A stretch of 64,000 bases of DNA, from the NCBI GenBank assembly GCA_015146655.1, contig VKHL01000035.1, forward strand, positions 157,228 through 221,227, written 5' to 3'. The notes below the pieces were generated by a model. That model was not told the DNA's origin and ran no database searches. It saw only the letters and a list, made by a program, of their open reading frames with translations. The translations under genes were made by a program, and so were the position numbers. The first letter of the stretch is position 1. Each line of letters starts with the position of its first letter. The stretch is from Ochromonas danica. Taxonomy: Eukaryota > Sar > Chrysophyceae > Chromulinales > Chromulinaceae. Of this stretch, positions 1 to 64,000 are shown piece after piece.

Positions 1-83
1 AGTAAAGTGATTTCGAAGGCTCCATTAGATAAGATATCCGCCGATGGACTACCACCATTCGAAGGTTGACGATTTTCTTGCAT
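1..83 (-). CDS. Possible 5' end of a gene truncated by the window edge
   Basis: An open frame of 27 codons begins with ATG at 83 on the minus strand and runs off the left edge without a stop. The predicted start reads MQENRQPSNGGSPSADILSN, a polar, probably disordered N-terminus. The AT-rich leader just upstream resembles leaders of other genes in this window. No family can be recognised from so short a piece. It could equally be a chance open frame. Confidence 0.35.
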   Translation of the reverse strand, partial: MQENRQPSNGGSPSADILSNGAFEITL

Positions 84-1448
84 TTTAATAATGAATATAT
101 CAACCAAGAATAAAGTTCAATTCAATCAATTGAGAATCTGTTTACAAGAAACCGAAAGAGATTTCTTGTTCTTCTTGCTGAATTTGCTGGGAAAAGAAGA
201 AGCAAGAAGAAGACCCCCTTTGGTTGGTCCGAGGTGGTGAAGCGAAGAGCTGAATCCTCTCTGCTGGCTGTTGTGCTGGCTGCATACAGCACAGCAGCAG
301 CGGCTCTCTTTGGGGAGGAGGGAGAGAACTTTCTGCGAACGGTCAGCGCCGTTTCTACTCTCCCACACACACTGCACACGCCGTCATCACCACCACATCA
401 TCATCACCAACCATCCGCACTAGGAGTTATAAATCCTCTTTTCAGAGGTTTGAAATAGTCAATTCCGAGGTTTGAAACAGGGGAACAGACCGCGTCGGGA
501 AGGTCTTCAACTTCTGTTGGTCTTCAACTTCTCCTGCACTTTTGACGGTGACTTGCGATTTGATGAAAAGCCTCGCTTTCAGAACCTCTTTTAGGTCAAG
601 CATGCGTCGCGTCTGTTCTCCTAACGCTTGTTAACAAACTTCCAATGGATCAAAACCAATCAATGGGCATTCACCAACAAGGTTTTTGAGAAGTGATGAT
701 TGGCGAGAAGGCTCTCATAATCCAGATCGGCAACATGCACTCTCCTCAATAATTCTGATCCTGACAAGCAAAAGGAACAGCCTCAAGCGTTTCAAATGTT
801 TTCCCAAGGCCTGACCGCATAGCATAGCATAGCATTGCTTGTGCAAGAGCTAGAGCTGCAATGGAGAGGAGTGGAAAAGGGGAAGATTTGACAAAACTAA
901 CGCTGTTGAGAATGAAACTGTCTTTATATCAAGTTACATGTACGCATGCATTAGACGTAAAGTGCACCACATTAGTTAGCGAGCTTGCTGTTGCTAAACG
1001 ACATAATTTTATACCTATTAGTGTATTATTTAAAAGCCTTGGAATTGCCTATTGGAAAGACAGGATTAGCGGGGAGCCAAAAGGATCGCTTACGATAAAG
1101 AATGTATCGCTGGGTTTACCTTGGGGTTTCTACTCTACCTGTCTTAAACAAAATTAAATAGTGGAGGCTCTTAGAGATAAAGATATCCGCCCCCCCCCCC
1201 CCTCCCCAAACCAGCAGGAGGAATTCTACGTACATTGATAACGAAGAAATAAAGAGAAATCTCTTCAAGTCACTAGAAATAAGGGTTTATAGATGCGTAA
1301 TTTGTAATTTGTGCAGCTGGCATGATGCGCGTTTTTGACGCAACCAGACTGTTTTTGTTGGTGGTGCTGCTGTGTGCTGGCGACAAGACAGAGTCACATT
1401 CGATCACTTTTCCTGGATTTCATTTTACTCCACGGCCAATACGGGGAA
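84..1448. other. Intergenic region with no convincing gene
   Basis: Open frames at 234-458 (+) and 861-1157 (+) have compositions unlike the real genes here and show no domain, so I treat them as chance. Small direct repeats are visible: an 11-nt unit near 445 and 467, a 14-nt unit near 501 and 519, a short AGCAT run near 822, and a poly-C tract near 1190-1202. Confidence 0.5.
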
Positions 1449-1724
1449 ATGGAAAGCAATGAGAGCAAGTCTGATGATAATGAGATGCAATCTGTGCCTT
1501 CCAGTCAAACTAATATAAAGGAGACTCAAAAGGAAGTGGATGAGATTTTCAAGCAAGTTCTTCTGGCAAAATTTAAGTTAGCAACTCTAAAGAGGAAAAG
1601 ACGATTACTTTTGGAGGAATTACATCGCCAATGTCTTGAAGGAGAATTGGAGCCCAAGAAGCGCTTGAAACCTTTCTTTGACAAATGCAAAAAGAACAAA
1701 ATCAATGTCGTCCAGCCGTCGTAG
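1449..1724 (+). CDS. Small charged helical protein, unknown function
   Basis: The ATG at 1449 gives a 91-residue protein. An upstream in-frame ATG at 1335 would add a Cys/Trp-rich stretch that looks like translated leader, so I prefer the internal start. The N-terminal 25 residues are acidic and serine-rich. The middle (about 25-65) is a Lys/Arg/Leu/Glu-rich helix likely to form a coiled coil (KFKLATLKRKRRLLLEEL), and the C-terminus is very basic. This composition suggests a nuclear or complex-bound small subunit, but I recognise no family. It is convergent with the capping-protein gene, with about 130 bp between the stops. Confidence 0.55.
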   Translation: MESNESKSDDNEMQSVPSSQTNIKETQKEVDEIFKQVLLAKFKLATLKRKRRLLLEELHRQCLEGELEPKKRLKPFFDKCKKNKINVVQPS

Positions 1725-1856
1725 AACTAACACCTTCTATTAATCCTCTTTGATAGATGGGTTTGTATATATAACATTATGAATATAAATAAATATGTCT
1801 CAATGAGAATCATTGCTGTTATTTAAAGTTAAGTAAATAAGATGCAAGCAAATTAT

Positions 1857-3097
1857 TTATTTTCTCATCTGTCGGGTGAGACGCACGGCATTAACATTCC
1901 ATTCCATCTTTGACTTCGTAATAGGCATGATTCTACGCATGGATCGGATCGTCTCACTGTTCATGTTTCCATACACATCTTCCAAGCCACCTTGCAAGGC
2001 ATTCTCTTCGGCCTATATTTCAGAAGAAGCAACACATATCACAGTCATGACTCGATCTCCAACAGAGAGACAAGGAAGGAACTTACCCGAATACGCTCGA
2101 AGATAACTTTGGCTAAATCTGATTCAGTTGAATATTCCAAAGTTTGAGTGGGAATAATTTTTGTCGACTGCATTTGAAGGTTTCCATCCTCGAAGTAGTG
2201 AACATGGATCTTAATCTCGCCTGTTAAAGTCACTGCGTTGGCTGAAGTTTTCGCTACTGCCCATGTGGACGTCCAACGACCACTCCAAAAGCTTCGAAGG
2301 TTAACCTTTTCACCAGAAACTAGAATAGAGATCACCCCGTCTCGAGCAAAGACACCTGCTGCTGATTGTTCGGCGAGATAATTGGCCTTCACATAGGTTT
2401 CAGAAACAAGTTGCAATTCTTGACGAAGGACCTCTAAACTTTCATCACTTGGGTAAGGCAAACTATCCTCTCTTGTGGTCTAATAGTAAAGATGTAAGAG
2501 GTTGTTGAATATACGGAGAAAGGAAAGCTTACCAGAGTGAGGTGATCCACAGCGAAAGTAGCCTTTGAACTTGGATCATAGTAATGGCTTGCATCAACCT
2601 CTCCTACAGTAGTTAAAACAGCCTATAATGAGAAAAGCAAAGGAGAGATGAAAACAAAGACCCACAGAATATGAAAAACGAGAGAATGGGTATTACCTTC
2701 CGACCAGAGGGAGTGGTAACAACCTTTCCTGTCTTAATATTAGCAGCACGTGCTATTCCAGCTGCTACAGAGTCAGGAATAATTTTCTCGGGGATAATTT
2801 TCCTAACATCTATTAAGAACAAAAGCATTATGAGAAGAAAGTCAATAAAAGCCCTGCTGAAACAAAGGGGAAAATTGTTTTACTAACCTGCCAAGATCTC
2901 ATTGAATTGACCAGGAGGACTACTTAAGAGATAATGTTGTGCAATTTGTAACTTCTCTTCCTCAGAGATCTTTATAAGAGGAAAGTTAATGAAGAAAAAA
3001 AAGGGCAAGAACAAATTAGGAAGAAATAATGAATGTTAGTGAAAAGAGAATGCTAATGTTATACCTCTTCAATTAATTCTTCTTCTGCGTCACTCAT
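1857..3097 (-). CDS. CAPZA: F-actin-capping protein subunit alpha
   Basis: Six exons, inferred by splice sites and frame: 3097-3065, 2969-2888, 2809-2697, 2622-2533, 2479-2087 and 2012-1857. They join in frame to 288 residues, close to the usual length of about 286. Family landmarks appear in order: the PPGQFNEILADVR segment, a central LTTVGEVDASHYYDPSS region, the FWSGRWTSTW motif, a strand-forming GEIKIHVHYFEDGN block, and the C-terminal amphipathic tentacle after SMRRIMPITKSKMEWN. The alpha subunit pairs with CapZ beta to cap barbed ends of actin filaments in the cytosol. The beta subunit is not in this window. Introns are 53-95 nt with GT-AG ends. The divergent neighbour at 3359 leaves a 261-bp shared promoter region. 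Confidence 0.92.
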
Positions 3098-3358
3098 CAC
3101 TATTTAAATGGAAAATCTTAACAAGAAGATTGTAGAGTAAGTAATAGAAGGATTGAATCAGACCAACTAATGAAAGGCAAGAAGATCGATCCGATCGACC
3201 AACAGAGAGAGATCTTCCTTCACACTGTCAACACTGTTGTTTCTTCACGCGTTTTTCAAAACGAAAACTTGTTTCTTCTGCCATAAGATGAACGCGTTTG
3301 TTGCCACATCATTTTGTGTTGGCAAGTCAGCTCTCATATCGTAATAGAAAACAAAGTG
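3098..3358. promoter_or_regulatory. Divergent promoter region, capping protein alpha / LON-domain gene
   Basis: These 261 bp separate two divergent start codons. The sequence ACGCGTTT occurs twice (near 3247 and 3292), on both flanks of a pyrimidine-rich stretch. The same octamer or its complement recurs near 44467 and 51114, close to other gene starts. This is a candidate control element only; no TATA-like box stands out. Confidence 0.35.
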
Positions 3359-4514
3359 ATGACATCTTCTTCTGTTTTTCTCTTTTTGCTAATTGCCACC
3401 AGTTCTTATCTTTCAGATGCCTTTAAACGATTATCGACCTATAGTAAAGCTTTAGAAAACCATGTCTTTTGCAGTCATCGACAACATTGGGCTCTTTCTG
3501 CCCAATTACGAAGTGAAGAACTCTCCTTATGGAAGGAGCAAGTCGAATATGTTGATTTAAATGCTCCATTGATTTCTTCTCCTTCGAATACTGTTCGTAC
3601 ACTCCCACTTTTCCTTCTTGGTAAACCTTTTTTCCCTGAAGGAGGAACTATTCTCAATGTCTTTGAGATGCGCTACAGGTAAGAATTATTGCATGAAACT
3701 AGTAAGATAAGGAATGTTTCATTACACAGTCTGATACTAATTGTTCTCCTAATCTCTTATTGATCTTTAACTGGTGTGTTCTAGACAACTCATGTATGAT
3801 ATTGCGAAAAACGATGACGTATTTGGTTACATTCACACCAACGGCGCTACGGGTCAAATTGCACGTATTGGAACCTTATGCAAAGTAGTTGAACGTCAAC
3901 TTCTTGAAGATGGTAGACAATATATTGCTTTACAAGGTATTGGGAGATTCCAGGTGAATAAGATTGAGAAGACCTTGCCTTATGTCGTTGCGGAGGTGGA
4001 GACTGGCATTGAAGATGATCCTCCTAAGGAGGACAATGAGAAACTCCTTGAGGAATTAGAACGAAATGTCTATGATGCTGTTAAATATTATGTGAGGTTA
4101 ATGCGTACACATAGTAGTAATCGTGATTTGGTGCTACCCATCGCTGTCAAGGCTAATCGACCTACTGTGACAGCCACCGAGAATGGTGAACGAAGTATTG
4201 CAGAACGTCGAACAGCATTCAGCTTTGCACTTTGCAATATGATTCAAATGACTCAAGATCGAGAAGCACAACTCATGTTACAAACTCGAGATACAAAGAA
4301 AAGATTGATGGTTGAGAAGGAAATTCTATCAAAAGCTTCGGAGTTAATTGGAGATCAATTGGTGGCTATGCAGATTATTACTTCTGCACAAAGGGATATG
4401 ATCCAATCAACTACTTTTGGGGATCCTTTTGATAATGATATTTTGCCAAAGGAAACAGAAGAAGTAGTCGAGGATAAAGAGAAAGATGAGTGGGATTTGT
4501 CTAATATGATGTGA
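3359..4514 (+). CDS. Plastid-targeted LON substrate-binding-domain protein (copy 1)
   Basis: Two exons, 3359-3678 and 3785-4514, joined through a split Arg codon give 349 residues. The start at ATG 3359 is chosen because it begins directly with a signal peptide (SSVFLFLLIATSSYLSDAFK). The SDA|F cleavage context followed by a basic Ser-rich stretch is the bipartite plastid signature of red-derived secondary plastids. The body has the N-terminal domain of Lon protease without AAA+ or peptidase parts: LPLFLLGKPFFPEGGTILNV, an FEMRYRQL motif, then the GRRYIALQGIGRF-like core strand (GRQYIALQGIGRF) and a C-terminal helical bundle. Stand-alone LON-domain proteins occur in plants and algae, but their role is not settled. 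A diverged tandem copy follows. Confidence 0.8.
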
Positions 4515-4989
4515 TGTGATACCATCCAAGGCGCGTAATGAACCTGAAGAATCTGCGTTTTATAGGCTGAAAGACTTTCTAGGATCCAATTCTTATCCAC
4601 GCAGAGCTTTTATTATTCTGTGAATAAATGACTTGGCTTACACTGCCAGATTTCGGATTGCTACCGATCATAGCATCAACAGAATATAGATAAGTTGTCT
4701 GTTACAGGACAGGAGCAATGTAAGGTTTAAGGTCAGAAAATGAGAGATCCACGATAGGAATGTCTTCTTTGTATAATATCAGCTCTCCCCGCCTAATCTC
4801 TTCCAACGCACAAGCGTTTAATCCCTCACACTGAATGAGGATCTTCAAGATATTGAAATCCTTGCTAGAGCAGTAAGTGAATTATCTCATAGAAGAGGTT
4901 ATGAATCACAATCCATCTAATCATCATAACATTAGATAGAAGAGGTGACGATTCTTATCAACAAGTTCTCTAACGAAATTAGTGGAAGA
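4515..4989. other. Intergenic region between the two LON genes
   Basis: About 475 bp of AT-rich sequence carrying the 3' region of copy 1 and the leader of copy 2. I see no coding signal, RNA gene or extended repeat. Confidence 0.5.
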
Positions 4990-5908
4990 ATGCTTGCGAT
5001 TCTGATTGTTCTCTTCTTCGCGAGCATTTCATGTGTGACCACTTTCACTTTCGTTGGTAGCCTGCGATTGAAAAGGATTGATCACTTGAAACTACATAGT
5101 ACTTCGCGAGAGCTTCCAGACCTTTGGAAGGAGAAAATAGAATGGTTGCAAGAAGAAGATAAACCGAGACCAATACACCCAGAAAACCGCTCTATGATCT
5201 TCACGTTTTGTTCGTCTCAAGTGGTTTTCCCCACAAGCGTACATATTCTAGATGTCGAAGAGAATGACAGGTGATAAATACTTCACTCGATTTCAATGGG
5301 AAGGTTGAGTTGATGCTCGCGTTTTGCTTTGAGGCAGGATCGTTTTCGAAAACAAGTCAAAAGTTGGTATTGTTTTCTCTGATCCTAGTACTGGCTATAT
5401 TGCTCGTGTCGGAACCATGTGCGAAATTAAGGATCAGCAAAGAGATTATAATAATACCAAAGTACGTCTCACTTTGAAAGGAACTGGACGATTTCGGATT
5501 TATCAATATCATACACTTCTCACAAATACTAATTCTGTTATTCAAACAGAGCTGCAAGACGAAATCAATTCTCACGAACATGCTGTAATAGGATTAGTAA
5601 ATGATCTATTGGAGGCCATTAAGTATTATGCTCAATTAACGGGAGAGTTCTTTGGGGATGATGTTGCAATTACTCACTTTCCTTTGTTGCAATGTTGGGA
5701 AGCCTTTGAGTCCTGGAATCCTGCTGTTGAGACCTCAACCTCCTTTAGCTTTCTTGTGGGCAGCTTCCTTCCTCAAGATCCCTTAGTATCGCAGTTAATG
5801 CTACAAACTACTGATTTGGAAGCTCGATTGCGATCTGAACTGTACATCATGAATGAGATCAATTGTCAATTAGACGAAGTTCTTTTCAATATGGGAATAC
5901 ATTCTTAA
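4990..5908 (+). CDS. Plastid-targeted LON-domain-like protein (diverged copy 2)
   Basis: Two exons, 4990-5270 and 5338-5908, encode 283 residues. The first true ATG is at 4990; the in-frame upstream codon at 4945 is GTG. The N-terminus is a signal peptide (MLAILIVLFFASISCVTTFT) followed by a basic region, again suggesting plastid import. The protein aligns with copy 1 in LWKEKIEWLQEE, GYIARVGTMCEIK, LTLKGTGRFRIYQ, a helix with LLEAIKYYAQL, and SQLMLQTTDLEARL. The single intron sits at the equivalent Arg codon in the same phase as in copy 1. It is shorter, has lost the proline/glycine-rich first strand and the acidic tail of copy 1, and is probably functionally diverged. Confidence 0.75.
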
Positions 5909-6036
5909 AACTGAAATGAAAGAGACAATATTGAGGATGATTGAGGAGGTTTTAGATCTTTACATGATAACCAACAAGCCAATGTGTCACAAACATTGCT
6001 GTTCCTACGCATGCATGTCACACAATAATTGAGGCA

Positions 6037-7077
6037 TTAAATTCCGAGCTGTTCTTTTAAGCTACCTTGCTGAACCATTTCCTTCACAATATCCAAACCT
6101 CCCACCAGCTGTCCCTTGACATAGAGCTGAGGATAAGTGGGCCAATCTGAGTACTCTTTCAACCCTTGACGAACTTCTTCATCTGTAAGAATGTTGAAAG
6201 AAGAATATTCCACTCCACTATCTTTCAAAATGGAGACAATTGTTGAACTAAATCCACAACGAGGAGCATCAGGAGTGCCTTTCATAAAGAGCATAACCTG
6301 TGCTTGGTTAATGAGATCATGCAATCTCTCTTGGAGCGGCTTAACAGCAGCAGGAGACTGGGCTGCATTTGCAGCATCAATAACATGTTGAATATCAAAC
6401 TGATCAATAAGATTTCCTTGTTGAGCCATTTCCTTCACAATATCTAAACCTCCTACAAGCTGTCCCTTGACATAGAGCTGAGGATAAGTGGGCCAATCTG
6501 AGTACTCTTTCAACCCTTGACGAACTTCTTCATCTGTTAAGATATCAAAAGAAGCAAAGGGAACATTACTTTGTTGCAACAATTCCACCATTTGACGACT
6601 AAATCCACAGCGAGGTTGAGCAGGACTGCCTTTCATAAACAACATGACAGGGGCAGTGTAGATCAACTGCTCCAATCGACGATTTAAGACTTCTTTCTTC
6701 TTTTTCTTCTCGTCCTCTTCTGCATTATTGGTAAAACTAGAAACATTAGAGATCTCATTCAAATCTTTGACTAGCTTGGAGACTGTGGATGGTGTCGCTC
6801 CTTCAAACTTGGCGACAATCTTCGAACCAATGCAAGTGAAGAAAGTTGGGACCAGGGTCACACTCAGCTTCTCGCTTAGTTCAGGAACTCCTTCTGCTTC
6901 AATTGTGCGAAACTTGATTGTTGGATACTTTTCTTCAAGTGCTGCGTAGACACTTTGCATTTGACCGTCTCTTCTAGATGGTTCATGCCATTCTGCCCAA
7001 AAGAAAAGAACAAATTTCGTTTCTTTCTCATTTTGAAGACTAATATATTCTTGTAAACTTTTCAACTCAACTGGCAT
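6037..7077 (-). CDS. GLRX3: Multidomain monothiol glutaredoxin (PICOT / GLRX3 type)
   Basis: An intronless 346-residue protein with a thioredoxin-like domain (about 1-110), a Lys/Glu linker, and two monothiol glutaredoxin domains (about 130-225 and 250-340). The thioredoxin-like site reads WAEWHEPSRRD and lacks the CxxC pair, as is common in this family. Both glutaredoxin domains have CGFS active sites (RCGFSRQ and RCGFSST) and the glutathione-binding WPTYPQLYV segment. The family binds bridging [2Fe-2S] clusters through glutathione and helps deliver iron in the cytosol and nucleus. An 80-bp stretch is identical in both glutaredoxin domains. Divergent from the SSADH gene. Confidence 0.95.
   Translation of the reverse strand: MPVELKSLQEYISLQNEKETKFVLFFWAEWHEPSRRDGQMQSVYAALEEKYPTIKFRTIEAEGVPELSEKLSVTLVPTFFTCIGSKIVAKFEGATPSTVSKLVKDLNEISNVSSFTNNAEEDEKKKKKEVLNRRLEQLIYTAPVMLFMKGSPAQPRCGFSRQMVELLQQSNVPFASFDILTDEEVRQGLKEYSDWPTYPQLYVKGQLVGGLDIVKEMAQQGNLIDQFDIQHVIDAANAAQSPAAVKPLQERLHDLINQAQVMLFMKGTPDAPRCGFSSTIVSILKDSGVEYSSFNILTDEEVRQGLKEYSDWPTYPQLYVKGQLVGGLDIVKEMVQQGSLKEQLGI
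6107..6537. repeat. 80-bp exact direct repeat inside the glutaredoxin gene
   Basis: Positions 6107-6186 and 6458-6537 are identical over 80 bp. They encode the same segment (from TDEEVRQGLKEYSDWPTYPQ into VKGQL) of the two glutaredoxin domains. Sequence on either side differs at many positions, including synonymous ones, so the identity is local. Confidence 0.9.
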
Positions 7078-7471
7078 CTTCTTCTTATTCTTCTTTCTCT
7101 ATCGTATCTCGATCTTTTGCCAATAAATGTGGTGGAAATGGAATGGACCAAAGAAGAAGAAGTTGAGGCAAGTTCTGAAGGAAGACAATCTAAAGGAAAT
7201 ACGTAAAGGATAAAAGGAATTCCTTTCATCTGTCTAAAGTCAAAAGTTAGAAGTCAGACACACCACGCATAAGCATAAGTGATAAATTTACAGTTAAAAC
7301 TTATAGTTCTTTATACAAAACCCGCCATTGCGAGTTGTGCTGGATCTGTACTAGTATACTGTACGAGTATCATCCACTGTCTCTGTCTGCTGGCTTGCAA
7401 GAAATTGAAGCTGGGCTGTCAGACTTAACTTGATCGTATCGAGTCTACTGTCAACGAGTCTATTATCAAAG
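7078..7471. promoter_or_regulatory. Divergent promoter region, glutaredoxin / SSADH
   Basis: 394 bp between two divergent starts. It includes a TTAACTT element near 7425, about 45 bp before the SSADH ATG; similar elements lie near other starts in the window. No other signal is obvious. Confidence 0.3.
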
Positions 7472-9049
7472 ATGCTTTCTTCTTCTAGAATCCTCTCTAC
7501 TTCTTCTTTTCATCATCTCTCTAGAAGAGAATTAAAGACCATTTCTTCTCAACTACCTAATCATATCACAATTCAACATCCTCATCTTCTTCGTAACACA
7601 CCTTTTATTAATGGTCATTTCCTTGATAATGAGATCTTTCCTACTGAAAGAACCTTTAAAGTCATGAACCCTGCTAATGGCAAGGTCTTAGCTCATCTTC
7701 CCAGTCTCCATGAGAAAGAGATCGATCAAGCTATCCAATCTGCACACACTGCTTGGAAGACTTGGAAAGAGACTACCGCTTATGAAAGATCAAAAATCTT
7801 ACAGAAAATCTCACATTTGATGACAAAATACTCAGACGATCTCGCTGCTATTATCACTTTAGAAGCAGGTAAACCCACCAGTGAAGCGAAGGGAGAGATT
7901 GGATATGCTATATCCTTTATTGACTTCTATGCTGAAGAAATTAAACGAGTTCATGGGGATACGTTCCCATCTCCTTCACGTAATCGTCGTACTTTTACTA
8001 TTAAGCAACCTGTAGGTCCAGTTGGGTTAATTACTCCATGGAATTTCCCCAGTGCTATGATAACACGTAAAGTAGCCCCTGCTTTAGCTGCAGGATGTAC
8101 TGTTGTGTTAAAACCTTCTGAAGAGACACCTCTTTCTGCCTTGGCTATGGCAGCTATCTGTCATGAAGCTGGAGTTCCTCCTGGTGTGCTTAATATCATC
8201 ACAGTGGGTAGAGAAGATGTTACCATGGCAGGTAGTCGTCTTTGTCATTCTCCTCTCATTCGCAAGATTTCCTTTACTGGCTCTACAGTTGTTGGTAAAT
8301 GGTTAATGAGAGAAGCTTCTACAACAGTAAAGAAAGTCTCTCTGGAATTGGGTGGAAATGCTGCTTTCATCGTGTTCGATGATGCTGACCTTGATATTGC
8401 TGTTCAAGCATTAATGTTATCTAAATTTCGCAATGCTGGTCAAGCTTGTATTGCCTCGAATCGTGTCTTTGTTCAACAAGGTGTTTATAAGAAGTTTGCT
8501 GATCGTCTTTCTGCTGCTGTTGTAGCTAATTTGAGATGTGGATATGGATTTGATGCGGCAACTACTGTTGGTCCCTTGATTAATGCACAAGGTTTGAATA
8601 AAGTTCATAATCAAGTTGAAGATTGTAAGACAAAAGGTGCTAAAGCATTAGTAGGTGGACAACCACATGGTAATTTGAATGCCTTGGGTGGATTCTTTTA
8701 TGAGCCAACAGTCTTGGTGGATGTCACGAAAGACATGTTACCATTTACACAAGAAACCTTTGGACCTATTGTTCCACTTATCCCTTTTACAACTGAAGAT
8801 GAAGTTGTTGACTTAGCCAATGATACTCCTTTTGGATTATCTGCCTATTTCTGTACGAAAGATCTTCGTCGTGCATTCCACATGGCTGAGAGATTAGAAG
8901 CTGGTATGGTTGGAGTTAATGAAGGTGCCATTAGCTTTGCAGCTGCTCCTTTTGGAGGTGTGAAAGAAAGTGGTTTGGGTAGAGAAGGAGGTGCACAAGG
9001 ATTGGAAGAGTATCTAGAGGAAAAGTACGTGTGCATTGGTGGTCTCTGA
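7472..9049 (+). CDS. ALDH5A1: Succinate-semialdehyde dehydrogenase, probably mitochondrial
   Basis: Intronless; the ATG at 7472 gives 525 residues. The in-frame codon at 7430 is TTG and is not used as start. Residues 1-27 are Ser/Arg/His-rich without acids (MLSSSRILSTSSFHHLSRRE), typical of a mitochondrial presequence. The aldehyde dehydrogenase fold is complete: TPWNFPSAMITRK cofactor region, FTGSTVVGK, the catalytic glutamate in SLELGGNA, the catalytic cysteine in NAGQACIASNR, and the C-terminal PFGGVKESGLGREGG motif. The overall pattern is that of the GabD/ALDH5 branch, which oxidises succinic semialdehyde to succinate with NAD(P)+ at the end of the GABA shunt. A related broad-substrate ALDH cannot be excluded. 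Confidence 0.9.
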   Translation: MLSSSRILSTSSFHHLSRRELKTISSQLPNHITIQHPHLLRNTPFINGHFLDNEIFPTERTFKVMNPANGKVLAHLPSLHEKEIDQAIQSAHTAWKTWKETTAYERSKILQKISHLMTKYSDDLAAIITLEAGKPTSEAKGEIGYAISFIDFYAEEIKRVHGDTFPSPSRNRRTFTIKQPVGPVGLITPWNFPSAMITRKVAPALAAGCTVVLKPSEETPLSALAMAAICHEAGVPPGVLNIITVGREDVTMAGSRLCHSPLIRKISFTGSTVVGKWLMREASTTVKKVSLELGGNAAFIVFDDADLDIAVQALMLSKFRNAGQACIASNRVFVQQGVYKKFADRLSAAVVANLRCGYGFDAATTVGPLINAQGLNKVHNQVEDCKTKGAKALVGGQPHGNLNALGGFFYEPTVLVDVTKDMLPFTQETFGPIVPLIPFTTEDEVVDLANDTPFGLSAYFCTKDLRRAFHMAERLEAGMVGVNEGAISFAAAPFGGVKESGLGREGGAQGLEEYLEEKYVCIGGL

Positions 9050-9359
9050 GGTTTAATATTCCACTCTTTGTGGTCTGTGGCAGATTGATTATTCTTGTGA
9101 TTCTGCATGACTTTTAACGTTGTAATTGAATACAAACACCTTTCATTATCATTCTTGTTTGTTGTATATTATCATATTACAGGATATAATGAGATCAGAA
9201 CAGAACAATATTGGTGATATATACCATACCCCCTTTGGTTTGATAAGGGCTGGGTTGATTTACTTGGTGAAGTAGAATACGAATACCAACATTACTATCA
9301 TCATTTTCTACAAATCAGTCACACCCGTCCTACACGCAGGTCGAAAGTCCAGTTTATTC

Positions 9360-9665
9360 TGCGAAAGTAAAGTACTAAAGTCCACTTTTACGGCCACTTT
9401 TCCTCTGCGGCCGCTACACGGCATTTTGGATTGCGGTGGAAAAGTACAAAAGTACGAAAGTACGGAAGTGTGAGCAAAACGTTGTTGGAGAAAATGGACG
9501 AAGACATCTCTCCCCAGAAGATCCTTCCCCTCCCCTTCGACTAAATCCTTATCCCGACGGTCCATGGTCAAGTTTTTTTTTAGAAAGGAGCACTCTAGCC
9601 ACTTTTATTGATGCCGAAAGAAAGTGATTCGAAAGTACAAAAGTGGCTGTGCCTTTTGTACTTTA
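9360..9665. repeat. Dispersed AAAGTAC / GTACTTT word cluster
   Basis: The heptamer AAAGTAC or its complement, and one-base variants such as AAAGTCC and AAAGTGG, recur at 9363-9395, 9440-9472 and 9630-9665 in both orientations. In the densest part, units are spaced about 9-10 bp apart. This could be a degenerate minisatellite or a set of binding sites upstream of the TPR-MYND gene. Confidence 0.55.
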
Positions 9666-9750
9666 GAACGGACTTTTTTTGGAAATCGGACTTTTTAGTT
9701 TGGCACTTTTTCTGCGTGTTGGACGAGCGACTGTGCGTACGTACATCCCA

Positions 9751-9799
9751 TGGTGGTAAAATACAGTGGTAAAATAGACACGTAGGAAGTGGTAAAATG
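9751..9799 (+). repeat. Three copies of GTGGTAAAAT
   Basis: The decamer occurs three times within about 50 bp, separated by 2 and about 15 bp, ending roughly 110 bp before the ATG of the TPR-MYND gene. Possibly part of its promoter. Confidence 0.55.
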
Positions 9800-9911
9800 G
9801 CGCAACGAAGAAGGTCCAACCAAGTGGAAAGCAAAGTGAATCAATCGTTGATTGAGGAGATAGTGAAAGAAAGAAGACAATATCTTCTTCCTATTCTTTC
9901 TCTTTCTATAT

Positions 9912-11030
9912 ATGTCAAGTCAAATGGATAGTAATCTTCTTTTAAAGTTAGCCTTAGGATATGAAAAGAAAAGACATTATGAAAAAGCAGAAGAAATTTA
10001 TCAACAAATTCTATTAAAAGACCCACAACATATTGAAACACTATTTGAATATGGTAGTCTTTTAGCAGTTATTAGATCAAATTTTTTAGAAGCTTCAAAG
10101 TTATTAGAACAATGTCTAACTTTACAACCTGATCATAGTAAAGCATTAGGTCTTTATGCTGAAGTTATGGAACATGTTAATCCTTCTTTAGCTAAAGAGA
10201 TTCATCAACGTGCATATTATATAGATCATTCTATTCAACGTTTACGTTCTTATGCTTCTTTCTTAGAGAAGATAGGAGAGTTTCAAGAAGCTGAAAAAGT
10301 GTATAAAGAAGGATTAGAACAGGAAAGAGGAGGAGAAGAAGGAGAAGGAAGTAGTAGTAATAGTAGTAGTAGTACTGCTTTATTATGTGCATTAGCATCT
10401 TTATATGAAGATACAGATCGAGATGATGAAGCAATAGGATGTTATCAACAAGCATTAGCAATAGATGGAAACTGCTTTGAAGGAATAGCAGGATATGCAT
10501 TACATCTATTCTATCAAGGAGATGAAAGACATGATCTAACAGCTGCAAAAGAAGCAGTTGAATTATTGGAACGTATCCCACCAGGTGAAAGACATGATCT
10601 TGAAAGAACTTATCTTTATAGTCAAGCGTTAGTAACAAAATTGGAAGGGTTAGGTGATAGTAGAGATGGACATTGTGCAGAATGTGGTGGAATGGGTAGT
10701 TTACGATGCAAGAAATGTAATAAAGTGTCTTATTGTGGGAAGGAATGTCAAGGAAAGCATTGGCAAAAACACAAAAAAGTCTGTGGAAAAGTGTTACCAC
10801 ATCCAAGTGAAGCACCTCTACATAAAGTTTGTCCAGTTTGTCGTATCGATTGTGATTGTCATGGTCCTTTGGCTGGGGAGGCTGCCTTTGGTATCCATGC
10901 AGAGAGTTGCATGCACACGATGCTAAATGTTCAGAATGAAGGAATTGGTTGTCCAGGTAATATGAGATGTATCTATATACTGCAACCGCCTGAGCAAGGA
11001 GGTTTGACGATACAACAGAAGAAAACTTAG
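9912..11030 (+). CDS. TPR-repeat protein with C-terminal MYND zinc finger
   Basis: Intronless, 372 residues from ATG 9912. The N-terminal 240 residues contain tetratricopeptide repeats with the usual spacing, such as ALGYEKKRHYEKAEEIYQQI, KLLEQCLTLQPDHSKALGLY, SFLEKIGEFQEAEKVYKEGL and LYEDTDRDDEAIGCYQQALA. A Gly/Glu/Ser run (about 138-154) encoded by AGT repeats is inserted between repeats. Residues about 252-292 form a MYND finger: CAECGGMGSLRCKKC, YCGKECQGKHWQKHKKVC. A further Cys-rich tail (CPVCRIDCDC...) may bind another metal. MYND fingers bind proline-rich peptides and TPRs bind partner proteins, so this is probably an adaptor. The specific role is unknown. Confidence 0.88.
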   Translation: MSSQMDSNLLLKLALGYEKKRHYEKAEEIYQQILLKDPQHIETLFEYGSLLAVIRSNFLEASKLLEQCLTLQPDHSKALGLYAEVMEHVNPSLAKEIHQRAYYIDHSIQRLRSYASFLEKIGEFQEAEKVYKEGLEQERGGEEGEGSSSNSSSSTALLCALASLYEDTDRDDEAIGCYQQALAIDGNCFEGIAGYALHLFYQGDERHDLTAAKEAVELLERIPPGERHDLERTYLYSQALVTKLEGLGDSRDGHCAECGGMGSLRCKKCNKVSYCGKECQGKHWQKHKKVCGKVLPHPSEAPLHKVCPVCRIDCDCHGPLAGEAAFGIHAESCMHTMLNVQNEGIGCPGNMRCIYILQPPEQGGLTIQQKKT

Positions 11031-11100
11031 TAACAACACCGTTTGTACCTTGTAAAATAAACCAATCATGCAATCTTCGCTTCTTGAAACAATCTAATGA

Positions 11101-12133
11101 CTACTTCCTTCGCACCCGTTTAGCACTATTATTAACCGATGATGGAGCTTTGTTATCTTTATTGTTATAGAATGCCAGTGCTTTGTCCGCAGTGCCTATT
11201 AGGGAAAGTGTAACATATGAGTGAGTCAATAACATGTGAGTGACACACTAACTCTACGAATGATGGAGTTGATTTCTCACCTGAATGAAAAATATCCGAA
11301 TCTGGTTTTCGATGAGCAAAAGAGCCTTGATCGGCTATTGGCTTGGCTAACACCAGTACTTCTAACGCTTGACTGTGAGCCAAAGAAGCTAAAAAGTTAT
11401 CTACAGGCATGTTGATAGGTAAATACGACATGATTTTTTCAACACTGCGTCCATTGATAAGATAGGCATGCAAGTTCCAGACATAATTCACTCGTAAGAA
11501 GATTGATTTGATAGGTTGAGATTTAAACTCTTTGCTTTTCCAAGGTAACACTCGTCCTAGATAGCAGATATCCGTTGATTTAGGTAGCCGCTGAATAATG
11601 TACTGAAGTTCTTCTATTAAGGAATTATGATATATAGTGCGCACATTCATTTGATTTGGTATGTCAGAGAAGTAAGTGGTTAGTGGATTTATTCGTAAAT
11701 GAGCATCATCCTCCATGATCAGAAAATAGTCTTTCAGAATATTCTGACTGATATTCCGATAAAAGAGCAAACTTTGAGAAAGCTTCTCTACGATTGGAGG
11801 AAGACCACTGTCTTCATCTTTGCCTTGAACATATAACTTCTCTATAGCTTTCCATATCAACAGATGACTCATTGCACACGCTCGTTCTGTGCTAGTCAGA
11901 GGCACGTCATTATTCTTACTGCATTTGAAGTCAAACTGACAGTTCAATGAAGTATTCCAAGAGGTGCTCACGAGCTTCTCTGGAACTAATGAAGGATCTC
12001 CTTTGAGACTCATCCCATCCACAGCAGGGAAACGTACAGCTGAAAACTTCCATTTTGCGCACTGAGATAGAGCACGTAGCCATCGATCAGGCCTTCGGTC
12101 CAAGTTAATAACAACTGCCAACGGCCCTCTCAT
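11101..12133 (-). CDS. GT25-like glycosyltransferase
   Basis: Two exons, 12133-11281 and 11195-11101, give 315 residues. The start at 12133 puts MRGPLAVVINLDRRPDRW at the N-terminus, which matches the opening strand and INLxRRxDR motif of glycosyltransferase family 25. Other landmarks are SAVRFPAVDGM, TSTERACAMSHLLIWK and the metal-binding acidic motif in YFLIMEDDAHL. The second exon supplies a short basic tail (AKRVRRK). Family members transfer sugars, for example galactose to hydroxylysine in collagen or in bacterial LPS; acceptor and donor here are unknown. No signal peptide is visible, so the location is uncertain. The start codon overlaps the predicted stop of the preceding gene after splicing. 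Confidence 0.75.
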
Positions 12134-15100
12134 AGAGTACAGTCTGGAAAGCAAGCTCTCTATTATAATATTGCATTGATCATGATTGTAAACAGAAATG
12201 AGGAATTCTCAAACATTATAATAATATAGCAATCACCTGTTCGAAGCAAACGACTGTGATTGCCCAGCACGAAGTGACGACGCTCTTTGATTATTGAAAG
12301 CAATTGGATGTCAACATGCTGCTCCACCAAACGCCAGGGAGCTGGTACGGAGTGAATGATCCTGTCACAGGATAATAGTCAATCATAAGAAAACAATAAA
12401 AGGCTACCTCTATATGCTCACCTGAGAACCTCTAGTGCGCAGCTTATAATAGAAGTCATGGATTGCTGGCAATGTTGCTCATATAATTGCCGACAGAGAT
12501 GAATACACAGTCCTCGCAACTGATAGATGTAGATGAATACATGTTTCTCAACGAGGAACATGGCAATTAATAAAGCCAATTCTTCATAACATTTACGAAC
12601 CTTTTCCACAAGCATGATAACATCAGCAGAGATCATGGGAGTTGTCGACAAATTTGTGTCATTGGAATCAGGCTTTTCTTCTTCTATTTCCATGTTGAAA
12701 ATATCATCAATACTATTTATCCCCACATTCTTGTTTTGAGCATTGTCCTTGGTCTCAGGGAGAGTAGCTAAGTTGCAAAATGCTACGTTATACAGATAAT
12801 GAGATGCTATAGCATCCAGGCTTTCAATAACGCATTCCACCTCCTCACTGCGAATGCTACAATAATCTGCAAAGATAGCTAAAGAGTTGAAGAACTGACT
12901 TTGGCCTTCCATCTGCAATACAGCATGTATCTTTGAGTAGTAATGTTGGTTTGAATAGACAGTGAAATAGTTGTCTAGCTTGCTAACAACTATCCCATGT
13001 AGTACATTTTCATGTGGGAGCAAATGAGGTACCATACTGCGCAGATATTCTCTCATAGAATTCATCTTCGTGAAAACGGCTGCACTTAGGCGTGTACCAG
13101 TTAGAACGGCTCCTGTGCGAACGCCTACATTAGTATCGTCGAATATGTTCAAAATTTGACTCCATAACTTATTATGCACGAAGGAAAAAGTGTATTTTAT
13201 TGTGTCATATTCTGAAGACGGAGACGAGTTGACCAACACTTTACGCCACAAAACATCCGCAAATTGCTGCGAAGTAAGATGCGGTGAGGCAGGCAGAGCA
13301 GATTCAACCAGTATTGCATGACGAAAAATATCCTTTCCTGTTAGCTGTCCTTCTATTTCATCTCCCCTCTGCAGTATATCCTTGTGACGAACAACATTAC
13401 GCAAATACGAACCAACTCCACTAATAGAATTGGATAGATTCTGGAAACCAAGAAGTTCCCCTAAAGACAGTGCTTTGCCAGAGAGGGTGAGGTTGATAGC
13501 ATTGTAAATGTCCTTGTAACTCTCCCAAAACCCCTTCCATGTAAAGGAATGTATATCAACTACTGAACAGTCTTCGCCACCAAGCAGTTTGGATAATTGC
13601 GGATTTCTCTGATTCAGCAACAATGCGAGGTTCTTGATACTATTGTTCTTGCACATCATAGAGTAATTGTCATTCCAGTTCGATAATTCTTTGGAGAAGA
13701 CTTGATATTGTGTGCTGAACAAAGATATCAGATGTTTACTGGGATCAGATAGATCTTGTTTACAGCTCATTTGTAAGGCAAGAATGAATCCAGGAGCAAA
13801 GGGTGTCCAAACAAAGTGGGCAATATCATTCAACATTTCTTGCATGGAGCGGTTCCATCCCTAAGGAAAGAGTAAATATTGATAAATTTTCATTGACGTA
13901 ATGCTATCAAAGAAGCGATGTCAAAACTCACCGTTATTTGTCCGATTTGTAGTAAGAGATACAGCTCTACAAAATCATTCAAAGCTTGCCATGCTATCCC
14001 TCTTTGCAGATCCTCTAGAGTCTCGTTCACACCAACACTTCGCAGCTGGTAATGTTTGCAAGTAAGATTTTCGGGAGCTTTTGCGTCGCCATTTTCCTCA
14101 TCGTCAGTCTTCGAACTATTGCTTGTAGGCGGCTCATTCAACCCATCTTTAACTTCCAACTCCTCCCCAACTTCTTCCAACTCCTCAACTTCTTCTACCT
14201 GTTCGCGTTGGACATTATTTCCAACCGAAGTAATAACTTCCTCTTCATCGATCATCATCCAGGAATCTTCAACGTTTCCTGGATTTTCCTGACCACGTGT
14301 GGTACTCTTTGTTAAATCAGGAACATTTGTAGAAGTAGCCTTAGGAGATGGGGCACTATTATCTTCATCACTACCTTCTTCATCGCTACTGAAATTCATC
14401 CAACTTTCCATCTCTGCTCGGCGCTTCTTTTTTTCCTCTTCAACTATAGTTTGAGGTTCAAAAGTTGGAAAAGTTGGGATGGAAAGGGTATTGGAATATC
14501 CTTCCACAATTCTTGCAATATTTTCCAAGCTTTTGTTCATACCACATAACCAGCCATATAACGGCAAGTAATTTCGTGCTCTGGCTCCAGCTATAACACG
14601 AGCAGCGATGCTTTTGAACAAATCCAGGCCATATGCTTGGCCACTATTTTGATCATAACATATGGCCATAAATATATCCATAACCAACCGAATTCTATTT
14701 CCCAATGACCCACTTAAAGCCGTTGAATTGCTATTCTCTAACAAGAAGCTATCATACCAAATCTGAAAAGTTGTACCATCAATATCCTGAGAAAGGTATG
14801 ATATAATAGACTTTGAAAGGATTGCCACATCAATCGAGATAGCATATTTAGCGACAGTTCGATAGTTATTCTGATCTAATAGAGAAAATAACAAAGTAGC
14901 TCGTTCAGGTCCTTGAGCGTCTTTCAGTCTTGTGGTCATTTCTTGGGAAAAGCCTAGAGTACCTCGTTTGGGATCAAACTTCTCAACCTCGGTCAACACC
15001 CTAAATCCAGTGGTGTTATCAACACATATCAAAAACGGCAATGACAGATTCTTACTTTGATTCCATTGTAGATACTGGCTTCGATGAGATTGTCTCTGAA

Positions 15101-15853
15101 GATAACCTTACTTGTATCTGTGAAGGAATCGATAGCATTTCCTTTTCAAAATTTGATGAAGAATGACTGCCACCTGACTCCGACGACGTCTTCATCATAT
15201 CAGGTCGTGGAGGAATGCGATCGCTCTCCAGAGAATGTGGGAAAGAACTATTACAGTAATATGTGGCAAATATGGTAAGATATGAAAACATGACCTAACT
15301 AAGGAATAACTCACTTGGCGGTCTTCAATGAAGAGGAAGAAGAGGAAGAAGAACAGAAATTCTTTGTGGTAGATGGTATGTCTTTGACTGTGGAAACCAT
15401 TGATTGTGGCTGCTGCTTTTGTTGCTGTGCTCGTTGAGGTTGTTGCTGTGGATTGGAATAATTGCTACTGCTGACACTCTTCAGAAGCTTAGGAATAGCA
15501 CTATCTTCCTTTAACAGACTTTCAACCGGTTTATCATTGTTATCACGATGGTCATAGTCATCCACATGATCATCTCTATCCTCCTCTCTCAACCTGTACT
15601 GCTGCTGAGGGACTAAACGAGTCATACTAGCTGACTGAGTCATACTACTACTACTAGCAGCCACCTTCTCTTTCTTTTCATAGAAGACAATCTTCTTCTT
15701 TAATTCATCATTCTCACTTTTCAACTTTTCATTTTCTTCTTTTAAAACTTGAATTGCTTTATGAGCATTTTTAACAGCAAGCACCATTCGATCTAACATC
15801 ACTTGTTGTTCCGTAGAACCTTTCCCTTCTTGACTTTTCTGACTTCTTTTCAT
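12130..15853 (-). CDS. Large helical protein with N-terminal coiled coil, unknown
   Basis: Exons inferred as 15853-15315, 15247-15112, 15074-13932, 13860-12422, 12361-12237 and 12143-12130, all in frame, giving 1,131 residues. Residues about 20-55 form a coiled coil (AIQVLKEENEKLKSENDELK), followed by a Ser/Gln-rich linker. The rest is mainly helical with an acidic disordered insert (SWMNFSSDEEGSDEDN and a Glu/Val run). I recognise no family; the layout resembles large trafficking or scaffold subunits, which is only an impression. The third-exon junction requires a 37-nt intron, unusually short, so this join is the least certain. The last exon is tiny and ends in a TGA overlapping the next ATG. 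If the final intron is retained, the protein ends about 20 residues later. Confidence 0.65.
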
Positions 15854-16086
15854 CTTTATACTATTTTCTCAAGGTTCTAAAGAAAAGTTGACTGTCAATT
15901 AGTCTGAATATCATTCAAATTTGTTCTTCTTTCATTTGATGGACTTTTCAGAGAGCAACCCTGAAAATGACCAAGAAAATAGAAAAACTGTTTTCTAAAC
16001 AACGTTTCTGAAGATGAAAAACTCCCATTTTATAGTTAAGTTAAGAGGATAATACGGATATCATTCAGTTCATATATGGCAAGAAG
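15854..16086. promoter_or_regulatory. Divergent promoter region, helical protein / cyclophilin
   Basis: 233 bp between divergent starts. It contains GTTAAGTTAAG near 16035, about 45 bp before the cyclophilin ATG, matching the TTAACTTAA-type word seen near several other starts. Confidence 0.35.
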
Positions 16087-16813
16087 ATGAAGCAAGTGCT
16101 TATTATCGTACTATCTCTTCTATCCTTATCCTATGCTGCCTACAAGCATGCATTTGTGAAATGCGAGACCACTAAAGGTCCTCTCTTAATTGAAGTTTAT
16201 CCAGAATGGGCTCCCATTGGCGCCACACGCTTTCTCGACCTTGTCTACGATCAATTCTATACCAACATTGCCTTTTTCAGATCTGTAGAAGGATTTCTGA
16301 CTCAATTTGGTATTTCTGATAATCCTGACAAGCAACATTGGCATTCTGAAAACATTCCTGACGACATCAACCTCAACTTAGGCATTCAGAAGTTTGATGT
16401 TGCCTTTGCAGGCGCTGGCCCAAATACTCGCAGCACGCAGTTGTTTATTGCCTATGAAGATCAAGACCATCTAGGAAAAGAGCCATGGGAGACTCCTATT
16501 GGTAAGCACTGCTTCAGCTCTTCTGTGTATTCTCTTGCTAACCTACTTTATGATGAAAGGGAGGGTGGTTGATGGCGAAGAAACACTATATGCACTTTAC
16601 AAAGGCTATGAAGATATCCCTCCTTTTGGTAATGGTCCTGATCAAGAAAGGATATATCAGGAAGGAAATCACTATATTCGAGAGAATTTCCCTCTGACTG
16701 ATTTCCTCCTCTCTTGTGAGTTTGCTGGCTTTGCTGAAGCTGAAGCCGAAGTTGAAGAAAATGAAGAGGATAACGAAACACTAGATGATGTTAAAGGCCC
16801 TATTGACCTCTAG
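16087..16813 (+). CDS. Secreted or ER cyclophilin-type peptidyl-prolyl isomerase
   Basis: Two exons, 16087-16501 and 16560-16813, give 222 residues. The N-terminus is a clean signal peptide (MKQVLIIVLSLLSLSYAAYK). The cyclophilin fold follows: an IEVYPEWAPIGATRFLDLV opening, the catalytic arginine in AFFRSVEGF, the glutamine in FLTQFGI, and NTRSTQLFIAYED. The region that normally carries the conserved Trp/His (WLDGKHVVFG) is altered to LGKEPWETPIG, so cyclosporin binding is likely weak. The C-terminus is strongly acidic. No KDEL-type retention signal is present; the end is DVKGPIDL. Cyclophilins catalyse proline isomerisation during folding; substrates here are unknown. Confidence 0.87.
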
Positions 16814-16937
16814 ATGACGATTTCTTCTGTTCATCGTACTACCAATTTTCACTATATGTTAAATTAATGCTAGAGCTTTGAACGACGATTCTGTTGAACA
16901 CTATTTACACCAGATGCTGGATATTTTCTAGCTACAT

Positions 16938-17411
16938 TCATTGCAATCCTATATTGCGAAAAGGAGCATCCAGAGCAGCTAATGAAGGAGCCATTTCTTG
17001 AACCACTTCCAGCTTCTTTTGATAAACCACAAAGCTACCATGCTTATATCGATAGAGAAAGATAACCTTTTTGACTTTATAGATGCCACGGTGTCCTAGA
17101 TCCAGGAAGTCACCATTGGTGGTAGAGGCATCCAACGAGAAAGTGCCCAATTCCACTCCTAAGGTGTCCACGACCAAGAAAGGCAAAGAGTTACGATTAT
17201 CTCCTCTTTTCTTTTGCATTTTATTGTCCAGCGTGGTTCCCATAGAGGTCATTTGGTGGTTGTCCTCGTTCTCTATGAACTTTGAACTTGTCTGAAGAAG
17301 CGTAATACCATTGTTCCATCGGAAAACTGCCTTTCTCGATATCCAACTGTGACTATTCGTATAAAAGAACAAGATGACAATGAGTGCTAAGAAAACTCCA
17401 TCTTGTGTCAT
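16938..17411 (-). CDS. Small plastid-targeted protein, unknown function
   Basis: ATG at 17411 is the first true start; the in-frame codon at 17441 is TTG. The product has 157 residues. It opens with a signal peptide (GVFLALIVILFFYTNSHSWI) with an SHS|W context and a following basic stretch, the bipartite plastid pattern. The mature part has strand-rich sequence: PFLVVDTLGVELGTFSLDAS, then DLGHRGIYKVKKVIFLYRYK and KLEVVQEM. The LGHRGIYKV block looks conserved and functional, but I cannot assign a family. It is convergent with the cyclophilin gene. Confidence 0.6.
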   Translation of the reverse strand: MTQDGVFLALIVILFFYTNSHSWISRKAVFRWNNGITLLQTSSKFIENEDNHQMTSMGTTLDNKMQKKRGDNRNSLPFLVVDTLGVELGTFSLDASTTNGDFLDLGHRGIYKVKKVIFLYRYKHGSFVVYQKKLEVVQEMAPSLAALDAPFRNIGLQ

Positions 17412-18044
17412 CTTCTCATCTCCTACTGTTTGAGATGCCAACCAAATCCGAAATCAATCATCCACCAAATCAGAGAACCCAAAAGCTGCTGCTGACTCAG
17501 TCTGTCAGTGTTTTTCTTTTCTCACCAATTCCTTGGCTTTTCCACCGCGTTTTTTGGTTTTGGCGACGCGAGATTCGGTTCTGTTTCCGTTTCCCACAGA
17601 GCCGGTAAAAACCGGAAAGAGTGTAACAAAATCTAAATTCAAATAGCTTCACAGAATCGAACGATTCTTGCTCTTTCTTGCACCCAAGTTGTTTTGAAGC
17701 CCATTGATATGGTCCTTAGGAAGCTTTCAGTAGATTACGTGGGTTTCGTGCAAGGGGACCAAAAACAGACTCAACAACCCATGTGAATATGTAGCAAACC
17801 TAACGGAAAATTAGACGTGGAAATGGTCATTTCTGTGGCATGTTTGGTAAGAATGGGTATGACAGGGATAAGAAAGTTCGGAACAGGACTCATTACAAAA
17901 CTCTGTCATCCTTAGCAAACGACAAAGGAACCTTTTGCTCTCTTTTCTATCAATTTCAAACTATCTATACTATGTCATCGTGTATTGACTTACATACAAG
18001 ACAACAGTACAAACAAAGATGGACAAACAAGAGCGACTATTAGT
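17412..18044. other. Intergenic region between two minus-strand genes
   Basis: About 630 bp without a supported gene. Open frames at 17384-17608 and 17840-18043 (+) have no domain and lie in AT-rich, low-conservation-looking sequence. It must hold the promoter of the gene at 17411 and the 3' region of the TerC gene. Confidence 0.5.
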
Positions 18045-19533
18045 CTAACGTTTCGAAGAGTTATCCTCAACAGGAACAGGCTCATCATTACCATCCCACA
18101 AGCTCGCACCTATTCCGACACCTAGTATCCCCAAAACGACAAACAAACTCTCCAGCGGAGTAAGTATTTCAATGTCGAAAGTCTCAAACCCCAATTTGGC
18201 GGCTATCACGCCCAAGACCAACCCTACCGCCTGTTCAATAATGAAAACACATACGAATTGAAGAGAGATAAAATAATCAAGATAAAGCAATAGTTTACCT
18301 TCTCCAAATATTTCAACTCAGAAACAGCTTTAGACAAAATGCTGTAAAGAGATCGCAGACCACAAATTGCAAATCTACCACAATTTACATTATACCACAT
18401 ATGATCCCGATCAAAAGGCCCAACACAAAAAAGAATACTTACATGTTGGAAGTATAGACCACAACAGGATCTTGAGTCACTCCGAAAATCTGCAATGCAG
18501 GATTATTAGAACCATGAAAAAGAAGGAAAAGGAGGGGAAAGATAGCCTCTTACCGCAGGGACTGAGTCGAAAGCGAAAAGAATATCGCTTAATTCAACAC
18601 AAATGACACAGATAAAGAGAGGTGTAGCCATTCGAACACCATTCTCAACTGTGAAGAATCTGCTCAACACAAAGACAACAAATTGCACAATATAGCCTCA
18701 GCAATGATTGCACATATTGAAACGACAAAGAACATACTTGTCTCCATCAAGATTTGGAGTGGTACGAAAGAACTCTTGCGAGAATTTTATTAGAGGACTC
18801 TTTGAGAAATCCTGTGATTCATCATCGGACAAATACAAGAAAGGCGATTAGACCGCTTAAAACACACACCCATTTTCATTCATCATCATACCTCTTTATC
18901 ACCCTCTTCATCATTACTTAAAAGGATCTTTAGTGAAGAATAGGCCAATACGGCAGAGAATAATAATAAGACTTGGTGGAATTGTTGAATAGCTACAGAT
19001 CCCATTAATATGAAGAGACCTCGCAAGACCATTGCTCCAAAGATACCATAAGTTAGTACTTTCTGTTGAGCATGATCTTTTACTTTGAAATATTCAAATA
19101 ATACCAAGAAAACGAAAAGATTATCAATTGATAAACAAAGTTCTAAAATATATCCTGAACTGAATTCTATGGCAGCGGCAGGCCCTTTTAAAGCACCAAG
19201 AATAGCAGCAAACCCTGTCGCAGCTCCCATCCAAGACAGTGAGCGAATAAAATCTTGTTTAAGACTGTGTGAATTAGCATCTAAATCTTGTTTGCTAGAA
19301 TTCAAGATTGTCTTGGGTGGTGCATTGGGTATTATTCGACGCAATACATTATCATTATTTCTTGAATTGTCAAGCATATTAAGCGTAGTGGGTAGTTCTC
19401 TCCTGGTATAGTGATAATGGCGGTTAGAAAGTGACAAAGGCCTTAAGGTTGTCACCAAACCTGATTGTTGTGATTTCCATGCTTTCACGTTGAGAATGGA
19501 AAGAAAAGAAAGCAAAAGACAGATCAAATGCAT
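18045..19533 (-). CDS. TerC-family integral membrane protein, plastid-targeted
   Basis: Six exons: 19533-18892, 18811-18738, 18659-18554, 18489-18443, 18374-18299 and 18230-18045; they join in frame to 376 residues. A signal peptide (MHLICLLLSFLSILNVKAWK, cleavage before Trp) and a basic leader suggest plastid import. The TerC core has SSGYILELCLSIDNLFVFLV and CVELSDILFAFDSVPAV, each with the family's acidic residues inside membrane spans, then GLRSLYSILSKAV and a final pair of hydrophobic segments. Bacterial TerC proteins are linked to metal (manganese) export and tellurite resistance. The plant plastid homologue is needed for thylakoid membrane-protein insertion. Either role is possible here. 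Divergent from LRR gene 1. Confidence 0.92.
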
Positions 19534-19794
19534 GATCTCTGATATCTTCCGTCAAGAAAGGAAACTACAGAATCTAGGATGATATTGGTTGGTATTAGGA
19601 GGAGTATACACCTTAATGTTGTTGTTGTTGGCGATGGCGTTGATGATAATGGTCCACTTTGATCAAGATGATGATGAACCAAAATCCTCTGACCTGGCCC
19701 ACAAAACTCTCTTATATGGAGTTATAATCCACTCCCGTAGACTCCACTGTCAACAAAACTATTAACTTAAGAAGAGAATGACCTGGCTGATTCC
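19534..19794. other. TerC/LRR1 intergenic region with a possible signal-peptide exon
   Basis: An ATG at 19616 (+) opens a frame starting MLLLLAMALMIMVHF, which looks like a signal peptide and then runs for about 40 polar residues before a stop. LRR gene 1 otherwise lacks a signal peptide, so this could be its first exon, but I could not find a splice pair I trust. A TTAACTTAA word lies at 19763. Confidence 0.35.
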
Positions 19795-22700
19795 ATGGAA
19801 TTCCATCTGGTTGGTCTGTCAAATCCAAATGGAAATCCAATGATAACCTTATCCATGAACCAAACAATTCCTATCTATCCTCCATGCCAGGGAGATATTG
19901 ATGTACTCTATAGTATTTATAATGCAACCCATGGTGATCAATGGGAGTTTTTATATGGACAACCATGGAACTTCACGGAAACACATCCCAATCCATGCAA
20001 TGAGAATTGGCAAGGTATTTCTTGTGATGAAAGATGTACAGAAAGTGCTTGTTGGCAAGAAATTATTCATTTGGATATAGAATATATGAACTTGATAGGC
20101 ACTTTACCTTTAGAGATAGGCAACTTTTCTGCTTTGCGTGTATTAGTTATGGAAGACAATTTTGGACTCATTGGCACTATACCAGAGACGATAGGAAACA
20201 TTTCAACATTGAATACTTTAGCGTTTTCTGATCTTTCTATAAGTGGAACTATTCCAGATTCGATTGGTAATTTACAAAACTTGACTCAATTATCATTTAC
20301 TTATCTGTTTACTTTATCATCAACGATACCAGAAACACTTTTCTTCTTACCTAATCTTACAGAGTGGCTGTTTGATGGCTTTTATATACATGGAAGTCTC
20401 TCCTCTTCTATCGGCAATTTAACCAAGTTGCAATCTCTTGGATTGTATGGTTTATATTTAACCGGAACACTACCAGAAGAACTAGCCAATATTCCATCCC
20501 TGCAAAATGTATTAATTATTAGTAATCAATTCTCTGGCTCAATACCTTCTCAACTGATTTGCCAGAACAAGGAGTTGATCAAGCTTCAACTGTCTAATAA
20601 TTATTTTACTGGGAGTATTCCCATAACTTCTGAATGTGTTGGTGAAATTTTGGAGAATTTGCAATTCGACGGGAATCTTCTCTCTGGGACTATTCCACCT
20701 GAACTATACTATTTTTCTAATTTAAATTTCCTCAATTTAGGGCATAACACCCTGTCAGGGACTCTTTCAACAAGTATTGGAAACCTCACCCAGTTGCAAC
20801 GTTTTTATATAAATAATAATTACCTGAATGGCACCTTACCAACCAACTTCACCTCTTTATATCTTATAAATACCTTGAGCATGGGCTATAACTATTTTAC
20901 TGGAAGTTTGCCTGAGGAACTTACTCACATTCCTTCTATGCAAATGTTGATTGTGAGCTCGTGCTTCTTCACGGGTGTGATACCAGCTGGATTCGGTTCA
21001 AACGAGAATTTTGACTATTTGGATGTGAGTTATAATTTGTTAGAAGGAAGTATTCCTGAAGATTTATACTTTGGGGAATTGCTCACGGGTCTGCTGGTGT
21101 TCAACAATTTCCTCACAGGGACTGTTTCTCATAATATAGGCCATGCAACAGCTATGGCCTTTCTCGATATGAGCAATAACCTACTTTATGGTACCGTTCC
21201 TTCTGAGGTTGCTAACTTACATGGGTTGCTTAATCTTGGTTTGGGGTGGAATGCCTTTGTTGGCGAATTCAATGTGGACTTGTCTCAAATGCTCTCACTT
21301 GGCACGCTGCAACTTGAACATTGTCTTTTTACTGGAGAAGTTTCTCTGAATGCGCAGCAGAACCCGATACTACAATATATAAACATCAGCACGAATTACT
21401 TTATAGGCAATGTGACAACCCTGTCTTATGCCTACTATGCCTTCGTTATCGATATTTCTTCAAATCTTCTCTCTGGTTCACTTCCAAGCATAGCCAAAAT
21501 GTCCAGTATCACTATCTTTTTCGCTCAATCCAATCTTCTTGAGGGATCCATAACTCATTTCTTTGGTAAAACGGTGAATTCGCTCTTAACAAATGTGGAT
21601 ATTAGTGACAATCTCTTCACAGGCCCATTGCCAAGTCAATTTTTATTAGGATACAAGATATCTCTGGCTTCATTTGCTGCGGTTCAAAATTGTTTTACAG
21701 GTACAATGCCAGAGAGCTTTTGTAATCTCACATCGTTAGAGGTCTTAGCTTTGGATGGCCTGTCCACTGCCAAGTCATGTCGCAATCCCACTTTGTCGGA
21801 TGTATTACCTCAAATTCATTCCTATGCTTTAAATAGCCAAGCTATTCATGGTGGCATTCCAAAGTGCTTGTTTGCAATGCCCTATTTAGAGACATTACAT
21901 CTCGCCGGTAATCGTTTGACTGGTAGTATTCCTGTGGAAGAGGAGAGTGATTTAGGCAGGTTTTTAAGTGATATCTCTTTATCACACAATGAACTAACTG
22001 GCACTCTTCCTCCACCATTGCAAGGAGGTAATCGTTGGAGTCGTTTAGATGTGAGTTACAACAAGATTAAAGGAGAGTTAAAAACGGATGATAGCGGAAA
22101 CAGTAATACGGAAGGATTTCTTCCAAATGCTTTTATTTACTTAAATATCAATAGGTTTTCGGGACGTATCCCTGGGTTCTATTATGATATGACAGGGGGA
22201 AGTGGAAATGATTCTTCTGGAGGAGAGTTAGATATGTTGAGAGGCAATCTGTTTGCTTGTCCTGAACAGAGTCTGAAAAGTGATGTTCCTGAGGCTGATC
22301 CTTATCATTTACAATATGGATGTGGTTCTGATAATTTGAATGAAGCGCTTATGGCCTGGGTATGCCTTGTCTTCTGCACTTTCGTAGCGATTTATTTAGG
22401 ACTTGTTTGGATGAGACGGCAGATTAAACAAACGACAATGACAGGGAAAGCTGAAGTGACAGACAATGATGACGCAAATAGTACATCACAATCAAATTTA
22501 GGATTGTCTTCAGAATCAACTCATAAAAGTAGATGTTGGAAGGCATTAGAACAAAGCTTTGTAATATCCGAGCTTTTACAATGGGAACGAGCCATGTCTC
22601 AATGGTATTCACCAACGAAAGAGAGTCTTGACACTCATTCTACCGACTATAACCTGAAAGAATGGAAAGACGGTCTTGTTGTTTTGTTTGTTGGTGACGT

Positions 22701-24633
22701 TGTTGATGAGGACCTGAAGGATGATATCTTTTGGAAACAAATCTATGAAGCTGGATTGTTCATGAATAAGACACGACGTTTTGTGCTGTGGCTAGGGATT
22801 TATATCATTTGTGTGGGATGTCCCATCTATGGTTGCCTGACATACTTCTGTGGCTCCTATGATAATGAATATGCATGGACTATATCTGCTGCCTATCTCT
22901 CAGGTGTGAGTGCTTCAGCAGTGTTATTGATCTTCTTTTTCTTTTTGTTCCTGCTATCTATTGTTCCTCTACACAAGTTAACGTCTGGCAGTGATGAAAG
23001 GAGGGATAAAGAAGAAGAAGTTGGGTTGAGGTTAGACGATGAGAAAGTACAATCACCACAGCAAGAAGAATATAAAAGGGATGATGATAATAGTGAAATA
23101 GACAAAGTTAAGGAAGCATTTAGTCCTTTACACAGGCCAGATGAAGATCCGTTAACAGAAAGCTCTCAATCAACAATACTTTCAAAGTTAGAAACTGGAA
23201 TTCCCCCCTCAACAAGTAATGGAACCAGTGACAGCTCTTCTTTTTATTCAGATTGTCTCCCTCTTACTACATCCGCCATACCCACCCAACAATTGAGCGA
23301 AGAAGAGTTGATGAAGAGGAAGAAGTTAGATTGGAGAGTGATCCTGCTAATGAAGACAGCTGTTGCTGTTTTCAATATCTCCATTGTGTTGTTGGTTAAT
23401 GGATCTTATGTCTATGTCTATCTTCAAGTTCAAAGATGGAGTGCAATGATGCTGTCTGTAGCGTTATCAGTCTTTAAAGTATTCTGGAGTATGGTTGTTC
23501 AATTTGCTGTTGTACACTATCTACAACCTTTACAACATCTCTCTTCTAAAACAGGATTAGATGAGAGTAATGTTCATTTTATGAGTAGTCTGATGTTATT
23601 CAATACGATAGTGGCACCTTGTCTTGCTACTCTGGTTGCTAGCTCTGATTGCTTCTATTATGTTTTTGCATCTCCTGCTGAGATCTCTGCTTCATATACT
23701 TTCGAACAATGTACTCGGTTTGATAATGTTGGTTGTATGTTGGAAGCGCCAACAACTCGTTCAATTGACTTTGCTCCACCATTCAGCTATTCTTTTCAAT
23801 GTAGTTCCGCCATGTTGGTTGATTATGCTTATGTATTTGCTTATAAGTATGTATTGATTGGAGTACTTTATCCTTTGTTGGTAGTTGTAGTTGTTCTTTA
23901 TGGAGATAGTAGGACGGAGAGGAAAGAGGAAAGTGGACGACGAAAGGCAGTGTCGGAAACATGGGTTGAAGTCTATTTGTTACCTCCTTTATGGAGAAGA
24001 GAAGATGAAGAGAATTCAGATATGAATGTAGTTTTCTCTTCTGGAGACTATATTATTCGTTTGTCTATGATGATAGGATGTTTACTGACTTATGGTTCTG
24101 TTTTACCTTATCTTTCTTTCTTGATCTGCTTCAGTATCTTGAGCAATACGGTGTTAACTCAGATTGGATGGTTGCGTTCCATTGAATACCATGCCATTTT
24201 CACTTTTCTGAGAAGAGAAACCATGACACGATATGATAACCATGACAACACTAACAACAGTGATAATAGTCATAGTAGTAATAATGAAATGAAGAATGAT
24301 GACTGTAGTGAGGAAAAGGAAGTCAAAGGTCAAAAGATGAAAGATAAGATGAAAGAGAAAGTGGTTGAATTGGGTAAACAGTGTAGTAGGCTACGGCATG
24401 GCATGAAAGAAGCATCTGGACCTTTGTTAATCTTGTTGCCTCTATTCTATGCTTGCTATCTCTTTGACGTTGCAGGAGATGCCGCGGGAGCTTGGATGGC
24501 ATTATACTTCACAGTGATTTTCTGGAGTGCCTGTATTTTGACATCATTGGTCGTGGCACGATCAGAGATATCAATGTATATGAGGCATGTGTGGAAATTG
24601 TTGAGTAGTGGATGGTCTAAACGACAAGCATGA
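19795..24633 (+). CDS. LRR ectodomain / multi-span membrane receptor-like protein (LRR1)
   Basis: One open frame of 1,612 residues. Residues about 30-80 are an N-terminal LRR cap (DVLYSIYNATHGDQWEF ... NPCNENWQGISC). About 95-830 carry plant-type LRRs of roughly 24 residues with LxGxIP/LxGxLP phasing and many N-glycosylation sites. Then a juxtamembrane segment (MLRGNLFACPEQ ... YGCGSDNLNE) and a first membrane span near 850-875. After an acidic loop come about nine more hydrophobic spans between about 990 and 1590, with conserved FNTIVAPCLATLVASSDCFY and PPFSYSFQCSSAMLV. No kinase, TIR or death domain. It is clearly homologous to the next three LRR genes over its whole length but much diverged. 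No signal peptide at this ATG; a candidate exon lies upstream. The C-terminus looks shortened relative to a duplicated tail at 30.8 kb. Confidence 0.88.
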   Translation: MEFHLVGLSNPNGNPMITLSMNQTIPIYPPCQGDIDVLYSIYNATHGDQWEFLYGQPWNFTETHPNPCNENWQGISCDERCTESACWQEIIHLDIEYMNLIGTLPLEIGNFSALRVLVMEDNFGLIGTIPETIGNISTLNTLAFSDLSISGTIPDSIGNLQNLTQLSFTYLFTLSSTIPETLFFLPNLTEWLFDGFYIHGSLSSSIGNLTKLQSLGLYGLYLTGTLPEELANIPSLQNVLIISNQFSGSIPSQLICQNKELIKLQLSNNYFTGSIPITSECVGEILENLQFDGNLLSGTIPPELYYFSNLNFLNLGHNTLSGTLSTSIGNLTQLQRFYINNNYLNGTLPTNFTSLYLINTLSMGYNYFTGSLPEELTHIPSMQMLIVSSCFFTGVIPAGFGSNENFDYLDVSYNLLEGSIPEDLYFGELLTGLLVFNNFLTGTVSHNIGHATAMAFLDMSNNLLYGTVPSEVANLHGLLNLGLGWNAFVGEFNVDLSQMLSLGTLQLEHCLFTGEVSLNAQQNPILQYINISTNYFIGNVTTLSYAYYAFVIDISSNLLSGSLPSIAKMSSITIFFAQSNLLEGSITHFFGKTVNSLLTNVDISDNLFTGPLPSQFLLGYKISLASFAAVQNCFTGTMPESFCNLTSLEVLALDGLSTAKSCRNPTLSDVLPQIHSYALNSQAIHGGIPKCLFAMPYLETLHLAGNRLTGSIPVEEESDLGRFLSDISLSHNELTGTLPPPLQGGNRWSRLDVSYNKIKGELKTDDSGNSNTEGFLPNAFIYLNINRFSGRIPGFYYDMTGGSGNDSSGGELDMLRGNLFACPEQSLKSDVPEADPYHLQYGCGSDNLNEALMAWVCLVFCTFVAIYLGLVWMRRQIKQTTMTGKAEVTDNDDANSTSQSNLGLSSESTHKSRCWKALEQSFVISELLQWERAMSQWYSPTKESLDTHSTDYNLKEWKDGLVVLFVGDVVDEDLKDDIFWKQIYEAGLFMNKTRRFVLWLGIYIICVGCPIYGCLTYFCGSYDNEYAWTISAAYLSGVSASAVLLIFFFFLFLLSIVPLHKLTSGSDERRDKEEEVGLRLDDEKVQSPQQEEYKRDDDNSEIDKVKEAFSPLHRPDEDPLTESSQSTILSKLETGIPPSTSNGTSDSSSFYSDCLPLTTSAIPTQQLSEEELMKRKKLDWRVILLMKTAVAVFNISIVLLVNGSYVYVYLQVQRWSAMMLSVALSVFKVFWSMVVQFAVVHYLQPLQHLSSKTGLDESNVHFMSSLMLFNTIVAPCLATLVASSDCFYYVFASPAEISASYTFEQCTRFDNVGCMLEAPTTRSIDFAPPFSYSFQCSSAMLVDYAYVFAYKYVLIGVLYPLLVVVVVLYGDSRTERKEESGRRKAVSETWVEVYLLPPLWRREDEENSDMNVVFSSGDYIIRLSMMIGCLLTYGSVLPYLSFLICFSILSNTVLTQIGWLRSIEYHAIFTFLRRETMTRYDNHDNTNNSDNSHSSNNEMKNDDCSEEKEVKGQKMKDKMKEKVVELGKQCSRLRHGMKEASGPLLILLPLFYACYLFDVAGDAAGAWMALYFTVIFWSACILTSLVVARSEISMYMRHVWKLLSSGWSKRQA

Positions 24634-25196
24634 ACAAGTGAGAAAGACGACAATTGTTCAAACGAGCACTGATGTTGATAAGAAGACAATAGTGGAGATG
24701 GTGGAGGAGAAGACAGTGGTATGAAGCAAAAGGCTTCTAACCTCAACTGCAGTGATCTATGAGATACTTTATGATGATCATATATTTTTTGTAAATACAC
24801 GACGGACGTCTATGTAGACTATGAAAATAATTTCCAGCACGCTACCCTGTTTTGCAATACCTATCTATATGAAATAGCTCGATATTGTATACGTATTGTA
24901 TTTAGTGCTAATAAGGTGCAAACAACCTCTCTATCCTTAATTGCTAGGTTTTGTTGTTTAGTTGGTTATTAATGATTGTATAAAACAGCTAATGAGCTCC
25001 AAGCTGACCAAACATTAGTTAAGTTTTAGTGACTTTAGCATCTAAACAAGCCTGAATTTTGGCACTAATCGCTTCACGATTGGCTTTAATCCATCGAATA
25101 CGCTGCAGATAATTCTCAGCACGACTTGTAATGCTGGTGATACTGTCTTATTGGGCGATGGCACGACCCACAAAATAGACCACATTCGACAAGATA
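24556..25196. repeat. Segmental duplication, copy A
   Basis: About 640 bp, from the last codons of LRR1 through its 3' flank into the APH-like fragment, is nearly identical to about 30808-31432. Differences include a 2-bp indel near 24630 and scattered substitutions. It ends abruptly near 25196. Confidence 0.9.
25022..25196 (-). pseudogene. 3' fragment of an APH/homoserine-kinase-like gene
   Basis: This matches the 3' end of the intact gene at 31252-32286, covering about its last 55 codons. A substitution turns the GAA codon after the AQ pair into TAA, an in-frame stop at about 25148. Upstream of about 25196 the similarity to the intact gene is lost. The fragment cannot encode the kinase and is best read as duplication debris. 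Confidence 0.85.
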
Positions 25197-25473
25197 TGAA
25201 CAGCCATTTTCCATTTTCGCTGATCCACAATGACTTCCTTTGAAAATTGCCTAATCGCCATCAAACAAGACTTAAACTAACGATCATTAACTTCAGTCAT
25301 TTGTTTTAACAAGCGCTTTGAGTCTGAGTTCGTCTTGTTTTCAAAAAGAAAGAGACTTTGATAAATCTCGATGTTTTGTCTTCCGAAAGACCAACACTAC
25401 AGGGTTGAATCTGCTCTGGGGTTGAATCTGTCATGTCATACGATGATAGAGTGATCAGCAGAATTGGAGAAGG

Positions 25474-28400
25474 ATGAGGCGACAACGACAAATCAGGTTT
25501 TCTAGACACCTTCTGGGAAGATTTCTTCTCGTCTTCTTCCTTTCTTGTTCCCTTCATTTCGTTCATTCATGGGGAAATCTCATCAGTCACCCAAATCCTT
25601 TGCGCCACAAAAATTCACGCCTTCTTTCCTCTGACCAGCTAAAAGAGCAAGAAATCCTCCTCACTGTCACAGGAAATCAGAGCAATCCTGCTCCTCTCCC
25701 AGCAGATGAGTTGGGGGCCTTGCATGACCTCTATAATGCAACTATTGGTGAGTATTGGATCTGGACGGGAGTTCCATGGAATTTCACGGAATCGAATCCT
25801 GACCCTTGCAGTGAGGGTTGGGAAGGAGTCACTTGCTTTATAGTGTGTGATAACAACAGCAATTGTGAAGAGCATGTCAACAGTATTATTCTATCGAACA
25901 ACAACATGAGTGGAAGTTTGCCTGACTCTCTGCAACAGCTGCAACAACTGCGTTATTTGTCCATCTCAAGTAATTTTAAGCTCACGGGATCTATCCCATC
26001 TTCCTTGTCAAACCTCTCTTATTTATCTTCTTTGATCTTGGGAAGCAATGGTTTAAGTGGTTCTATTCCCAGCAGTCTCACAAACGTCAAATCCTTGGTC
26101 TTCTTGGATTTATCTGAGAATGATCTGACAGGCATCTTGCCAACGAACCTCTCCCAACTGACAGGGCTGAGCTATTTCTATATATATTCGAATCATCTCT
26201 CTGGCTCGATGCCAGGTGATATTGGCGCCTGGTCTCAGTTATCCTATTTGTACGCTTATTCGAACTTGATTTCGGGTGAATTTCCAGAGAGTATTGCCAA
26301 TTGCTCACTTCTGAACACCTTTACTGTTTACAATAACTTTATGACTGGTCATCTGCCGCCATCAGTTAGCAAGCTTAAGTCTTTGACCTTTTTAGATGCT
26401 TCATATAACATGCTCAGTGGACCGATACCTGATGATGTGGGTACAGCATCAGCTATGCTTTGTATGAGCTTGGAAACGAACTTCTTCACGGGTACTCTTC
26501 CGTCTTCGATTGGCCAATTGAGCGCATTAACATACTTCAGTGTATTTGACAATATACTATGGGGATCGCTTCCCTCCACAATCTACGATCTATCCAGCAT
26601 CACAGAAGTTTTGCTCTCCTCAAATACTTTTTCGGGCAGTTTGAGTAGTGCGATAGGTCAATGGACTGCAATGACTTATCTGGATCTGAGCTCTAACATA
26701 TTTACAGGCAATCTTCCTGGTGCGCTTGGTCAGTTGGAGAAGTTGGAGTTCTTTAGTGTAAGCTCGAATGTGTTATCTGGGACTCTTCCAGCAGAACTGG
26801 GGAACTGGAAGATGTTGGAGGAGCTATACTTGAGCGTGAATTTGTTCGAAGGTACAATTCCTGCTTTTATCGGGAACATGAGTGCATTGAGCTATTTATA
26901 TTGGGAAACCTGCTTACTGACAGGTGCATTACCTTCTGAAATAGCTTCCCTGGAGAATTTACTTGTGTTGAATGTCATTAGCAACTTTCTATCAGGAACA
27001 ATACCTGAGTTTATGACCAATATATCCACCTTAGTTGCACTGGCTCTCGGCAATAACCACTTCTATGGTAGTCTTCCAGCGCACTTCGGAAGATTGACGA
27101 AGCTGCAATATTTAACGATCGCTTACAATGGCTTCAGTGGGAGTCTTCCTGCTTCTTTCTCCACACTAAGTAATCTCCAAGCTGCTTCTCTGGCTTGTAA
27201 CTTCTTGTCAGGCTCTTTATCTTCCCTTTCCATCCCGTCAAGCCATCTTGACTATTTGAACATCTCTAATAACTACTTCACTGGAGAGACATCGCCACTG
27301 CTATCTTTACAGAATATCTCGATCCTGGACATTTCCTCGAATGGATTGACGGGATCGTTTCAAGTGCATGAGAAAATGCCTAAGCTGGTTTGGTTGTTCT
27401 TACGCGGAAATGAGTTATCAGGTTCCTTGTCAGGGACTTTCACTTCTCTTTCCACTCCTTCTTTGGTTTATTTGGACCTGTCGAACAATCGCTTCAGCGG
27501 TGCATTTCCAGCCTCCGACTTCGCACAATTGACCAAACTGAACACACTGGCAGCAGTAGAAAATTGCTTCACAGGAACGATTTCATCCGACCTTTGCAAA
27601 GCCAGTAAGTTGCAAGTGGCAGCATTGGATGGTCTATCGGCTGCTCCGAGTTGTCGCAGGGCAACGCTCTCTTCGTCTGATGGTACGCTTTCATCTTGGG
27701 TGCCTTCCTACGTCATGGGGAAACATGCAGTTCATGGCAGTTTGCCTTCGTGCTTATTCCAGGAGTTGAATGTGTTAGTTACCCTGCACTTGTCCGGGAA
27801 TAGTTTGAAAGGCACGATTCCTGACTTGGCTAAGCATAGTTTGCTTTCTGATCTCTCCCTATCTCACAACGAACTATCGGGAACAGTGCCTGATTCTGTG
27901 CAGAGCAACTCGTGGATCAACCTTGATCTGAGTTTCAACAAGCTCACAGGCATATTGAAGAACAGTATGTCATCCACTGATTGGGCCAATGCTTCGATCG
28001 CTCTGGACATCAATCGTCTTTCTGGCAAGATCCCTAGTGATTACTATCATATAGGGGATGTGGATATGCTGAGAGGCAATATCTTCCAATGTCCGGACGA
28101 TGGCAATGATGAAGAGAGTCTGCCTCCCAGTGATCCTTATAACAACCAATATGGCTGTGGTTCGGTGACGTTGAACACGGCTCTGATAATCTGGGGATCG
28201 GTAGTAGTATGTTTGGGAGTGGTGTGTGTTTGCATTGCAGGGTCGATGAAGATGCGCAGTAGTAGACAACGTGAGGATGTTAAGAGTAAGTATAGCAAGG
28301 ACATTGCGTGTTGTGGGAAGAGGAAGCAAAATGAGGAGAAAGAAGTATCAGAGGATGTGGGAGAAGGCGAGGACTTGGAGAAGAGAGGTGAGGGAGCGAC

Positions 28401-30630
28401 TTCAAAGGATGAAGAGAAAGGGAAATCATCAGCACAGTCAGCGACATGTTGGGATCGGTTCTTGGACAAGGTGGAGATGATGAGGAAGCAGATGGAGGAG
28501 TGGCAGTCTGTCTATGGTGGCGAGAACGGTGAGGTCAAGGAAGCTCTTCGCAGACAAGAAGACACGTATCGCGGAGAAGGCAATCATGTTGACGAGGCTC
28601 ATGCCGATTCTCATGCTGATGCTGAAAGGGAGGCTCAGTCAATTAATAATCCCGTAGCTGTCCTTCGAAGTCAAATCGTGATGGTGGGTCAGTTGTCACG
28701 ATTTGTTCGACAGTTTAGTAGTGTAGCGATGTTGTTGATCGTATTGCTGGGCGTTCCTCTCTATACCACGCTATCTTATTTCTATGGTAGCTACTACTAT
28801 CAATATGGATGGACGCCGTCAGCAGCATTTCTGTCAGGAGAATCTGCTGCGATAGCGTTGTTGATTCTGTTTCTTGGTATAGCAGCCAGTCTAGCTTTCT
28901 TTATCACATCTCGTGGTTTTTCTTCTTTCTATCACGCTGACGATCAACAGAATGGCCGCCACGTTTCTATAAAGTGGTGGTGGTATGGATGGTCTGTAGC
29001 TTGTGAGAGCAGCGAGAGTTGGCGCTATTTTCTTCGTGTGTTGGTGATCGTAGCGGGAAACACCGCAGTGGTGATGGTTGTAAATGCTGTATATGTCTAT
29101 TTCTGCTTGCAAATATCTGTCTTGCAGTCATTCTTCCTGTCTGTGGCCATGACAGGCTTCAAACTAGTGTGGTCTCGCATTTTGTTCTTGGTTCTTTCTC
29201 ATTGGATTGCGCGAGTAGGCGAGCGAGGAATAACGAAAGAGGTATCTCACCCTGGCCTCTCTTGTACTGACACAGTTGCTGTAACCAGTGGTGATGGAGT
29301 GAAGAATAATCTGGCCCGAACGACGAATCGATGGAATTCTGCAACTATTACTATTTACAGCTGTTTGATGTTGTTCAATACAATCGTTGCACCTTGTTTA
29401 GCCACCTTGTTTATTAGTTCTGATTGTTTCTACTATGTCTTCGTATCTCCACCTTATGTCACCGTATCGTATTCATATCCGGTATGTATCACCATTGTTG
29501 AGAACGCATGTATGAGTACTGCCAGTGTTATCAAAACGTCAGATTTCCAGCCGCCCTTTAGCTATGGGTATCAATGCAGTTCTGCCTTGCTCCAAGAGTA
29601 TGGTTATGTGTTCGTGTATAAGTATCTGTTGTTGGGAGTACTGCATCCACTTGTGGTTCTGTTGTTGACCTTTTATCATGATCAGCAGACATCCTCTGAT
29701 GAGAGTGAGAGTGAGAATGGGAATGGGAATGATGATGGCGCTGAGAAGAAGAAGAAGGAGGAAGGACCTATGGTGGAAAGGGGAGTTGTTGTTAGCCGTG
29801 AGTTTATTTCTCCTCTGCACATTCGAAGTGGAGATGTTGCGATAGATGCGAATACTACATCTCCCAAGCCGAACGCAATTAGATCTATCAGTTTGTCATC
29901 TACTACAAGTTTGTTGCTTCCTCCTCTTTGGAGGAAGAACATCTCACATGGGATAATGAGCTATTTTCTGGACGAAACGAATTTCGAGCATGTTTTCTCT
30001 GCTGCAGAGTATTCTGTTCGTCTTTCGATGATGATAGGGACTCTTCTAACATATGGCATCGTGTTACCGTATTTGGCTGTTCTGGTTTGCGTGGCAATAG
30101 TGAGCAATACCTATCTGACACAATGGGCGTTGGCGAGGTTTTACCAAATGGCGTGGAAAGCAAGCGAGAACAATCACCATGACCGTTTATCTTCGTCACT
30201 TCGCCTGCATTCCAATGACAGCAAGATGAGCGCTACTGTCCCTGAGTCGGAGTGGAATGCCGATGGCTCAAGGGAAGCCGTGAGACATGTGAAGGTGGTT
30301 TCTTTTTCGTCATCTTGCTCTTCTGTGAGGACCGACAATCAAGCCTTGGTCGTGCAGCACGTTAGCGATGAATGTGAGCAACTGCCAGCAGCCTTGTTGG
30401 TGGCAGCACGACCTCTGTCTGTGTTAATGCTGTTCTTCTTGTCTTGTTTCCTGTTTGATATCGCTGGTGATAAAGGAGGTGCTTGGATTGGATTGTATTT
30501 CGTGTTGGTAATGTGTTTGGTGCCTTTGTTGGCAGTGATTGTGCATCGATTATGGCTGGGTTGGATGGAGAGGCGCAGACTGATGCATGAGGAGGTTGTG
30601 AGAAATCAAGCATCAAGAGAAGGTACTTGA
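25474..30630 (+). CDS. LRR ectodomain / multi-span membrane receptor-like protein (LRR2)
   Basis: A single 1,718-residue frame from ATG 25474. A basic start leads into a signal peptide (LLGRFLLVFFLSCSLHFVHS) with cleavage near SWGN. The LRR cap (ALHDLYNATIGEYWIW ... CSEGWEGVTC) is followed by plant-type LRRs to about residue 810, two Cys-containing C-cap segments, and the juxtamembrane motif MLRGNIFQCPDD ... DPYNNQYGCGS. The first membrane span is at about 900-925 (NTALIIWGSVVVCLGVVCVC). A charged loop with a predicted coiled stretch comes next, then about nine spans to the end, including SSDCFYYVFVSPPYVTVSYS and PPFSYGYQCSSALLQEYG. Long stretches are nucleotide-identical to LRR3 and LRR4. 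Probably a cell-surface recognition protein; the signalling mode is unknown. Confidence 0.9.
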   Translation: MRRQRQIRFSRHLLGRFLLVFFLSCSLHFVHSWGNLISHPNPLRHKNSRLLSSDQLKEQEILLTVTGNQSNPAPLPADELGALHDLYNATIGEYWIWTGVPWNFTESNPDPCSEGWEGVTCFIVCDNNSNCEEHVNSIILSNNNMSGSLPDSLQQLQQLRYLSISSNFKLTGSIPSSLSNLSYLSSLILGSNGLSGSIPSSLTNVKSLVFLDLSENDLTGILPTNLSQLTGLSYFYIYSNHLSGSMPGDIGAWSQLSYLYAYSNLISGEFPESIANCSLLNTFTVYNNFMTGHLPPSVSKLKSLTFLDASYNMLSGPIPDDVGTASAMLCMSLETNFFTGTLPSSIGQLSALTYFSVFDNILWGSLPSTIYDLSSITEVLLSSNTFSGSLSSAIGQWTAMTYLDLSSNIFTGNLPGALGQLEKLEFFSVSSNVLSGTLPAELGNWKMLEELYLSVNLFEGTIPAFIGNMSALSYLYWETCLLTGALPSEIASLENLLVLNVISNFLSGTIPEFMTNISTLVALALGNNHFYGSLPAHFGRLTKLQYLTIAYNGFSGSLPASFSTLSNLQAASLACNFLSGSLSSLSIPSSHLDYLNISNNYFTGETSPLLSLQNISILDISSNGLTGSFQVHEKMPKLVWLFLRGNELSGSLSGTFTSLSTPSLVYLDLSNNRFSGAFPASDFAQLTKLNTLAAVENCFTGTISSDLCKASKLQVAALDGLSAAPSCRRATLSSSDGTLSSWVPSYVMGKHAVHGSLPSCLFQELNVLVTLHLSGNSLKGTIPDLAKHSLLSDLSLSHNELSGTVPDSVQSNSWINLDLSFNKLTGILKNSMSSTDWANASIALDINRLSGKIPSDYYHIGDVDMLRGNIFQCPDDGNDEESLPPSDPYNNQYGCGSVTLNTALIIWGSVVVCLGVVCVCIAGSMKMRSSRQREDVKSKYSKDIACCGKRKQNEEKEVSEDVGEGEDLEKRGEGATSKDEEKGKSSAQSATCWDRFLDKVEMMRKQMEEWQSVYGGENGEVKEALRRQEDTYRGEGNHVDEAHADSHADAEREAQSINNPVAVLRSQIVMVGQLSRFVRQFSSVAMLLIVLLGVPLYTTLSYFYGSYYYQYGWTPSAAFLSGESAAIALLILFLGIAASLAFFITSRGFSSFYHADDQQNGRHVSIKWWWYGWSVACESSESWRYFLRVLVIVAGNTAVVMVVNAVYVYFCLQISVLQSFFLSVAMTGFKLVWSRILFLVLSHWIARVGERGITKEVSHPGLSCTDTVAVTSGDGVKNNLARTTNRWNSATITIYSCLMLFNTIVAPCLATLFISSDCFYYVFVSPPYVTVSYSYPVCITIVENACMSTASVIKTSDFQPPFSYGYQCSSALLQEYGYVFVYKYLLLGVLHPLVVLLLTFYHDQQTSSDESESENGNGNDDGAEKKKKEEGPMVERGVVVSREFISPLHIRSGDVAIDANTTSPKPNAIRSISLSSTTSLLLPPLWRKNISHGIMSYFLDETNFEHVFSAAEYSVRLSMMIGTLLTYGIVLPYLAVLVCVAIVSNTYLTQWALARFYQMAWKASENNHHDRLSSSLRLHSNDSKMSATVPESEWNADGSREAVRHVKVVSFSSSCSSVRTDNQALVVQHVSDECEQLPAALLVAARPLSVLMLFFLSCFLFDIAGDKGGAWIGLYFVLVMCLVPLLAVIVHRLWLGWMERRRLMHEEVVRNQASREGT

Positions 30631-30807
30631 GAAGCATCAAGCATGCTTCCCCTCCAAGGACGTCAGTCTTCTACCTTAACGGACCATTAAGGAATATTGA
30701 TTTATAACTTTACCGCTCAACCTGTATCGCAGGCCGAATCTATAATTGGGCATGGGGTAGTCATTCTCCTCGGGAGCAAGCAATGGTATCTGCTCGGAGT
30801 TCGGATT

Positions 30808-30957
30808 TATATGAAGTATGTGTGGAATTTGCTGAGTAGTGGATGGTCTAAACGACAAGCAAATGAACAAGTGAGAAAGACGACAATGGTTCAAACGAGC
30901 ACTGATGTTGATAAGAAGACAATAGTGGAGATGGTGGAGGAGAAGACAGTGGTATGA
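30808..30957 (+). pseudogene. Detached 3' coding tail of an LRR1-type gene
   Basis: This matches the last coding bases of LRR1 (VW-LLSSGWSKRQA) but sits 180 bp after the LRR2 stop, without the rest of a gene. Here the frame continues past the point where LRR1 stops, adding a charged tail of 29 residues (from NEQVRKTTMVQTSTDV) before TGA. It is an orphan fragment and is unlikely to be translated as such. Confidence 0.8.
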
Positions 30958-31432
30958 AGCAAAAGGCTTCTAACCTCAACTGCAGTGATCTATGAGATAC
31001 TTTATGATGATCATATATTTTTTGTAAATACACGACGGACGTCTATGTAGACTATGAAAATAATTTCCAGCACGCTACCCTGTTTTGCAATACCTATCTA
31101 TATGAAATAGCTCGATATTGTATACGTATTGTATTTAGTGCTAATAAGGTGCAAACAACCTCTCTATCCTTAATTGCTAGGTTTTGTTGTTTAGTTGGTT
31201 ATTAATGATTGTATAAAACAGCTAATGAGCTCCAAGCTGACCAAACATTAGTTAAGTTTTAGTGACTTTAGCATCTAAACAAGCCTGAATTTTGGCACTA
31301 ATCGCTTCACGATTGGCTTTAATCCATCGAATACGCTGCAGATAAATCTCAGCACGACTTGTAATGCTGGTGATACTGTCTTCTTGGGCGATGGCACGGC
31401 CCACAAAATAGACCACATTCGACAAGATACGA
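30808..31432. repeat. Segmental duplication, copy B
   Basis: This is the partner of 24556-25196. It carries the LRR1-like tail, the shared 3' flank and the 3' part of the intact kinase-like gene. The placement implies that the LRR2 unit was inserted, or arose by unequal exchange, between two copies of this segment. Confidence 0.9.
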
Positions 31433-32286
31433 AGATTAATCAAATCTGGAATTACAGAGACTTCCAATATATTCAATTCGGCATGTTCCATGTATCCATC
31501 GATAAAATCATTGAAATAGCCTAAGGCACCTTTCTCTCCGGCATATTTACTGAGGCAAATGGCCAACTCCATCGCCCTCCAATCTAATGCACAAAATTCA
31601 AAATCTAACAATCCACTAATGGCCCCTTCCTGATCCAATACAAGAACATTATCGTAATGAAGATCACCGTGAATTAATTGCTGTGGAAGTTTGAGAGAAA
31701 GTAACTCATGTGAGAGTTTCTCAATGGCCTCCAACTCTTGAATTAGTTCATTCATTGTTGGGCGAACACCATCAAAGTCAGATGATGCAACTCTTTCCAT
31801 AAACTTCTCTCTTGTAACTGCATGATGCACTTTATAGATATCATAGTATGGAGGGTTGGGCGATGTCATGTCCAAAGAGACCTTTGCCATGGCTGTGGTC
31901 AGCTCTCCGGAGGCGCGGCCGATTTCTTTTACCAGGGTCAGCTTAGGCAACTTGCCTGGTATAATCTCAAAGAGAGAAGCTTCTGCTCCGGTTGATAATA
32001 AGACATGTGGGGCAGCACTTTCTAAACTTGGAACAGTTGTCGGAATTTTAAAAGACAGATTCATCTGGCTGAGCTGTTGTAAGATAGCATGCTCAAATCG
32101 TACACGATAAGAATCATTTCCATTGTTATATACGCGTAAAATATACTGATGACCATTGTCAGTCTCAATATAACGAACTACATTATTCACTCCTCCTGTG
32201 GTTGGAGTGAAATGATAAGTATTTGCCACCAAAAACTTGGAAGCTGCTTCTTCAAGCACCTGCGAGCTAAACTCAGTTGAAAACAT
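31252..32286 (-). CDS. Aminoglycoside-phosphotransferase-fold kinase, homoserine-kinase-like
   Basis: Intronless, 344 residues from ATG 32286. The protein has the APH/ChoK kinase fold: an N-lobe with YILRVYNNG, the catalytic HGDLHYDNVLV loop with Asp and Asn, and the metal-binding LLDFEFCALDWRAMELAICL segment. The overall pattern (N-terminal FTPTTGGVNNVVRYIETDNG and the C-terminal helices) is closest to the ThrB2-like homoserine kinase II group, but APH-fold proteins act on many small molecules and the substrate cannot be assigned. No targeting peptide is evident. It lies inside the LRR array, and a broken copy lies 6 kb upstream. Its 3' end is inside the segmental duplication. Confidence 0.82.
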   Translation of the reverse strand: MFSTEFSSQVLEEAASKFLVANTYHFTPTTGGVNNVVRYIETDNGHQYILRVYNNGNDSYRVRFEHAILQQLSQMNLSFKIPTTVPSLESAAPHVLLSTGAEASLFEIIPGKLPKLTLVKEIGRASGELTTAMAKVSLDMTSPNPPYYDIYKVHHAVTREKFMERVASSDFDGVRPTMNELIQELEAIEKLSHELLSLKLPQQLIHGDLHYDNVLVLDQEGAISGLLDFEFCALDWRAMELAICLSKYAGEKGALGYFNDFIDGYMEHAELNILEVSVIPDLINLRILSNVVYFVGRAIAQEDSITSITSRAEIYLQRIRWIKANREAISAKIQACLDAKVTKT

Positions 32287-32807
32287 CTAAACAAGAGAGA
32301 AAATTTGATGATGACATAAGGTAGGGGTCAAAAGGTGTTATTGGCATACGTCAGCAGCAAAGCACCCTTTGCTCACCTGAAGATTTCTCTGGAAAGAGAA
32401 AGAAAAGGACCTTCTATTCAATGAGTGAGATAGAAAAGAATGCTTTCGAAAAGCAGTGCAATGAGAGCAACAAATAAAACAAAGCCAAGTTAGAAGACTT
32501 CCCCAAGAAGTCTTTGATAATGTTCTCATTCTCATTCGTTGGCTTTTCTGTCACATTTTAACCCACCAATCCCAAAATTTCCGAAATTACGAAACCCAAT
32601 GAAACCACCCAAAACAACAAAATTCCGAAAACCAGAAATTGCGAAATTGCGAAACTACGAAGTTTATGGTTTCCCAGCACATCAAATCAAATCAAATCAA
32701 TCAACTCAAATCAAGTCCAAGTAAATAACGAAATCCTGAAAACCAGTGATAACAGAGGTGTGAATGAAATACTACTGTATCAACGGCAAGAATCGATTGT
32801 AAAAGCG
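32287..32807. other. Intergenic region upstream of LRR3
   Basis: 520 bp with no supported gene. Between about 32570 and 32665 a CGAAATT/CGAAAC word recurs, and near 32685-32715 there is a short TCAAA repeat. This sequence is not shared with the upstream regions of LRR2 or LRR4. Confidence 0.5.
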
Positions 32808-35800
32808 ATGACGATCTGGCTTGCAAGATTTCTTCTCATCTTCTTCCTTTCTTGTTCCCTTCATCTCATCCATTCATGGGGAAATCTCACCAGTCACCCA
32901 AATCCTTTGCACCACCAGAATACACACCTTCTTCCCTCTGGCCAGCTAAAAGAGCAAGAAGTCCTCCTCACTGTGACAGGAAATCAGAGCAATCCTGCTC
33001 CTCTCCCAGCGGATGAGTTGGGGGCCTTACATGACCTCTACAGTACAACTCTCGGTGAGTATTGGAACTGGACGGGAGTTCCATGGAATTTCACGGAATC
33101 GAATCCTGACCCTTGCAGTGAGGGTTGGGAAGGAGTGATGTGCAATGCTGTGTGCCATAATTCTAGCAATACCATGGAGAGTTGTGAAGAGCATGTAGTT
33201 GCCATCTTTCTATCAAATAACAACATGAGTGGAAGTTTGCCCGACTCTTTGCAACAGCTGCAACAACTGCGTTATTTGTCCATCTCAAGTAATTTTAAGC
33301 TCACGGGGTCTATCCCATCTTCCTTGTCAAGCCTCTCATACTTGATTTATTTGGTCTTAGACAGCAATGGTTTAAGTGGTTCTATTCCCAGCAGTCTCAC
33401 AAACGTCAAATCCTTGGTCTTCTTGGATTTATCTGAGAATGATCTGACAGGCATCTTGCCAACGAACCTCTCCCAACTGACAGGGCTGAGCTATTTCTAT
33501 ATATATTCGAATCATCTCTCTGGCTCGATGCCAGGTGATATTGGCGCCTGGTCTCAGTTATCCTATTTGTACGCTTATTCGAACTTGATTTCGGGTGAAT
33601 TTCCAGAGAGTATTGCCAATTGCTCACTTCTGAACACCTTTACTGTTTACAATAACTTTATGACTGGTCATCTGCCGCCATCAGTTAGCAAGCTTAAGTC
33701 TTTGACCTTTTTAGATGCTTCATATAACATGCTCAGTGGACCGATACCTGATGATGTGGGTACAGCATCAGCTATGCTTTGTATGAGCTTGGAAACGAAC
33801 TTCTTCACGGGTACTCTTCCGTCTTCGATTGGCCAATTGAGCGCATTAACATACTTCAGTGTATTTGACAATATACTATGGGGATCGCTTCCCTCCACAA
33901 TCTACGATCTATCCAGTATCGTAGAAGTTTCGCTCTCGACGAATACTTTTTCAGGCAGTTTGAGTAGTGCGATAGGTCAATGGACTGCAATGGCTTATCT
34001 GGATATCAGCGAAAACTATTTTGCAGGCAGTCTTCCTGGTGCGCTTGGTCAGTTGGAGAAGTTGGAAGTTTTGAGTGGAAGCTTAAATGTCCTATCTGGG
34101 GCTCTTCCAGCAGAACTGGGGAATTGCAAGAGTATAGTGGAGGTGTATCTGAGTGGAAATTGGTTCGATGGCACTATTCCCGCTTCATTTGGCAATTTGA
34201 CTGTATTGAAGTATTTGTATTTGGACGATAGCTTTCTCACAGGTGTATTACCTTCGGAAATGGCTTCACTCCAGAATCTGAACATACTGGCTGTGGAAAA
34301 TAACATATTGTCAGGAACAATACCTGATTGTCTCTCCAATATATCTTCTTTACTTGTAATGGGACTAGGGATAAATAACTTTCATGGTAGTCTTCCTGCG
34401 CACTTCGGAAGATTGACGAAGTTGCAATATTTAACGGTCTCTTTCAGTGGCTTCAGTGGGAGTCTTCCTGCTTCTTTCTCCACACTAAGTAATCTCCAAG
34501 CTGCTTCTCTGGCTTGTAACTTCTTGTCAGGCTCTTTATCTTCCCTTTCCATCCCGTCAAGCCATCTTGACTATTTGAACATCTCTAATAACTACTTCAC
34601 TGGAGAGACATCGCCACTGCTATCTTTACAGAATATCTCGATCCTGGACATTTCCTCGAATGGATTGACGGGATCGTTTCAAGTGCATGAGAAAATGCCT
34701 AAGCTGGTTTGGTTGTTCTTACGCGGAAATGAGTTATCAGGTTCCTTGTCAGGGACTTTCACTTCTCTTTCCACTCCTTCTTTGGTTTATTTGGACCTGT
34801 CGAACAATCGCTTCAGCGGTGCATTTCCAGCCTCCGACTTCGCACAATTGACCAAACTGAACACACTGGCAGCAGTAGAAAATTGCTTCACAGGAACGAT
34901 TTCATCCGACCTTTGCAAAGCCAGTAAGTTGCAAGTGGCAGCATTGGATGGTCTATCGGCTGCTCCGAGTTGTCGCAGGGCAACGCTCTCTTCGTCTGAT
35001 GGTACGCTTTCATCTTGGGTGCCTTCCTACGTCATGGGGAAACATGCAGTTCATGGCAGTTTGCCTTCGTGCTTATTCCAGGAGTTGAATGTGTTAGTTA
35101 CCCTGCACTTGTCCGGGAATAGTTTGAAAGGCACGATTCCTGACTTGGCTAAGCATAGTTTGCTTTCTGATCTCTCCCTATCTCACAACGAACTATCGGG
35201 AACAGTGCCTGATTCTGTGCAGAGCAACTCGTGGATCAACCTTGATCTGAGTTTCAACAAGCTCACAGGCATATTGAAGAACAGTATGTCATCCACTGAT
35301 TGGGCCAATGCTTCGATCGCTCTGGACATCAATCGTCTTTCTGGCAAGATCCCTAGTGATTACTATCATATAGGGGATGTGGATATGCTGAGAGGCAATA
35401 TCTTCCAATGTCCGGACGATGGCAATGATGAAGAGAGTCTGCCTCCCAGTGATCCTTATAACAACCAATATGGCTGTGGTTCGGTGACGTTGAACACGGC
35501 TCTGATAATCTGGGGATCGGTAGTAGTATGTTTGGGAGTGGTGTGTGTTTGCATTGCAGGGTCGATGAAGATGCGCAGTAGTAGACAACGTGAGGATGTT
35601 AAGAGTAAGTATAGCAAGGACATTGCGTGTTGTGGGAAGAGGAAGCAAAATGAGGAGAAAGAAGTATCAGAGGATGTGGGAGAAGGCGAGGACTTGGAGA
35701 AGAGAGGTGAGGGAGCGACTTCAAAGGATGAAGAGAAAGGGAAATCATCAGCACAGTCAGCGACATGTTGGGATCGGTTCTTGGACAAGGTGGAGATGAT

Positions 35801-38090
35801 GAGGAAGCAGATGGAGGAGTGGCAGTCTGTCTATGGTGGCGAGAACGACGAGGTCAAAGACGCTCTTCGCAGACAAGACAACACGTATCGCGGAGAAGAT
35901 AGCGATGATGAGTATGATGAAGCTGACGCAGACGTTACGTTTCAAGAAGACTCGAATCGTGAAGATGATAGCGATGATGAATATTATGAAGCTGATATCA
36001 AGAGTTTAGAAGGCGCATATCTTAGAGAGTGCAGTCATGTAGACGAGACTCATGCCGATTCTCGTGTCCAAGCCGATAGGGAGCCTCACTCTATTAATAA
36101 TCCCGTAGCTGTCCTTCGAAGTCAAATCGTGATGGTGGGTCAGTTGTCACGATTTGTTCGACAGTTTAGTAGTGTAGCGATGTTGTTGATCGTATTGCTG
36201 GGCGTTCCTCTCTATACCACGCTATCTTATTTCTATGGTAGCTACTACTATCAATATGGATGGACGCCGTCAGCAGCATTTCTGTCAGGAGAATCTGCTG
36301 CGATAGCGTTGTTGATTCTGTTTCTTGGTATAGCAGCCAGTCTAGCTTTCTTTATCACATCTCGTGGTTTTTCTTCTTTCTATCACGCTGACGATCAACA
36401 GAATGGCCGCCACGTTTCTATAAAGTGGTGGTGGTATGGATGGTCTGTAGCTTGTGAGAGCAGCGAGAGTTGGCGCTATTTTCTTCGTGTGTTGGTGATC
36501 GTAGCGGGAAACACCGCAGTGGTGATGGTTGTAAATGCTGTATATGTCTATTTCTGCTTGCAAATATCTGTCTTGCAGTCATTCTTCCTGTCTGTGGCCA
36601 TGACAGGCTTCAAACTAGTGTGGTCTCGCATTTTGTTCTTGGTTCTTTCTCATTGGATTGCGCGAGTAGGCGAGCGAGGAATAACGAAAGAGGTATCTCA
36701 CCCTGGCCTCTCTTGTACTGACACAGTTGCTGTAACCAGTGGTGATGGAGTGAAGAATAATCTGGCCCGAACGACGAATCGATGGAATTCTGCAACTATT
36801 ACTATTTACAGCTGTTTGATGTTGTTCAATACAATCGTTGCACCTTGTTTAGCCACCTTGTTTATTAGTTCTGATTGTTTCTACTATGTCTTCGTATCTC
36901 CACCTTATGTCACCGTATCGTATTCATATCCGGTATGTATCACCATTGTTGAGAACGCATGTATGAGTACTGCCAGTGTTATCAAAACGTCAGATTTCCA
37001 GCCGCCCTTTAGCTATGGGTATCAATGCAGTTCTGCCTTGCTCCAAGAGTATGGCTATGTGTTCGTGTATAAGTATCTGTTGTTGGGAGTACTGCATCCA
37101 CTTGTCGTTCTGTTGTTGACCTTTTATCATGATCAGCAGATGTCCTCTGATGAGAGTGAGAATATTGATGGTGCTGAGAAGAAGGAGGAAGGATCTATGG
37201 CGGAAAGGGGAGTTGTTGTTAGCCGTGAGTTTATTTCTCCTCTGCACATTCGAAGTGGAGATGTTGCGATAGATGCGAATACTACATCTCCCAAGCCGAA
37301 CGCAATTAGATCTATCAGTTTGTCATCTACTACAAGTTTGTTGCTTCCTCCTCTTTGGAGGAAGAACATCTCACATGGGATAATGAGCTATTTTCTGGAC
37401 GAAACGAATTTCGAGCATGTTTTCTCTGCTGCAGAGTATTCTGTTCGTCTTTCGATGATGATAGGGACTCTTCTAACATATGGCATCGTGTTACCGTATT
37501 TGGCTGTTCTGGTTTGCGTGGCAATAGTGAGCAATACCTATCTGACACAATGGGCGTTGGCGAGGTTTTACCAAATGGCGTGGAAAGCAAGCGAGAACAA
37601 TCACCATGACCGTTTATCTTCGTCACTTCGCCTGCATTCCAATGACAGCAAGATGAGCGCTACTGTCCCTGAGTCGGAGTGGAATGCCGATGGCTCAAGG
37701 GAAGCCGTGAGACATGTGAAGGTGGTTTCTTTTTCGTCATCTTGCTCTTCTGTGAGGACCGACAATCAAGCCTTGGTCGTGCAGCACGTTAGCGATGAAT
37801 GTGAGCAACTGCCAGCAGCCTTGTTGGTGGCAGCACGACCTCTGTCTGTGTTAATGCTGTTCTTCTTGTCTTGTTTCCTGTTTGATATCGCTGGTGATAA
37901 AGGAGGTGCTTGGATTGGATTGTATTTCGTGTTGGTAATGTGTTTGGTGCCTTTGTTGGCAGTGATTGTGCATCGATTATGGCTGGGTTGGATGGAGAGG
38001 CGCAGACTGATGCATGAGGAGGTTGTGAGAAATCAAGCATCAAGAGAAGGTAGAAATGGTATAGAGCTGGTCAACGTGCCTGTTTCTTGA
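32808..38090 (+). CDS. LRR ectodomain / multi-span membrane receptor-like protein (LRR3)
   Basis: The first ATG is at 32808 (the in-frame codon at 32760 is GTG), giving 1,760 residues. It starts with a signal peptide (MTIWLARFLLIFFLSCSLHL). The architecture is that of LRR2: cap, plant-type LRRs, juxtamembrane CPDD...YGCGS motif, first membrane span, cytoplasmic loop, about nine further spans. It is nucleotide-identical to LRR2 over several blocks but differs in the central LRRs (roughly 33917-34450) and in the loop after the first span. In that loop it carries two related acidic units (GEDSDDEYDEAD and EDDSDDEYYEAD), absent from the other copies. Its C-terminus ends in a unique tail (RNGIELVNVPVS). 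Confidence 0.9.
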   Translation: MTIWLARFLLIFFLSCSLHLIHSWGNLTSHPNPLHHQNTHLLPSGQLKEQEVLLTVTGNQSNPAPLPADELGALHDLYSTTLGEYWNWTGVPWNFTESNPDPCSEGWEGVMCNAVCHNSSNTMESCEEHVVAIFLSNNNMSGSLPDSLQQLQQLRYLSISSNFKLTGSIPSSLSSLSYLIYLVLDSNGLSGSIPSSLTNVKSLVFLDLSENDLTGILPTNLSQLTGLSYFYIYSNHLSGSMPGDIGAWSQLSYLYAYSNLISGEFPESIANCSLLNTFTVYNNFMTGHLPPSVSKLKSLTFLDASYNMLSGPIPDDVGTASAMLCMSLETNFFTGTLPSSIGQLSALTYFSVFDNILWGSLPSTIYDLSSIVEVSLSTNTFSGSLSSAIGQWTAMAYLDISENYFAGSLPGALGQLEKLEVLSGSLNVLSGALPAELGNCKSIVEVYLSGNWFDGTIPASFGNLTVLKYLYLDDSFLTGVLPSEMASLQNLNILAVENNILSGTIPDCLSNISSLLVMGLGINNFHGSLPAHFGRLTKLQYLTVSFSGFSGSLPASFSTLSNLQAASLACNFLSGSLSSLSIPSSHLDYLNISNNYFTGETSPLLSLQNISILDISSNGLTGSFQVHEKMPKLVWLFLRGNELSGSLSGTFTSLSTPSLVYLDLSNNRFSGAFPASDFAQLTKLNTLAAVENCFTGTISSDLCKASKLQVAALDGLSAAPSCRRATLSSSDGTLSSWVPSYVMGKHAVHGSLPSCLFQELNVLVTLHLSGNSLKGTIPDLAKHSLLSDLSLSHNELSGTVPDSVQSNSWINLDLSFNKLTGILKNSMSSTDWANASIALDINRLSGKIPSDYYHIGDVDMLRGNIFQCPDDGNDEESLPPSDPYNNQYGCGSVTLNTALIIWGSVVVCLGVVCVCIAGSMKMRSSRQREDVKSKYSKDIACCGKRKQNEEKEVSEDVGEGEDLEKRGEGATSKDEEKGKSSAQSATCWDRFLDKVEMMRKQMEEWQSVYGGENDEVKDALRRQDNTYRGEDSDDEYDEADADVTFQEDSNREDDSDDEYYEADIKSLEGAYLRECSHVDETHADSRVQADREPHSINNPVAVLRSQIVMVGQLSRFVRQFSSVAMLLIVLLGVPLYTTLSYFYGSYYYQYGWTPSAAFLSGESAAIALLILFLGIAASLAFFITSRGFSSFYHADDQQNGRHVSIKWWWYGWSVACESSESWRYFLRVLVIVAGNTAVVMVVNAVYVYFCLQISVLQSFFLSVAMTGFKLVWSRILFLVLSHWIARVGERGITKEVSHPGLSCTDTVAVTSGDGVKNNLARTTNRWNSATITIYSCLMLFNTIVAPCLATLFISSDCFYYVFVSPPYVTVSYSYPVCITIVENACMSTASVIKTSDFQPPFSYGYQCSSALLQEYGYVFVYKYLLLGVLHPLVVLLLTFYHDQQMSSDESENIDGAEKKEEGSMAERGVVVSREFISPLHIRSGDVAIDANTTSPKPNAIRSISLSSTTSLLLPPLWRKNISHGIMSYFLDETNFEHVFSAAEYSVRLSMMIGTLLTYGIVLPYLAVLVCVAIVSNTYLTQWALARFYQMAWKASENNHHDRLSSSLRLHSNDSKMSATVPESEWNADGSREAVRHVKVVSFSSSCSSVRTDNQALVVQHVSDECEQLPAALLVAARPLSVLMLFFLSCFLFDIAGDKGGAWIGLYFVLVMCLVPLLAVIVHRLWLGWMERRRLMHEEVVRNQASREGRNGIELVNVPVS

Positions 38091-38981
38091 TGTGATTATG
38101 TATTTTTGCAGGGTTTGGTTTATTGGATGGCTTTGGGGATCGTGAGACTGTGTATTGGATTCTATTACTTCTCAATGAAGTTTTCGTGTTCTGTTCGTAA
38201 TTTGCTTATTATAGGTTCATCCAGAGTTTTGTGCTTGAGCGGTGTTTCACTTTCCTCATTGATGATTGGAGCCAGCTGGATCCTTCAGTGAAAGAAAAGA
38301 AAATTGTCAGCAGCCATTGAAAGAGAACATATAGGAGAAGTTTATATTGGACAGATAGAAAGAAATGAAATGGATTGATCTTGTTGAGGTTTTTCCAAAT
38401 TGTATTTAAGCGCATTTCTTGTTGATGAATACTAGAAAAAGCAACCAAAATAATGTTTAAGCAAATATAACGTCGATTATTATCGTCATCAAGCGTTTAT
38501 GTCGTGGTCACACATGCTGTATATGAGAGTTACCTTCTTTCTCAAGTGTTGGTAGACCTGAGTCGTTTATATTTCTTTCTTTCGTGGCGCCAATCCGTAT
38601 TTAGCTGATAATACTACTGCAGTATATTCCGTGTAGAAATTGAAATTTCGAAAAATCTCCTCGTCCGCCACCATCCTAGCTAGAGAGGGTCCCCGTGACA
38701 ATCGAGCTTTCCACGGTGGATTTCACGTTTCCATTTGCTTTTCGGTTCATCATTGTTTTGTTACCTACGTTTTGTTCATCATTGTTTTGTTACCTACTTA
38801 ACTAAGCTATCATCCATCGGGTTTTTTACGTTGCGGCGGAGATGTTGGCGTTAACTTAACTTAAATTGTTTGAGCAATCCAAACCAAACACACAATCAAA
38901 TCCAAAAAATATATTATCCGAAGACTTTAATAAGCAATAACAAAGATATAAAATGGCTACCTTAATTTGAGTATAAAAGCG
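38091..38981. other. Intergenic region between LRR3 and LRR4
   Basis: 890 bp with no supported gene. It contains a 24-bp tandem direct repeat (38747-38797) and a TTAACTTAACTTAA element at 38851-38864, about 120 bp before the LRR4 start. The sequence is unrelated to the LRR2-LRR3 interval. Confidence 0.5.
38747..38797 (+). repeat. 24-bp direct repeat, two copies
   Basis: The unit beginning GTTCATCATTGTTTTG and ending TACCTAC occurs twice with a few bases between copies. It is a local tandem duplication upstream of LRR4. Confidence 0.85.
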
Positions 38982-41900
38982 ATGACGATCTGGCTTGCAA
39001 GATTTCTTCTCATCTTCTTCCTTTCCTGTTCCCTTCATCTCATCCATTCATGGGGAAATCTCACCAGTCACCCAAATCCTTTGCACCACCAGAATACACA
39101 CCTTCTTCCCTCTGGCCAGCTAAAAGAGCAAGAAATCCTCCTCACTGTGACAGGAAATCAGAGCAATCCTGCTCCTCTCCCAGCGGATGAGTTGGGGGCC
39201 TTGCATGACCTCTATAATGCAACTATTGGTGAGTATTGGATCTGGACGGGAGTTCCATGGAATTTCACGGAATCGAATCCTGACCCTTGCAGTGAGGGTT
39301 GGGAAGGAGTCACTTGTAATACAGTATGTGATAATAGCAGCAATTGTGAAGAGCATGTGCACAGTATAATTCTGTCGCATAACAACATGAGTGGAAGTTT
39401 GCCCGACTCTCTGCAACAGCTGCAACAACTGCAAAAGCTGTCTATCACAGGAAACCATAAGCTCACGGGATCTATCCCATCTTCCTTGTCAAGCCTCTCA
39501 TACTTGATTTATTTGGTCTTAGACAGCAATGGTTTAAGTGGTTCTATTCCCAGCAGTCTCACAAACGTCAAATCCTTGGTCTTCTTGGATTTATCTGAGA
39601 ATGATCTGACAGGCATCTTGCCAACGAACCTCTCCCAACTGACAGGGCTGAGCTATTTCTATATATATTCGAATCATCTCTCTGGCTCGATGCCAGGTGA
39701 TATTGGCACCTGGTCTCAGTTATCCTATTTGTATGCCTATTCGAACTTGATTTCGGGTGAATTTCCAGAGAGTATTGCCAATTGCTCACTTCTGAACACC
39801 TTCTCTATTCACAATAACTTCATGACTGGTCATCTGCCGCCATCAGTTAGCAAGCTTAAGTCTTTGACCTATTTTGGCGTCTTCTATAACATGCTCAGTG
39901 GATCGATACCTGACGATGTGGGTACAGCATCAGCTATGCTTTTTATTAGCTTGGATACGAACTTCTTCACGGGTACTCTTCCGTCTTCGATTGGCCAATT
40001 GAGCGCATTAGCATACTTCAGTGTATATGACAATATACTATGGGGATCGCTTCCCTCCACAATCTACGATCTATCCAGCATCACAGATATTTCGCTCTCG
40101 TCGAATACTTTTTCAGGCAGTTTGAGTAGTGCGATAGGTCAATGGACTGCAATGACTTATCTGGATCTGAGCTCCAACATATTTACAGGTAGTCTTCCTG
40201 GTGCGCTTGGTCAGTTGGAGAAGTTGGAGTTCTTTAGTGTAAGCTCGAATGTGTTATCTGGGACTCTTCCAGCAGAATTAGAGAACTGGAAGAATATAGT
40301 GGAGCTATACTTGAGTGTGAATTTGTTCGAAGGTACAATTCCTGCTTTTATCGGGAACATGAGTGCATTGAGCTATTTATATTGGGAAAGCTGTTTACTC
40401 ACAGGTGCATTACCTTCTGAAATGATTTCCCTGGAGAAGTTGTATGTGTGGGACGCCATTAACAACTCTCTATCAGGAACAATACCTGAGTTTATGACAA
40501 CTATGTCCACGTTAGTTGCACTGGCTCTCGGCAATAACCACTTCTATGGTAGTCTTCCTGCAAACTTCGGAAGATTGGCTGAGTTGCAAGATTTAACGCT
40601 CGCTTACAATGGCTTCAGTGGAAGTCTTCCTGCTTCTTTCTCCACACTAAGTAATCTCCAAGCTGCTTCTCTGGCTTGTAACTTCTTGTCAGGCTCTTTA
40701 TCTTCCCTTTCCATCCCGTCAAGCCATCTTGACTATTTGAACATCTCTAATAACTACTTCACTGGAGAGACATCGCCACTGCTATCTTTACAGAATATCT
40801 CGATCCTGGACATTTCCTCGAATGGATTGACGGGATCGTTTCAAGTGCATGAGAAAATGCCTAAGCTGGTTTGGTTGTTCTTACGCGGAAATGAGTTATC
40901 AGGTTCCTTGTCAGGGACTTTCACTTCTCTTTCCACTCCTTCTTTGGTTTATTTGGACCTGTCGAACAATCGCTTCAGCGGTGCATTTCCAGCCTCCGAC
41001 TTCGCACAATTGACCAAACTGAACACACTGGCAGCAGTAGAAAATTGCTTCACAGGAACGATTTCATCCGACCTTTGCAAAGCCAGTAAGTTGCAAGTGG
41101 CAGCATTGGATGGTCTATCGGCTGCTCCGAGTTGTCGCAGGGCAACGCTCTCTTCGTCTGATGGTACGCTTTCATCTTGGGTGCCTTCCTACGTCATGGG
41201 GAAACATGCAGTTCATGGCAGTTTGCCTTCGTGCTTATTCCAGGAGTTGAATGTGTTAGTTACCCTGCACTTGTCCGGGAATAGTTTGAAAGGCACGATT
41301 CCTGACTTGGCTAAGCATAGTTTGCTTTCTGATCTCTCCCTATCTCACAACGAACTATCGGGAACAGTGCCTGATTCTGTGCAGAGCAACTCGTGGATCA
41401 ACCTTGATCTGAGTTTCAACAAGCTCACAGGCATATTGAAGAACAGTATGTCATCCACTGATTGGGCCAATGCTTCGATCGCTCTGGACATCAATCGTCT
41501 TTCTGGCAAGATCCCTAGTGATTACTATCATATAGGGGATGTGGATATGCTGAGAGGCAATATCTTCCAATGTCCGGACGATGGCAATGATGAAGAGAGT
41601 CTGCCTCCCAGTGATCCTTATAACAACCAATATGGCTGTGGTTCGGTGACGTTGAACACGGCTCTGATAATCTGGGGATCGGTAGTAGTATGTTTGGGAG
41701 TGGTGTGTGTTTGCATTGCAGGGTCGATGAAGATGCGCAGTAGTAGACAACGTGAGGATGTTAAGAGTAAGTATAGCAAGGACATTGCGTGTTGTGGGAA
41801 GAGGAAGCAAAATGAGGAGAAAGAAGTATCAGAGGATGTGGGAGAAGGCGAGGACTTGGAGAAGAGAGGTGAGGGAGCGACTTCAAAGGATGAAGAGAAA

Positions 41901-44111
41901 GGGAAATCATCAGCACAGTCAGCGACATGTTGGGATCGGTTCTTGGACAAGGTGGAGATGATGAGGAAGCAGATGGAGGAGTGGCAGTCTGTCTATGGTG
42001 GCGAGAACGACGAGGTCAAAGACGCTCTTCGCAGACAAGACAACACGTATCGCGGAGAAGGCAGTCATGTTGACGAGGCTCATGCCGATGCTGAAAGGGA
42101 GGCTCACCCTATTAATAATCCCGTAGCTGTCCTTCGAAGTCAAATCGTAATGGTGGGCCAGTTGTCACGATTTGTTCGACAGTTTAGTAGTGTAGCGATG
42201 TTGTTGATCGTATTGCTGGGCGTTCCTCTCTATACCACGCTATCTTATTTCTATGGTAGCTACTACTATCAATATGGATGGACGCCGTCAGCAGCATTTC
42301 TGTCAGGAGAATCTGCTGCGATAGCGTTGTTGATTCTGTTTCTTGGTATAGCAGCCAGTCTAGCTTTCTTTATCACATCTCGTGGTTTTTCTTCTTTCTA
42401 TCACGCTGACGATCAACAGAATGGCCGCCACGTTTCTATAAAGTGGTGGTGGTATGGATGGTCTGTAGCTTGTGAGAGCAGCGAGAGTTGGCGCTATTTT
42501 CTTCGTGTGTTGGTGATCGTAGCGGGAAACATCGCAGTGGTGATGGTAGTAAATGCTTCCTTTGTTTACCTCTATGTGCAAATATCTGTCTTGCAGTCAT
42601 TCTTCCTGTCTGTGGCCATGACAGGCTTCAAACTAGTGTGGTCTCGCATCCTGTTCTTGGTTCTTTCTCATTGGATTGCACGAGCACGCGGAAGAAAGCA
42701 AACGTCACGTCCAACTGAGGGTCCTAGTGACAATGCAACTAACACCATTGATGGAGTGAAGAATAATCTAACCCAAATGATGAATGGATGGAATTCTGCA
42801 ACTATTACTATTTACAGTTGTTTGATGTTGTTCAATACAATTGTTGCACCTTGTTTGGCCACACTGTTTATTAGTTCTGATTGTTTCTACTATGTCTTCG
42901 TATCTCCACCTTATGTCGCCGTATCGTATTCATATCTGGCATGTATCGCCATTATTAGGAACACTTGCGTGAGTGCTGCTGATGTTATCAAAACGTCAGA
43001 TTTCCAGCCGCCCTTTAGCTATGGGTATCAATGCAGTTCTGCCTTGCTCCAAGAGTATGGTTATGTGTTCGTGTATAAGTATCTGTTGTTGGGAGTACTG
43101 CATCCACTTGTGGTTCTGTTGTTGACCTTTTATCATGATCAGCAGACGTCCTCTGATGAGAGTGGGAATGGGAATGGGAATGGGAATGGGAATGATGATG
43201 GTGCTGAGAAGAAGGAGGAAGGACCTATGGCGGAAAGGGGAGTTGCTGTTAGCGATGAGCTTATTTCTCCTCTGCACATTCGAAGTGGAGATGTTGCGAT
43301 AGATGCGAAGAATGCATCTCCCAAGCCGAAAGTAATGACATCCAGTAAGGTTTCGTGCTTTGCTTTTCTGCTTCCTCCTCTTTGGAGGAAGAACATCTCA
43401 CATGGGATAATGAGCTATTTTCTGGACGAAACGAATTTCGAGCATGTTTTCTCTGCTGCAGAGTATTCTGTTCGTCTTTCGATGATGATAGGGACTCTTC
43501 TAACATATGGCATCGTGTTACCGTATTTGGCTGTTCTGGTTTGCGTGGCAATAGTGAGCAATACCTATCTGACACAATGGGCGTTGGCGAGGTTTTACCA
43601 AATGGCGTGGAAAGCAAGCGAGAACAATCACCATGACCGTTTATCTTCGTCACTTCGCCTGCATTCCAATGACAGCAAGATGAGCGCTACTGTCCCTGAG
43701 TCGGAGTGGAATGCCGATGGCTCAAGGGAAGCCGTGAGACATGTGAAGGTGGTTTCTTTTTCGTCATCTTGCTCTTCTGTGAGGACCGACAATCAAGCCT
43801 TGGTCGTGCAGCACGTTAGCGATGAATGTGAGCAACTGCCAGCAGCCTTGTTGGTGGCAGCACGACCTCTGTCTGTGTTAATGCTGTTCTTCTTGTCTTG
43901 TTTCCTGTTTGATATCGCTGGTGATAAAGGAGGTGCTTGGATTGGATTGTATTTCGTGTTGGTAATGTGTTTGGTGCCTTTGTTGGCAGTGATTGTGCAT
44001 CGATTATGGCTGGGTTGGATGGAGAGGCGCAGACTGATGCATGAGGAGGTTGTGAGAAATCAAGCATCAAGAGAAGGTACTTGTAGAGATTGTGCGGAGC
44101 CGGTGTCTTAA
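38982..44111 (+). CDS. LRR ectodomain / multi-span membrane receptor-like protein (LRR4)
   Basis: ATG 38982 (the in-frame codon at 38967 is TTG) gives 1,709 residues with the same signal peptide as LRR3 and the same architecture as LRR2. It is a mosaic. The signal peptide and early LRRs (SSLSYLIYLVLDSN) follow LRR3. The cap (ATIGEYWIW) and most central LRRs (SSNIFTG, FFSVSSN) follow LRR2, with private changes. About 1.4 kb from 40628 is identical to both. The span/loop region at 42530-43370 is private, including SFVYLYVQ and a loop starting RGRKQTSRPTEG. The final 700 bp are identical again. An expanded Gly-Asn repeat lies in a cytoplasmic loop, and the tail is unique (CRDCAEPVS). Confidence 0.9.
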   Translation: MTIWLARFLLIFFLSCSLHLIHSWGNLTSHPNPLHHQNTHLLPSGQLKEQEILLTVTGNQSNPAPLPADELGALHDLYNATIGEYWIWTGVPWNFTESNPDPCSEGWEGVTCNTVCDNSSNCEEHVHSIILSHNNMSGSLPDSLQQLQQLQKLSITGNHKLTGSIPSSLSSLSYLIYLVLDSNGLSGSIPSSLTNVKSLVFLDLSENDLTGILPTNLSQLTGLSYFYIYSNHLSGSMPGDIGTWSQLSYLYAYSNLISGEFPESIANCSLLNTFSIHNNFMTGHLPPSVSKLKSLTYFGVFYNMLSGSIPDDVGTASAMLFISLDTNFFTGTLPSSIGQLSALAYFSVYDNILWGSLPSTIYDLSSITDISLSSNTFSGSLSSAIGQWTAMTYLDLSSNIFTGSLPGALGQLEKLEFFSVSSNVLSGTLPAELENWKNIVELYLSVNLFEGTIPAFIGNMSALSYLYWESCLLTGALPSEMISLEKLYVWDAINNSLSGTIPEFMTTMSTLVALALGNNHFYGSLPANFGRLAELQDLTLAYNGFSGSLPASFSTLSNLQAASLACNFLSGSLSSLSIPSSHLDYLNISNNYFTGETSPLLSLQNISILDISSNGLTGSFQVHEKMPKLVWLFLRGNELSGSLSGTFTSLSTPSLVYLDLSNNRFSGAFPASDFAQLTKLNTLAAVENCFTGTISSDLCKASKLQVAALDGLSAAPSCRRATLSSSDGTLSSWVPSYVMGKHAVHGSLPSCLFQELNVLVTLHLSGNSLKGTIPDLAKHSLLSDLSLSHNELSGTVPDSVQSNSWINLDLSFNKLTGILKNSMSSTDWANASIALDINRLSGKIPSDYYHIGDVDMLRGNIFQCPDDGNDEESLPPSDPYNNQYGCGSVTLNTALIIWGSVVVCLGVVCVCIAGSMKMRSSRQREDVKSKYSKDIACCGKRKQNEEKEVSEDVGEGEDLEKRGEGATSKDEEKGKSSAQSATCWDRFLDKVEMMRKQMEEWQSVYGGENDEVKDALRRQDNTYRGEGSHVDEAHADAEREAHPINNPVAVLRSQIVMVGQLSRFVRQFSSVAMLLIVLLGVPLYTTLSYFYGSYYYQYGWTPSAAFLSGESAAIALLILFLGIAASLAFFITSRGFSSFYHADDQQNGRHVSIKWWWYGWSVACESSESWRYFLRVLVIVAGNIAVVMVVNASFVYLYVQISVLQSFFLSVAMTGFKLVWSRILFLVLSHWIARARGRKQTSRPTEGPSDNATNTIDGVKNNLTQMMNGWNSATITIYSCLMLFNTIVAPCLATLFISSDCFYYVFVSPPYVAVSYSYLACIAIIRNTCVSAADVIKTSDFQPPFSYGYQCSSALLQEYGYVFVYKYLLLGVLHPLVVLLLTFYHDQQTSSDESGNGNGNGNGNDDGAEKKEEGPMAERGVAVSDELISPLHIRSGDVAIDAKNASPKPKVMTSSKVSCFAFLLPPLWRKNISHGIMSYFLDETNFEHVFSAAEYSVRLSMMIGTLLTYGIVLPYLAVLVCVAIVSNTYLTQWALARFYQMAWKASENNHHDRLSSSLRLHSNDSKMSATVPESEWNADGSREAVRHVKVVSFSSSCSSVRTDNQALVVQHVSDECEQLPAALLVAARPLSVLMLFFLSCFLFDIAGDKGGAWIGLYFVLVMCLVPLLAVIVHRLWLGWMERRRLMHEEVVRNQASREGTCRDCAEPVS
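43164..43193 (+). repeat. GGGAAT hexanucleotide repeat within LRR4
   Basis: A run of five near-perfect GGGAAT units encodes alternating Gly and Asn in a cytoplasmic loop. LRR2 has a shorter version and LRR3 has lost it, so the tract length varies between paralogues. Confidence 0.85.
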
Positions 44112-44722
44112 CCAACTGCCCTCTCGATTTTGTACATTGATATGGAACGTATTGCAGGATCTTTATGTATAATAATTATGTATTAATAGATGGCGTATTT
44201 GTGTAGACACCACTAGGTTATCTTACATTGCGCCTTCCAATTGCAATTCCTGCAGAAGAACAAAAATTGATTATAATCAATGAGCAATAAGTTTTGTAAT
44301 GCTATAGACAATTGAGTTTGTGAAGACCTTTTACACTGTGGGGAAGATCCCTCATGTTAAACTAACGAACCATTCTTTGTTGGATGATTAATCATCTCTG
44401 TAGATCTTGTTGTGCGAAGCACTCACCCATACACCGAAACAACAACTGCTGAACTGGGAGTGGAAAACGCGTTTGTTTAGTATGGCAGAGTCATTCGATA
44501 TTGTTGACTACATTGATAGTATTGATATTGATTACATTGATATCATCTCTTGCTACCCTCTGGTCCTGTCAAGAAGAGATTCCACTTTTTTCGAATCAAG
44601 AGTAGTTCATTCTAAATTTTCTATCTTCTAAAATCCATCTTCTTGATCATAATATCATATCTTAAGCTATCCTATTTTAAAGTATTTTTATTGTTTTTTT
44701 TGAATAACAAGAGAATAAAATA
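44112..44722. other. Intergenic region after the LRR array
   Basis: About 610 bp, AT-rich. An open frame at 44407-44631 consists largely of an ATTGATATT-type repeat and is not protein-like. The last 100 bp are very AT-rich and form the leader of the next gene. Confidence 0.5.
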
Positions 44723-47128
44723 ATGCAAGAAAATGCTATTTCTATTTCTAATACAAATAATCCAGTAGTATTATTATTATCTAAGAAAGCCAGATGGTCT
44801 CCTTGTCATCATCGTGGAATTACTACACCACCTTTAATTGATTATGTTCTACTAGCAGAGTTTGATATTGATACAGGAAGTACCTTACGTCATCAATTTC
44901 CATCTCCTATTCCAGGATATAAAGCAGATTGGCTTGCAGAACATATGCTACCTGAAGGTGCACATAATCGAATGATAGACTATACTTATATCTTCATTCA
45001 TCGTGATGGTCCTATTCTAGATGATCCTAACACTTCTTCTCCTCCCTCTACCATCCCTTCATCATCGTCATCGTCATTGGCTACACCGCCATCACCATCA
45101 GGTCGAACAGGAGATATACCATTTCTTTATGGTATCAACTGTGTTAAGACTAAACATGATTCCACAGTCCGTCGTGGTGCAATTGTAAAGTCATTATGTG
45201 TATTCTCTCAATATAGTTACATTGAGTCATTAAAGCAACCCTTGGAGAAAGCATTAGAAAAATACTTCCAAACGCCTTCATTAACCGTCTTGGAGGATCT
45301 TTTCCATCGACTTAATGAAACACCAATGCGAGATTTACCAAAACCTTCTATGCTTGAATTATTACTTATGCGTAGAGGAGTAGTTTATGATCCTCTTTCT
45401 CCTGGTCCTGTAGACCACCAGCCTCAAGCATGGAGTCTTTCTATTGCCTATCCTGGAGATGGAGATAATCGAGAACATCTTCTAACGATTCCAATTTATC
45501 GAACTTTAGATGAAGTTGGTAATATCAGTTTATCTAATTTAGTTCATGTCTTTGGTGAGAATGTGATGCGTATCTATCATGCTGTACTTCTAAAACAGCG
45601 TGTTCTCTTTGTTGGATATAATCATGCTACCGAAGATATTGCACAGATTGTTCTTTCTGCTGTAGCGATGGTTTCTCCTCCAATGTCTGGTGTTATTAAG
45701 AGAACATTTCCATATGCCACCCTGTCTGATCTTGGCTTCACAGAGGTAGGGGAAACTTCATTTCTTTCGAGTTAAATACTAATCTTACCATCACTGGATT
45801 TGTAGGTGAAAGGGTACATTGCAGGTGTAACGAATCCCATGTTTCAACAGCATGATCAATGGTGGGATTTGTTGTGTGTACTAGATTTGCCTAACTCTAC
45901 GGCTCAAGTCATTTCTGCTGATGATCGTCGAGCAGAAGATACATCTTCTTCGTCTTCTAGCATTAAACATGCTTCTATGGGTAGTGCTTCTACTTCTTCA
46001 AGTAGCACGAGGAATAACACAATTCCTTCCTCTGGTAGCAATGGCCAGCCTTCTGGAACATCCAAGTTGAATCTAGTCAATCATGAGGATACCCCTCATT
46101 ATCATTTGGATATGAAATTCCTTGCGAAAGTCCAATCTGGCATTGCTAACAACTTGCCTGAGGATTGGGTTCAACAGCAGTTCCATGACTATACATCAGC
46201 CATTTTGAACTTTGCACAAGACAAAGGGACTTTGTTAAATTCATCTCGTTTACATGAGAAGGCCAAGAAGTTTTATGATGGCAATCTGCAACGCTTTGAA
46301 GCTCTCAAGAATTGTTCTATTCTGAATGATATCCCTTTGCATCCATGGGTATGGGCAAAGGAAGATTCTGTTTCTGAGGATGTGATCAATGAAGAAGGAA
46401 AAGAAAAAGTTCCTCCTTCTCCAACTCCATCCAGTCCTAAGCGACCTCCCAGGTTTGAACGTGGTCTCTCTACTAGCAGTAACACGTCAAACCCTAGTGA
46501 TCATTATTATAATGCTCACAATAGCCATGGTAATGCAGATTTCATTCTATTGAAATCATATGTGAGGAAACTACAGCTTGAGAGCCCAGAAAACCTCAAT
46601 CAACCCAACAACAACCAGAATATTAACAATACCAAAGTTGCAGAGACTGCTTTCCAGCATTTGGAGCGTCATCTTCGCTCAGAGAAAGCTATCCAAGGGT
46701 TACTGGTGTTAATGCCTGAATCTCAAGAAGGTCTGCTTCCACTTGCAGCGGGTCTCTTTCATGCCAATCCTCTCATTAAGTTGTGCACTACAGTACTGCT
46801 TAAACGTATTCAATCATTTGATAGTACTCGGCCAGCATTCCAAGCATTAAATCTGATGGTTCAAAGAGCATATGAAAGACAAAAGTTACGTCTAGAAAAT
46901 GGATCATTAGAGCAAGAAGTGGATGCGATGTTATCTCACCGAAAGTCTCTGAATCAGCAAGATATCAATGACATTTTCCTTTCCACATCAGCTGCCAGTG
47001 GCTCTTCAGCCTTGACCTCCTTGACATCCAATGTTGCGACTGCAATTGGGTCCTATATTAATAGTATCATGGAGAATGAAGGTGAAGGTGACAAGGAAGG
47101 AGAACCTATTGTCTTCAATGACGTTTAG
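44723..47128 (+). CDS. AFI1/MesA-like DENN and SPA-domain protein
   Basis: Two exons, 44723-45745 and 45806-47128, give 781 residues. The N-terminal half has the uDENN/SPA pattern: VLLAEFDIDTGSTLRHQFPS, PGYKADWLAEHMLPEGAHNR, DYTYIFIH and later YGINCVKTKHDSTVRRGAIV. The second half includes LSNLVHVFGENVMRIYHAVL, LLKQRVLFVGYNHATEDIAQ and GYIAGVTNPMFQQHDQWWD, which resemble fungal Afi1/MesA proteins (Arf3 interactor, polarity-axis stabilisation). DENN proteins usually act as Rab exchange factors or Arf partners in membrane traffic. Ser/Pro-rich insertions (about 105-130 and 385-420) and an Asn-rich linker are probably disordered. Confidence 0.78.
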
Positions 47129-47407
47129 CTTGGTAGTTAGTTGCGCGTTATTTCAATTGTGAGGTAGCTTGTAGACCTGTTGGACTAGTTGTTTGGTCAC
47201 TATTGCCAGCAGTAGATGAGTTAATGAGGTCATCAAATTATCGCAACAAAAGCTCCTGGAATGGTTTTGGAGTTTTGTTGCTTTTTACACATTTGATGCT
47301 GTCATTATAAAAGTTACTATTAAGATCTTAGAGTCTACCCAGCAGGGTCATATTAAATTTGTTTTACATTCTTTAGTCTTCCCTATTCATCCTTCCGATC
47401 TAATTCA

Positions 47408-48373
47408 CTATTCCTCGAAGAAGACAGTCTTGGAGGCAGGGAGCAGGTCTTCACCAGCACGACCACTTCCAGAGACTTGTGCCATGAGAAGATCTAGACG
47501 ACCTGCCAATGATGACAAGCGAGTGTAAGATTGCACACGTTGTTCCAAAGTCTGACTTAATCCAGTCAATTGTTTGGTGAGGTCAGGAACAGTAATGAGA
47601 TAAGCAACATGATGTCTCAGAATCTGTGCCAACCATTGCGTGACAAGAAGACCTCGAGAAGGACGACGTTCAAACTTTAAGACTAACTTCCGTAAGAATA
47701 ATAAGATACGATGAGTTGGTAATTGTTTGGTTGTGGCTGAGATAACATCAAGATCACCACATTGTAGACATTGTTCTAAGAGATCATCATCACTTGATTG
47801 AAGTGCTTGATCAATAAGTGTCACCAAACTATCTGCTGTAGGTGCATCCCCATTAGACAAAGCAAGGAGTTGAGAGGAAGAAGAGCCATTGGTAGCATTT
47901 GCTTCTAAGGAAGTCAATTGCTTGGAGAGTAACTCTAAGCGTTCACCCAAAGAGACTTCATTCGCACCACTCACAGGGAGTGCTACCTCCTCCTCCTCCT
48001 CTTCCTCCAAAGTCATTTCATCCTCTTTCACTGTCTCTTCTTCCTTCTTCGCTTTGACTTCTTCTTCTTCTGGTTCTCGTGCTGTAAAGTCTACCTTGGC
48101 CTTCTTCGACTTCTTCTTCTCTTTCACTCCTTCTTCACTAGGGATAGTATGAGTCTCTTCTCCTTCTTCTTTAGACCTCTTCTTGTGCTTCTTAGACTTC
48201 TTCTCTTCTTGATTGTCAGAAGATGATGTCACAGCAGCTGCTGGGTGGGTAGCATCATCTACAGGTAATTCTGATTTATTCTTCTTGGAAGAACTCTTGG
48301 ATTTCTTGACTTCACTAGCTTCAGAACTAGCTGAAGCTTCAGTGGTCTTGCGGTGTTTCTCTTCCTTGGGCAT
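47408..48373 (-). CDS. Utp12-domain nucleolar protein
   Basis: The first ATG of the open frame is at 48373; the in-frame codon at 48436 is GTG. The product has 321 residues. The N-terminal half is dominated by Lys/Glu/Ser runs (KKSKSSSKKNKSE, KKSKKHKKRSKEE), typical of nucleolar tails. The C-terminal half (about 185-300) matches the helical Utp12 domain: LEQCLQCGDLDVISATTKQL, HRILLFLRKLVLKFERRPSR and a WLAQILRHHVAYLI helix. In Utp5/WDR43 and Utp12 this domain follows WD40 repeats and works in the small-subunit processome for 18S rRNA maturation. Here no WD40 repeats are present, so it is a stand-alone or N-terminally incomplete version. A TTAACTTAA word lies 70 bp upstream. Confidence 0.75.
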   Translation of the reverse strand: MPKEEKHRKTTEASASSEASEVKKSKSSSKKNKSELPVDDATHPAAAVTSSSDNQEEKKSKKHKKRSKEEGEETHTIPSEEGVKEKKKSKKAKVDFTAREPEEEEVKAKKEEETVKEDEMTLEEEEEEEVALPVSGANEVSLGERLELLSKQLTSLEANATNGSSSSQLLALSNGDAPTADSLVTLIDQALQSSDDDLLEQCLQCGDLDVISATTKQLPTHRILLFLRKLVLKFERRPSRGLLVTQWLAQILRHHVAYLITVPDLTKQLTGLSQTLEQRVQSYTRLSSLAGRLDLLMAQVSGSGRAGEDLLPASKTVFFEE

Positions 48374-48713
48374 GTCGAATGGGTTCAGCACGAAATGATT
48401 GATGGCAGGCAGCAGAGGAGCAGCAGACTCACTCACTCATCGTTAACTTAATTAGGGAGGGCGTTTCTGTAAGAAACTCGTTTCTTCTCTCTTGTTTAAT
48501 CAAAAAGGTGTTTATGAATTATGGCCGTGTAATCACTGGAGGGTATATTCTGGTCTTTGATTGTGACTGGTTGCGTACTAAAGTCATTACATGTGTTTGT
48601 ATCATGTTGACATGGTCTTTAAAACCAAGTAATACTTGAAGCAAGGTTGTGTTATCACTGGTAGCGTATGATAAGACAAAGTCATCTAGACTACATTTTT
48701 ACAACTTTAGTTA
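48374..48713. other. Intergenic region
   Basis: 340 bp between two minus-strand genes. Apart from the TTAACTTAA word at 48443-48451 I see nothing distinct. Confidence 0.45.
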
Positions 48714-50012
48714 TTACGATTGATTTTGATTTTCAAGCTGTGCAGCTGATCTCTTACGAGCAAGATAACGGTCTCTAGCTGAAGAAATCAACTCTTCAGG
48801 TTTCGCCACGGGTGCAATGATAGGCTTTGCCTCCTCTACCTCATATGTGACGACTTTCTTCACAGTGACACCTCTAGAGGATGAATCTTGCTGCTGTTGA
48901 TATTGTCTGTCCAGTCTTTGCAGCCCTTCACCATCTCCACCTTCATGACCTTCAGATTGGCTCTTCTGTTTGCTAGGTGAGATGTCAGCATCATCTGATC
49001 TAACGGCTGCCTCAGTGCTAGAGGAGGTTGGTAAGATATGCTTCTGTCCTACACTACCAGCAGTATAGGCACTGAGAGCATTCTTCTCGACGTTACCTCC
49101 CATAGAGATGTTCTTCTTTAACAACCCCGCATAAAACCCTTCCATACCAAGAGCATGTACATCTGTCTTCTGCTCTAGTGCTTCCGACAATCTACACAAT
49201 GTCACACAATCATCACTATGAGATAGACAACAGTGGTATATCATATCGTGTTAACAACTTGCTTACCGATCAGCATAATCCCATTTCTTATCTTCTAACA
49301 GCTTCTTCTTATAGGCGGATGTGATAAACTTAGGTTGATCATCTCCTACAATTCCTTCTGCTTCTTGTTCTTTGATTAACTTTCTCTCATATGCTTTCTC
49401 ACGATCTCGTTCACGTATCTTCGCAGCTACTTTAAGATTTTGAATATATTGTGATTTCTATGTGATCATCATTTGTTGTATTCACACAGTGATGTCATTA
49501 CACGGACAATGTAAGGGAGGACTTACCGGATTTTCTGTCTTGCCTGCTAGAGAAGAGCTACCAGAAGAGAGTGCATGTTGAGCAGGTTCTCTTTGAGCGA
49601 AGTTGTCGTACTGTCCATCGTAATCGTAGACAGAGGCAAGTTGAGGGTCATCCAAGGGAAGTGTAGAGGAATTGATTCTCCCACTTGAGGTGGGCTTCTT
49701 CTTCTGGTGAGGAGGAGCACTCTCTTCGTCGTCGTCGTCATCGTCCAGAGTGAAGACTGAGTTCTTGATAGGTTTGATGGGTGGCGCCTCTTTGGGTTCT
49801 ATGATACACCCCATGAGATGAGACAGCGACACAGAGAGATTGTCAATGTGAGCGAGTGAGTAAGTTATTGTTAGTAAGTGATTGTGAGTTAATAAGTGTG
49901 TGTATGTGGGTATGGGACAGTATGAGGAGGCAGCATGTGAGGAAAGAAAACACTTACTAGATGCCGGTTTCATGTTGATGAGGCCATATTTCTTGCCTGA
50001 AGAAGTCTCCAT
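48714..50012 (-). CDS. NSRP1: Nuclear speckle splicing regulatory protein 1-like
   Basis: Four exons: 50012-49958, 49798-49527, 49457-49267 and 49191-48714, in frame, 331 residues. The N-terminus reads SSGKKYGLINMKPASSK, the usual opening of NSRP1-type proteins. An acidic stretch (LDDDDDDEE) and a YDYDGQYD segment follow. The third exon supplies the DUF2040 core: YIQNLKVAAKIRERDREKAY and EGIVGDDQPKFITSAYKKKL. The C-terminus is Gln/Ser-rich and ends in a basic DRYLARKRSAAQ helix. NSRP1 is a nuclear-speckle RNA-binding protein that modulates alternative splicing. The gene is itself split by three introns of 69-159 nt, longer than most here. Confidence 0.82.
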
Positions 50013-50536
50013 TCTTATCCCAACTAAAAGGACCGCAACACAAGAAGGAAAAGAAAACAATCAAACAATAGCAATTTGATGAGAAACAACTGTTCGGTCG
50101 TCCTCTGAAACTCATAATTATGGAGATATTAGTCCACTTTCCCTTGGTTAATCTACAGTGCGTAGCAATGCCATTGGCACGACTAGTCAAAGCTATAAGA
50201 ATCTGAGGCTTAAGATATGGCCAAGCTTAGGAAAATCCGTGCATCTAATGGGTTGCTTTGCAATGCTCTGGGAAACACAATTTCCCTGTAATGCCAATAA
50301 CCCCAACCTTTCTCCGAGTTACACAATTCATTAGCTTTTAATAAGAACTCATCAGTAAGCAAGCACAAGCACATAAAATATAACATAAAATGATCGAAAA
50401 AATCATCGAGTGATGCAGTACCCACGCCACACCACTCTACACCACACAAGATGCTTCATCATACAGTAATTTTCATGTTGTAATAAGTTGCCTTCTGGGA
50501 CCTTCTCTCCTATCCTTTAGCCAAGATGAAACTAGA
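50013..50536. other. Intergenic region
   Basis: About 520 bp. Open frames at 50210-50449 (-) and 49957-50190 (-) lack domain features. It presumably holds the NSRP1 promoter and the 3' region of the gene at 51130. Confidence 0.45.
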
Positions 50537-51130
50537 CTAGAGGCCATCTTCAGCAACAGCCCTCACGTCTGATGCAGAAGAAGGTTGCCACGTCAGTTGG
50601 AAAGGTAGCGTGACGACAACACCACTAGTATAAGTTGCTGCCCATGCTGCTGTTAGAGTGAACGTGATCGGACTGGAATCATCACCACTAAATCCTTCAA
50701 GATCTCTTGTGATAAGTTTGCCTTTCTTCTCCACTCTCTTTCCGCCACAAGAGCCTTTGTGGAATATGATGACATCACGATGAGGATCTCCTCTTAGCTC
50801 AAACACTACTTGAGAAGTTGGAGGACTAATCTCAACCTCCACCTCCTCTATGGAGGAGAGCACTGTGGCGTTGTTGAGGACGACCCCGTGCTGCTTGACT
50901 ATCACTGTGCGATCACTCTTGGCCACCACCGCCTTGTTCATTATCACTGTGCCCACTTCCAAAGACTTTTCACATTCTCTTAGCATAAACTGAGCCATGC
51001 TATCAACATGGGTCACCAAGAGAAGGCATAGGATAGAAACCAAAGCAAAGACAATCTTTGACATCGACATTGACATCGAGTGAAACAGGGCAGACATACG
51101 GATTAAGTTAACAAACGCGTTTTCTTCCAT
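50537..51130 (-). CDS. Signal-peptide-bearing protein, unknown function
   Basis: The frame from ATG 51130 has 197 residues; later in-frame ATGs (51097 and a Met-Ser run after it) put the start closer to the hydrophobic segment (KIVFALVSILCLLLVTHVDS) and one of these may be used. The mature part is strand-rich with one cysteine near the N-terminus and another in KGSCGGKRVEKK. It has segments such as VEVEISPPTSQVVFELRG and SPITFTLTAAWAATYTSGVV, suggesting a beta-sandwich secreted or membrane-anchored domain. I recognise no family. No plastid-type aromatic +1 residue is seen, so secretory routing is likelier than plastid. Confidence 0.55.
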   Translation of the reverse strand: MEENAFVNLIRMSALFHSMSMSMSKIVFALVSILCLLLVTHVDSMAQFMLRECEKSLEVGTVIMNKAVVAKSDRTVIVKQHGVVLNNATVLSSIEEVEVEISPPTSQVVFELRGDPHRDVIIFHKGSCGGKRVEKKGKLITRDLEGFSGDDSSPITFTLTAAWAATYTSGVVVTLPFQLTWQPSSASDVRAVAEDGL

Positions 51131-51379
51131 CGAAACAACACCTGTTTGAAAGTTTCAGTCTAGCGAATAGACGACATGTAATTGGGTTTGTTGACATCAA
51201 TTTCTTCTTTTAAGATTACAATCTCAGTTTCACACAGAATGACAATACTTCTCTCGCTTTAAATCCTTTAAATGTCAAGAAGACACCCGAATCCTTTAAA
51301 TGGATCTCACTCAACACTATGCCAACTAACCCGAGAGTTCATTAAGAGCATCTGATCTGATTAAGTCAGGTCATATGTT

Positions 51380-53056
51380 TCAGGACTCCACCAAGCGATC
51401 AGAATCTGTCAAGAAAGATCTGATGGAACGGCGATTGAGCCTCTCTTTCCAGAACTCTGACCCCCGCCCCTGAGGGAAGGACGGATCAGATTGAGTCAAA
51501 GGCGATGGCAACACAAATGACTTCGTTGCAGTTGCATGTGATAGCTCATGATCATCTTCATCTTCTTTCTTGAATGATGTGGGCAAGCTGGTAGCTAGTA
51601 GTCTGTGTCGGTTCATTCGATGAGAACTCCAGGAAGTAATGCGTTGAGGAGTGTAGAAGGATTGACAAGCTTGCTCAAAAGCACTGTCCTCGTGATGATG
51701 AGGCGGTGGAGTTCCATATCGTGTAGAATGTAGTAAGCGGCGTTGCATTTGTGCCTCAAGCTGCACAAAGGATCTTCGAGTGGAGGAATGGCGAAGGAAG
51801 CTCAGGTCCGGACTGACACTGCGCTTGGCGGTTGTTTCTGGACCAGACATATTATAACTGCTCTTCTCTTTGGGAACATGGAAGTGCGAGGACTGCATGT
51901 GTCTGCGATCTTCTGGCGGAAGAGTTGAAGAATGAAAAGGTTGCTCAGATTTCGCAGAAGAGGAAGATGGTGTTTCCGATGTCTTGGTTGTTCCTTGAGA
52001 GTTTGAATGATTAGCTGATTGAACAGGGACGAGGAGAGGGTTGCTGTTATTATCCAGAATGAGTGCATATAAAGACCCCACAGGTAATGAAGCAGAAGCA
52101 GATGAGGAAGAAGAAGCTGTGGCCGTGGCTGTGGCGGGTATTGGCGTAGGAGCAGAAGATGCTGGTGTCTGCACTGAAGGAGAAACAAAAGTGACCGTTG
52201 GATGTGTAAGAGGGGGAGAAGATAGTCCATTAGAGACATCATTTATTTTCCTCTCGGCTTGTCGGTCACACCAACGTCGATAGGTCCGTTGAACTGATTG
52301 CAGAAGAATACGATTAGCTTCTCGACTATATTGCCTCTTTATCTCCAGGGGAATTGTATCACCATCACTTGGAGAATGATGAGCATTGGCAGCTTCAGAA
52401 GAAGGACGAGCACGAGCAGGGTTAGATTCACTGTGTTGGACCTCCTCGCCATCATCACCACTAGTTGTAGGAGGACAATCCTCTGATCGCTTCATCTCTC
52501 CCACATGTGAGACATCTCTTGAGACATGAGGGAGATAGGATAGACTTGTCATGAAATCACTTTGATTGTTATTGTTGTTGCTATTGTTGTTATTGTAATG
52601 TCCCTTCTGTTGTTGGTCGGCACTGTGTCCCCCTGTGATGACTCTGTTGGAGGTATTCAAAGGAAGGCGACGCTGTGGAGAGAACCTCATAGCAGAAACT
52701 TCTCCATCAAAGTCTCCTTCTCCTCCTCCTCCTCTTTTCACTCGATCGAAATAGGAACTGCCATTGGAATCACTTTCTTCTATTATACCAGGTAAAGGCG
52801 GGGGTGGGGGGAGAGAAGATGATTTCGAGGCACTAGGAGGAAGTCTTCCTTGTGGTGGTCCTTGTCCTTGTAGCTGTGGAAGCACTTGAGATGGACCATC
52901 AGGTGTACTAGGCAGTAAGAAGTGTGGATGGCTGCCAGCTGGCAATATACTGCTCCCGTCAAACATGGAGATTGGAGATAAATTAGGTGAAAAATCCATC
53001 AATGGATTTACTCCATTAGATGACATGGGTCTCTTGGGAGTACTAAAGAGACTCAT
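51380..53056 (-). CDS. Disordered Pro/Ser-rich protein, unknown
   Basis: The ATG at 53056 (preceded by an in-frame TTG and a possible splice acceptor) gives 558 residues. The sequence is dominated by Ser, Pro, Gly, Asn and Gln, with an Asn run encoded by an ATT-type repeat (about 52560-52605, read on the minus strand) and an Ala/Thr/Ser run. One ordered-looking segment stands out: IKRQYSREANRILLQSVQRT followed by YRRWCDRQAER, an amphipathic helix reminiscent of an IQ motif. Short motifs FSPNLSPIS and STPKRP could be phosphorylation sites. I recognise no family. Coding status rests on the length of the frame and its clean composition. Confidence 0.55.
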   Translation of the reverse strand: MSLFSTPKRPMSSNGVNPLMDFSPNLSPISMFDGSSILPAGSHPHFLLPSTPDGPSQVLPQLQGQGPPQGRLPPSASKSSSLPPPPPLPGIIEESDSNGSSYFDRVKRGGGGEGDFDGEVSAMRFSPQRRLPLNTSNRVITGGHSADQQQKGHYNNNNSNNNNNQSDFMTSLSYLPHVSRDVSHVGEMKRSEDCPPTTSGDDGEEVQHSESNPARARPSSEAANAHHSPSDGDTIPLEIKRQYSREANRILLQSVQRTYRRWCDRQAERKINDVSNGLSSPPLTHPTVTFVSPSVQTPASSAPTPIPATATATASSSSSASASLPVGSLYALILDNNSNPLLVPVQSANHSNSQGTTKTSETPSSSSAKSEQPFHSSTLPPEDRRHMQSSHFHVPKEKSSYNMSGPETTAKRSVSPDLSFLRHSSTRRSFVQLEAQMQRRLLHSTRYGTPPPHHHEDSAFEQACQSFYTPQRITSWSSHRMNRHRLLATSLPTSFKKEDEDDHELSHATATKSFVLPSPLTQSDPSFPQGRGSEFWKERLNRRSIRSFLTDSDRLVES

Positions 53057-53316
53057 TATCTTCCTGTGGAGTAACAACTGCTATTTCTATTTATTTTTCC
53101 TCTCACCAGATCAAATTCAAATGGATGTCATTTGATGAAACCATATTAAATGTCATCTCTCATGTTCCATGGAATGTCCATGGAATATTTCCATGGAAGT
53201 TCTGTGGAACTGCTTGTTTGGACTACAATTCAACGAGATCATAAAAATTTATACACATTAAAATAGAAAAATAATAATTCAATACTTTCTCTTTCTGAAA
53301 TCTATTGACAGAAAAG
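53057..53316. promoter_or_regulatory. Divergent promoter region
   Basis: 260 bp between the starts of the disordered protein and the BART-domain protein. It includes three overlapping CCATGGAA-like words near 53165-53200, forming small palindromes around CCATGG. Confidence 0.35.
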
Positions 53317-54021
53317 ATGTTTCTTGCTCGTATAGAACAAGCTCAAAAGACTCTTTCTCATGAAGTTCATCGTATCCCCAAGAAATCTCCTATTTTACAT
53401 GAATTAAATGAATACCTATTTGATGTTTTTGATGCCAATTGTATGGAAGATTATCATATTCTAGAATCTTTTGAAAAACGTGCTATGGAAGCTTTTGACT
53501 CACCTTCCCCTTCTCATGATGACAGTGAAAGCAAAACAACATCATCAACTACTAACGCTAACAGAAATCCCAATGAATACACACATGAACAATATCTTCT
53601 GCATGAAGAATTTAAAACGTTATTTGACTCTTTAATTGAAACTTTCTTACAATCTAAAGGATATAGTAGTGATGATTTATATGAAGAGTTAAGAAAACAT
53701 TATCATAATAAGAAAGAAGTTGCTAGACATGGTGAACAAGCACAAGAAGCTGAAGAAGTGGTTGATATCTTAGCCTTTTATTCTGATTTCCCTTGTTGGG
53801 CTAATATGATGAAAGAGAATGTGAAGATAAGGAAGAGGTATAAGAGTTTTGTGGAGAAGATTATGGAAGCGTTTGAAAATGAAGCACAGCAGAAGAATGA
53901 TAACAACAACAACACTAATACTACTGCTACTACCGCTACTACTGCTACTACTGCTGCTGATTCCAAGGAGTTGCCGACCTCCTCATCTAGTGGAAGAGAT
54001 GTTAAAAGTGATAAGAAGTAA
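53317..54021 (+). CDS. BART (ARL2BP-like) domain protein
   Basis: The first true ATG is 53317 (the in-frame codon at 53305 is TTG); 234 residues. The N-terminal 200 residues are helical and match the BART domain pattern found in ARL2BP and CFAP36: SPILHELNEYLFDVFDANCM, EYTHEQYLLHEEFKTLFDSL and a FLQSKGYSSDDLYEEL helix. The conserved YSDFPCWANMMKENVKIR follows further on. The domain binds Arf-like GTPases of the ARL2/ARL3 type, often with roles at cilia or mitochondria. A Ser/Thr/Asn-rich insert lies at about 60-90. The C-terminus has a Thr/Ala/Asn run from ACT/GCT trinucleotide repeats. Confidence 0.6.
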   Translation: MFLARIEQAQKTLSHEVHRIPKKSPILHELNEYLFDVFDANCMEDYHILESFEKRAMEAFDSPSPSHDDSESKTTSSTTNANRNPNEYTHEQYLLHEEFKTLFDSLIETFLQSKGYSSDDLYEELRKHYHNKKEVARHGEQAQEAEEVVDILAFYSDFPCWANMMKENVKIRKRYKSFVEKIMEAFENEAQQKNDNNNNTNTTATTATTATTAADSKELPTSSSSGRDVKSDKK

Positions 54022-54374
54022 GCTAAGGCAAGTGAGAGAGTTAGATCTTTAGCACATCGCAGGGTTTGGGGAAGGAGAGGGAGAGGGAGAAGACTGTGTT
54101 AATGTAGTATGTCTGTTAGTGATGACTGTGTTGTGTTCAGGAAAGTGAGACATTAAGACAATAGATTCTATTATCATACAGACATTGGAGATCTCTCGGT
54201 ATGATAGTAATGATGTTATGTTATTGTAAACAATTCTTTATTAATTGAGAGTGTTTTTCATCATCAAGTGCATCATGTGATGGTAGACTATTTACAAAGA
54301 AACCCCTCTCACACAATAGTAGCTGGAAGTAGTCTATCCAGCTGTCAACTCCATAGACAAGGAGAAAGTTTAAA
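54022..54374. other. Convergent 3' region
   Basis: 350 bp between convergent stops. A GA-rich run near 54068-54090 is the only notable composition. Confidence 0.45.
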
Positions 54375-56991
54375 CTAGAAGATATGATGAGGGAAGTTAG
54401 CAAAGGGATCATCTTTCTTCTTGTTATTCTTCTTTTCATCTTTCTTGGCAGGGTCTATTGTGTTCAACGGATTGCCATTATCATCAATAGACCCTTCTGC
54501 ACCAATCGCATACATTTCTCCCTTTACATAAGGATTGCCATAGACTGATTGAGTTGGGGCAACAGTTCCTGATTTGGATGGCGTTGTCGTAGTGGTAGTG
54601 GTAGAGTTACTCGTATCCACAGTTGGTGGATGAGCACATCGCCATGTGTAGGAATACTTTTGAATAGGATAGCACTGTCCATTGAGAATCTGAAACACAA
54701 ACTGATCTCTTGCACCTCCACTTTCACCACAACCTTCCCATGTTGCATCAGGATAAGGAAATCCAGTTAATTCACCAAAGAGACCTAAACCTAATCGTAA
54801 AGTATAGAATCCATCTGTTAATGTTTGATAGCATTCATACGTACTCACACCATTACAAACTTTCCCAGAAGCATATAATATTCTTCCTTGATAGTTTGAA
54901 ATGTAATAAGGTGATCCATAAACTGTTAAAGGCCAAAATGCTGATATACCACTTTGTAATTGCTTCCAGTTTTTATGTGCAAATGAAACACAACGATAGC
55001 AAGCATCTTGCAAGGTGACCAAGTTCTCTGTCTCTACAAGTGAGAAGGACATGGTGGTCTTATCGAAATTGAAAAGCATCTTTGTTGCAAAGTCTCCTTT
55101 ATACCATGTCTTTGTGCTTTCTAGATAGACTTGCCATGAGATTTCCCAATAAAATCGAGCTTTAGTCGCAGCAAAGACTTTCACAATATAAACACCTTCA
55201 TCATCAGGAGAATAGGGACAATATCTCACCATAAAGGGTTCCACCTGAAAACAACCCACACATTCACATTACAAACAATATGGTAAGAAACACTTTGCAG
55301 TCAGTAGAGTTTTGATGAATGAAGGTCGTCGTCTTACCTGATCACAATGAGGGTGGAACGTATCATTGGATAAATCTGGTGCGCGCACAGTTAAGACAGC
55401 AGTATCCCAACCATCTTCAAAATGATCTGATAGCCACAATTGGATACAACTACCATTATGATAAGGTGTACGCATTTGTAACTCTGTTTTTGCACGATGA
55501 ATTAATGTTCCACCCCATAGAACAGGTCCTGAGAAATACTGTAAAGCAGGTCGAATTGCACTATGATCACTGCTATTCTCCGGATTGGGATAATAGCTGG
55601 TGTCATTCTCTGCATTATAAGAGAACAATTGAGATTGTTGTGACCAACTTGTACTACTCGTCAAGCTTTTGAAGACATAAGATGTAGAGAGATTAAATCC
55701 ATGAGAAGTGGCTAACAGGTAAGCGCCATTACTATAGACTTCTGTGTAATTATGAAATTCAGGATGACTTTCATTACGATTGAATAATTTCTGTTGAAGA
55801 GACCATCTAGTAGTAGCAAGACAAAACACAGCAACATACGTAAATCAACCTCAGAAGGCTAAATCAATCAAGGCAGTAGTGACAATGGCTATAGTGACTT
55901 ACTTGACCAGAGAGGAACTATGAGTATAGACATATACAGTCTCCACATTTCTCTCTGATAGCAGTCAGTAGGTCAGTTAACCAGCAATGAATGAGAAGAG
56001 AAGGGAGAGGAACAACGTACTATCAGCATCATCAGAACGAATTCCAATGGCGACATCAAATCTACTGGTGATGGTGACACTGGGACCCAAATAGCGCTGA
56101 CCAAGAGAGACATCCAAATTCTAATCTCACACATAATAATATGAGAGATCATTATACGTGCACCCCCTAAGAGAAAAGAGCGCAAAAATGTGTGATTACC
56201 TCAAGATCAATATTCAGTTTATAATTAGACATATCAACAGCCACTAGTTTTTGTTGCTGTGACCAAGCTGCGCCGCTTCCACGGAAGATATAGGCTGATC
56301 CTGTGGATGTATCTGTATTATCATTAATAGCAGAGATGACAGCAGTATTACTATAGAGAGACAGATCTTGTCCAAAATATTGATTTTTCGCACTATCTCG
56401 TGGAAGTAGTTTACTTTGTAATGACCACATCAAACCACTGGTTTGACGTTCATAGACATAGACAATACCAGCACTAGTACCATATCCTCTAGAAGAAATT
56501 AACAGTCGTTTAAGAGATAATGACATTTTCTCACCAAACATATCATTTCCTGTAGGATCAATTGCCACGAGACGTTGAACTTGTGACCAATGACGATTGG
56601 TCCCATTAAAGACATAGACATACCCATATTTATTATTACCATAAGGTGCTGAGATAATGAGAGTGGAACTATTTCCTACCATGGAATAACCAAATCCATC
56701 AGTTGCTGATAGTTCTGTTGGGAAGAGACGTGCTTGTTGTGACCAGACATATTGACTATACCGTAAAATACCTTCATCAGTAGTATGGACATAGACACCA
56801 GGATGTGTGGTATTAGCAGAATAACCTGAGATGAGTGAGACAAACCCACGACCAGAGAGGATAGAGGAGGATGTGGCACCATAGGTTGATCCTGCTTCAG
56901 ATACTGTGAGACGTTGTTGAAATGACCATTCATAACTTCCATGACATGTCCTCATTAGCAATAGTAAATACGACAAGAATAAAACCAACAT
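54375..56991 (-). CDS. Secreted FG-GAP beta-propeller-like protein
   Basis: Five exons: 56991-56200, 56120-56021, 55954-55903, 55806-55338 and 55244-54375, in frame, 760 residues. A signal peptide (MLVLFLSYLLLLMRTCHGSY) is followed by repeats of about 55 residues with the FG-GAP pattern: W-QQ-L, then DGFGYSMVGNSSTLIISAP and NKYGYVYVFNG; NDMFGEKMSLSLKRLLISS; NQYFGQDLSLYSNTAVISA and GSAYIF. These form integrin-alpha-like propeller blades. The second half has a NGSCIQLWLSDHFEDGWDTA motif, a Cys-rich region, and a Lys-rich C-terminus after a Thr run. No membrane anchor is seen, so it is probably extracellular or in the cell covering. The exact number of blades is uncertain. Confidence 0.8.
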
Positions 56992-57182
56992 AGTGAAGAT
57001 CTAACGTTTCATACAAACAACTCAATCTATCCATAGTCCAATTTCTTTTTCATCCTCCCGCACTGAAACTGATCCAACACACACACTACAATAATAATAC
57101 TGCGCAACACAATAATATTTGTTTTCTCTGTTGTTCGTTTTTTTGTCAACAACATGATGGAAAACAGAAATTTAGTGTAAAG
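56992..57182. promoter_or_regulatory. Divergent promoter region, FG-GAP / ankyrin genes
   Basis: Only 191 bp separate the two starts, one of the shortest divergent intervals here. AT-rich, with no recognisable box. Confidence 0.3.
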
Positions 57183-59345
57183 ATGGGAAGTGGAGCTAGC
57201 TTATCCGCATTATCAACTTCCCCTAATGGTGGAAGTAATAATCCAATAGTAGAAGTTGTATTAAAGCAACTACCCGAAGCAGTGGAAGAGTCCATCTATA
57301 TCCACGAGCGCTTCCCTCTTGTCATTGATCCTTCTGAACAAGCTGCTAGATTCTTCAAATATCAAACGGGTGCCTATATTAACTCTGAAGATCTTCTTCA
57401 TTTCACTAAAGTATCTCTTAACCGTGCTCTTGTCGCTTCTCTATTAAATGGTCGAACTCTAACGTTACGTTTCCCGACACTCGAGGGATTAACAGAAGAC
57501 ACACTCTTTGAAGAAGGTCTCTTTCCGAAAGAAGTTCTCAATCGAAATGAGTTCTTTCAAGATCACGTCTGGAGGTCTGTTTTGAAAGTGGAGAAAGGTG
57601 ATCCTCTCCCTGAAGAAGCTTCTATTTCTTCAGAATTTGCTTTTATTATCTGTACAGCTTCTGACTATATCCCTGACAAGTTAAGAGAGACCATGCATCT
57701 AATTAAAGTGAAAGATAGTCAAGTGAATGGAGAGAAGAGAGAAGGAGGAGAAGGAGATGCTGTGGCAGAACTCTATGGAGCACAAGAAATTATTCGGTGA
57801 GAAATGAAAACCATCCTTTCTCTACTACCATCTGACATGTTTCATATTGTCTTCTATGCCTTCTCTAATCTATTCGTATGTATTTTGTCATATCTTATAA
57901 TACCAGAAATAGTATAGAATTGGTTGAAGCAGCTTTTGATGGAGATCTAGATGAAGTGCAGAATCAGATTGCCAAGGGTTTCCATCTTGAGTCAGTTGAT
58001 GGTCGTAAGCATACAGCACTCTCTGAAGCTGCTTCACAAGGGCATTTAAATGTTGTTAACTATCTCTTAGAGGTACAGTAACTCACACCTCTTATCACGT
58101 TGTGTGTGTGTGGTGGTCACAATAACTGGATTGTTCCAATAGCATGGAGCTGATCCGAATGCTCTTAGTGATACCGGGCGGAGTCCTCTTTGGAGAGCAG
58201 CTTTCAACAACCACGTTGAAGTCGTACAGGTATTATTAGAGGCTGGTGCTAGCCCAGAGCATCGTGATAAGACTTCTTTAGAAAGTGCCTTTGATGTGGC
58301 ACAAAGTGAAGAAATGAGAGCATTACTGGTTGGTTATGTGATATCTCGTTCTTCTTTGATGAATGATTTCTAACAACAAAGAATGTGTAACATGTAGAGT
58401 GGATGGGATTTAAACAAAACAGAGAAGCTCTTAGAAGAGAGGAAGAAAGTTATTCTGGCCAATCTAGAAGCTCGAATCAAATCTTCTGCTGAAAGAGAAT
58501 TTGTGGCAAGGAATTTACTTCGTAAAGAATTAGTTGAGAAAGCAGAGAATGGAGATGTAGAGGGAATCAAGGAGTTACTCACTATGGTGGCAGAAGAAGC
58601 TAGTAAGAGTAACAGTAAACCTCGTGCTACAGCTGAGGTTCGCAATGATTTAGGACAATCGTTACTATCCATTGCTGCTCAACGAGATGATGTCGTCTTA
58701 GCAGAGTTCTTATTGACCTATTGGAAAGAATTGGATAAAGATCGTTGGGATCTTGTAGAAGGAGAAGTTAGTTCTGAAGCAAAAGTATTCAAAGGCAATC
58801 CTAACTCAAGAGATCTTAAAGGATGGACGTGTGTTTGTATTGCAGTCTTTCATGATGCTAAGAAAGTATTACAATTGTTATTAGATCATGGTGGAGATCC
58901 TAATATTCGCTCATCCTATAATAAGAATGCTTGGGATCTTGCTAAGGTACAGAACAGTATACTTCCTCTCTCTTTATTGTATTGGTGTCTATTTTGTGTT
59001 TTGTTTTCATTGTTATTACTGGTTGATTAGGATGAATTGGATGCTGCAGAGAAAGTGGTGAAATCACATGCCGAGATTCGAAGTATATTAGAAGAATTTG
59101 ATCGAAAACAGAATGCAAATCCTCGTCTATTTAGTAATGGTGAAGTGGTCAAGGGATCAGCTGCTTCAGATTTATATGATGGTCTTGATAAAGATGGTAC
59201 TGCCGTGGTTATGAACATTGAGATGAATCAAGAACAGCACGCCAATCGTGATGTCCCAACTCCTAAGAAGAAAGGGAATGCTGGAGGTAAACCTAAAGCC
59301 GGTGGTGGTAGTAGTGGTAGTGGTGCAAAGGCGAAGAAAAAGTAG
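57183..59345 (+). CDS. Ankyrin-repeat protein with myristoylation-like N-terminus
   Basis: Five exons: 57183-57796, 57907-58072, 58143-58328, 58398-58946 and 59031-59345, in frame, 609 residues. The start MGSGASLSALS fits an N-myristoylation signal. Residues about 20-200 form an uncharacterised domain (VIDPSEQAARFFKYQTGAYI ... FEEGLFPKEVLNRNEFFQDH). Ankyrin repeats follow: HTALSEAASQGHLNVVNYLL, RSPLWRAAFNNHVEVVQVLL, and after a helical insert (LNKTEKLLEERKKVILANLE) a last pair around KGWTCVCIAVFHDAKKVLQL. The C-terminus is basic and glycine-rich. The order of domains resembles IQ/ankyrin proteins of ciliated protists, but this is only suggestive. A membrane-tethered adaptor is a reasonable guess. 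Confidence 0.82.
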
Positions 59346-59938
59346 TTGATTTCATTTCCCTATTCAGGATCGTTTCTTATTGTACTTATGTGAGTATTAG
59401 AAGTTGTGTGTCATGTGTTCTCCTCTTCCGTACTGTACGCGGTACTACTCCTATATAAATTCTCTCGCTCTGTATGTTCTACATGCGCTCTCCGTTGTCT
59501 TTGCCAAAATTAATATCAATCAATTAACTTAAGAAGATGTTAAGTTGTTAAAACCCGCTGTGCCCAACCAACAACCCGCAGCCATCGGACTTGCTCGCCA
59601 AGCATTTGCATATCTAGATAGATTCGTTATTCGAGTACATGAAGCTAAGATATCAAGGCATTAGGTAAGATGGGTGTGTGTCTGTCTTTCCTCTTATTCT
59701 TTGCTAACCATCTAATATATGTGTTGAGCAACTAAGCTCAAGGCTATTGAAACATTAATAACCTTACCATCTATTAGAGACACTTTAAACATTAATACCC
59801 TTACTACAATAACTACTACTACAACTATTACTACTAATACAGCTACTACCACTGCTACTACTAGCAACAATAGCATAGTCATCTGATGAAGGAGTACCAG
59901 AACTACTACTGCTGTCAACTACTACTGGTGCTCAGACC
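59346..59938. other. Intergenic region with a CTA/ACT trinucleotide tract
   Basis: About 590 bp. From about 59800 to 59930 the sequence is an imperfect CTA/ACT repeat with interruptions, placed just downstream of the RHS/CRN-like gene. A TTAACTTAAG element is at 59524. I see no gene. Confidence 0.6.
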
Positions 59939-62250
59939 TTACTTCACGTCAATATAACTCTGTGCTAGGCAGAAGCGCTTGAGTTGTGTTGCGAATTTTC
60001 CGAAACAGTTTTCCATCTCTGACGCAGTGATGACCAGAGTCTTGAACTGTCCGAACAGCTGCCCTTCACCCTCGGCTTGGCCACAATCAGTGATATAAAC
60101 AAGCAGACAATCTGCGCCGACCTTTGCTCTTTCGTATTGCACATTAGACAGATGCGTGGTCTTAGGAACTTTGTTGGCTTCGAATTGCTTTTGCCTTCCA
60201 GTCACTGATTGTTTTTCTTGAACCAAAATATCCACAGTCCGTTCTGTCTGGTAAACTTTCAGCCTATAAGCCACAAATGATTAAAAACCAATTTTTACAG
60301 CACAGTCGAAGTAATCTCAGTATACCTGATAAAAGCATCTGCAAAAGAAGCAGTCGGCGTGTTGACTTTGCCACTGCCAACAACAGCAGACTCATGGTAG
60401 TTCTCGATCTTCACTGTAGAGTCAGCCTTTGTCAAAGTCCACGAATTAGCTGTGTCGATAGATTCGTTGATTTGGCCCTCAATAACTTGGTCTGTTCCAA
60501 GTAGGTCGTACAATAGGACTGAAGCTCTCCCCATTATGGACGCTGCTCGGAGTCGGTGGATCAAAACGGAGAGATACAGTTCTTCGTTGTCTCTGCTACT
60601 CATCACACCATGCATACCCTGAAGGGTGATGAGCCGCACTGCGTCCTTTCCGGCGCAAAATTTGTGCATGTTGTGCAGAAACACAGGTGGCAGAGTCACG
60701 ATGTACGGATCCACGGATTGGATGTACAACATTTCTTCTTGAAGGGCCCTCTCGATAGTGTAAGTCGACGATAGCATGCAATCGCGTTCATCGGCGTTGT
60801 TCACCGCAGCTTCGGCTATACATAATGAGATTATGTTAGCGACGACGGTGTCAGAAGGAATGTCGTTGCGGCACCTATCACATAGGGCGCACCACCATCC
60901 TGAGACATGGATCACTTCCGCCTGTTTCATTCCGGCGATGTAGTCGGCAATGATAGGGAGATCTGCTTGGCAGAATGACGTGTCCATTCCAGAGACACAC
61001 TTACGCGCAATAGTCAATATCAAGTAGTCAAGGTACCGAGGTACACCTCCCGCCAGCCACAAAAGGTGCAGGAAGAATTTGTTCTGTTCGGTAAGGTCAA
61101 CGCAAGATACCAAACCCAGGCTATGGAAAATAGCCAAGCTTTCTTCAAAAGGGGTGGCAGAAAGATATCTTTGCGACCCATACCTGAGAAGTTAATCGCA
61201 TTGCGGACGCTTTGCTTGTAGATGCCTGACACAGTTATGTACACTCTGCGTCCCATGCAAAGCTCATAACCAAATAGCTTCAATACAGTCGTGAGTGTCG
61301 ATTCTTCGAGGGAATTTGCTTCGTCGATGTTGGTGAGAAACGCCTCAACATCCAGAAAGTCCATCAGGAAAGCGAAGATGTCGGCAAGCTCAAGTGAAAG
61401 TGAGCTGCGCACCAGGTTCAAAATGCTCTTCCTTTGTTGTTTCTCGCGCAGATTATAGTGCAGAGCAGTGTATAGCAGCTCCACCATGATAGATGTATCC
61501 ACCCCATACTCAACAGGAGATAAGATCTCGTCCATACCTACAACGGACAGTTAGTGAAGTTACTCGGTATGTATTATATCCAACAAGTCAACTTACCAAG
61601 GCGAATGTTGCAACATTTGTTTTTGTCACGCATGATAATCAGAAACTGCTGTTCTCTTGGTGAAGCAGTATCGATATCAGCCTGCTGACTTAACCGCTTA
61701 ATGTACTCAAACAATCCTTTTCTGGAAAATTCCGATTTGCCAATACCAGCTATTCCCATCGACACAGGAATGGAAAAACGCTTGAATGTCTCCCAGTTGG
61801 TTCTTGTATTCACGAGATTATCCTCTATTGACGCTTGCGCAATACTGCGAACCTCATCTTGCTGAAGGATAATCTGATACATGTCTTTGGACTCTTTATG
61901 TCGGCCTTGGAACGGGACATAAAGAGTCCAAAGACATGTATCAGATTATCCTTCAGCAAGATGAGGTTCGCAGTCCAAACTTTTACGTTTGTTCTTGTCA
62001 CCAGCAATAAGGTCCTTACAAAACCCTGTGATTGTCTCAAAAACGGCTTTCTTAGTGATTCCTATGCAAAAATAAAAGTAATTAAAAAACTAGGGGAGAA
62101 AGCCGTGGAACGGACCTACTTACCTTGAGCAGTTAGGTCGGAAAGATGATAACCCACCTTTATGCCACATACTGGGCAGTCATCCGCAACCTTCAGATCG
62201 TACTGACTCTCGAGTTTCTCTTGAGAAACATTACAAAGAGATGAAGACAT
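59939..62250 (-). pseudogene. RHS/Crinkler-like P-loop NTPase gene, frameshifted
   Basis: Inferred exons: 62250-62124, 62061-61987, 61905-61597, 61537-60326 and 60263-59939. A short N-terminal part has a CPVCGIKVGYHL motif. Then come a Walker A motif (GIAGIGKS), a Walker B-like NIDEAN, and the DIFLPPL segment; this set of features is seen in RHS/CRN-type NTPases. The C-terminal third is a separate domain of unknown role. The fourth exon needs a one-base frame change at 61147-61150, where an A run (T on the coding strand) seems one base short. The gene is therefore either broken or carries a sequencing error. The third intron-exon junction lies inside a 59-bp palindrome. Family assignment is moderate confidence. 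Confidence 0.55.
61844..61974. repeat. 59-bp perfect inverted repeat with 13-nt loop
   Basis: Arm 61844-61902 is the exact reverse complement of arm 61916-61974, separated by 13 nt. The left arm is the start of coding exon 3 of the minus-strand NTPase gene; the right arm falls in the inferred 81-nt intron (61986-61906). The splice acceptor would be in the loop. Confidence 0.95.
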
Positions 62251-62970
62251 TCTTTCCAGATAAGGAATGCAATGAGGAAGATCAAAGAGCAAATGATCGA
62301 CCGAATCAGAAAAATAAATCAATTACTGGTAAATTTATCTAACTTAAGGCCCGTTTCGCGAAATCGGTCGATGTCAAACGCGCATCGCAGCACTGTTTTC
62401 ACTATTTGCCTTCTTGTTCAAATGAACAGATCGAAAGCAATAACACGTCTCATAACAAGATAAACTTTTTCCATTTTGCAAATTTGTTCCTTTACGGATT
62501 AGAACTTTGCAGAATTCTCAAAGTCCTCTTCTTCGCTCTGGGTAATGGCTCAAAAACCTTACTATTTAAAATAGTAAGAACTTTGAAGCGCTATTACTAG
62601 GATCTACTCAGGTAGCGATCTTTCTTGACTATTCCTATCTTAAGTAGACCATAATTAACATATGGAAACCTTCTTGCTTGCTCGATAGAGGCCAATTTCG
62701 TTTCAATTATTCCGTTCGAGAAAGGCAGCACGAGGCACGTACAATCGTCTGCCAGTGCAAGAAATCGATCACATCAAGCCAGCTTTCGACTCAAAAGAAA
62801 AGCCAACAATGACAGGTAATTGTATCTTCTTCTACTACTGCCTTCTTCAGCTGGTGGTCTACTACTGCGGCTACCACTACTACTGCTACTGCTACTAGCA
62901 CTATTTAACGCAGCATCTACAAGCTATTGACCAAGGAATCACTCGCCATTGGTATGGCCGCAGCGGAGTT
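62251..62970. other. Intergenic region with a second CTA/ACT tract
   Basis: 720 bp without a supported gene. From about 62830 to 62905 an imperfect CTACTACTG/ACTACTACT tract resembles the one at 59800-59930, so the two tracts flank the NTPase gene. Confidence 0.5.
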
Positions 62971-63492
62971 ATGAAATACACAATAAAAGATACACAACGG
63001 GCAGTACTGCAATCTCAAGTCCAAAGTACACAATCCAGATACATCTGTATCGACGGATCTTATGAGTCCTTTCCTAATGCCTTCAAGATTGGATTTGCTA
63101 TGAAGGGTGCTGGAAACGTGAAAGTCTCCAAGCGACCCAAAGCGCCTAAATTTGAGTTCATTGCATGGGTACACGGGAAAGGCGACAAGGCGATCTCTGG
63201 TCCCAATGCAGTCAAGATCACACCACAGCAGGCCGCGAAGCTAATGTGGCTGGTGGGAACTGTAGAAGGTGCTATAAAATATCCCGATGATCCTTTTATG
63301 ATGGCCAGCCCAACGGGACAGAGGAAGTTTCTGTTCCTCGATCTGCTGCATCCCTCACAGATCAAGGCATACATGAGCAGGACGAACAAGAGCCTGCGTG
63401 ATCTCTTTGAGAAGCATAATTGGAGAGAATCCAACATACTCTTTCAAGAGGGGGAGGTGGAAGATGCGGAAGAAGATAGCGAAGATGATTAA
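62971..63492 (+). CDS. Small acidic-tailed protein, unknown
   Basis: ATG 62971 opens a 173-residue frame. The first 65 residues are mixed (RYICIDGSYESFPNAFKIGF, KVSKRPKAPKFEFIAWVHGK), the middle is helical (TPQQAAKLMWLVGTVEGAIK, LLHPSQIKAYMSRTNK), and the end is strongly acidic (VEDAEEDSEDD). The clean frame and sensible composition support a real gene. I recognise no family. The upstream sequence contains the trinucleotide tract. Confidence 0.55.
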   Translation: MKYTIKDTQRAVLQSQVQSTQSRYICIDGSYESFPNAFKIGFAMKGAGNVKVSKRPKAPKFEFIAWVHGKGDKAISGPNAVKITPQQAAKLMWLVGTVEGAIKYPDDPFMMASPTGQRKFLFLDLLHPSQIKAYMSRTNKSLRDLFEKHNWRESNILFQEGEVEDAEEDSEDD

Positions 63493-63749
63493 AAACAGCT
63501 AGTAGTTATGTGCATATACTACACCGCATTGTGTAACAACTTAACCATATACTTAACCATCATCAAAGCTTCTATGCACATAACAACCCAGAAGATAAAG
63601 ATTGTGTTCACTATCCATTACCATCACCATGGAATAGCTCACTTCGCGTGGACTGTTTCTACCATTTAAATGAAGCATGAACTAACTGCCACAGAGAAAA
63701 GAAGAGAACCATCATTGTAGATCAAGAGAAAGCAACTGTCCCTAGCAAG
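63493..63749. other. Intergenic region
   Basis: Short spacer with a TTAACCATATACTTAACCATC repeat-like stretch near 63541. No gene seen. Confidence 0.4.
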
Positions 63750-64000
63750 ATGTTAAATATCCTAAGCATACAACAAAATGCAGTGCTTTCAAGAGGGCGA
63801 CATCACATAAAAAGGCAGCCAACCAACATGATAGATGAAACATCAGCGCTAGCACTTTTGTCTTCTAAAGAACTGAGATTGTTAGACAAGAGATTGCACC
63901 GTCGCACTCTATCCCAAATCATCCTCGGCAGTGCCATACTGCTTCTCCAGACATTCCCACTCATCCAGTCATCATATCTCAGGAGGAAGATGTCTTGGTT
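63750..64000 (+). CDS. Possible 5' end of a gene cut by the window edge
   Basis: From ATG 63750 a frame stays open to the right edge (83 codons). It includes a basic stretch (RGRHHIKRQ), then ALALLSSKELRLLDKRLHRR and a hydrophobic segment (TLSQIILGSAILLLQTFPLI) that could be a membrane span. No family can be named. It may also be a chance open frame. Confidence 0.3.
   Translation, partial: MLNILSIQQNAVLSRGRHHIKRQPTNMIDETSALALLSSKELRLLDKRLHRRTLSQIILGSAILLLQTFPLIQSSYLRRKMSW

Follow-up and report, generated by a model that had tools for sequence, protein, structure and literature searches.

Plant LRR receptor kinases, among them GSO1, FLS2, PEPR1, RGFR1 and MIK2, carry a solenoid of 24-residue plant-type LRRs followed by one membrane span, as do the receptor-like proteins, and by a cytosolic kinase. 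An LRR-bearing ectodomain on a multi-span membrane part is found in LRR-GPCRs and in polycystin-1; the latter has 11 spans and a large ectodomain, with a big inner loop behind TM1 and a further outer domain that links TM6 to TM7. In the accessible part of one survey, non-oomycete stramenopile LRR-receptors are defined by a single transmembrane helix and are without attached functional domains (PMC2939053). For the diatom LRR-transmembrane proteins MRP2 and MRM2 of Pseudo-nitzschia, the accessible text mentions a transmembrane region and no polytopic module (PMC6261938). Brown-algal LRR-ROCO genes diversify their LRRs by exon shuffling and are a proposed immune repertoire (PMC11378527, in part), and Tetrahymena LRR genes combine exon-shuffling diversification with tandem duplication, most of them being without transmembrane domains (PMC6564038, in part); the available material of these two papers makes no mention of a comparable membrane module.

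The locus described here lies in a window of 64,000 nucleotides of Ochromonas danica DNA (the whole stretch analysed). It contains four uninterrupted long ORFs on the plus strand, each of which joins an LRR ectodomain to 10–11 hydrophobic spans (Table 1), whereas the plant receptors have a single one. The single-helix definition of stramenopile LRR-receptors, as worded in the accessible part of PMC2939053, would thus exclude this architecture. In the initial annotation the four genes were said to be consecutive. All four are present, but the array is interrupted between genes 2 and 3 by a minus-strand APH-family gene and by a gene-1-type 3′-end fragment. There was no evidence that the APH/choline-kinase-family gene is a member of the LRR system. 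No Rfam family at the gathering score and no tRNA (bacterial settings) was detected across the window.

Genes 2–4 begin with a hydrophobic, signal-peptide-like segment, followed by VHSWGN or IHSWGN; gene 1 as called has no such start. It is possible that the signal peptide of gene 1 is encoded by an upstream exon; the candidate, with an ATG at 19616 and a 56-nt intron, is one of 22 splice candidates and was picked on hydrophobicity alone.

Several other genes of the window were also inspected. The TerC-family gene at 18050–19551 (minus strand) appears, when read by eye, to be broken by short GT-AG introns, a feature suggestive of a eukaryote, and its signal-peptide-like N-terminus has an aromatic residue where cleavage probably takes place (VKAWKS). 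A neighbouring minus-strand ORF starting near 17411 has the similar sequence SHSWIS. Both starts resemble the ASAFAP-type presequence of complex red-lineage plastids and hint at an ochrophyte-like alga; the VHSWGN or IHSWGN of genes 2–4 is similar to them. The minus-strand segment 6037–7098 encodes a thioredoxin and two glutaredoxin stretches, and its internal repeats (6065–6297 and 6416–6648) share 82% DNA identity, which probably reflects duplication of the glutaredoxin domain. The minus-strand ORF 56167–57000, in which three stretches match FG-GAP_2 repeats (E 3.8e-33) and the N-terminus is hydrophobic, is possibly a second surface or secreted protein.

Table 1. Position of the array genes and of the features discussed in the text (window coordinates).
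Feature	Position	Strand	Remarks
Gene 1 (1612 aa)	19795..24633	+	LRR ectodomain and 10–11 spans; divergent member, 36% identity to the others
Gene 2 (1718 aa)	25474..30630	+	Hydrophobic N-terminal segment (likely signal peptide), LRR ectodomain, 10–11 spans
Gene 3 (1760 aa)	32808..38090	+	Near copy of gene 2; diverged LRR block; 53-bp internal repeat in first inner loop
Gene 4 (1709 aa)	38982..44111	+	Closely similar to genes 2 and 3, with some divergence within the membrane module
APH/choline-kinase-family gene	31252..32286	-	Intact; between genes 2 and 3
Membrane module, gene 1	22339..24630	+	TM1 to C-terminus
Membrane module, gene 2	28174..30627	+	
Membrane module, gene 3	35493..38087	+	
Membrane module, gene 4	41655..44108	+	
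Conserved core, gene 1	23578..23904	+	TM6, four-cysteine outer loop (SSDCFYYVF ... PPFSYxxQCSSA), TM7
Conserved core, gene 2	29353..29679	+	TM6, four-cysteine outer loop, TM7
LRR block, gene 2	26734..27165	+	Residues 421–564, where gene 3 differs most
Diverged LRR block, gene 3	34053..34484	+	
Corresponding LRR block, gene 4	40215..40646	+	Placed by constant 9-residue offset from gene 2
1,387-bp tract of gene 2	27142..28528	+	Shared unchanged with genes 3 and 4; covers LRR C-half, cap, TM1 and part of first inner loop
711-bp tract of gene 2	29915..30625	+	Shared unchanged with genes 3 and 4; runs from end of inner loop 7/8 over TM8–TM11 to near C-terminus
Duplicated block, first copy	24574..25200	.	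Gene 1 end, its 3′ flank, truncated 3′ end of APH gene; 98% identical to second copy
Duplicated block, second copy	30805..31433	.	Leads into intact APH gene; overlaps gene-1-type C-terminus fragment

LRR families of Pfam were found in all four proteins (LRR_1, E from 5.8e-19 to 2.9e-37) and no non-LRR Pfam family passed the curated cut-offs in any of them; in contrast to the plant receptor kinases, no kinase family was detected in Pfam at E up to 1. A simple parser counted 30 LRR units in gene 1 and 32 in each of genes 2–4, the first and last few being caps or breaks; judged from this output, the true number is probably about 29 per protein. The repeats are of the plant 24-residue type and the solenoid is similar in length to those of plant receptor kinases. 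With gene 1 as phmmer query, sequence matches included GSO1 (4.5e-97), PEPR1 (4.8e-93) and FLS2 (5.4e-80). The AlphaFold model of the gene 2 ectodomain (838 residues, four-sequence alignment) is a regular solenoid (mean pLDDT 74.7, pTM 0.64) with low confidence at residues 1–46, 670–691 and 787–838. Its nearest Foldseek match was GSO1 (2.1e-38, TM-score 0.61), followed by FLS2, RGFR1, PEPR1 and MIK2, and the TM-scores over the query ranged from 0.54 to 0.61 among the best ten matches. Plant LRR receptor kinases are therefore the best matches in sequence and in fold; giant-virus LRR proteins share the LRR fold only, the best of them, from Catovirus, giving a weaker Foldseek match (8.9e-21). Pfam, phmmer, the parser and the model with its Foldseek matches agree with the plant-type LRR ectodomain recognized in the initial annotation. 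The solenoid contains a cysteine-bearing break near its C-terminal end. The YGCGS motif provides the last conserved cysteine ahead of span 1 and is probably part of the cap that closes the LRR at its C-terminal end rather than of the membrane module.

By a Kyte-Doolittle scan, every one of the four proteins has 10 predicted spans after its LRR; the N-terminal segments and a weak segment within the LRR of gene 1 are left out of this count. A second scan covered genes 1 and 2; it used provisional scale values and an ad hoc weighting, its cut-off was lenient, and it gave 11 spans in gene 1 and 10 in gene 2. The roughly ten spans noticed previously were thus recovered by both scans, neither of which gave one or two, and the first span follows YGCGS in all four proteins, as described. 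Whether 10 or 11 spans are counted turns on a segment of ~44 residues, read either as a single span or as a hairpin. Eleven spans with the C-terminus inside would fit charge and conservation better than 10, and the spans and loops below are drawn on that assumption; this topology is a consistency argument, not an independent test. In the 11-span layout, the predicted inside loops and C-tail of gene 1 contain 59 K/R per 404 residues, compared with 2 K/R per 91 residues in outside loops 2/3, 6/7 and 10/11 (the 3-residue TM4-5 turn was left out). The AlphaFold2 model of the gene 1 membrane module was unusable as a fold (pLDDT 34.7, pTM 0.23).

No credible family match was obtained for the membrane module in Pfam, NCBIfam, PHROGs or PDB sequences, and none to any channel or transporter family by sequence profiles. 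Within these four collections the C-terminal domain therefore belongs to no named family, as had been suspected, and it matched no well-described family in the profile searches. Weak candidates were rejected. In Pfam (E up to 10), every match to the module either missed the curated cut-off or had an E-value of 0.1 or worse. DUF4834 (0.0012) and MgtE (0.012) were below the curated cut-offs and were each found in one of the four members; Trp_oprn_chp was found in three, at 0.84 or worse, and Cons_hypoth95 (0.28) was found for the TM6-TM7 core in two. HtpX in NCBIfam (0.16 in one of the four) and an unnamed PHROGs family (0.3 in two) were not credible matches. The PDB profile matches DppC (0.61) and CENP-K (7.5) were rejected at E 0.6 or worse, and the TM6-TM7 core had no PDB match up to E 10.

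Profile searches with the membrane module gave 104, 119 and 14 pattern stretches in viral contigs, none confirmed by tblastn, and 110 stretches in genome contigs, none confirmed; the ectodomain gave 288 pattern stretches in viral contigs, likewise without confirmation. No relative of the membrane module was found in the viral contigs. Translated DNA-pattern stretches (4 and 9) were judged to be chance (best tblastn E 0.13), as was one further stretch. By tblastn, the gene 1 module had no match in phages at E up to 1, and the 110-residue gene 1 core had one match in plasmids, at E 4, judged to be chance. The genome collections searched hold prokaryotes, plasmids and viruses, and these negatives say little about eukaryotes; other algae and protists may well have the membrane module too. 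Similar C-terminal motifs may occur in other algal or protist predicted proteins, a possibility that was not used as evidence. No description of an LRR ectodomain on 10–11 spans was found in the open-licence literature, including the accessible parts of PMC3268121, PMC12716839 and PMC12223298.

Pairwise identity is 93.7% between genes 2 and 3, 92.1% between genes 2 and 4 and 90.2% between genes 3 and 4, and 36–37% between gene 1 and each of them. Divergence among genes 2–4 is patchy. Codons 601–960 of gene 2 are identical in the three genes; in codons 421–540, gene 3 is 72–74% identical to gene 2 and 69–74% to gene 4, compared with 88–94% for genes 2 vs 4. In codons 1201–1500, which belong to the membrane module, genes 2 and 3 are 95–100% identical, and gene 4 diverges from both by 4–24% per 60-codon window. 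Three-way identical runs of 1,387, 711 and 373 bp were observed among 396 variable sites, compared with a longest run of at most 161 bp in 2,000 draws under uniform placement (assumed 5,073 columns). In a permutation test, the observed longest shared run was reached in 0 of 2,000 for each of the three pairs. The 1,387-bp tract adjoins the LRR block in which gene 3 is 69–74% identical to genes 2 and 4. Such long identical runs are what gene conversion or unequal exchange, or else an error in the assembly, would leave behind.

The end of gene 1 lies in a duplicated block (Table 1), and a gene-1-type C-terminal fragment of 21 codons (71%) is present at 30799–30861. From this block and this fragment, it is probable that at least one more copy of the gene-1 type once stood in the array and was lost or rearranged. 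The truncated 3′ end of the APH gene downstream of gene 1 lies at about 25020–25200 (minus strand). The 53-bp imperfect tandem repeat of gene 3 (35874–35995, 83%) lies in an acidic insertion that genes 2 and 4 lack.

Over 19 LRRs of genes 2–4, amino-acid-variable positions were 44 of 95 at the exposed strand, 26 of 190 at consensus positions and 30 of 171 at the others. The enrichment at the exposed strand (44/95 compared with 56/361 for all other positions, Fisher p 1.3e-9) would fit variation of a binding face. It was weaker in the seven most diverged LRRs (exposed 21/35 vs 45/133, p 0.006), where the comparison of exposed positions with other non-consensus positions (21/35 vs 27/63) was not significant (p 0.14). 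These tests treat sites as independent, an assumption that exchanged tracts violate. Pairwise dN/dS among genes 2–4 was 0.46–0.60 at exposed LRR positions and 0.17–0.60 across the LRR position classes, below 1 in each; positive selection is therefore not demonstrated. dS was also raised at exposed LRR codons. The only larger region with dN clearly above dS was outside the LRR, in inner loop 7/8 of genes 3 vs 4 (0.136 vs 0.096).

Since genes 2–4 are 90–94% identical, the informative test of conservation is gene 1 against the others (36%). The SSDCFYYVF and PPFSYxxQCSSA signatures, listed as conserved in the initial annotation, are indeed present in all four proteins, but their sharing among genes 2–4 reflects duplication. 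Between genes 1 and 2, identity was 50 of 91 aligned residues (55%) in the predicted outside loops and 64 of 300 (21%) inside. The outer loops 10/11, 2/3 and 6/7 have 6/8, 13/20 and 31/63 identical residues respectively, and the four cysteines of loop 6/7 are conserved. TM6 (16/21, 76%), TM8 (15/21, 71%), TM9 (14/21, 67%) and TM7 (14/25, 56%) are the most conserved spans; TM4 and TM10 are 41–45% identical, and TM1, TM2, TM3, TM5 and TM11 29–36%. Polar residues are well kept in TM4 (6/8), TM7 (5/6) and TM9 (4/4), and poorly in TM1 (3/7), TM2 (2/8) and TM5 (2/6). The part of the LRR nearest the membrane is 52% identical, compared with 32% for the N-half. For the whole of genes 1 and 2, dN was 0.72 and dS 2.77, and for TM6-loop-TM7 0.40 and 2.48, both dS values being near or beyond saturation. 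Most inner loops are among the least conserved parts (13–19% identity), with the exception of inner loop 7/8 (17 of 40 residues kept). As the predicted inside loops are mostly unconserved, no conserved cytosolic enzyme is visible. The earlier suggestion of a receptor class with its own transduction module was not substantiated, most inner loops, the expected site of transduction, being so poorly kept.

Taken together, we tentatively favour, at somewhat under an even chance, a polytopic cell-surface LRR receptor that signals through its membrane module and has a partly diversified ligand face. The ligand would be bound on the concave face of the LRR solenoid, and the signal would pass via the conserved membrane-proximal part of the LRR to outer loop TM2-3 and the four-cysteine outer loop TM6-7. 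The conserved spans TM6–TM9, together with the outer loops, would act as effector. A membrane effector is preferred to a cytosolic one because the membrane-proximal LRR, the outer loops and TM6–TM9 are kept and most inner loops are not. It would most likely be a ligand-controlled channel or transporter, because no cytosolic region is conserved enough to resemble an enzyme; no selectivity or transport signature was identified in the membrane module. Exchange among the tandem copies would keep long stretches uniform while the LRR-face block differs. The differing LRR block and some membrane stretches of gene 4 would be as expected for the recognition of changing partners (pathogens, self/non-self, mating cues). 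The differences of gene 4, up to 24% in membrane-module windows, and the 17/40 conservation of inner loop 7/8 argue against a uniform base.

The main rival is an adhesion or mating-recognition protein, in which the LRR face would attach to the cell wall or to a partner cell, with the membrane part serving mainly as an ungated anchor or scaffold. The large, partly diversified ectodomain and the lack of conservation of most inner loops are compatible with this function, and the kinase-less MRP2 and MRM2 of diatoms were proposed, in the accessible part of their description, to be pheromone receptors or adhesion molecules (PMC6261938). However, a mere anchor is unlikely to keep TM6–TM9 (56–76%) and the outer loops (55%) when overall identity is 36%, and we consider a passive anchor rather unlikely.

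It is improbable that the array encodes G-protein-coupled or other cytosol-signalling receptors, with a seven-helix core within the 10–11 spans and signalling via the inner loops. LRR ectodomains do occur on GPCRs (PMC12716839, in its accessible part), the proteins are multi-span, and inner loop 7/8 is moderately conserved (17/40). However, Pfam gave no GPCR family for the module up to E 10 (weak matches are dropped by the HMMER filters), and the inner loops together keep 64 of 300 residues, whereas one would expect conservation of a coupling surface.

It could also be that fewer genes or alleles exist and that the assembly has for the most part created the tandem copies and their identical tracts, as the long tracts are at 100% identity. 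This is slightly more improbable still: the upstream flanks of the copies differ (25–40% identity over 100 bp when compared without gaps, although genes 3 and 4 share 9 of the last 10 bases), the copies carry diverged blocks, and gene 1 is clearly distinct. Finally, an 11-span receptor-channel of the polycystin-1 kind, with the layout given above, is the least probable of these readings: the predicted span count and sidedness are similar, with the LRR outside, a large inner loop 1-2 and a conserved outer loop 6-7, but no GPS/GAIN, PLAT or polycystin-channel family was found in Pfam, no polycystin chain was among the PDB profile matches up to E 10, and the predicted TM10-11 linker of 8 residues (80–92 for TM9-10) seems too short for pore helices.

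To return to the polytopic receptor, it has in common with LRR-GPCRs and polycystin-1 an LRR-bearing ectodomain on a multi-span membrane part, but its module did not match their membrane domains in sequence, and the Pfam searches listed neither GPS nor PLAT nor channel domains. The diatom and brown-algal LRR-transmembrane proteins (MRP2/MRM2, and the LRR-receptors in the accessible part of PMC2939053) are alike in having an LRR ectodomain, in being membrane-bound and in lacking a kinase, and the array proteins are possibly related to them by lineage. With the brown-algal LRR-ROCO and Tetrahymena genes, as described in the available material, the array shares the diversification of LRR units, but these genes shuffle LRR exons, whereas the array ORFs are uninterrupted and exchange would take place between tandem copies. 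That the array represents an undescribed algal class of variable receptors, in which a plant-immune-like LRR sensor is set on an unclassified 11-span effector, kinase-free and membrane-transducing, with copies exchanging sequence in such a way that part of the sensor diversifies and much of the effector is kept uniform, is on present evidence unlikely.

Some surveys of LRR receptors start from the kinase domain (PMC3268121, in its accessible part) and others from a single span (PMC2939053, in its accessible part); neither would count the array proteins, which points to an annotation gap. The array looks like a genuine receptor architecture that is probably under-described; its membrane module is unclassified and its tandem copies form a mosaic. 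For algae outside the land plants it is largely open by what means microbes, partners or ligands are perceived at the surface, and a plant-like sensor coupled to a membrane-embedded effector, if true, would be a new answer to this question.
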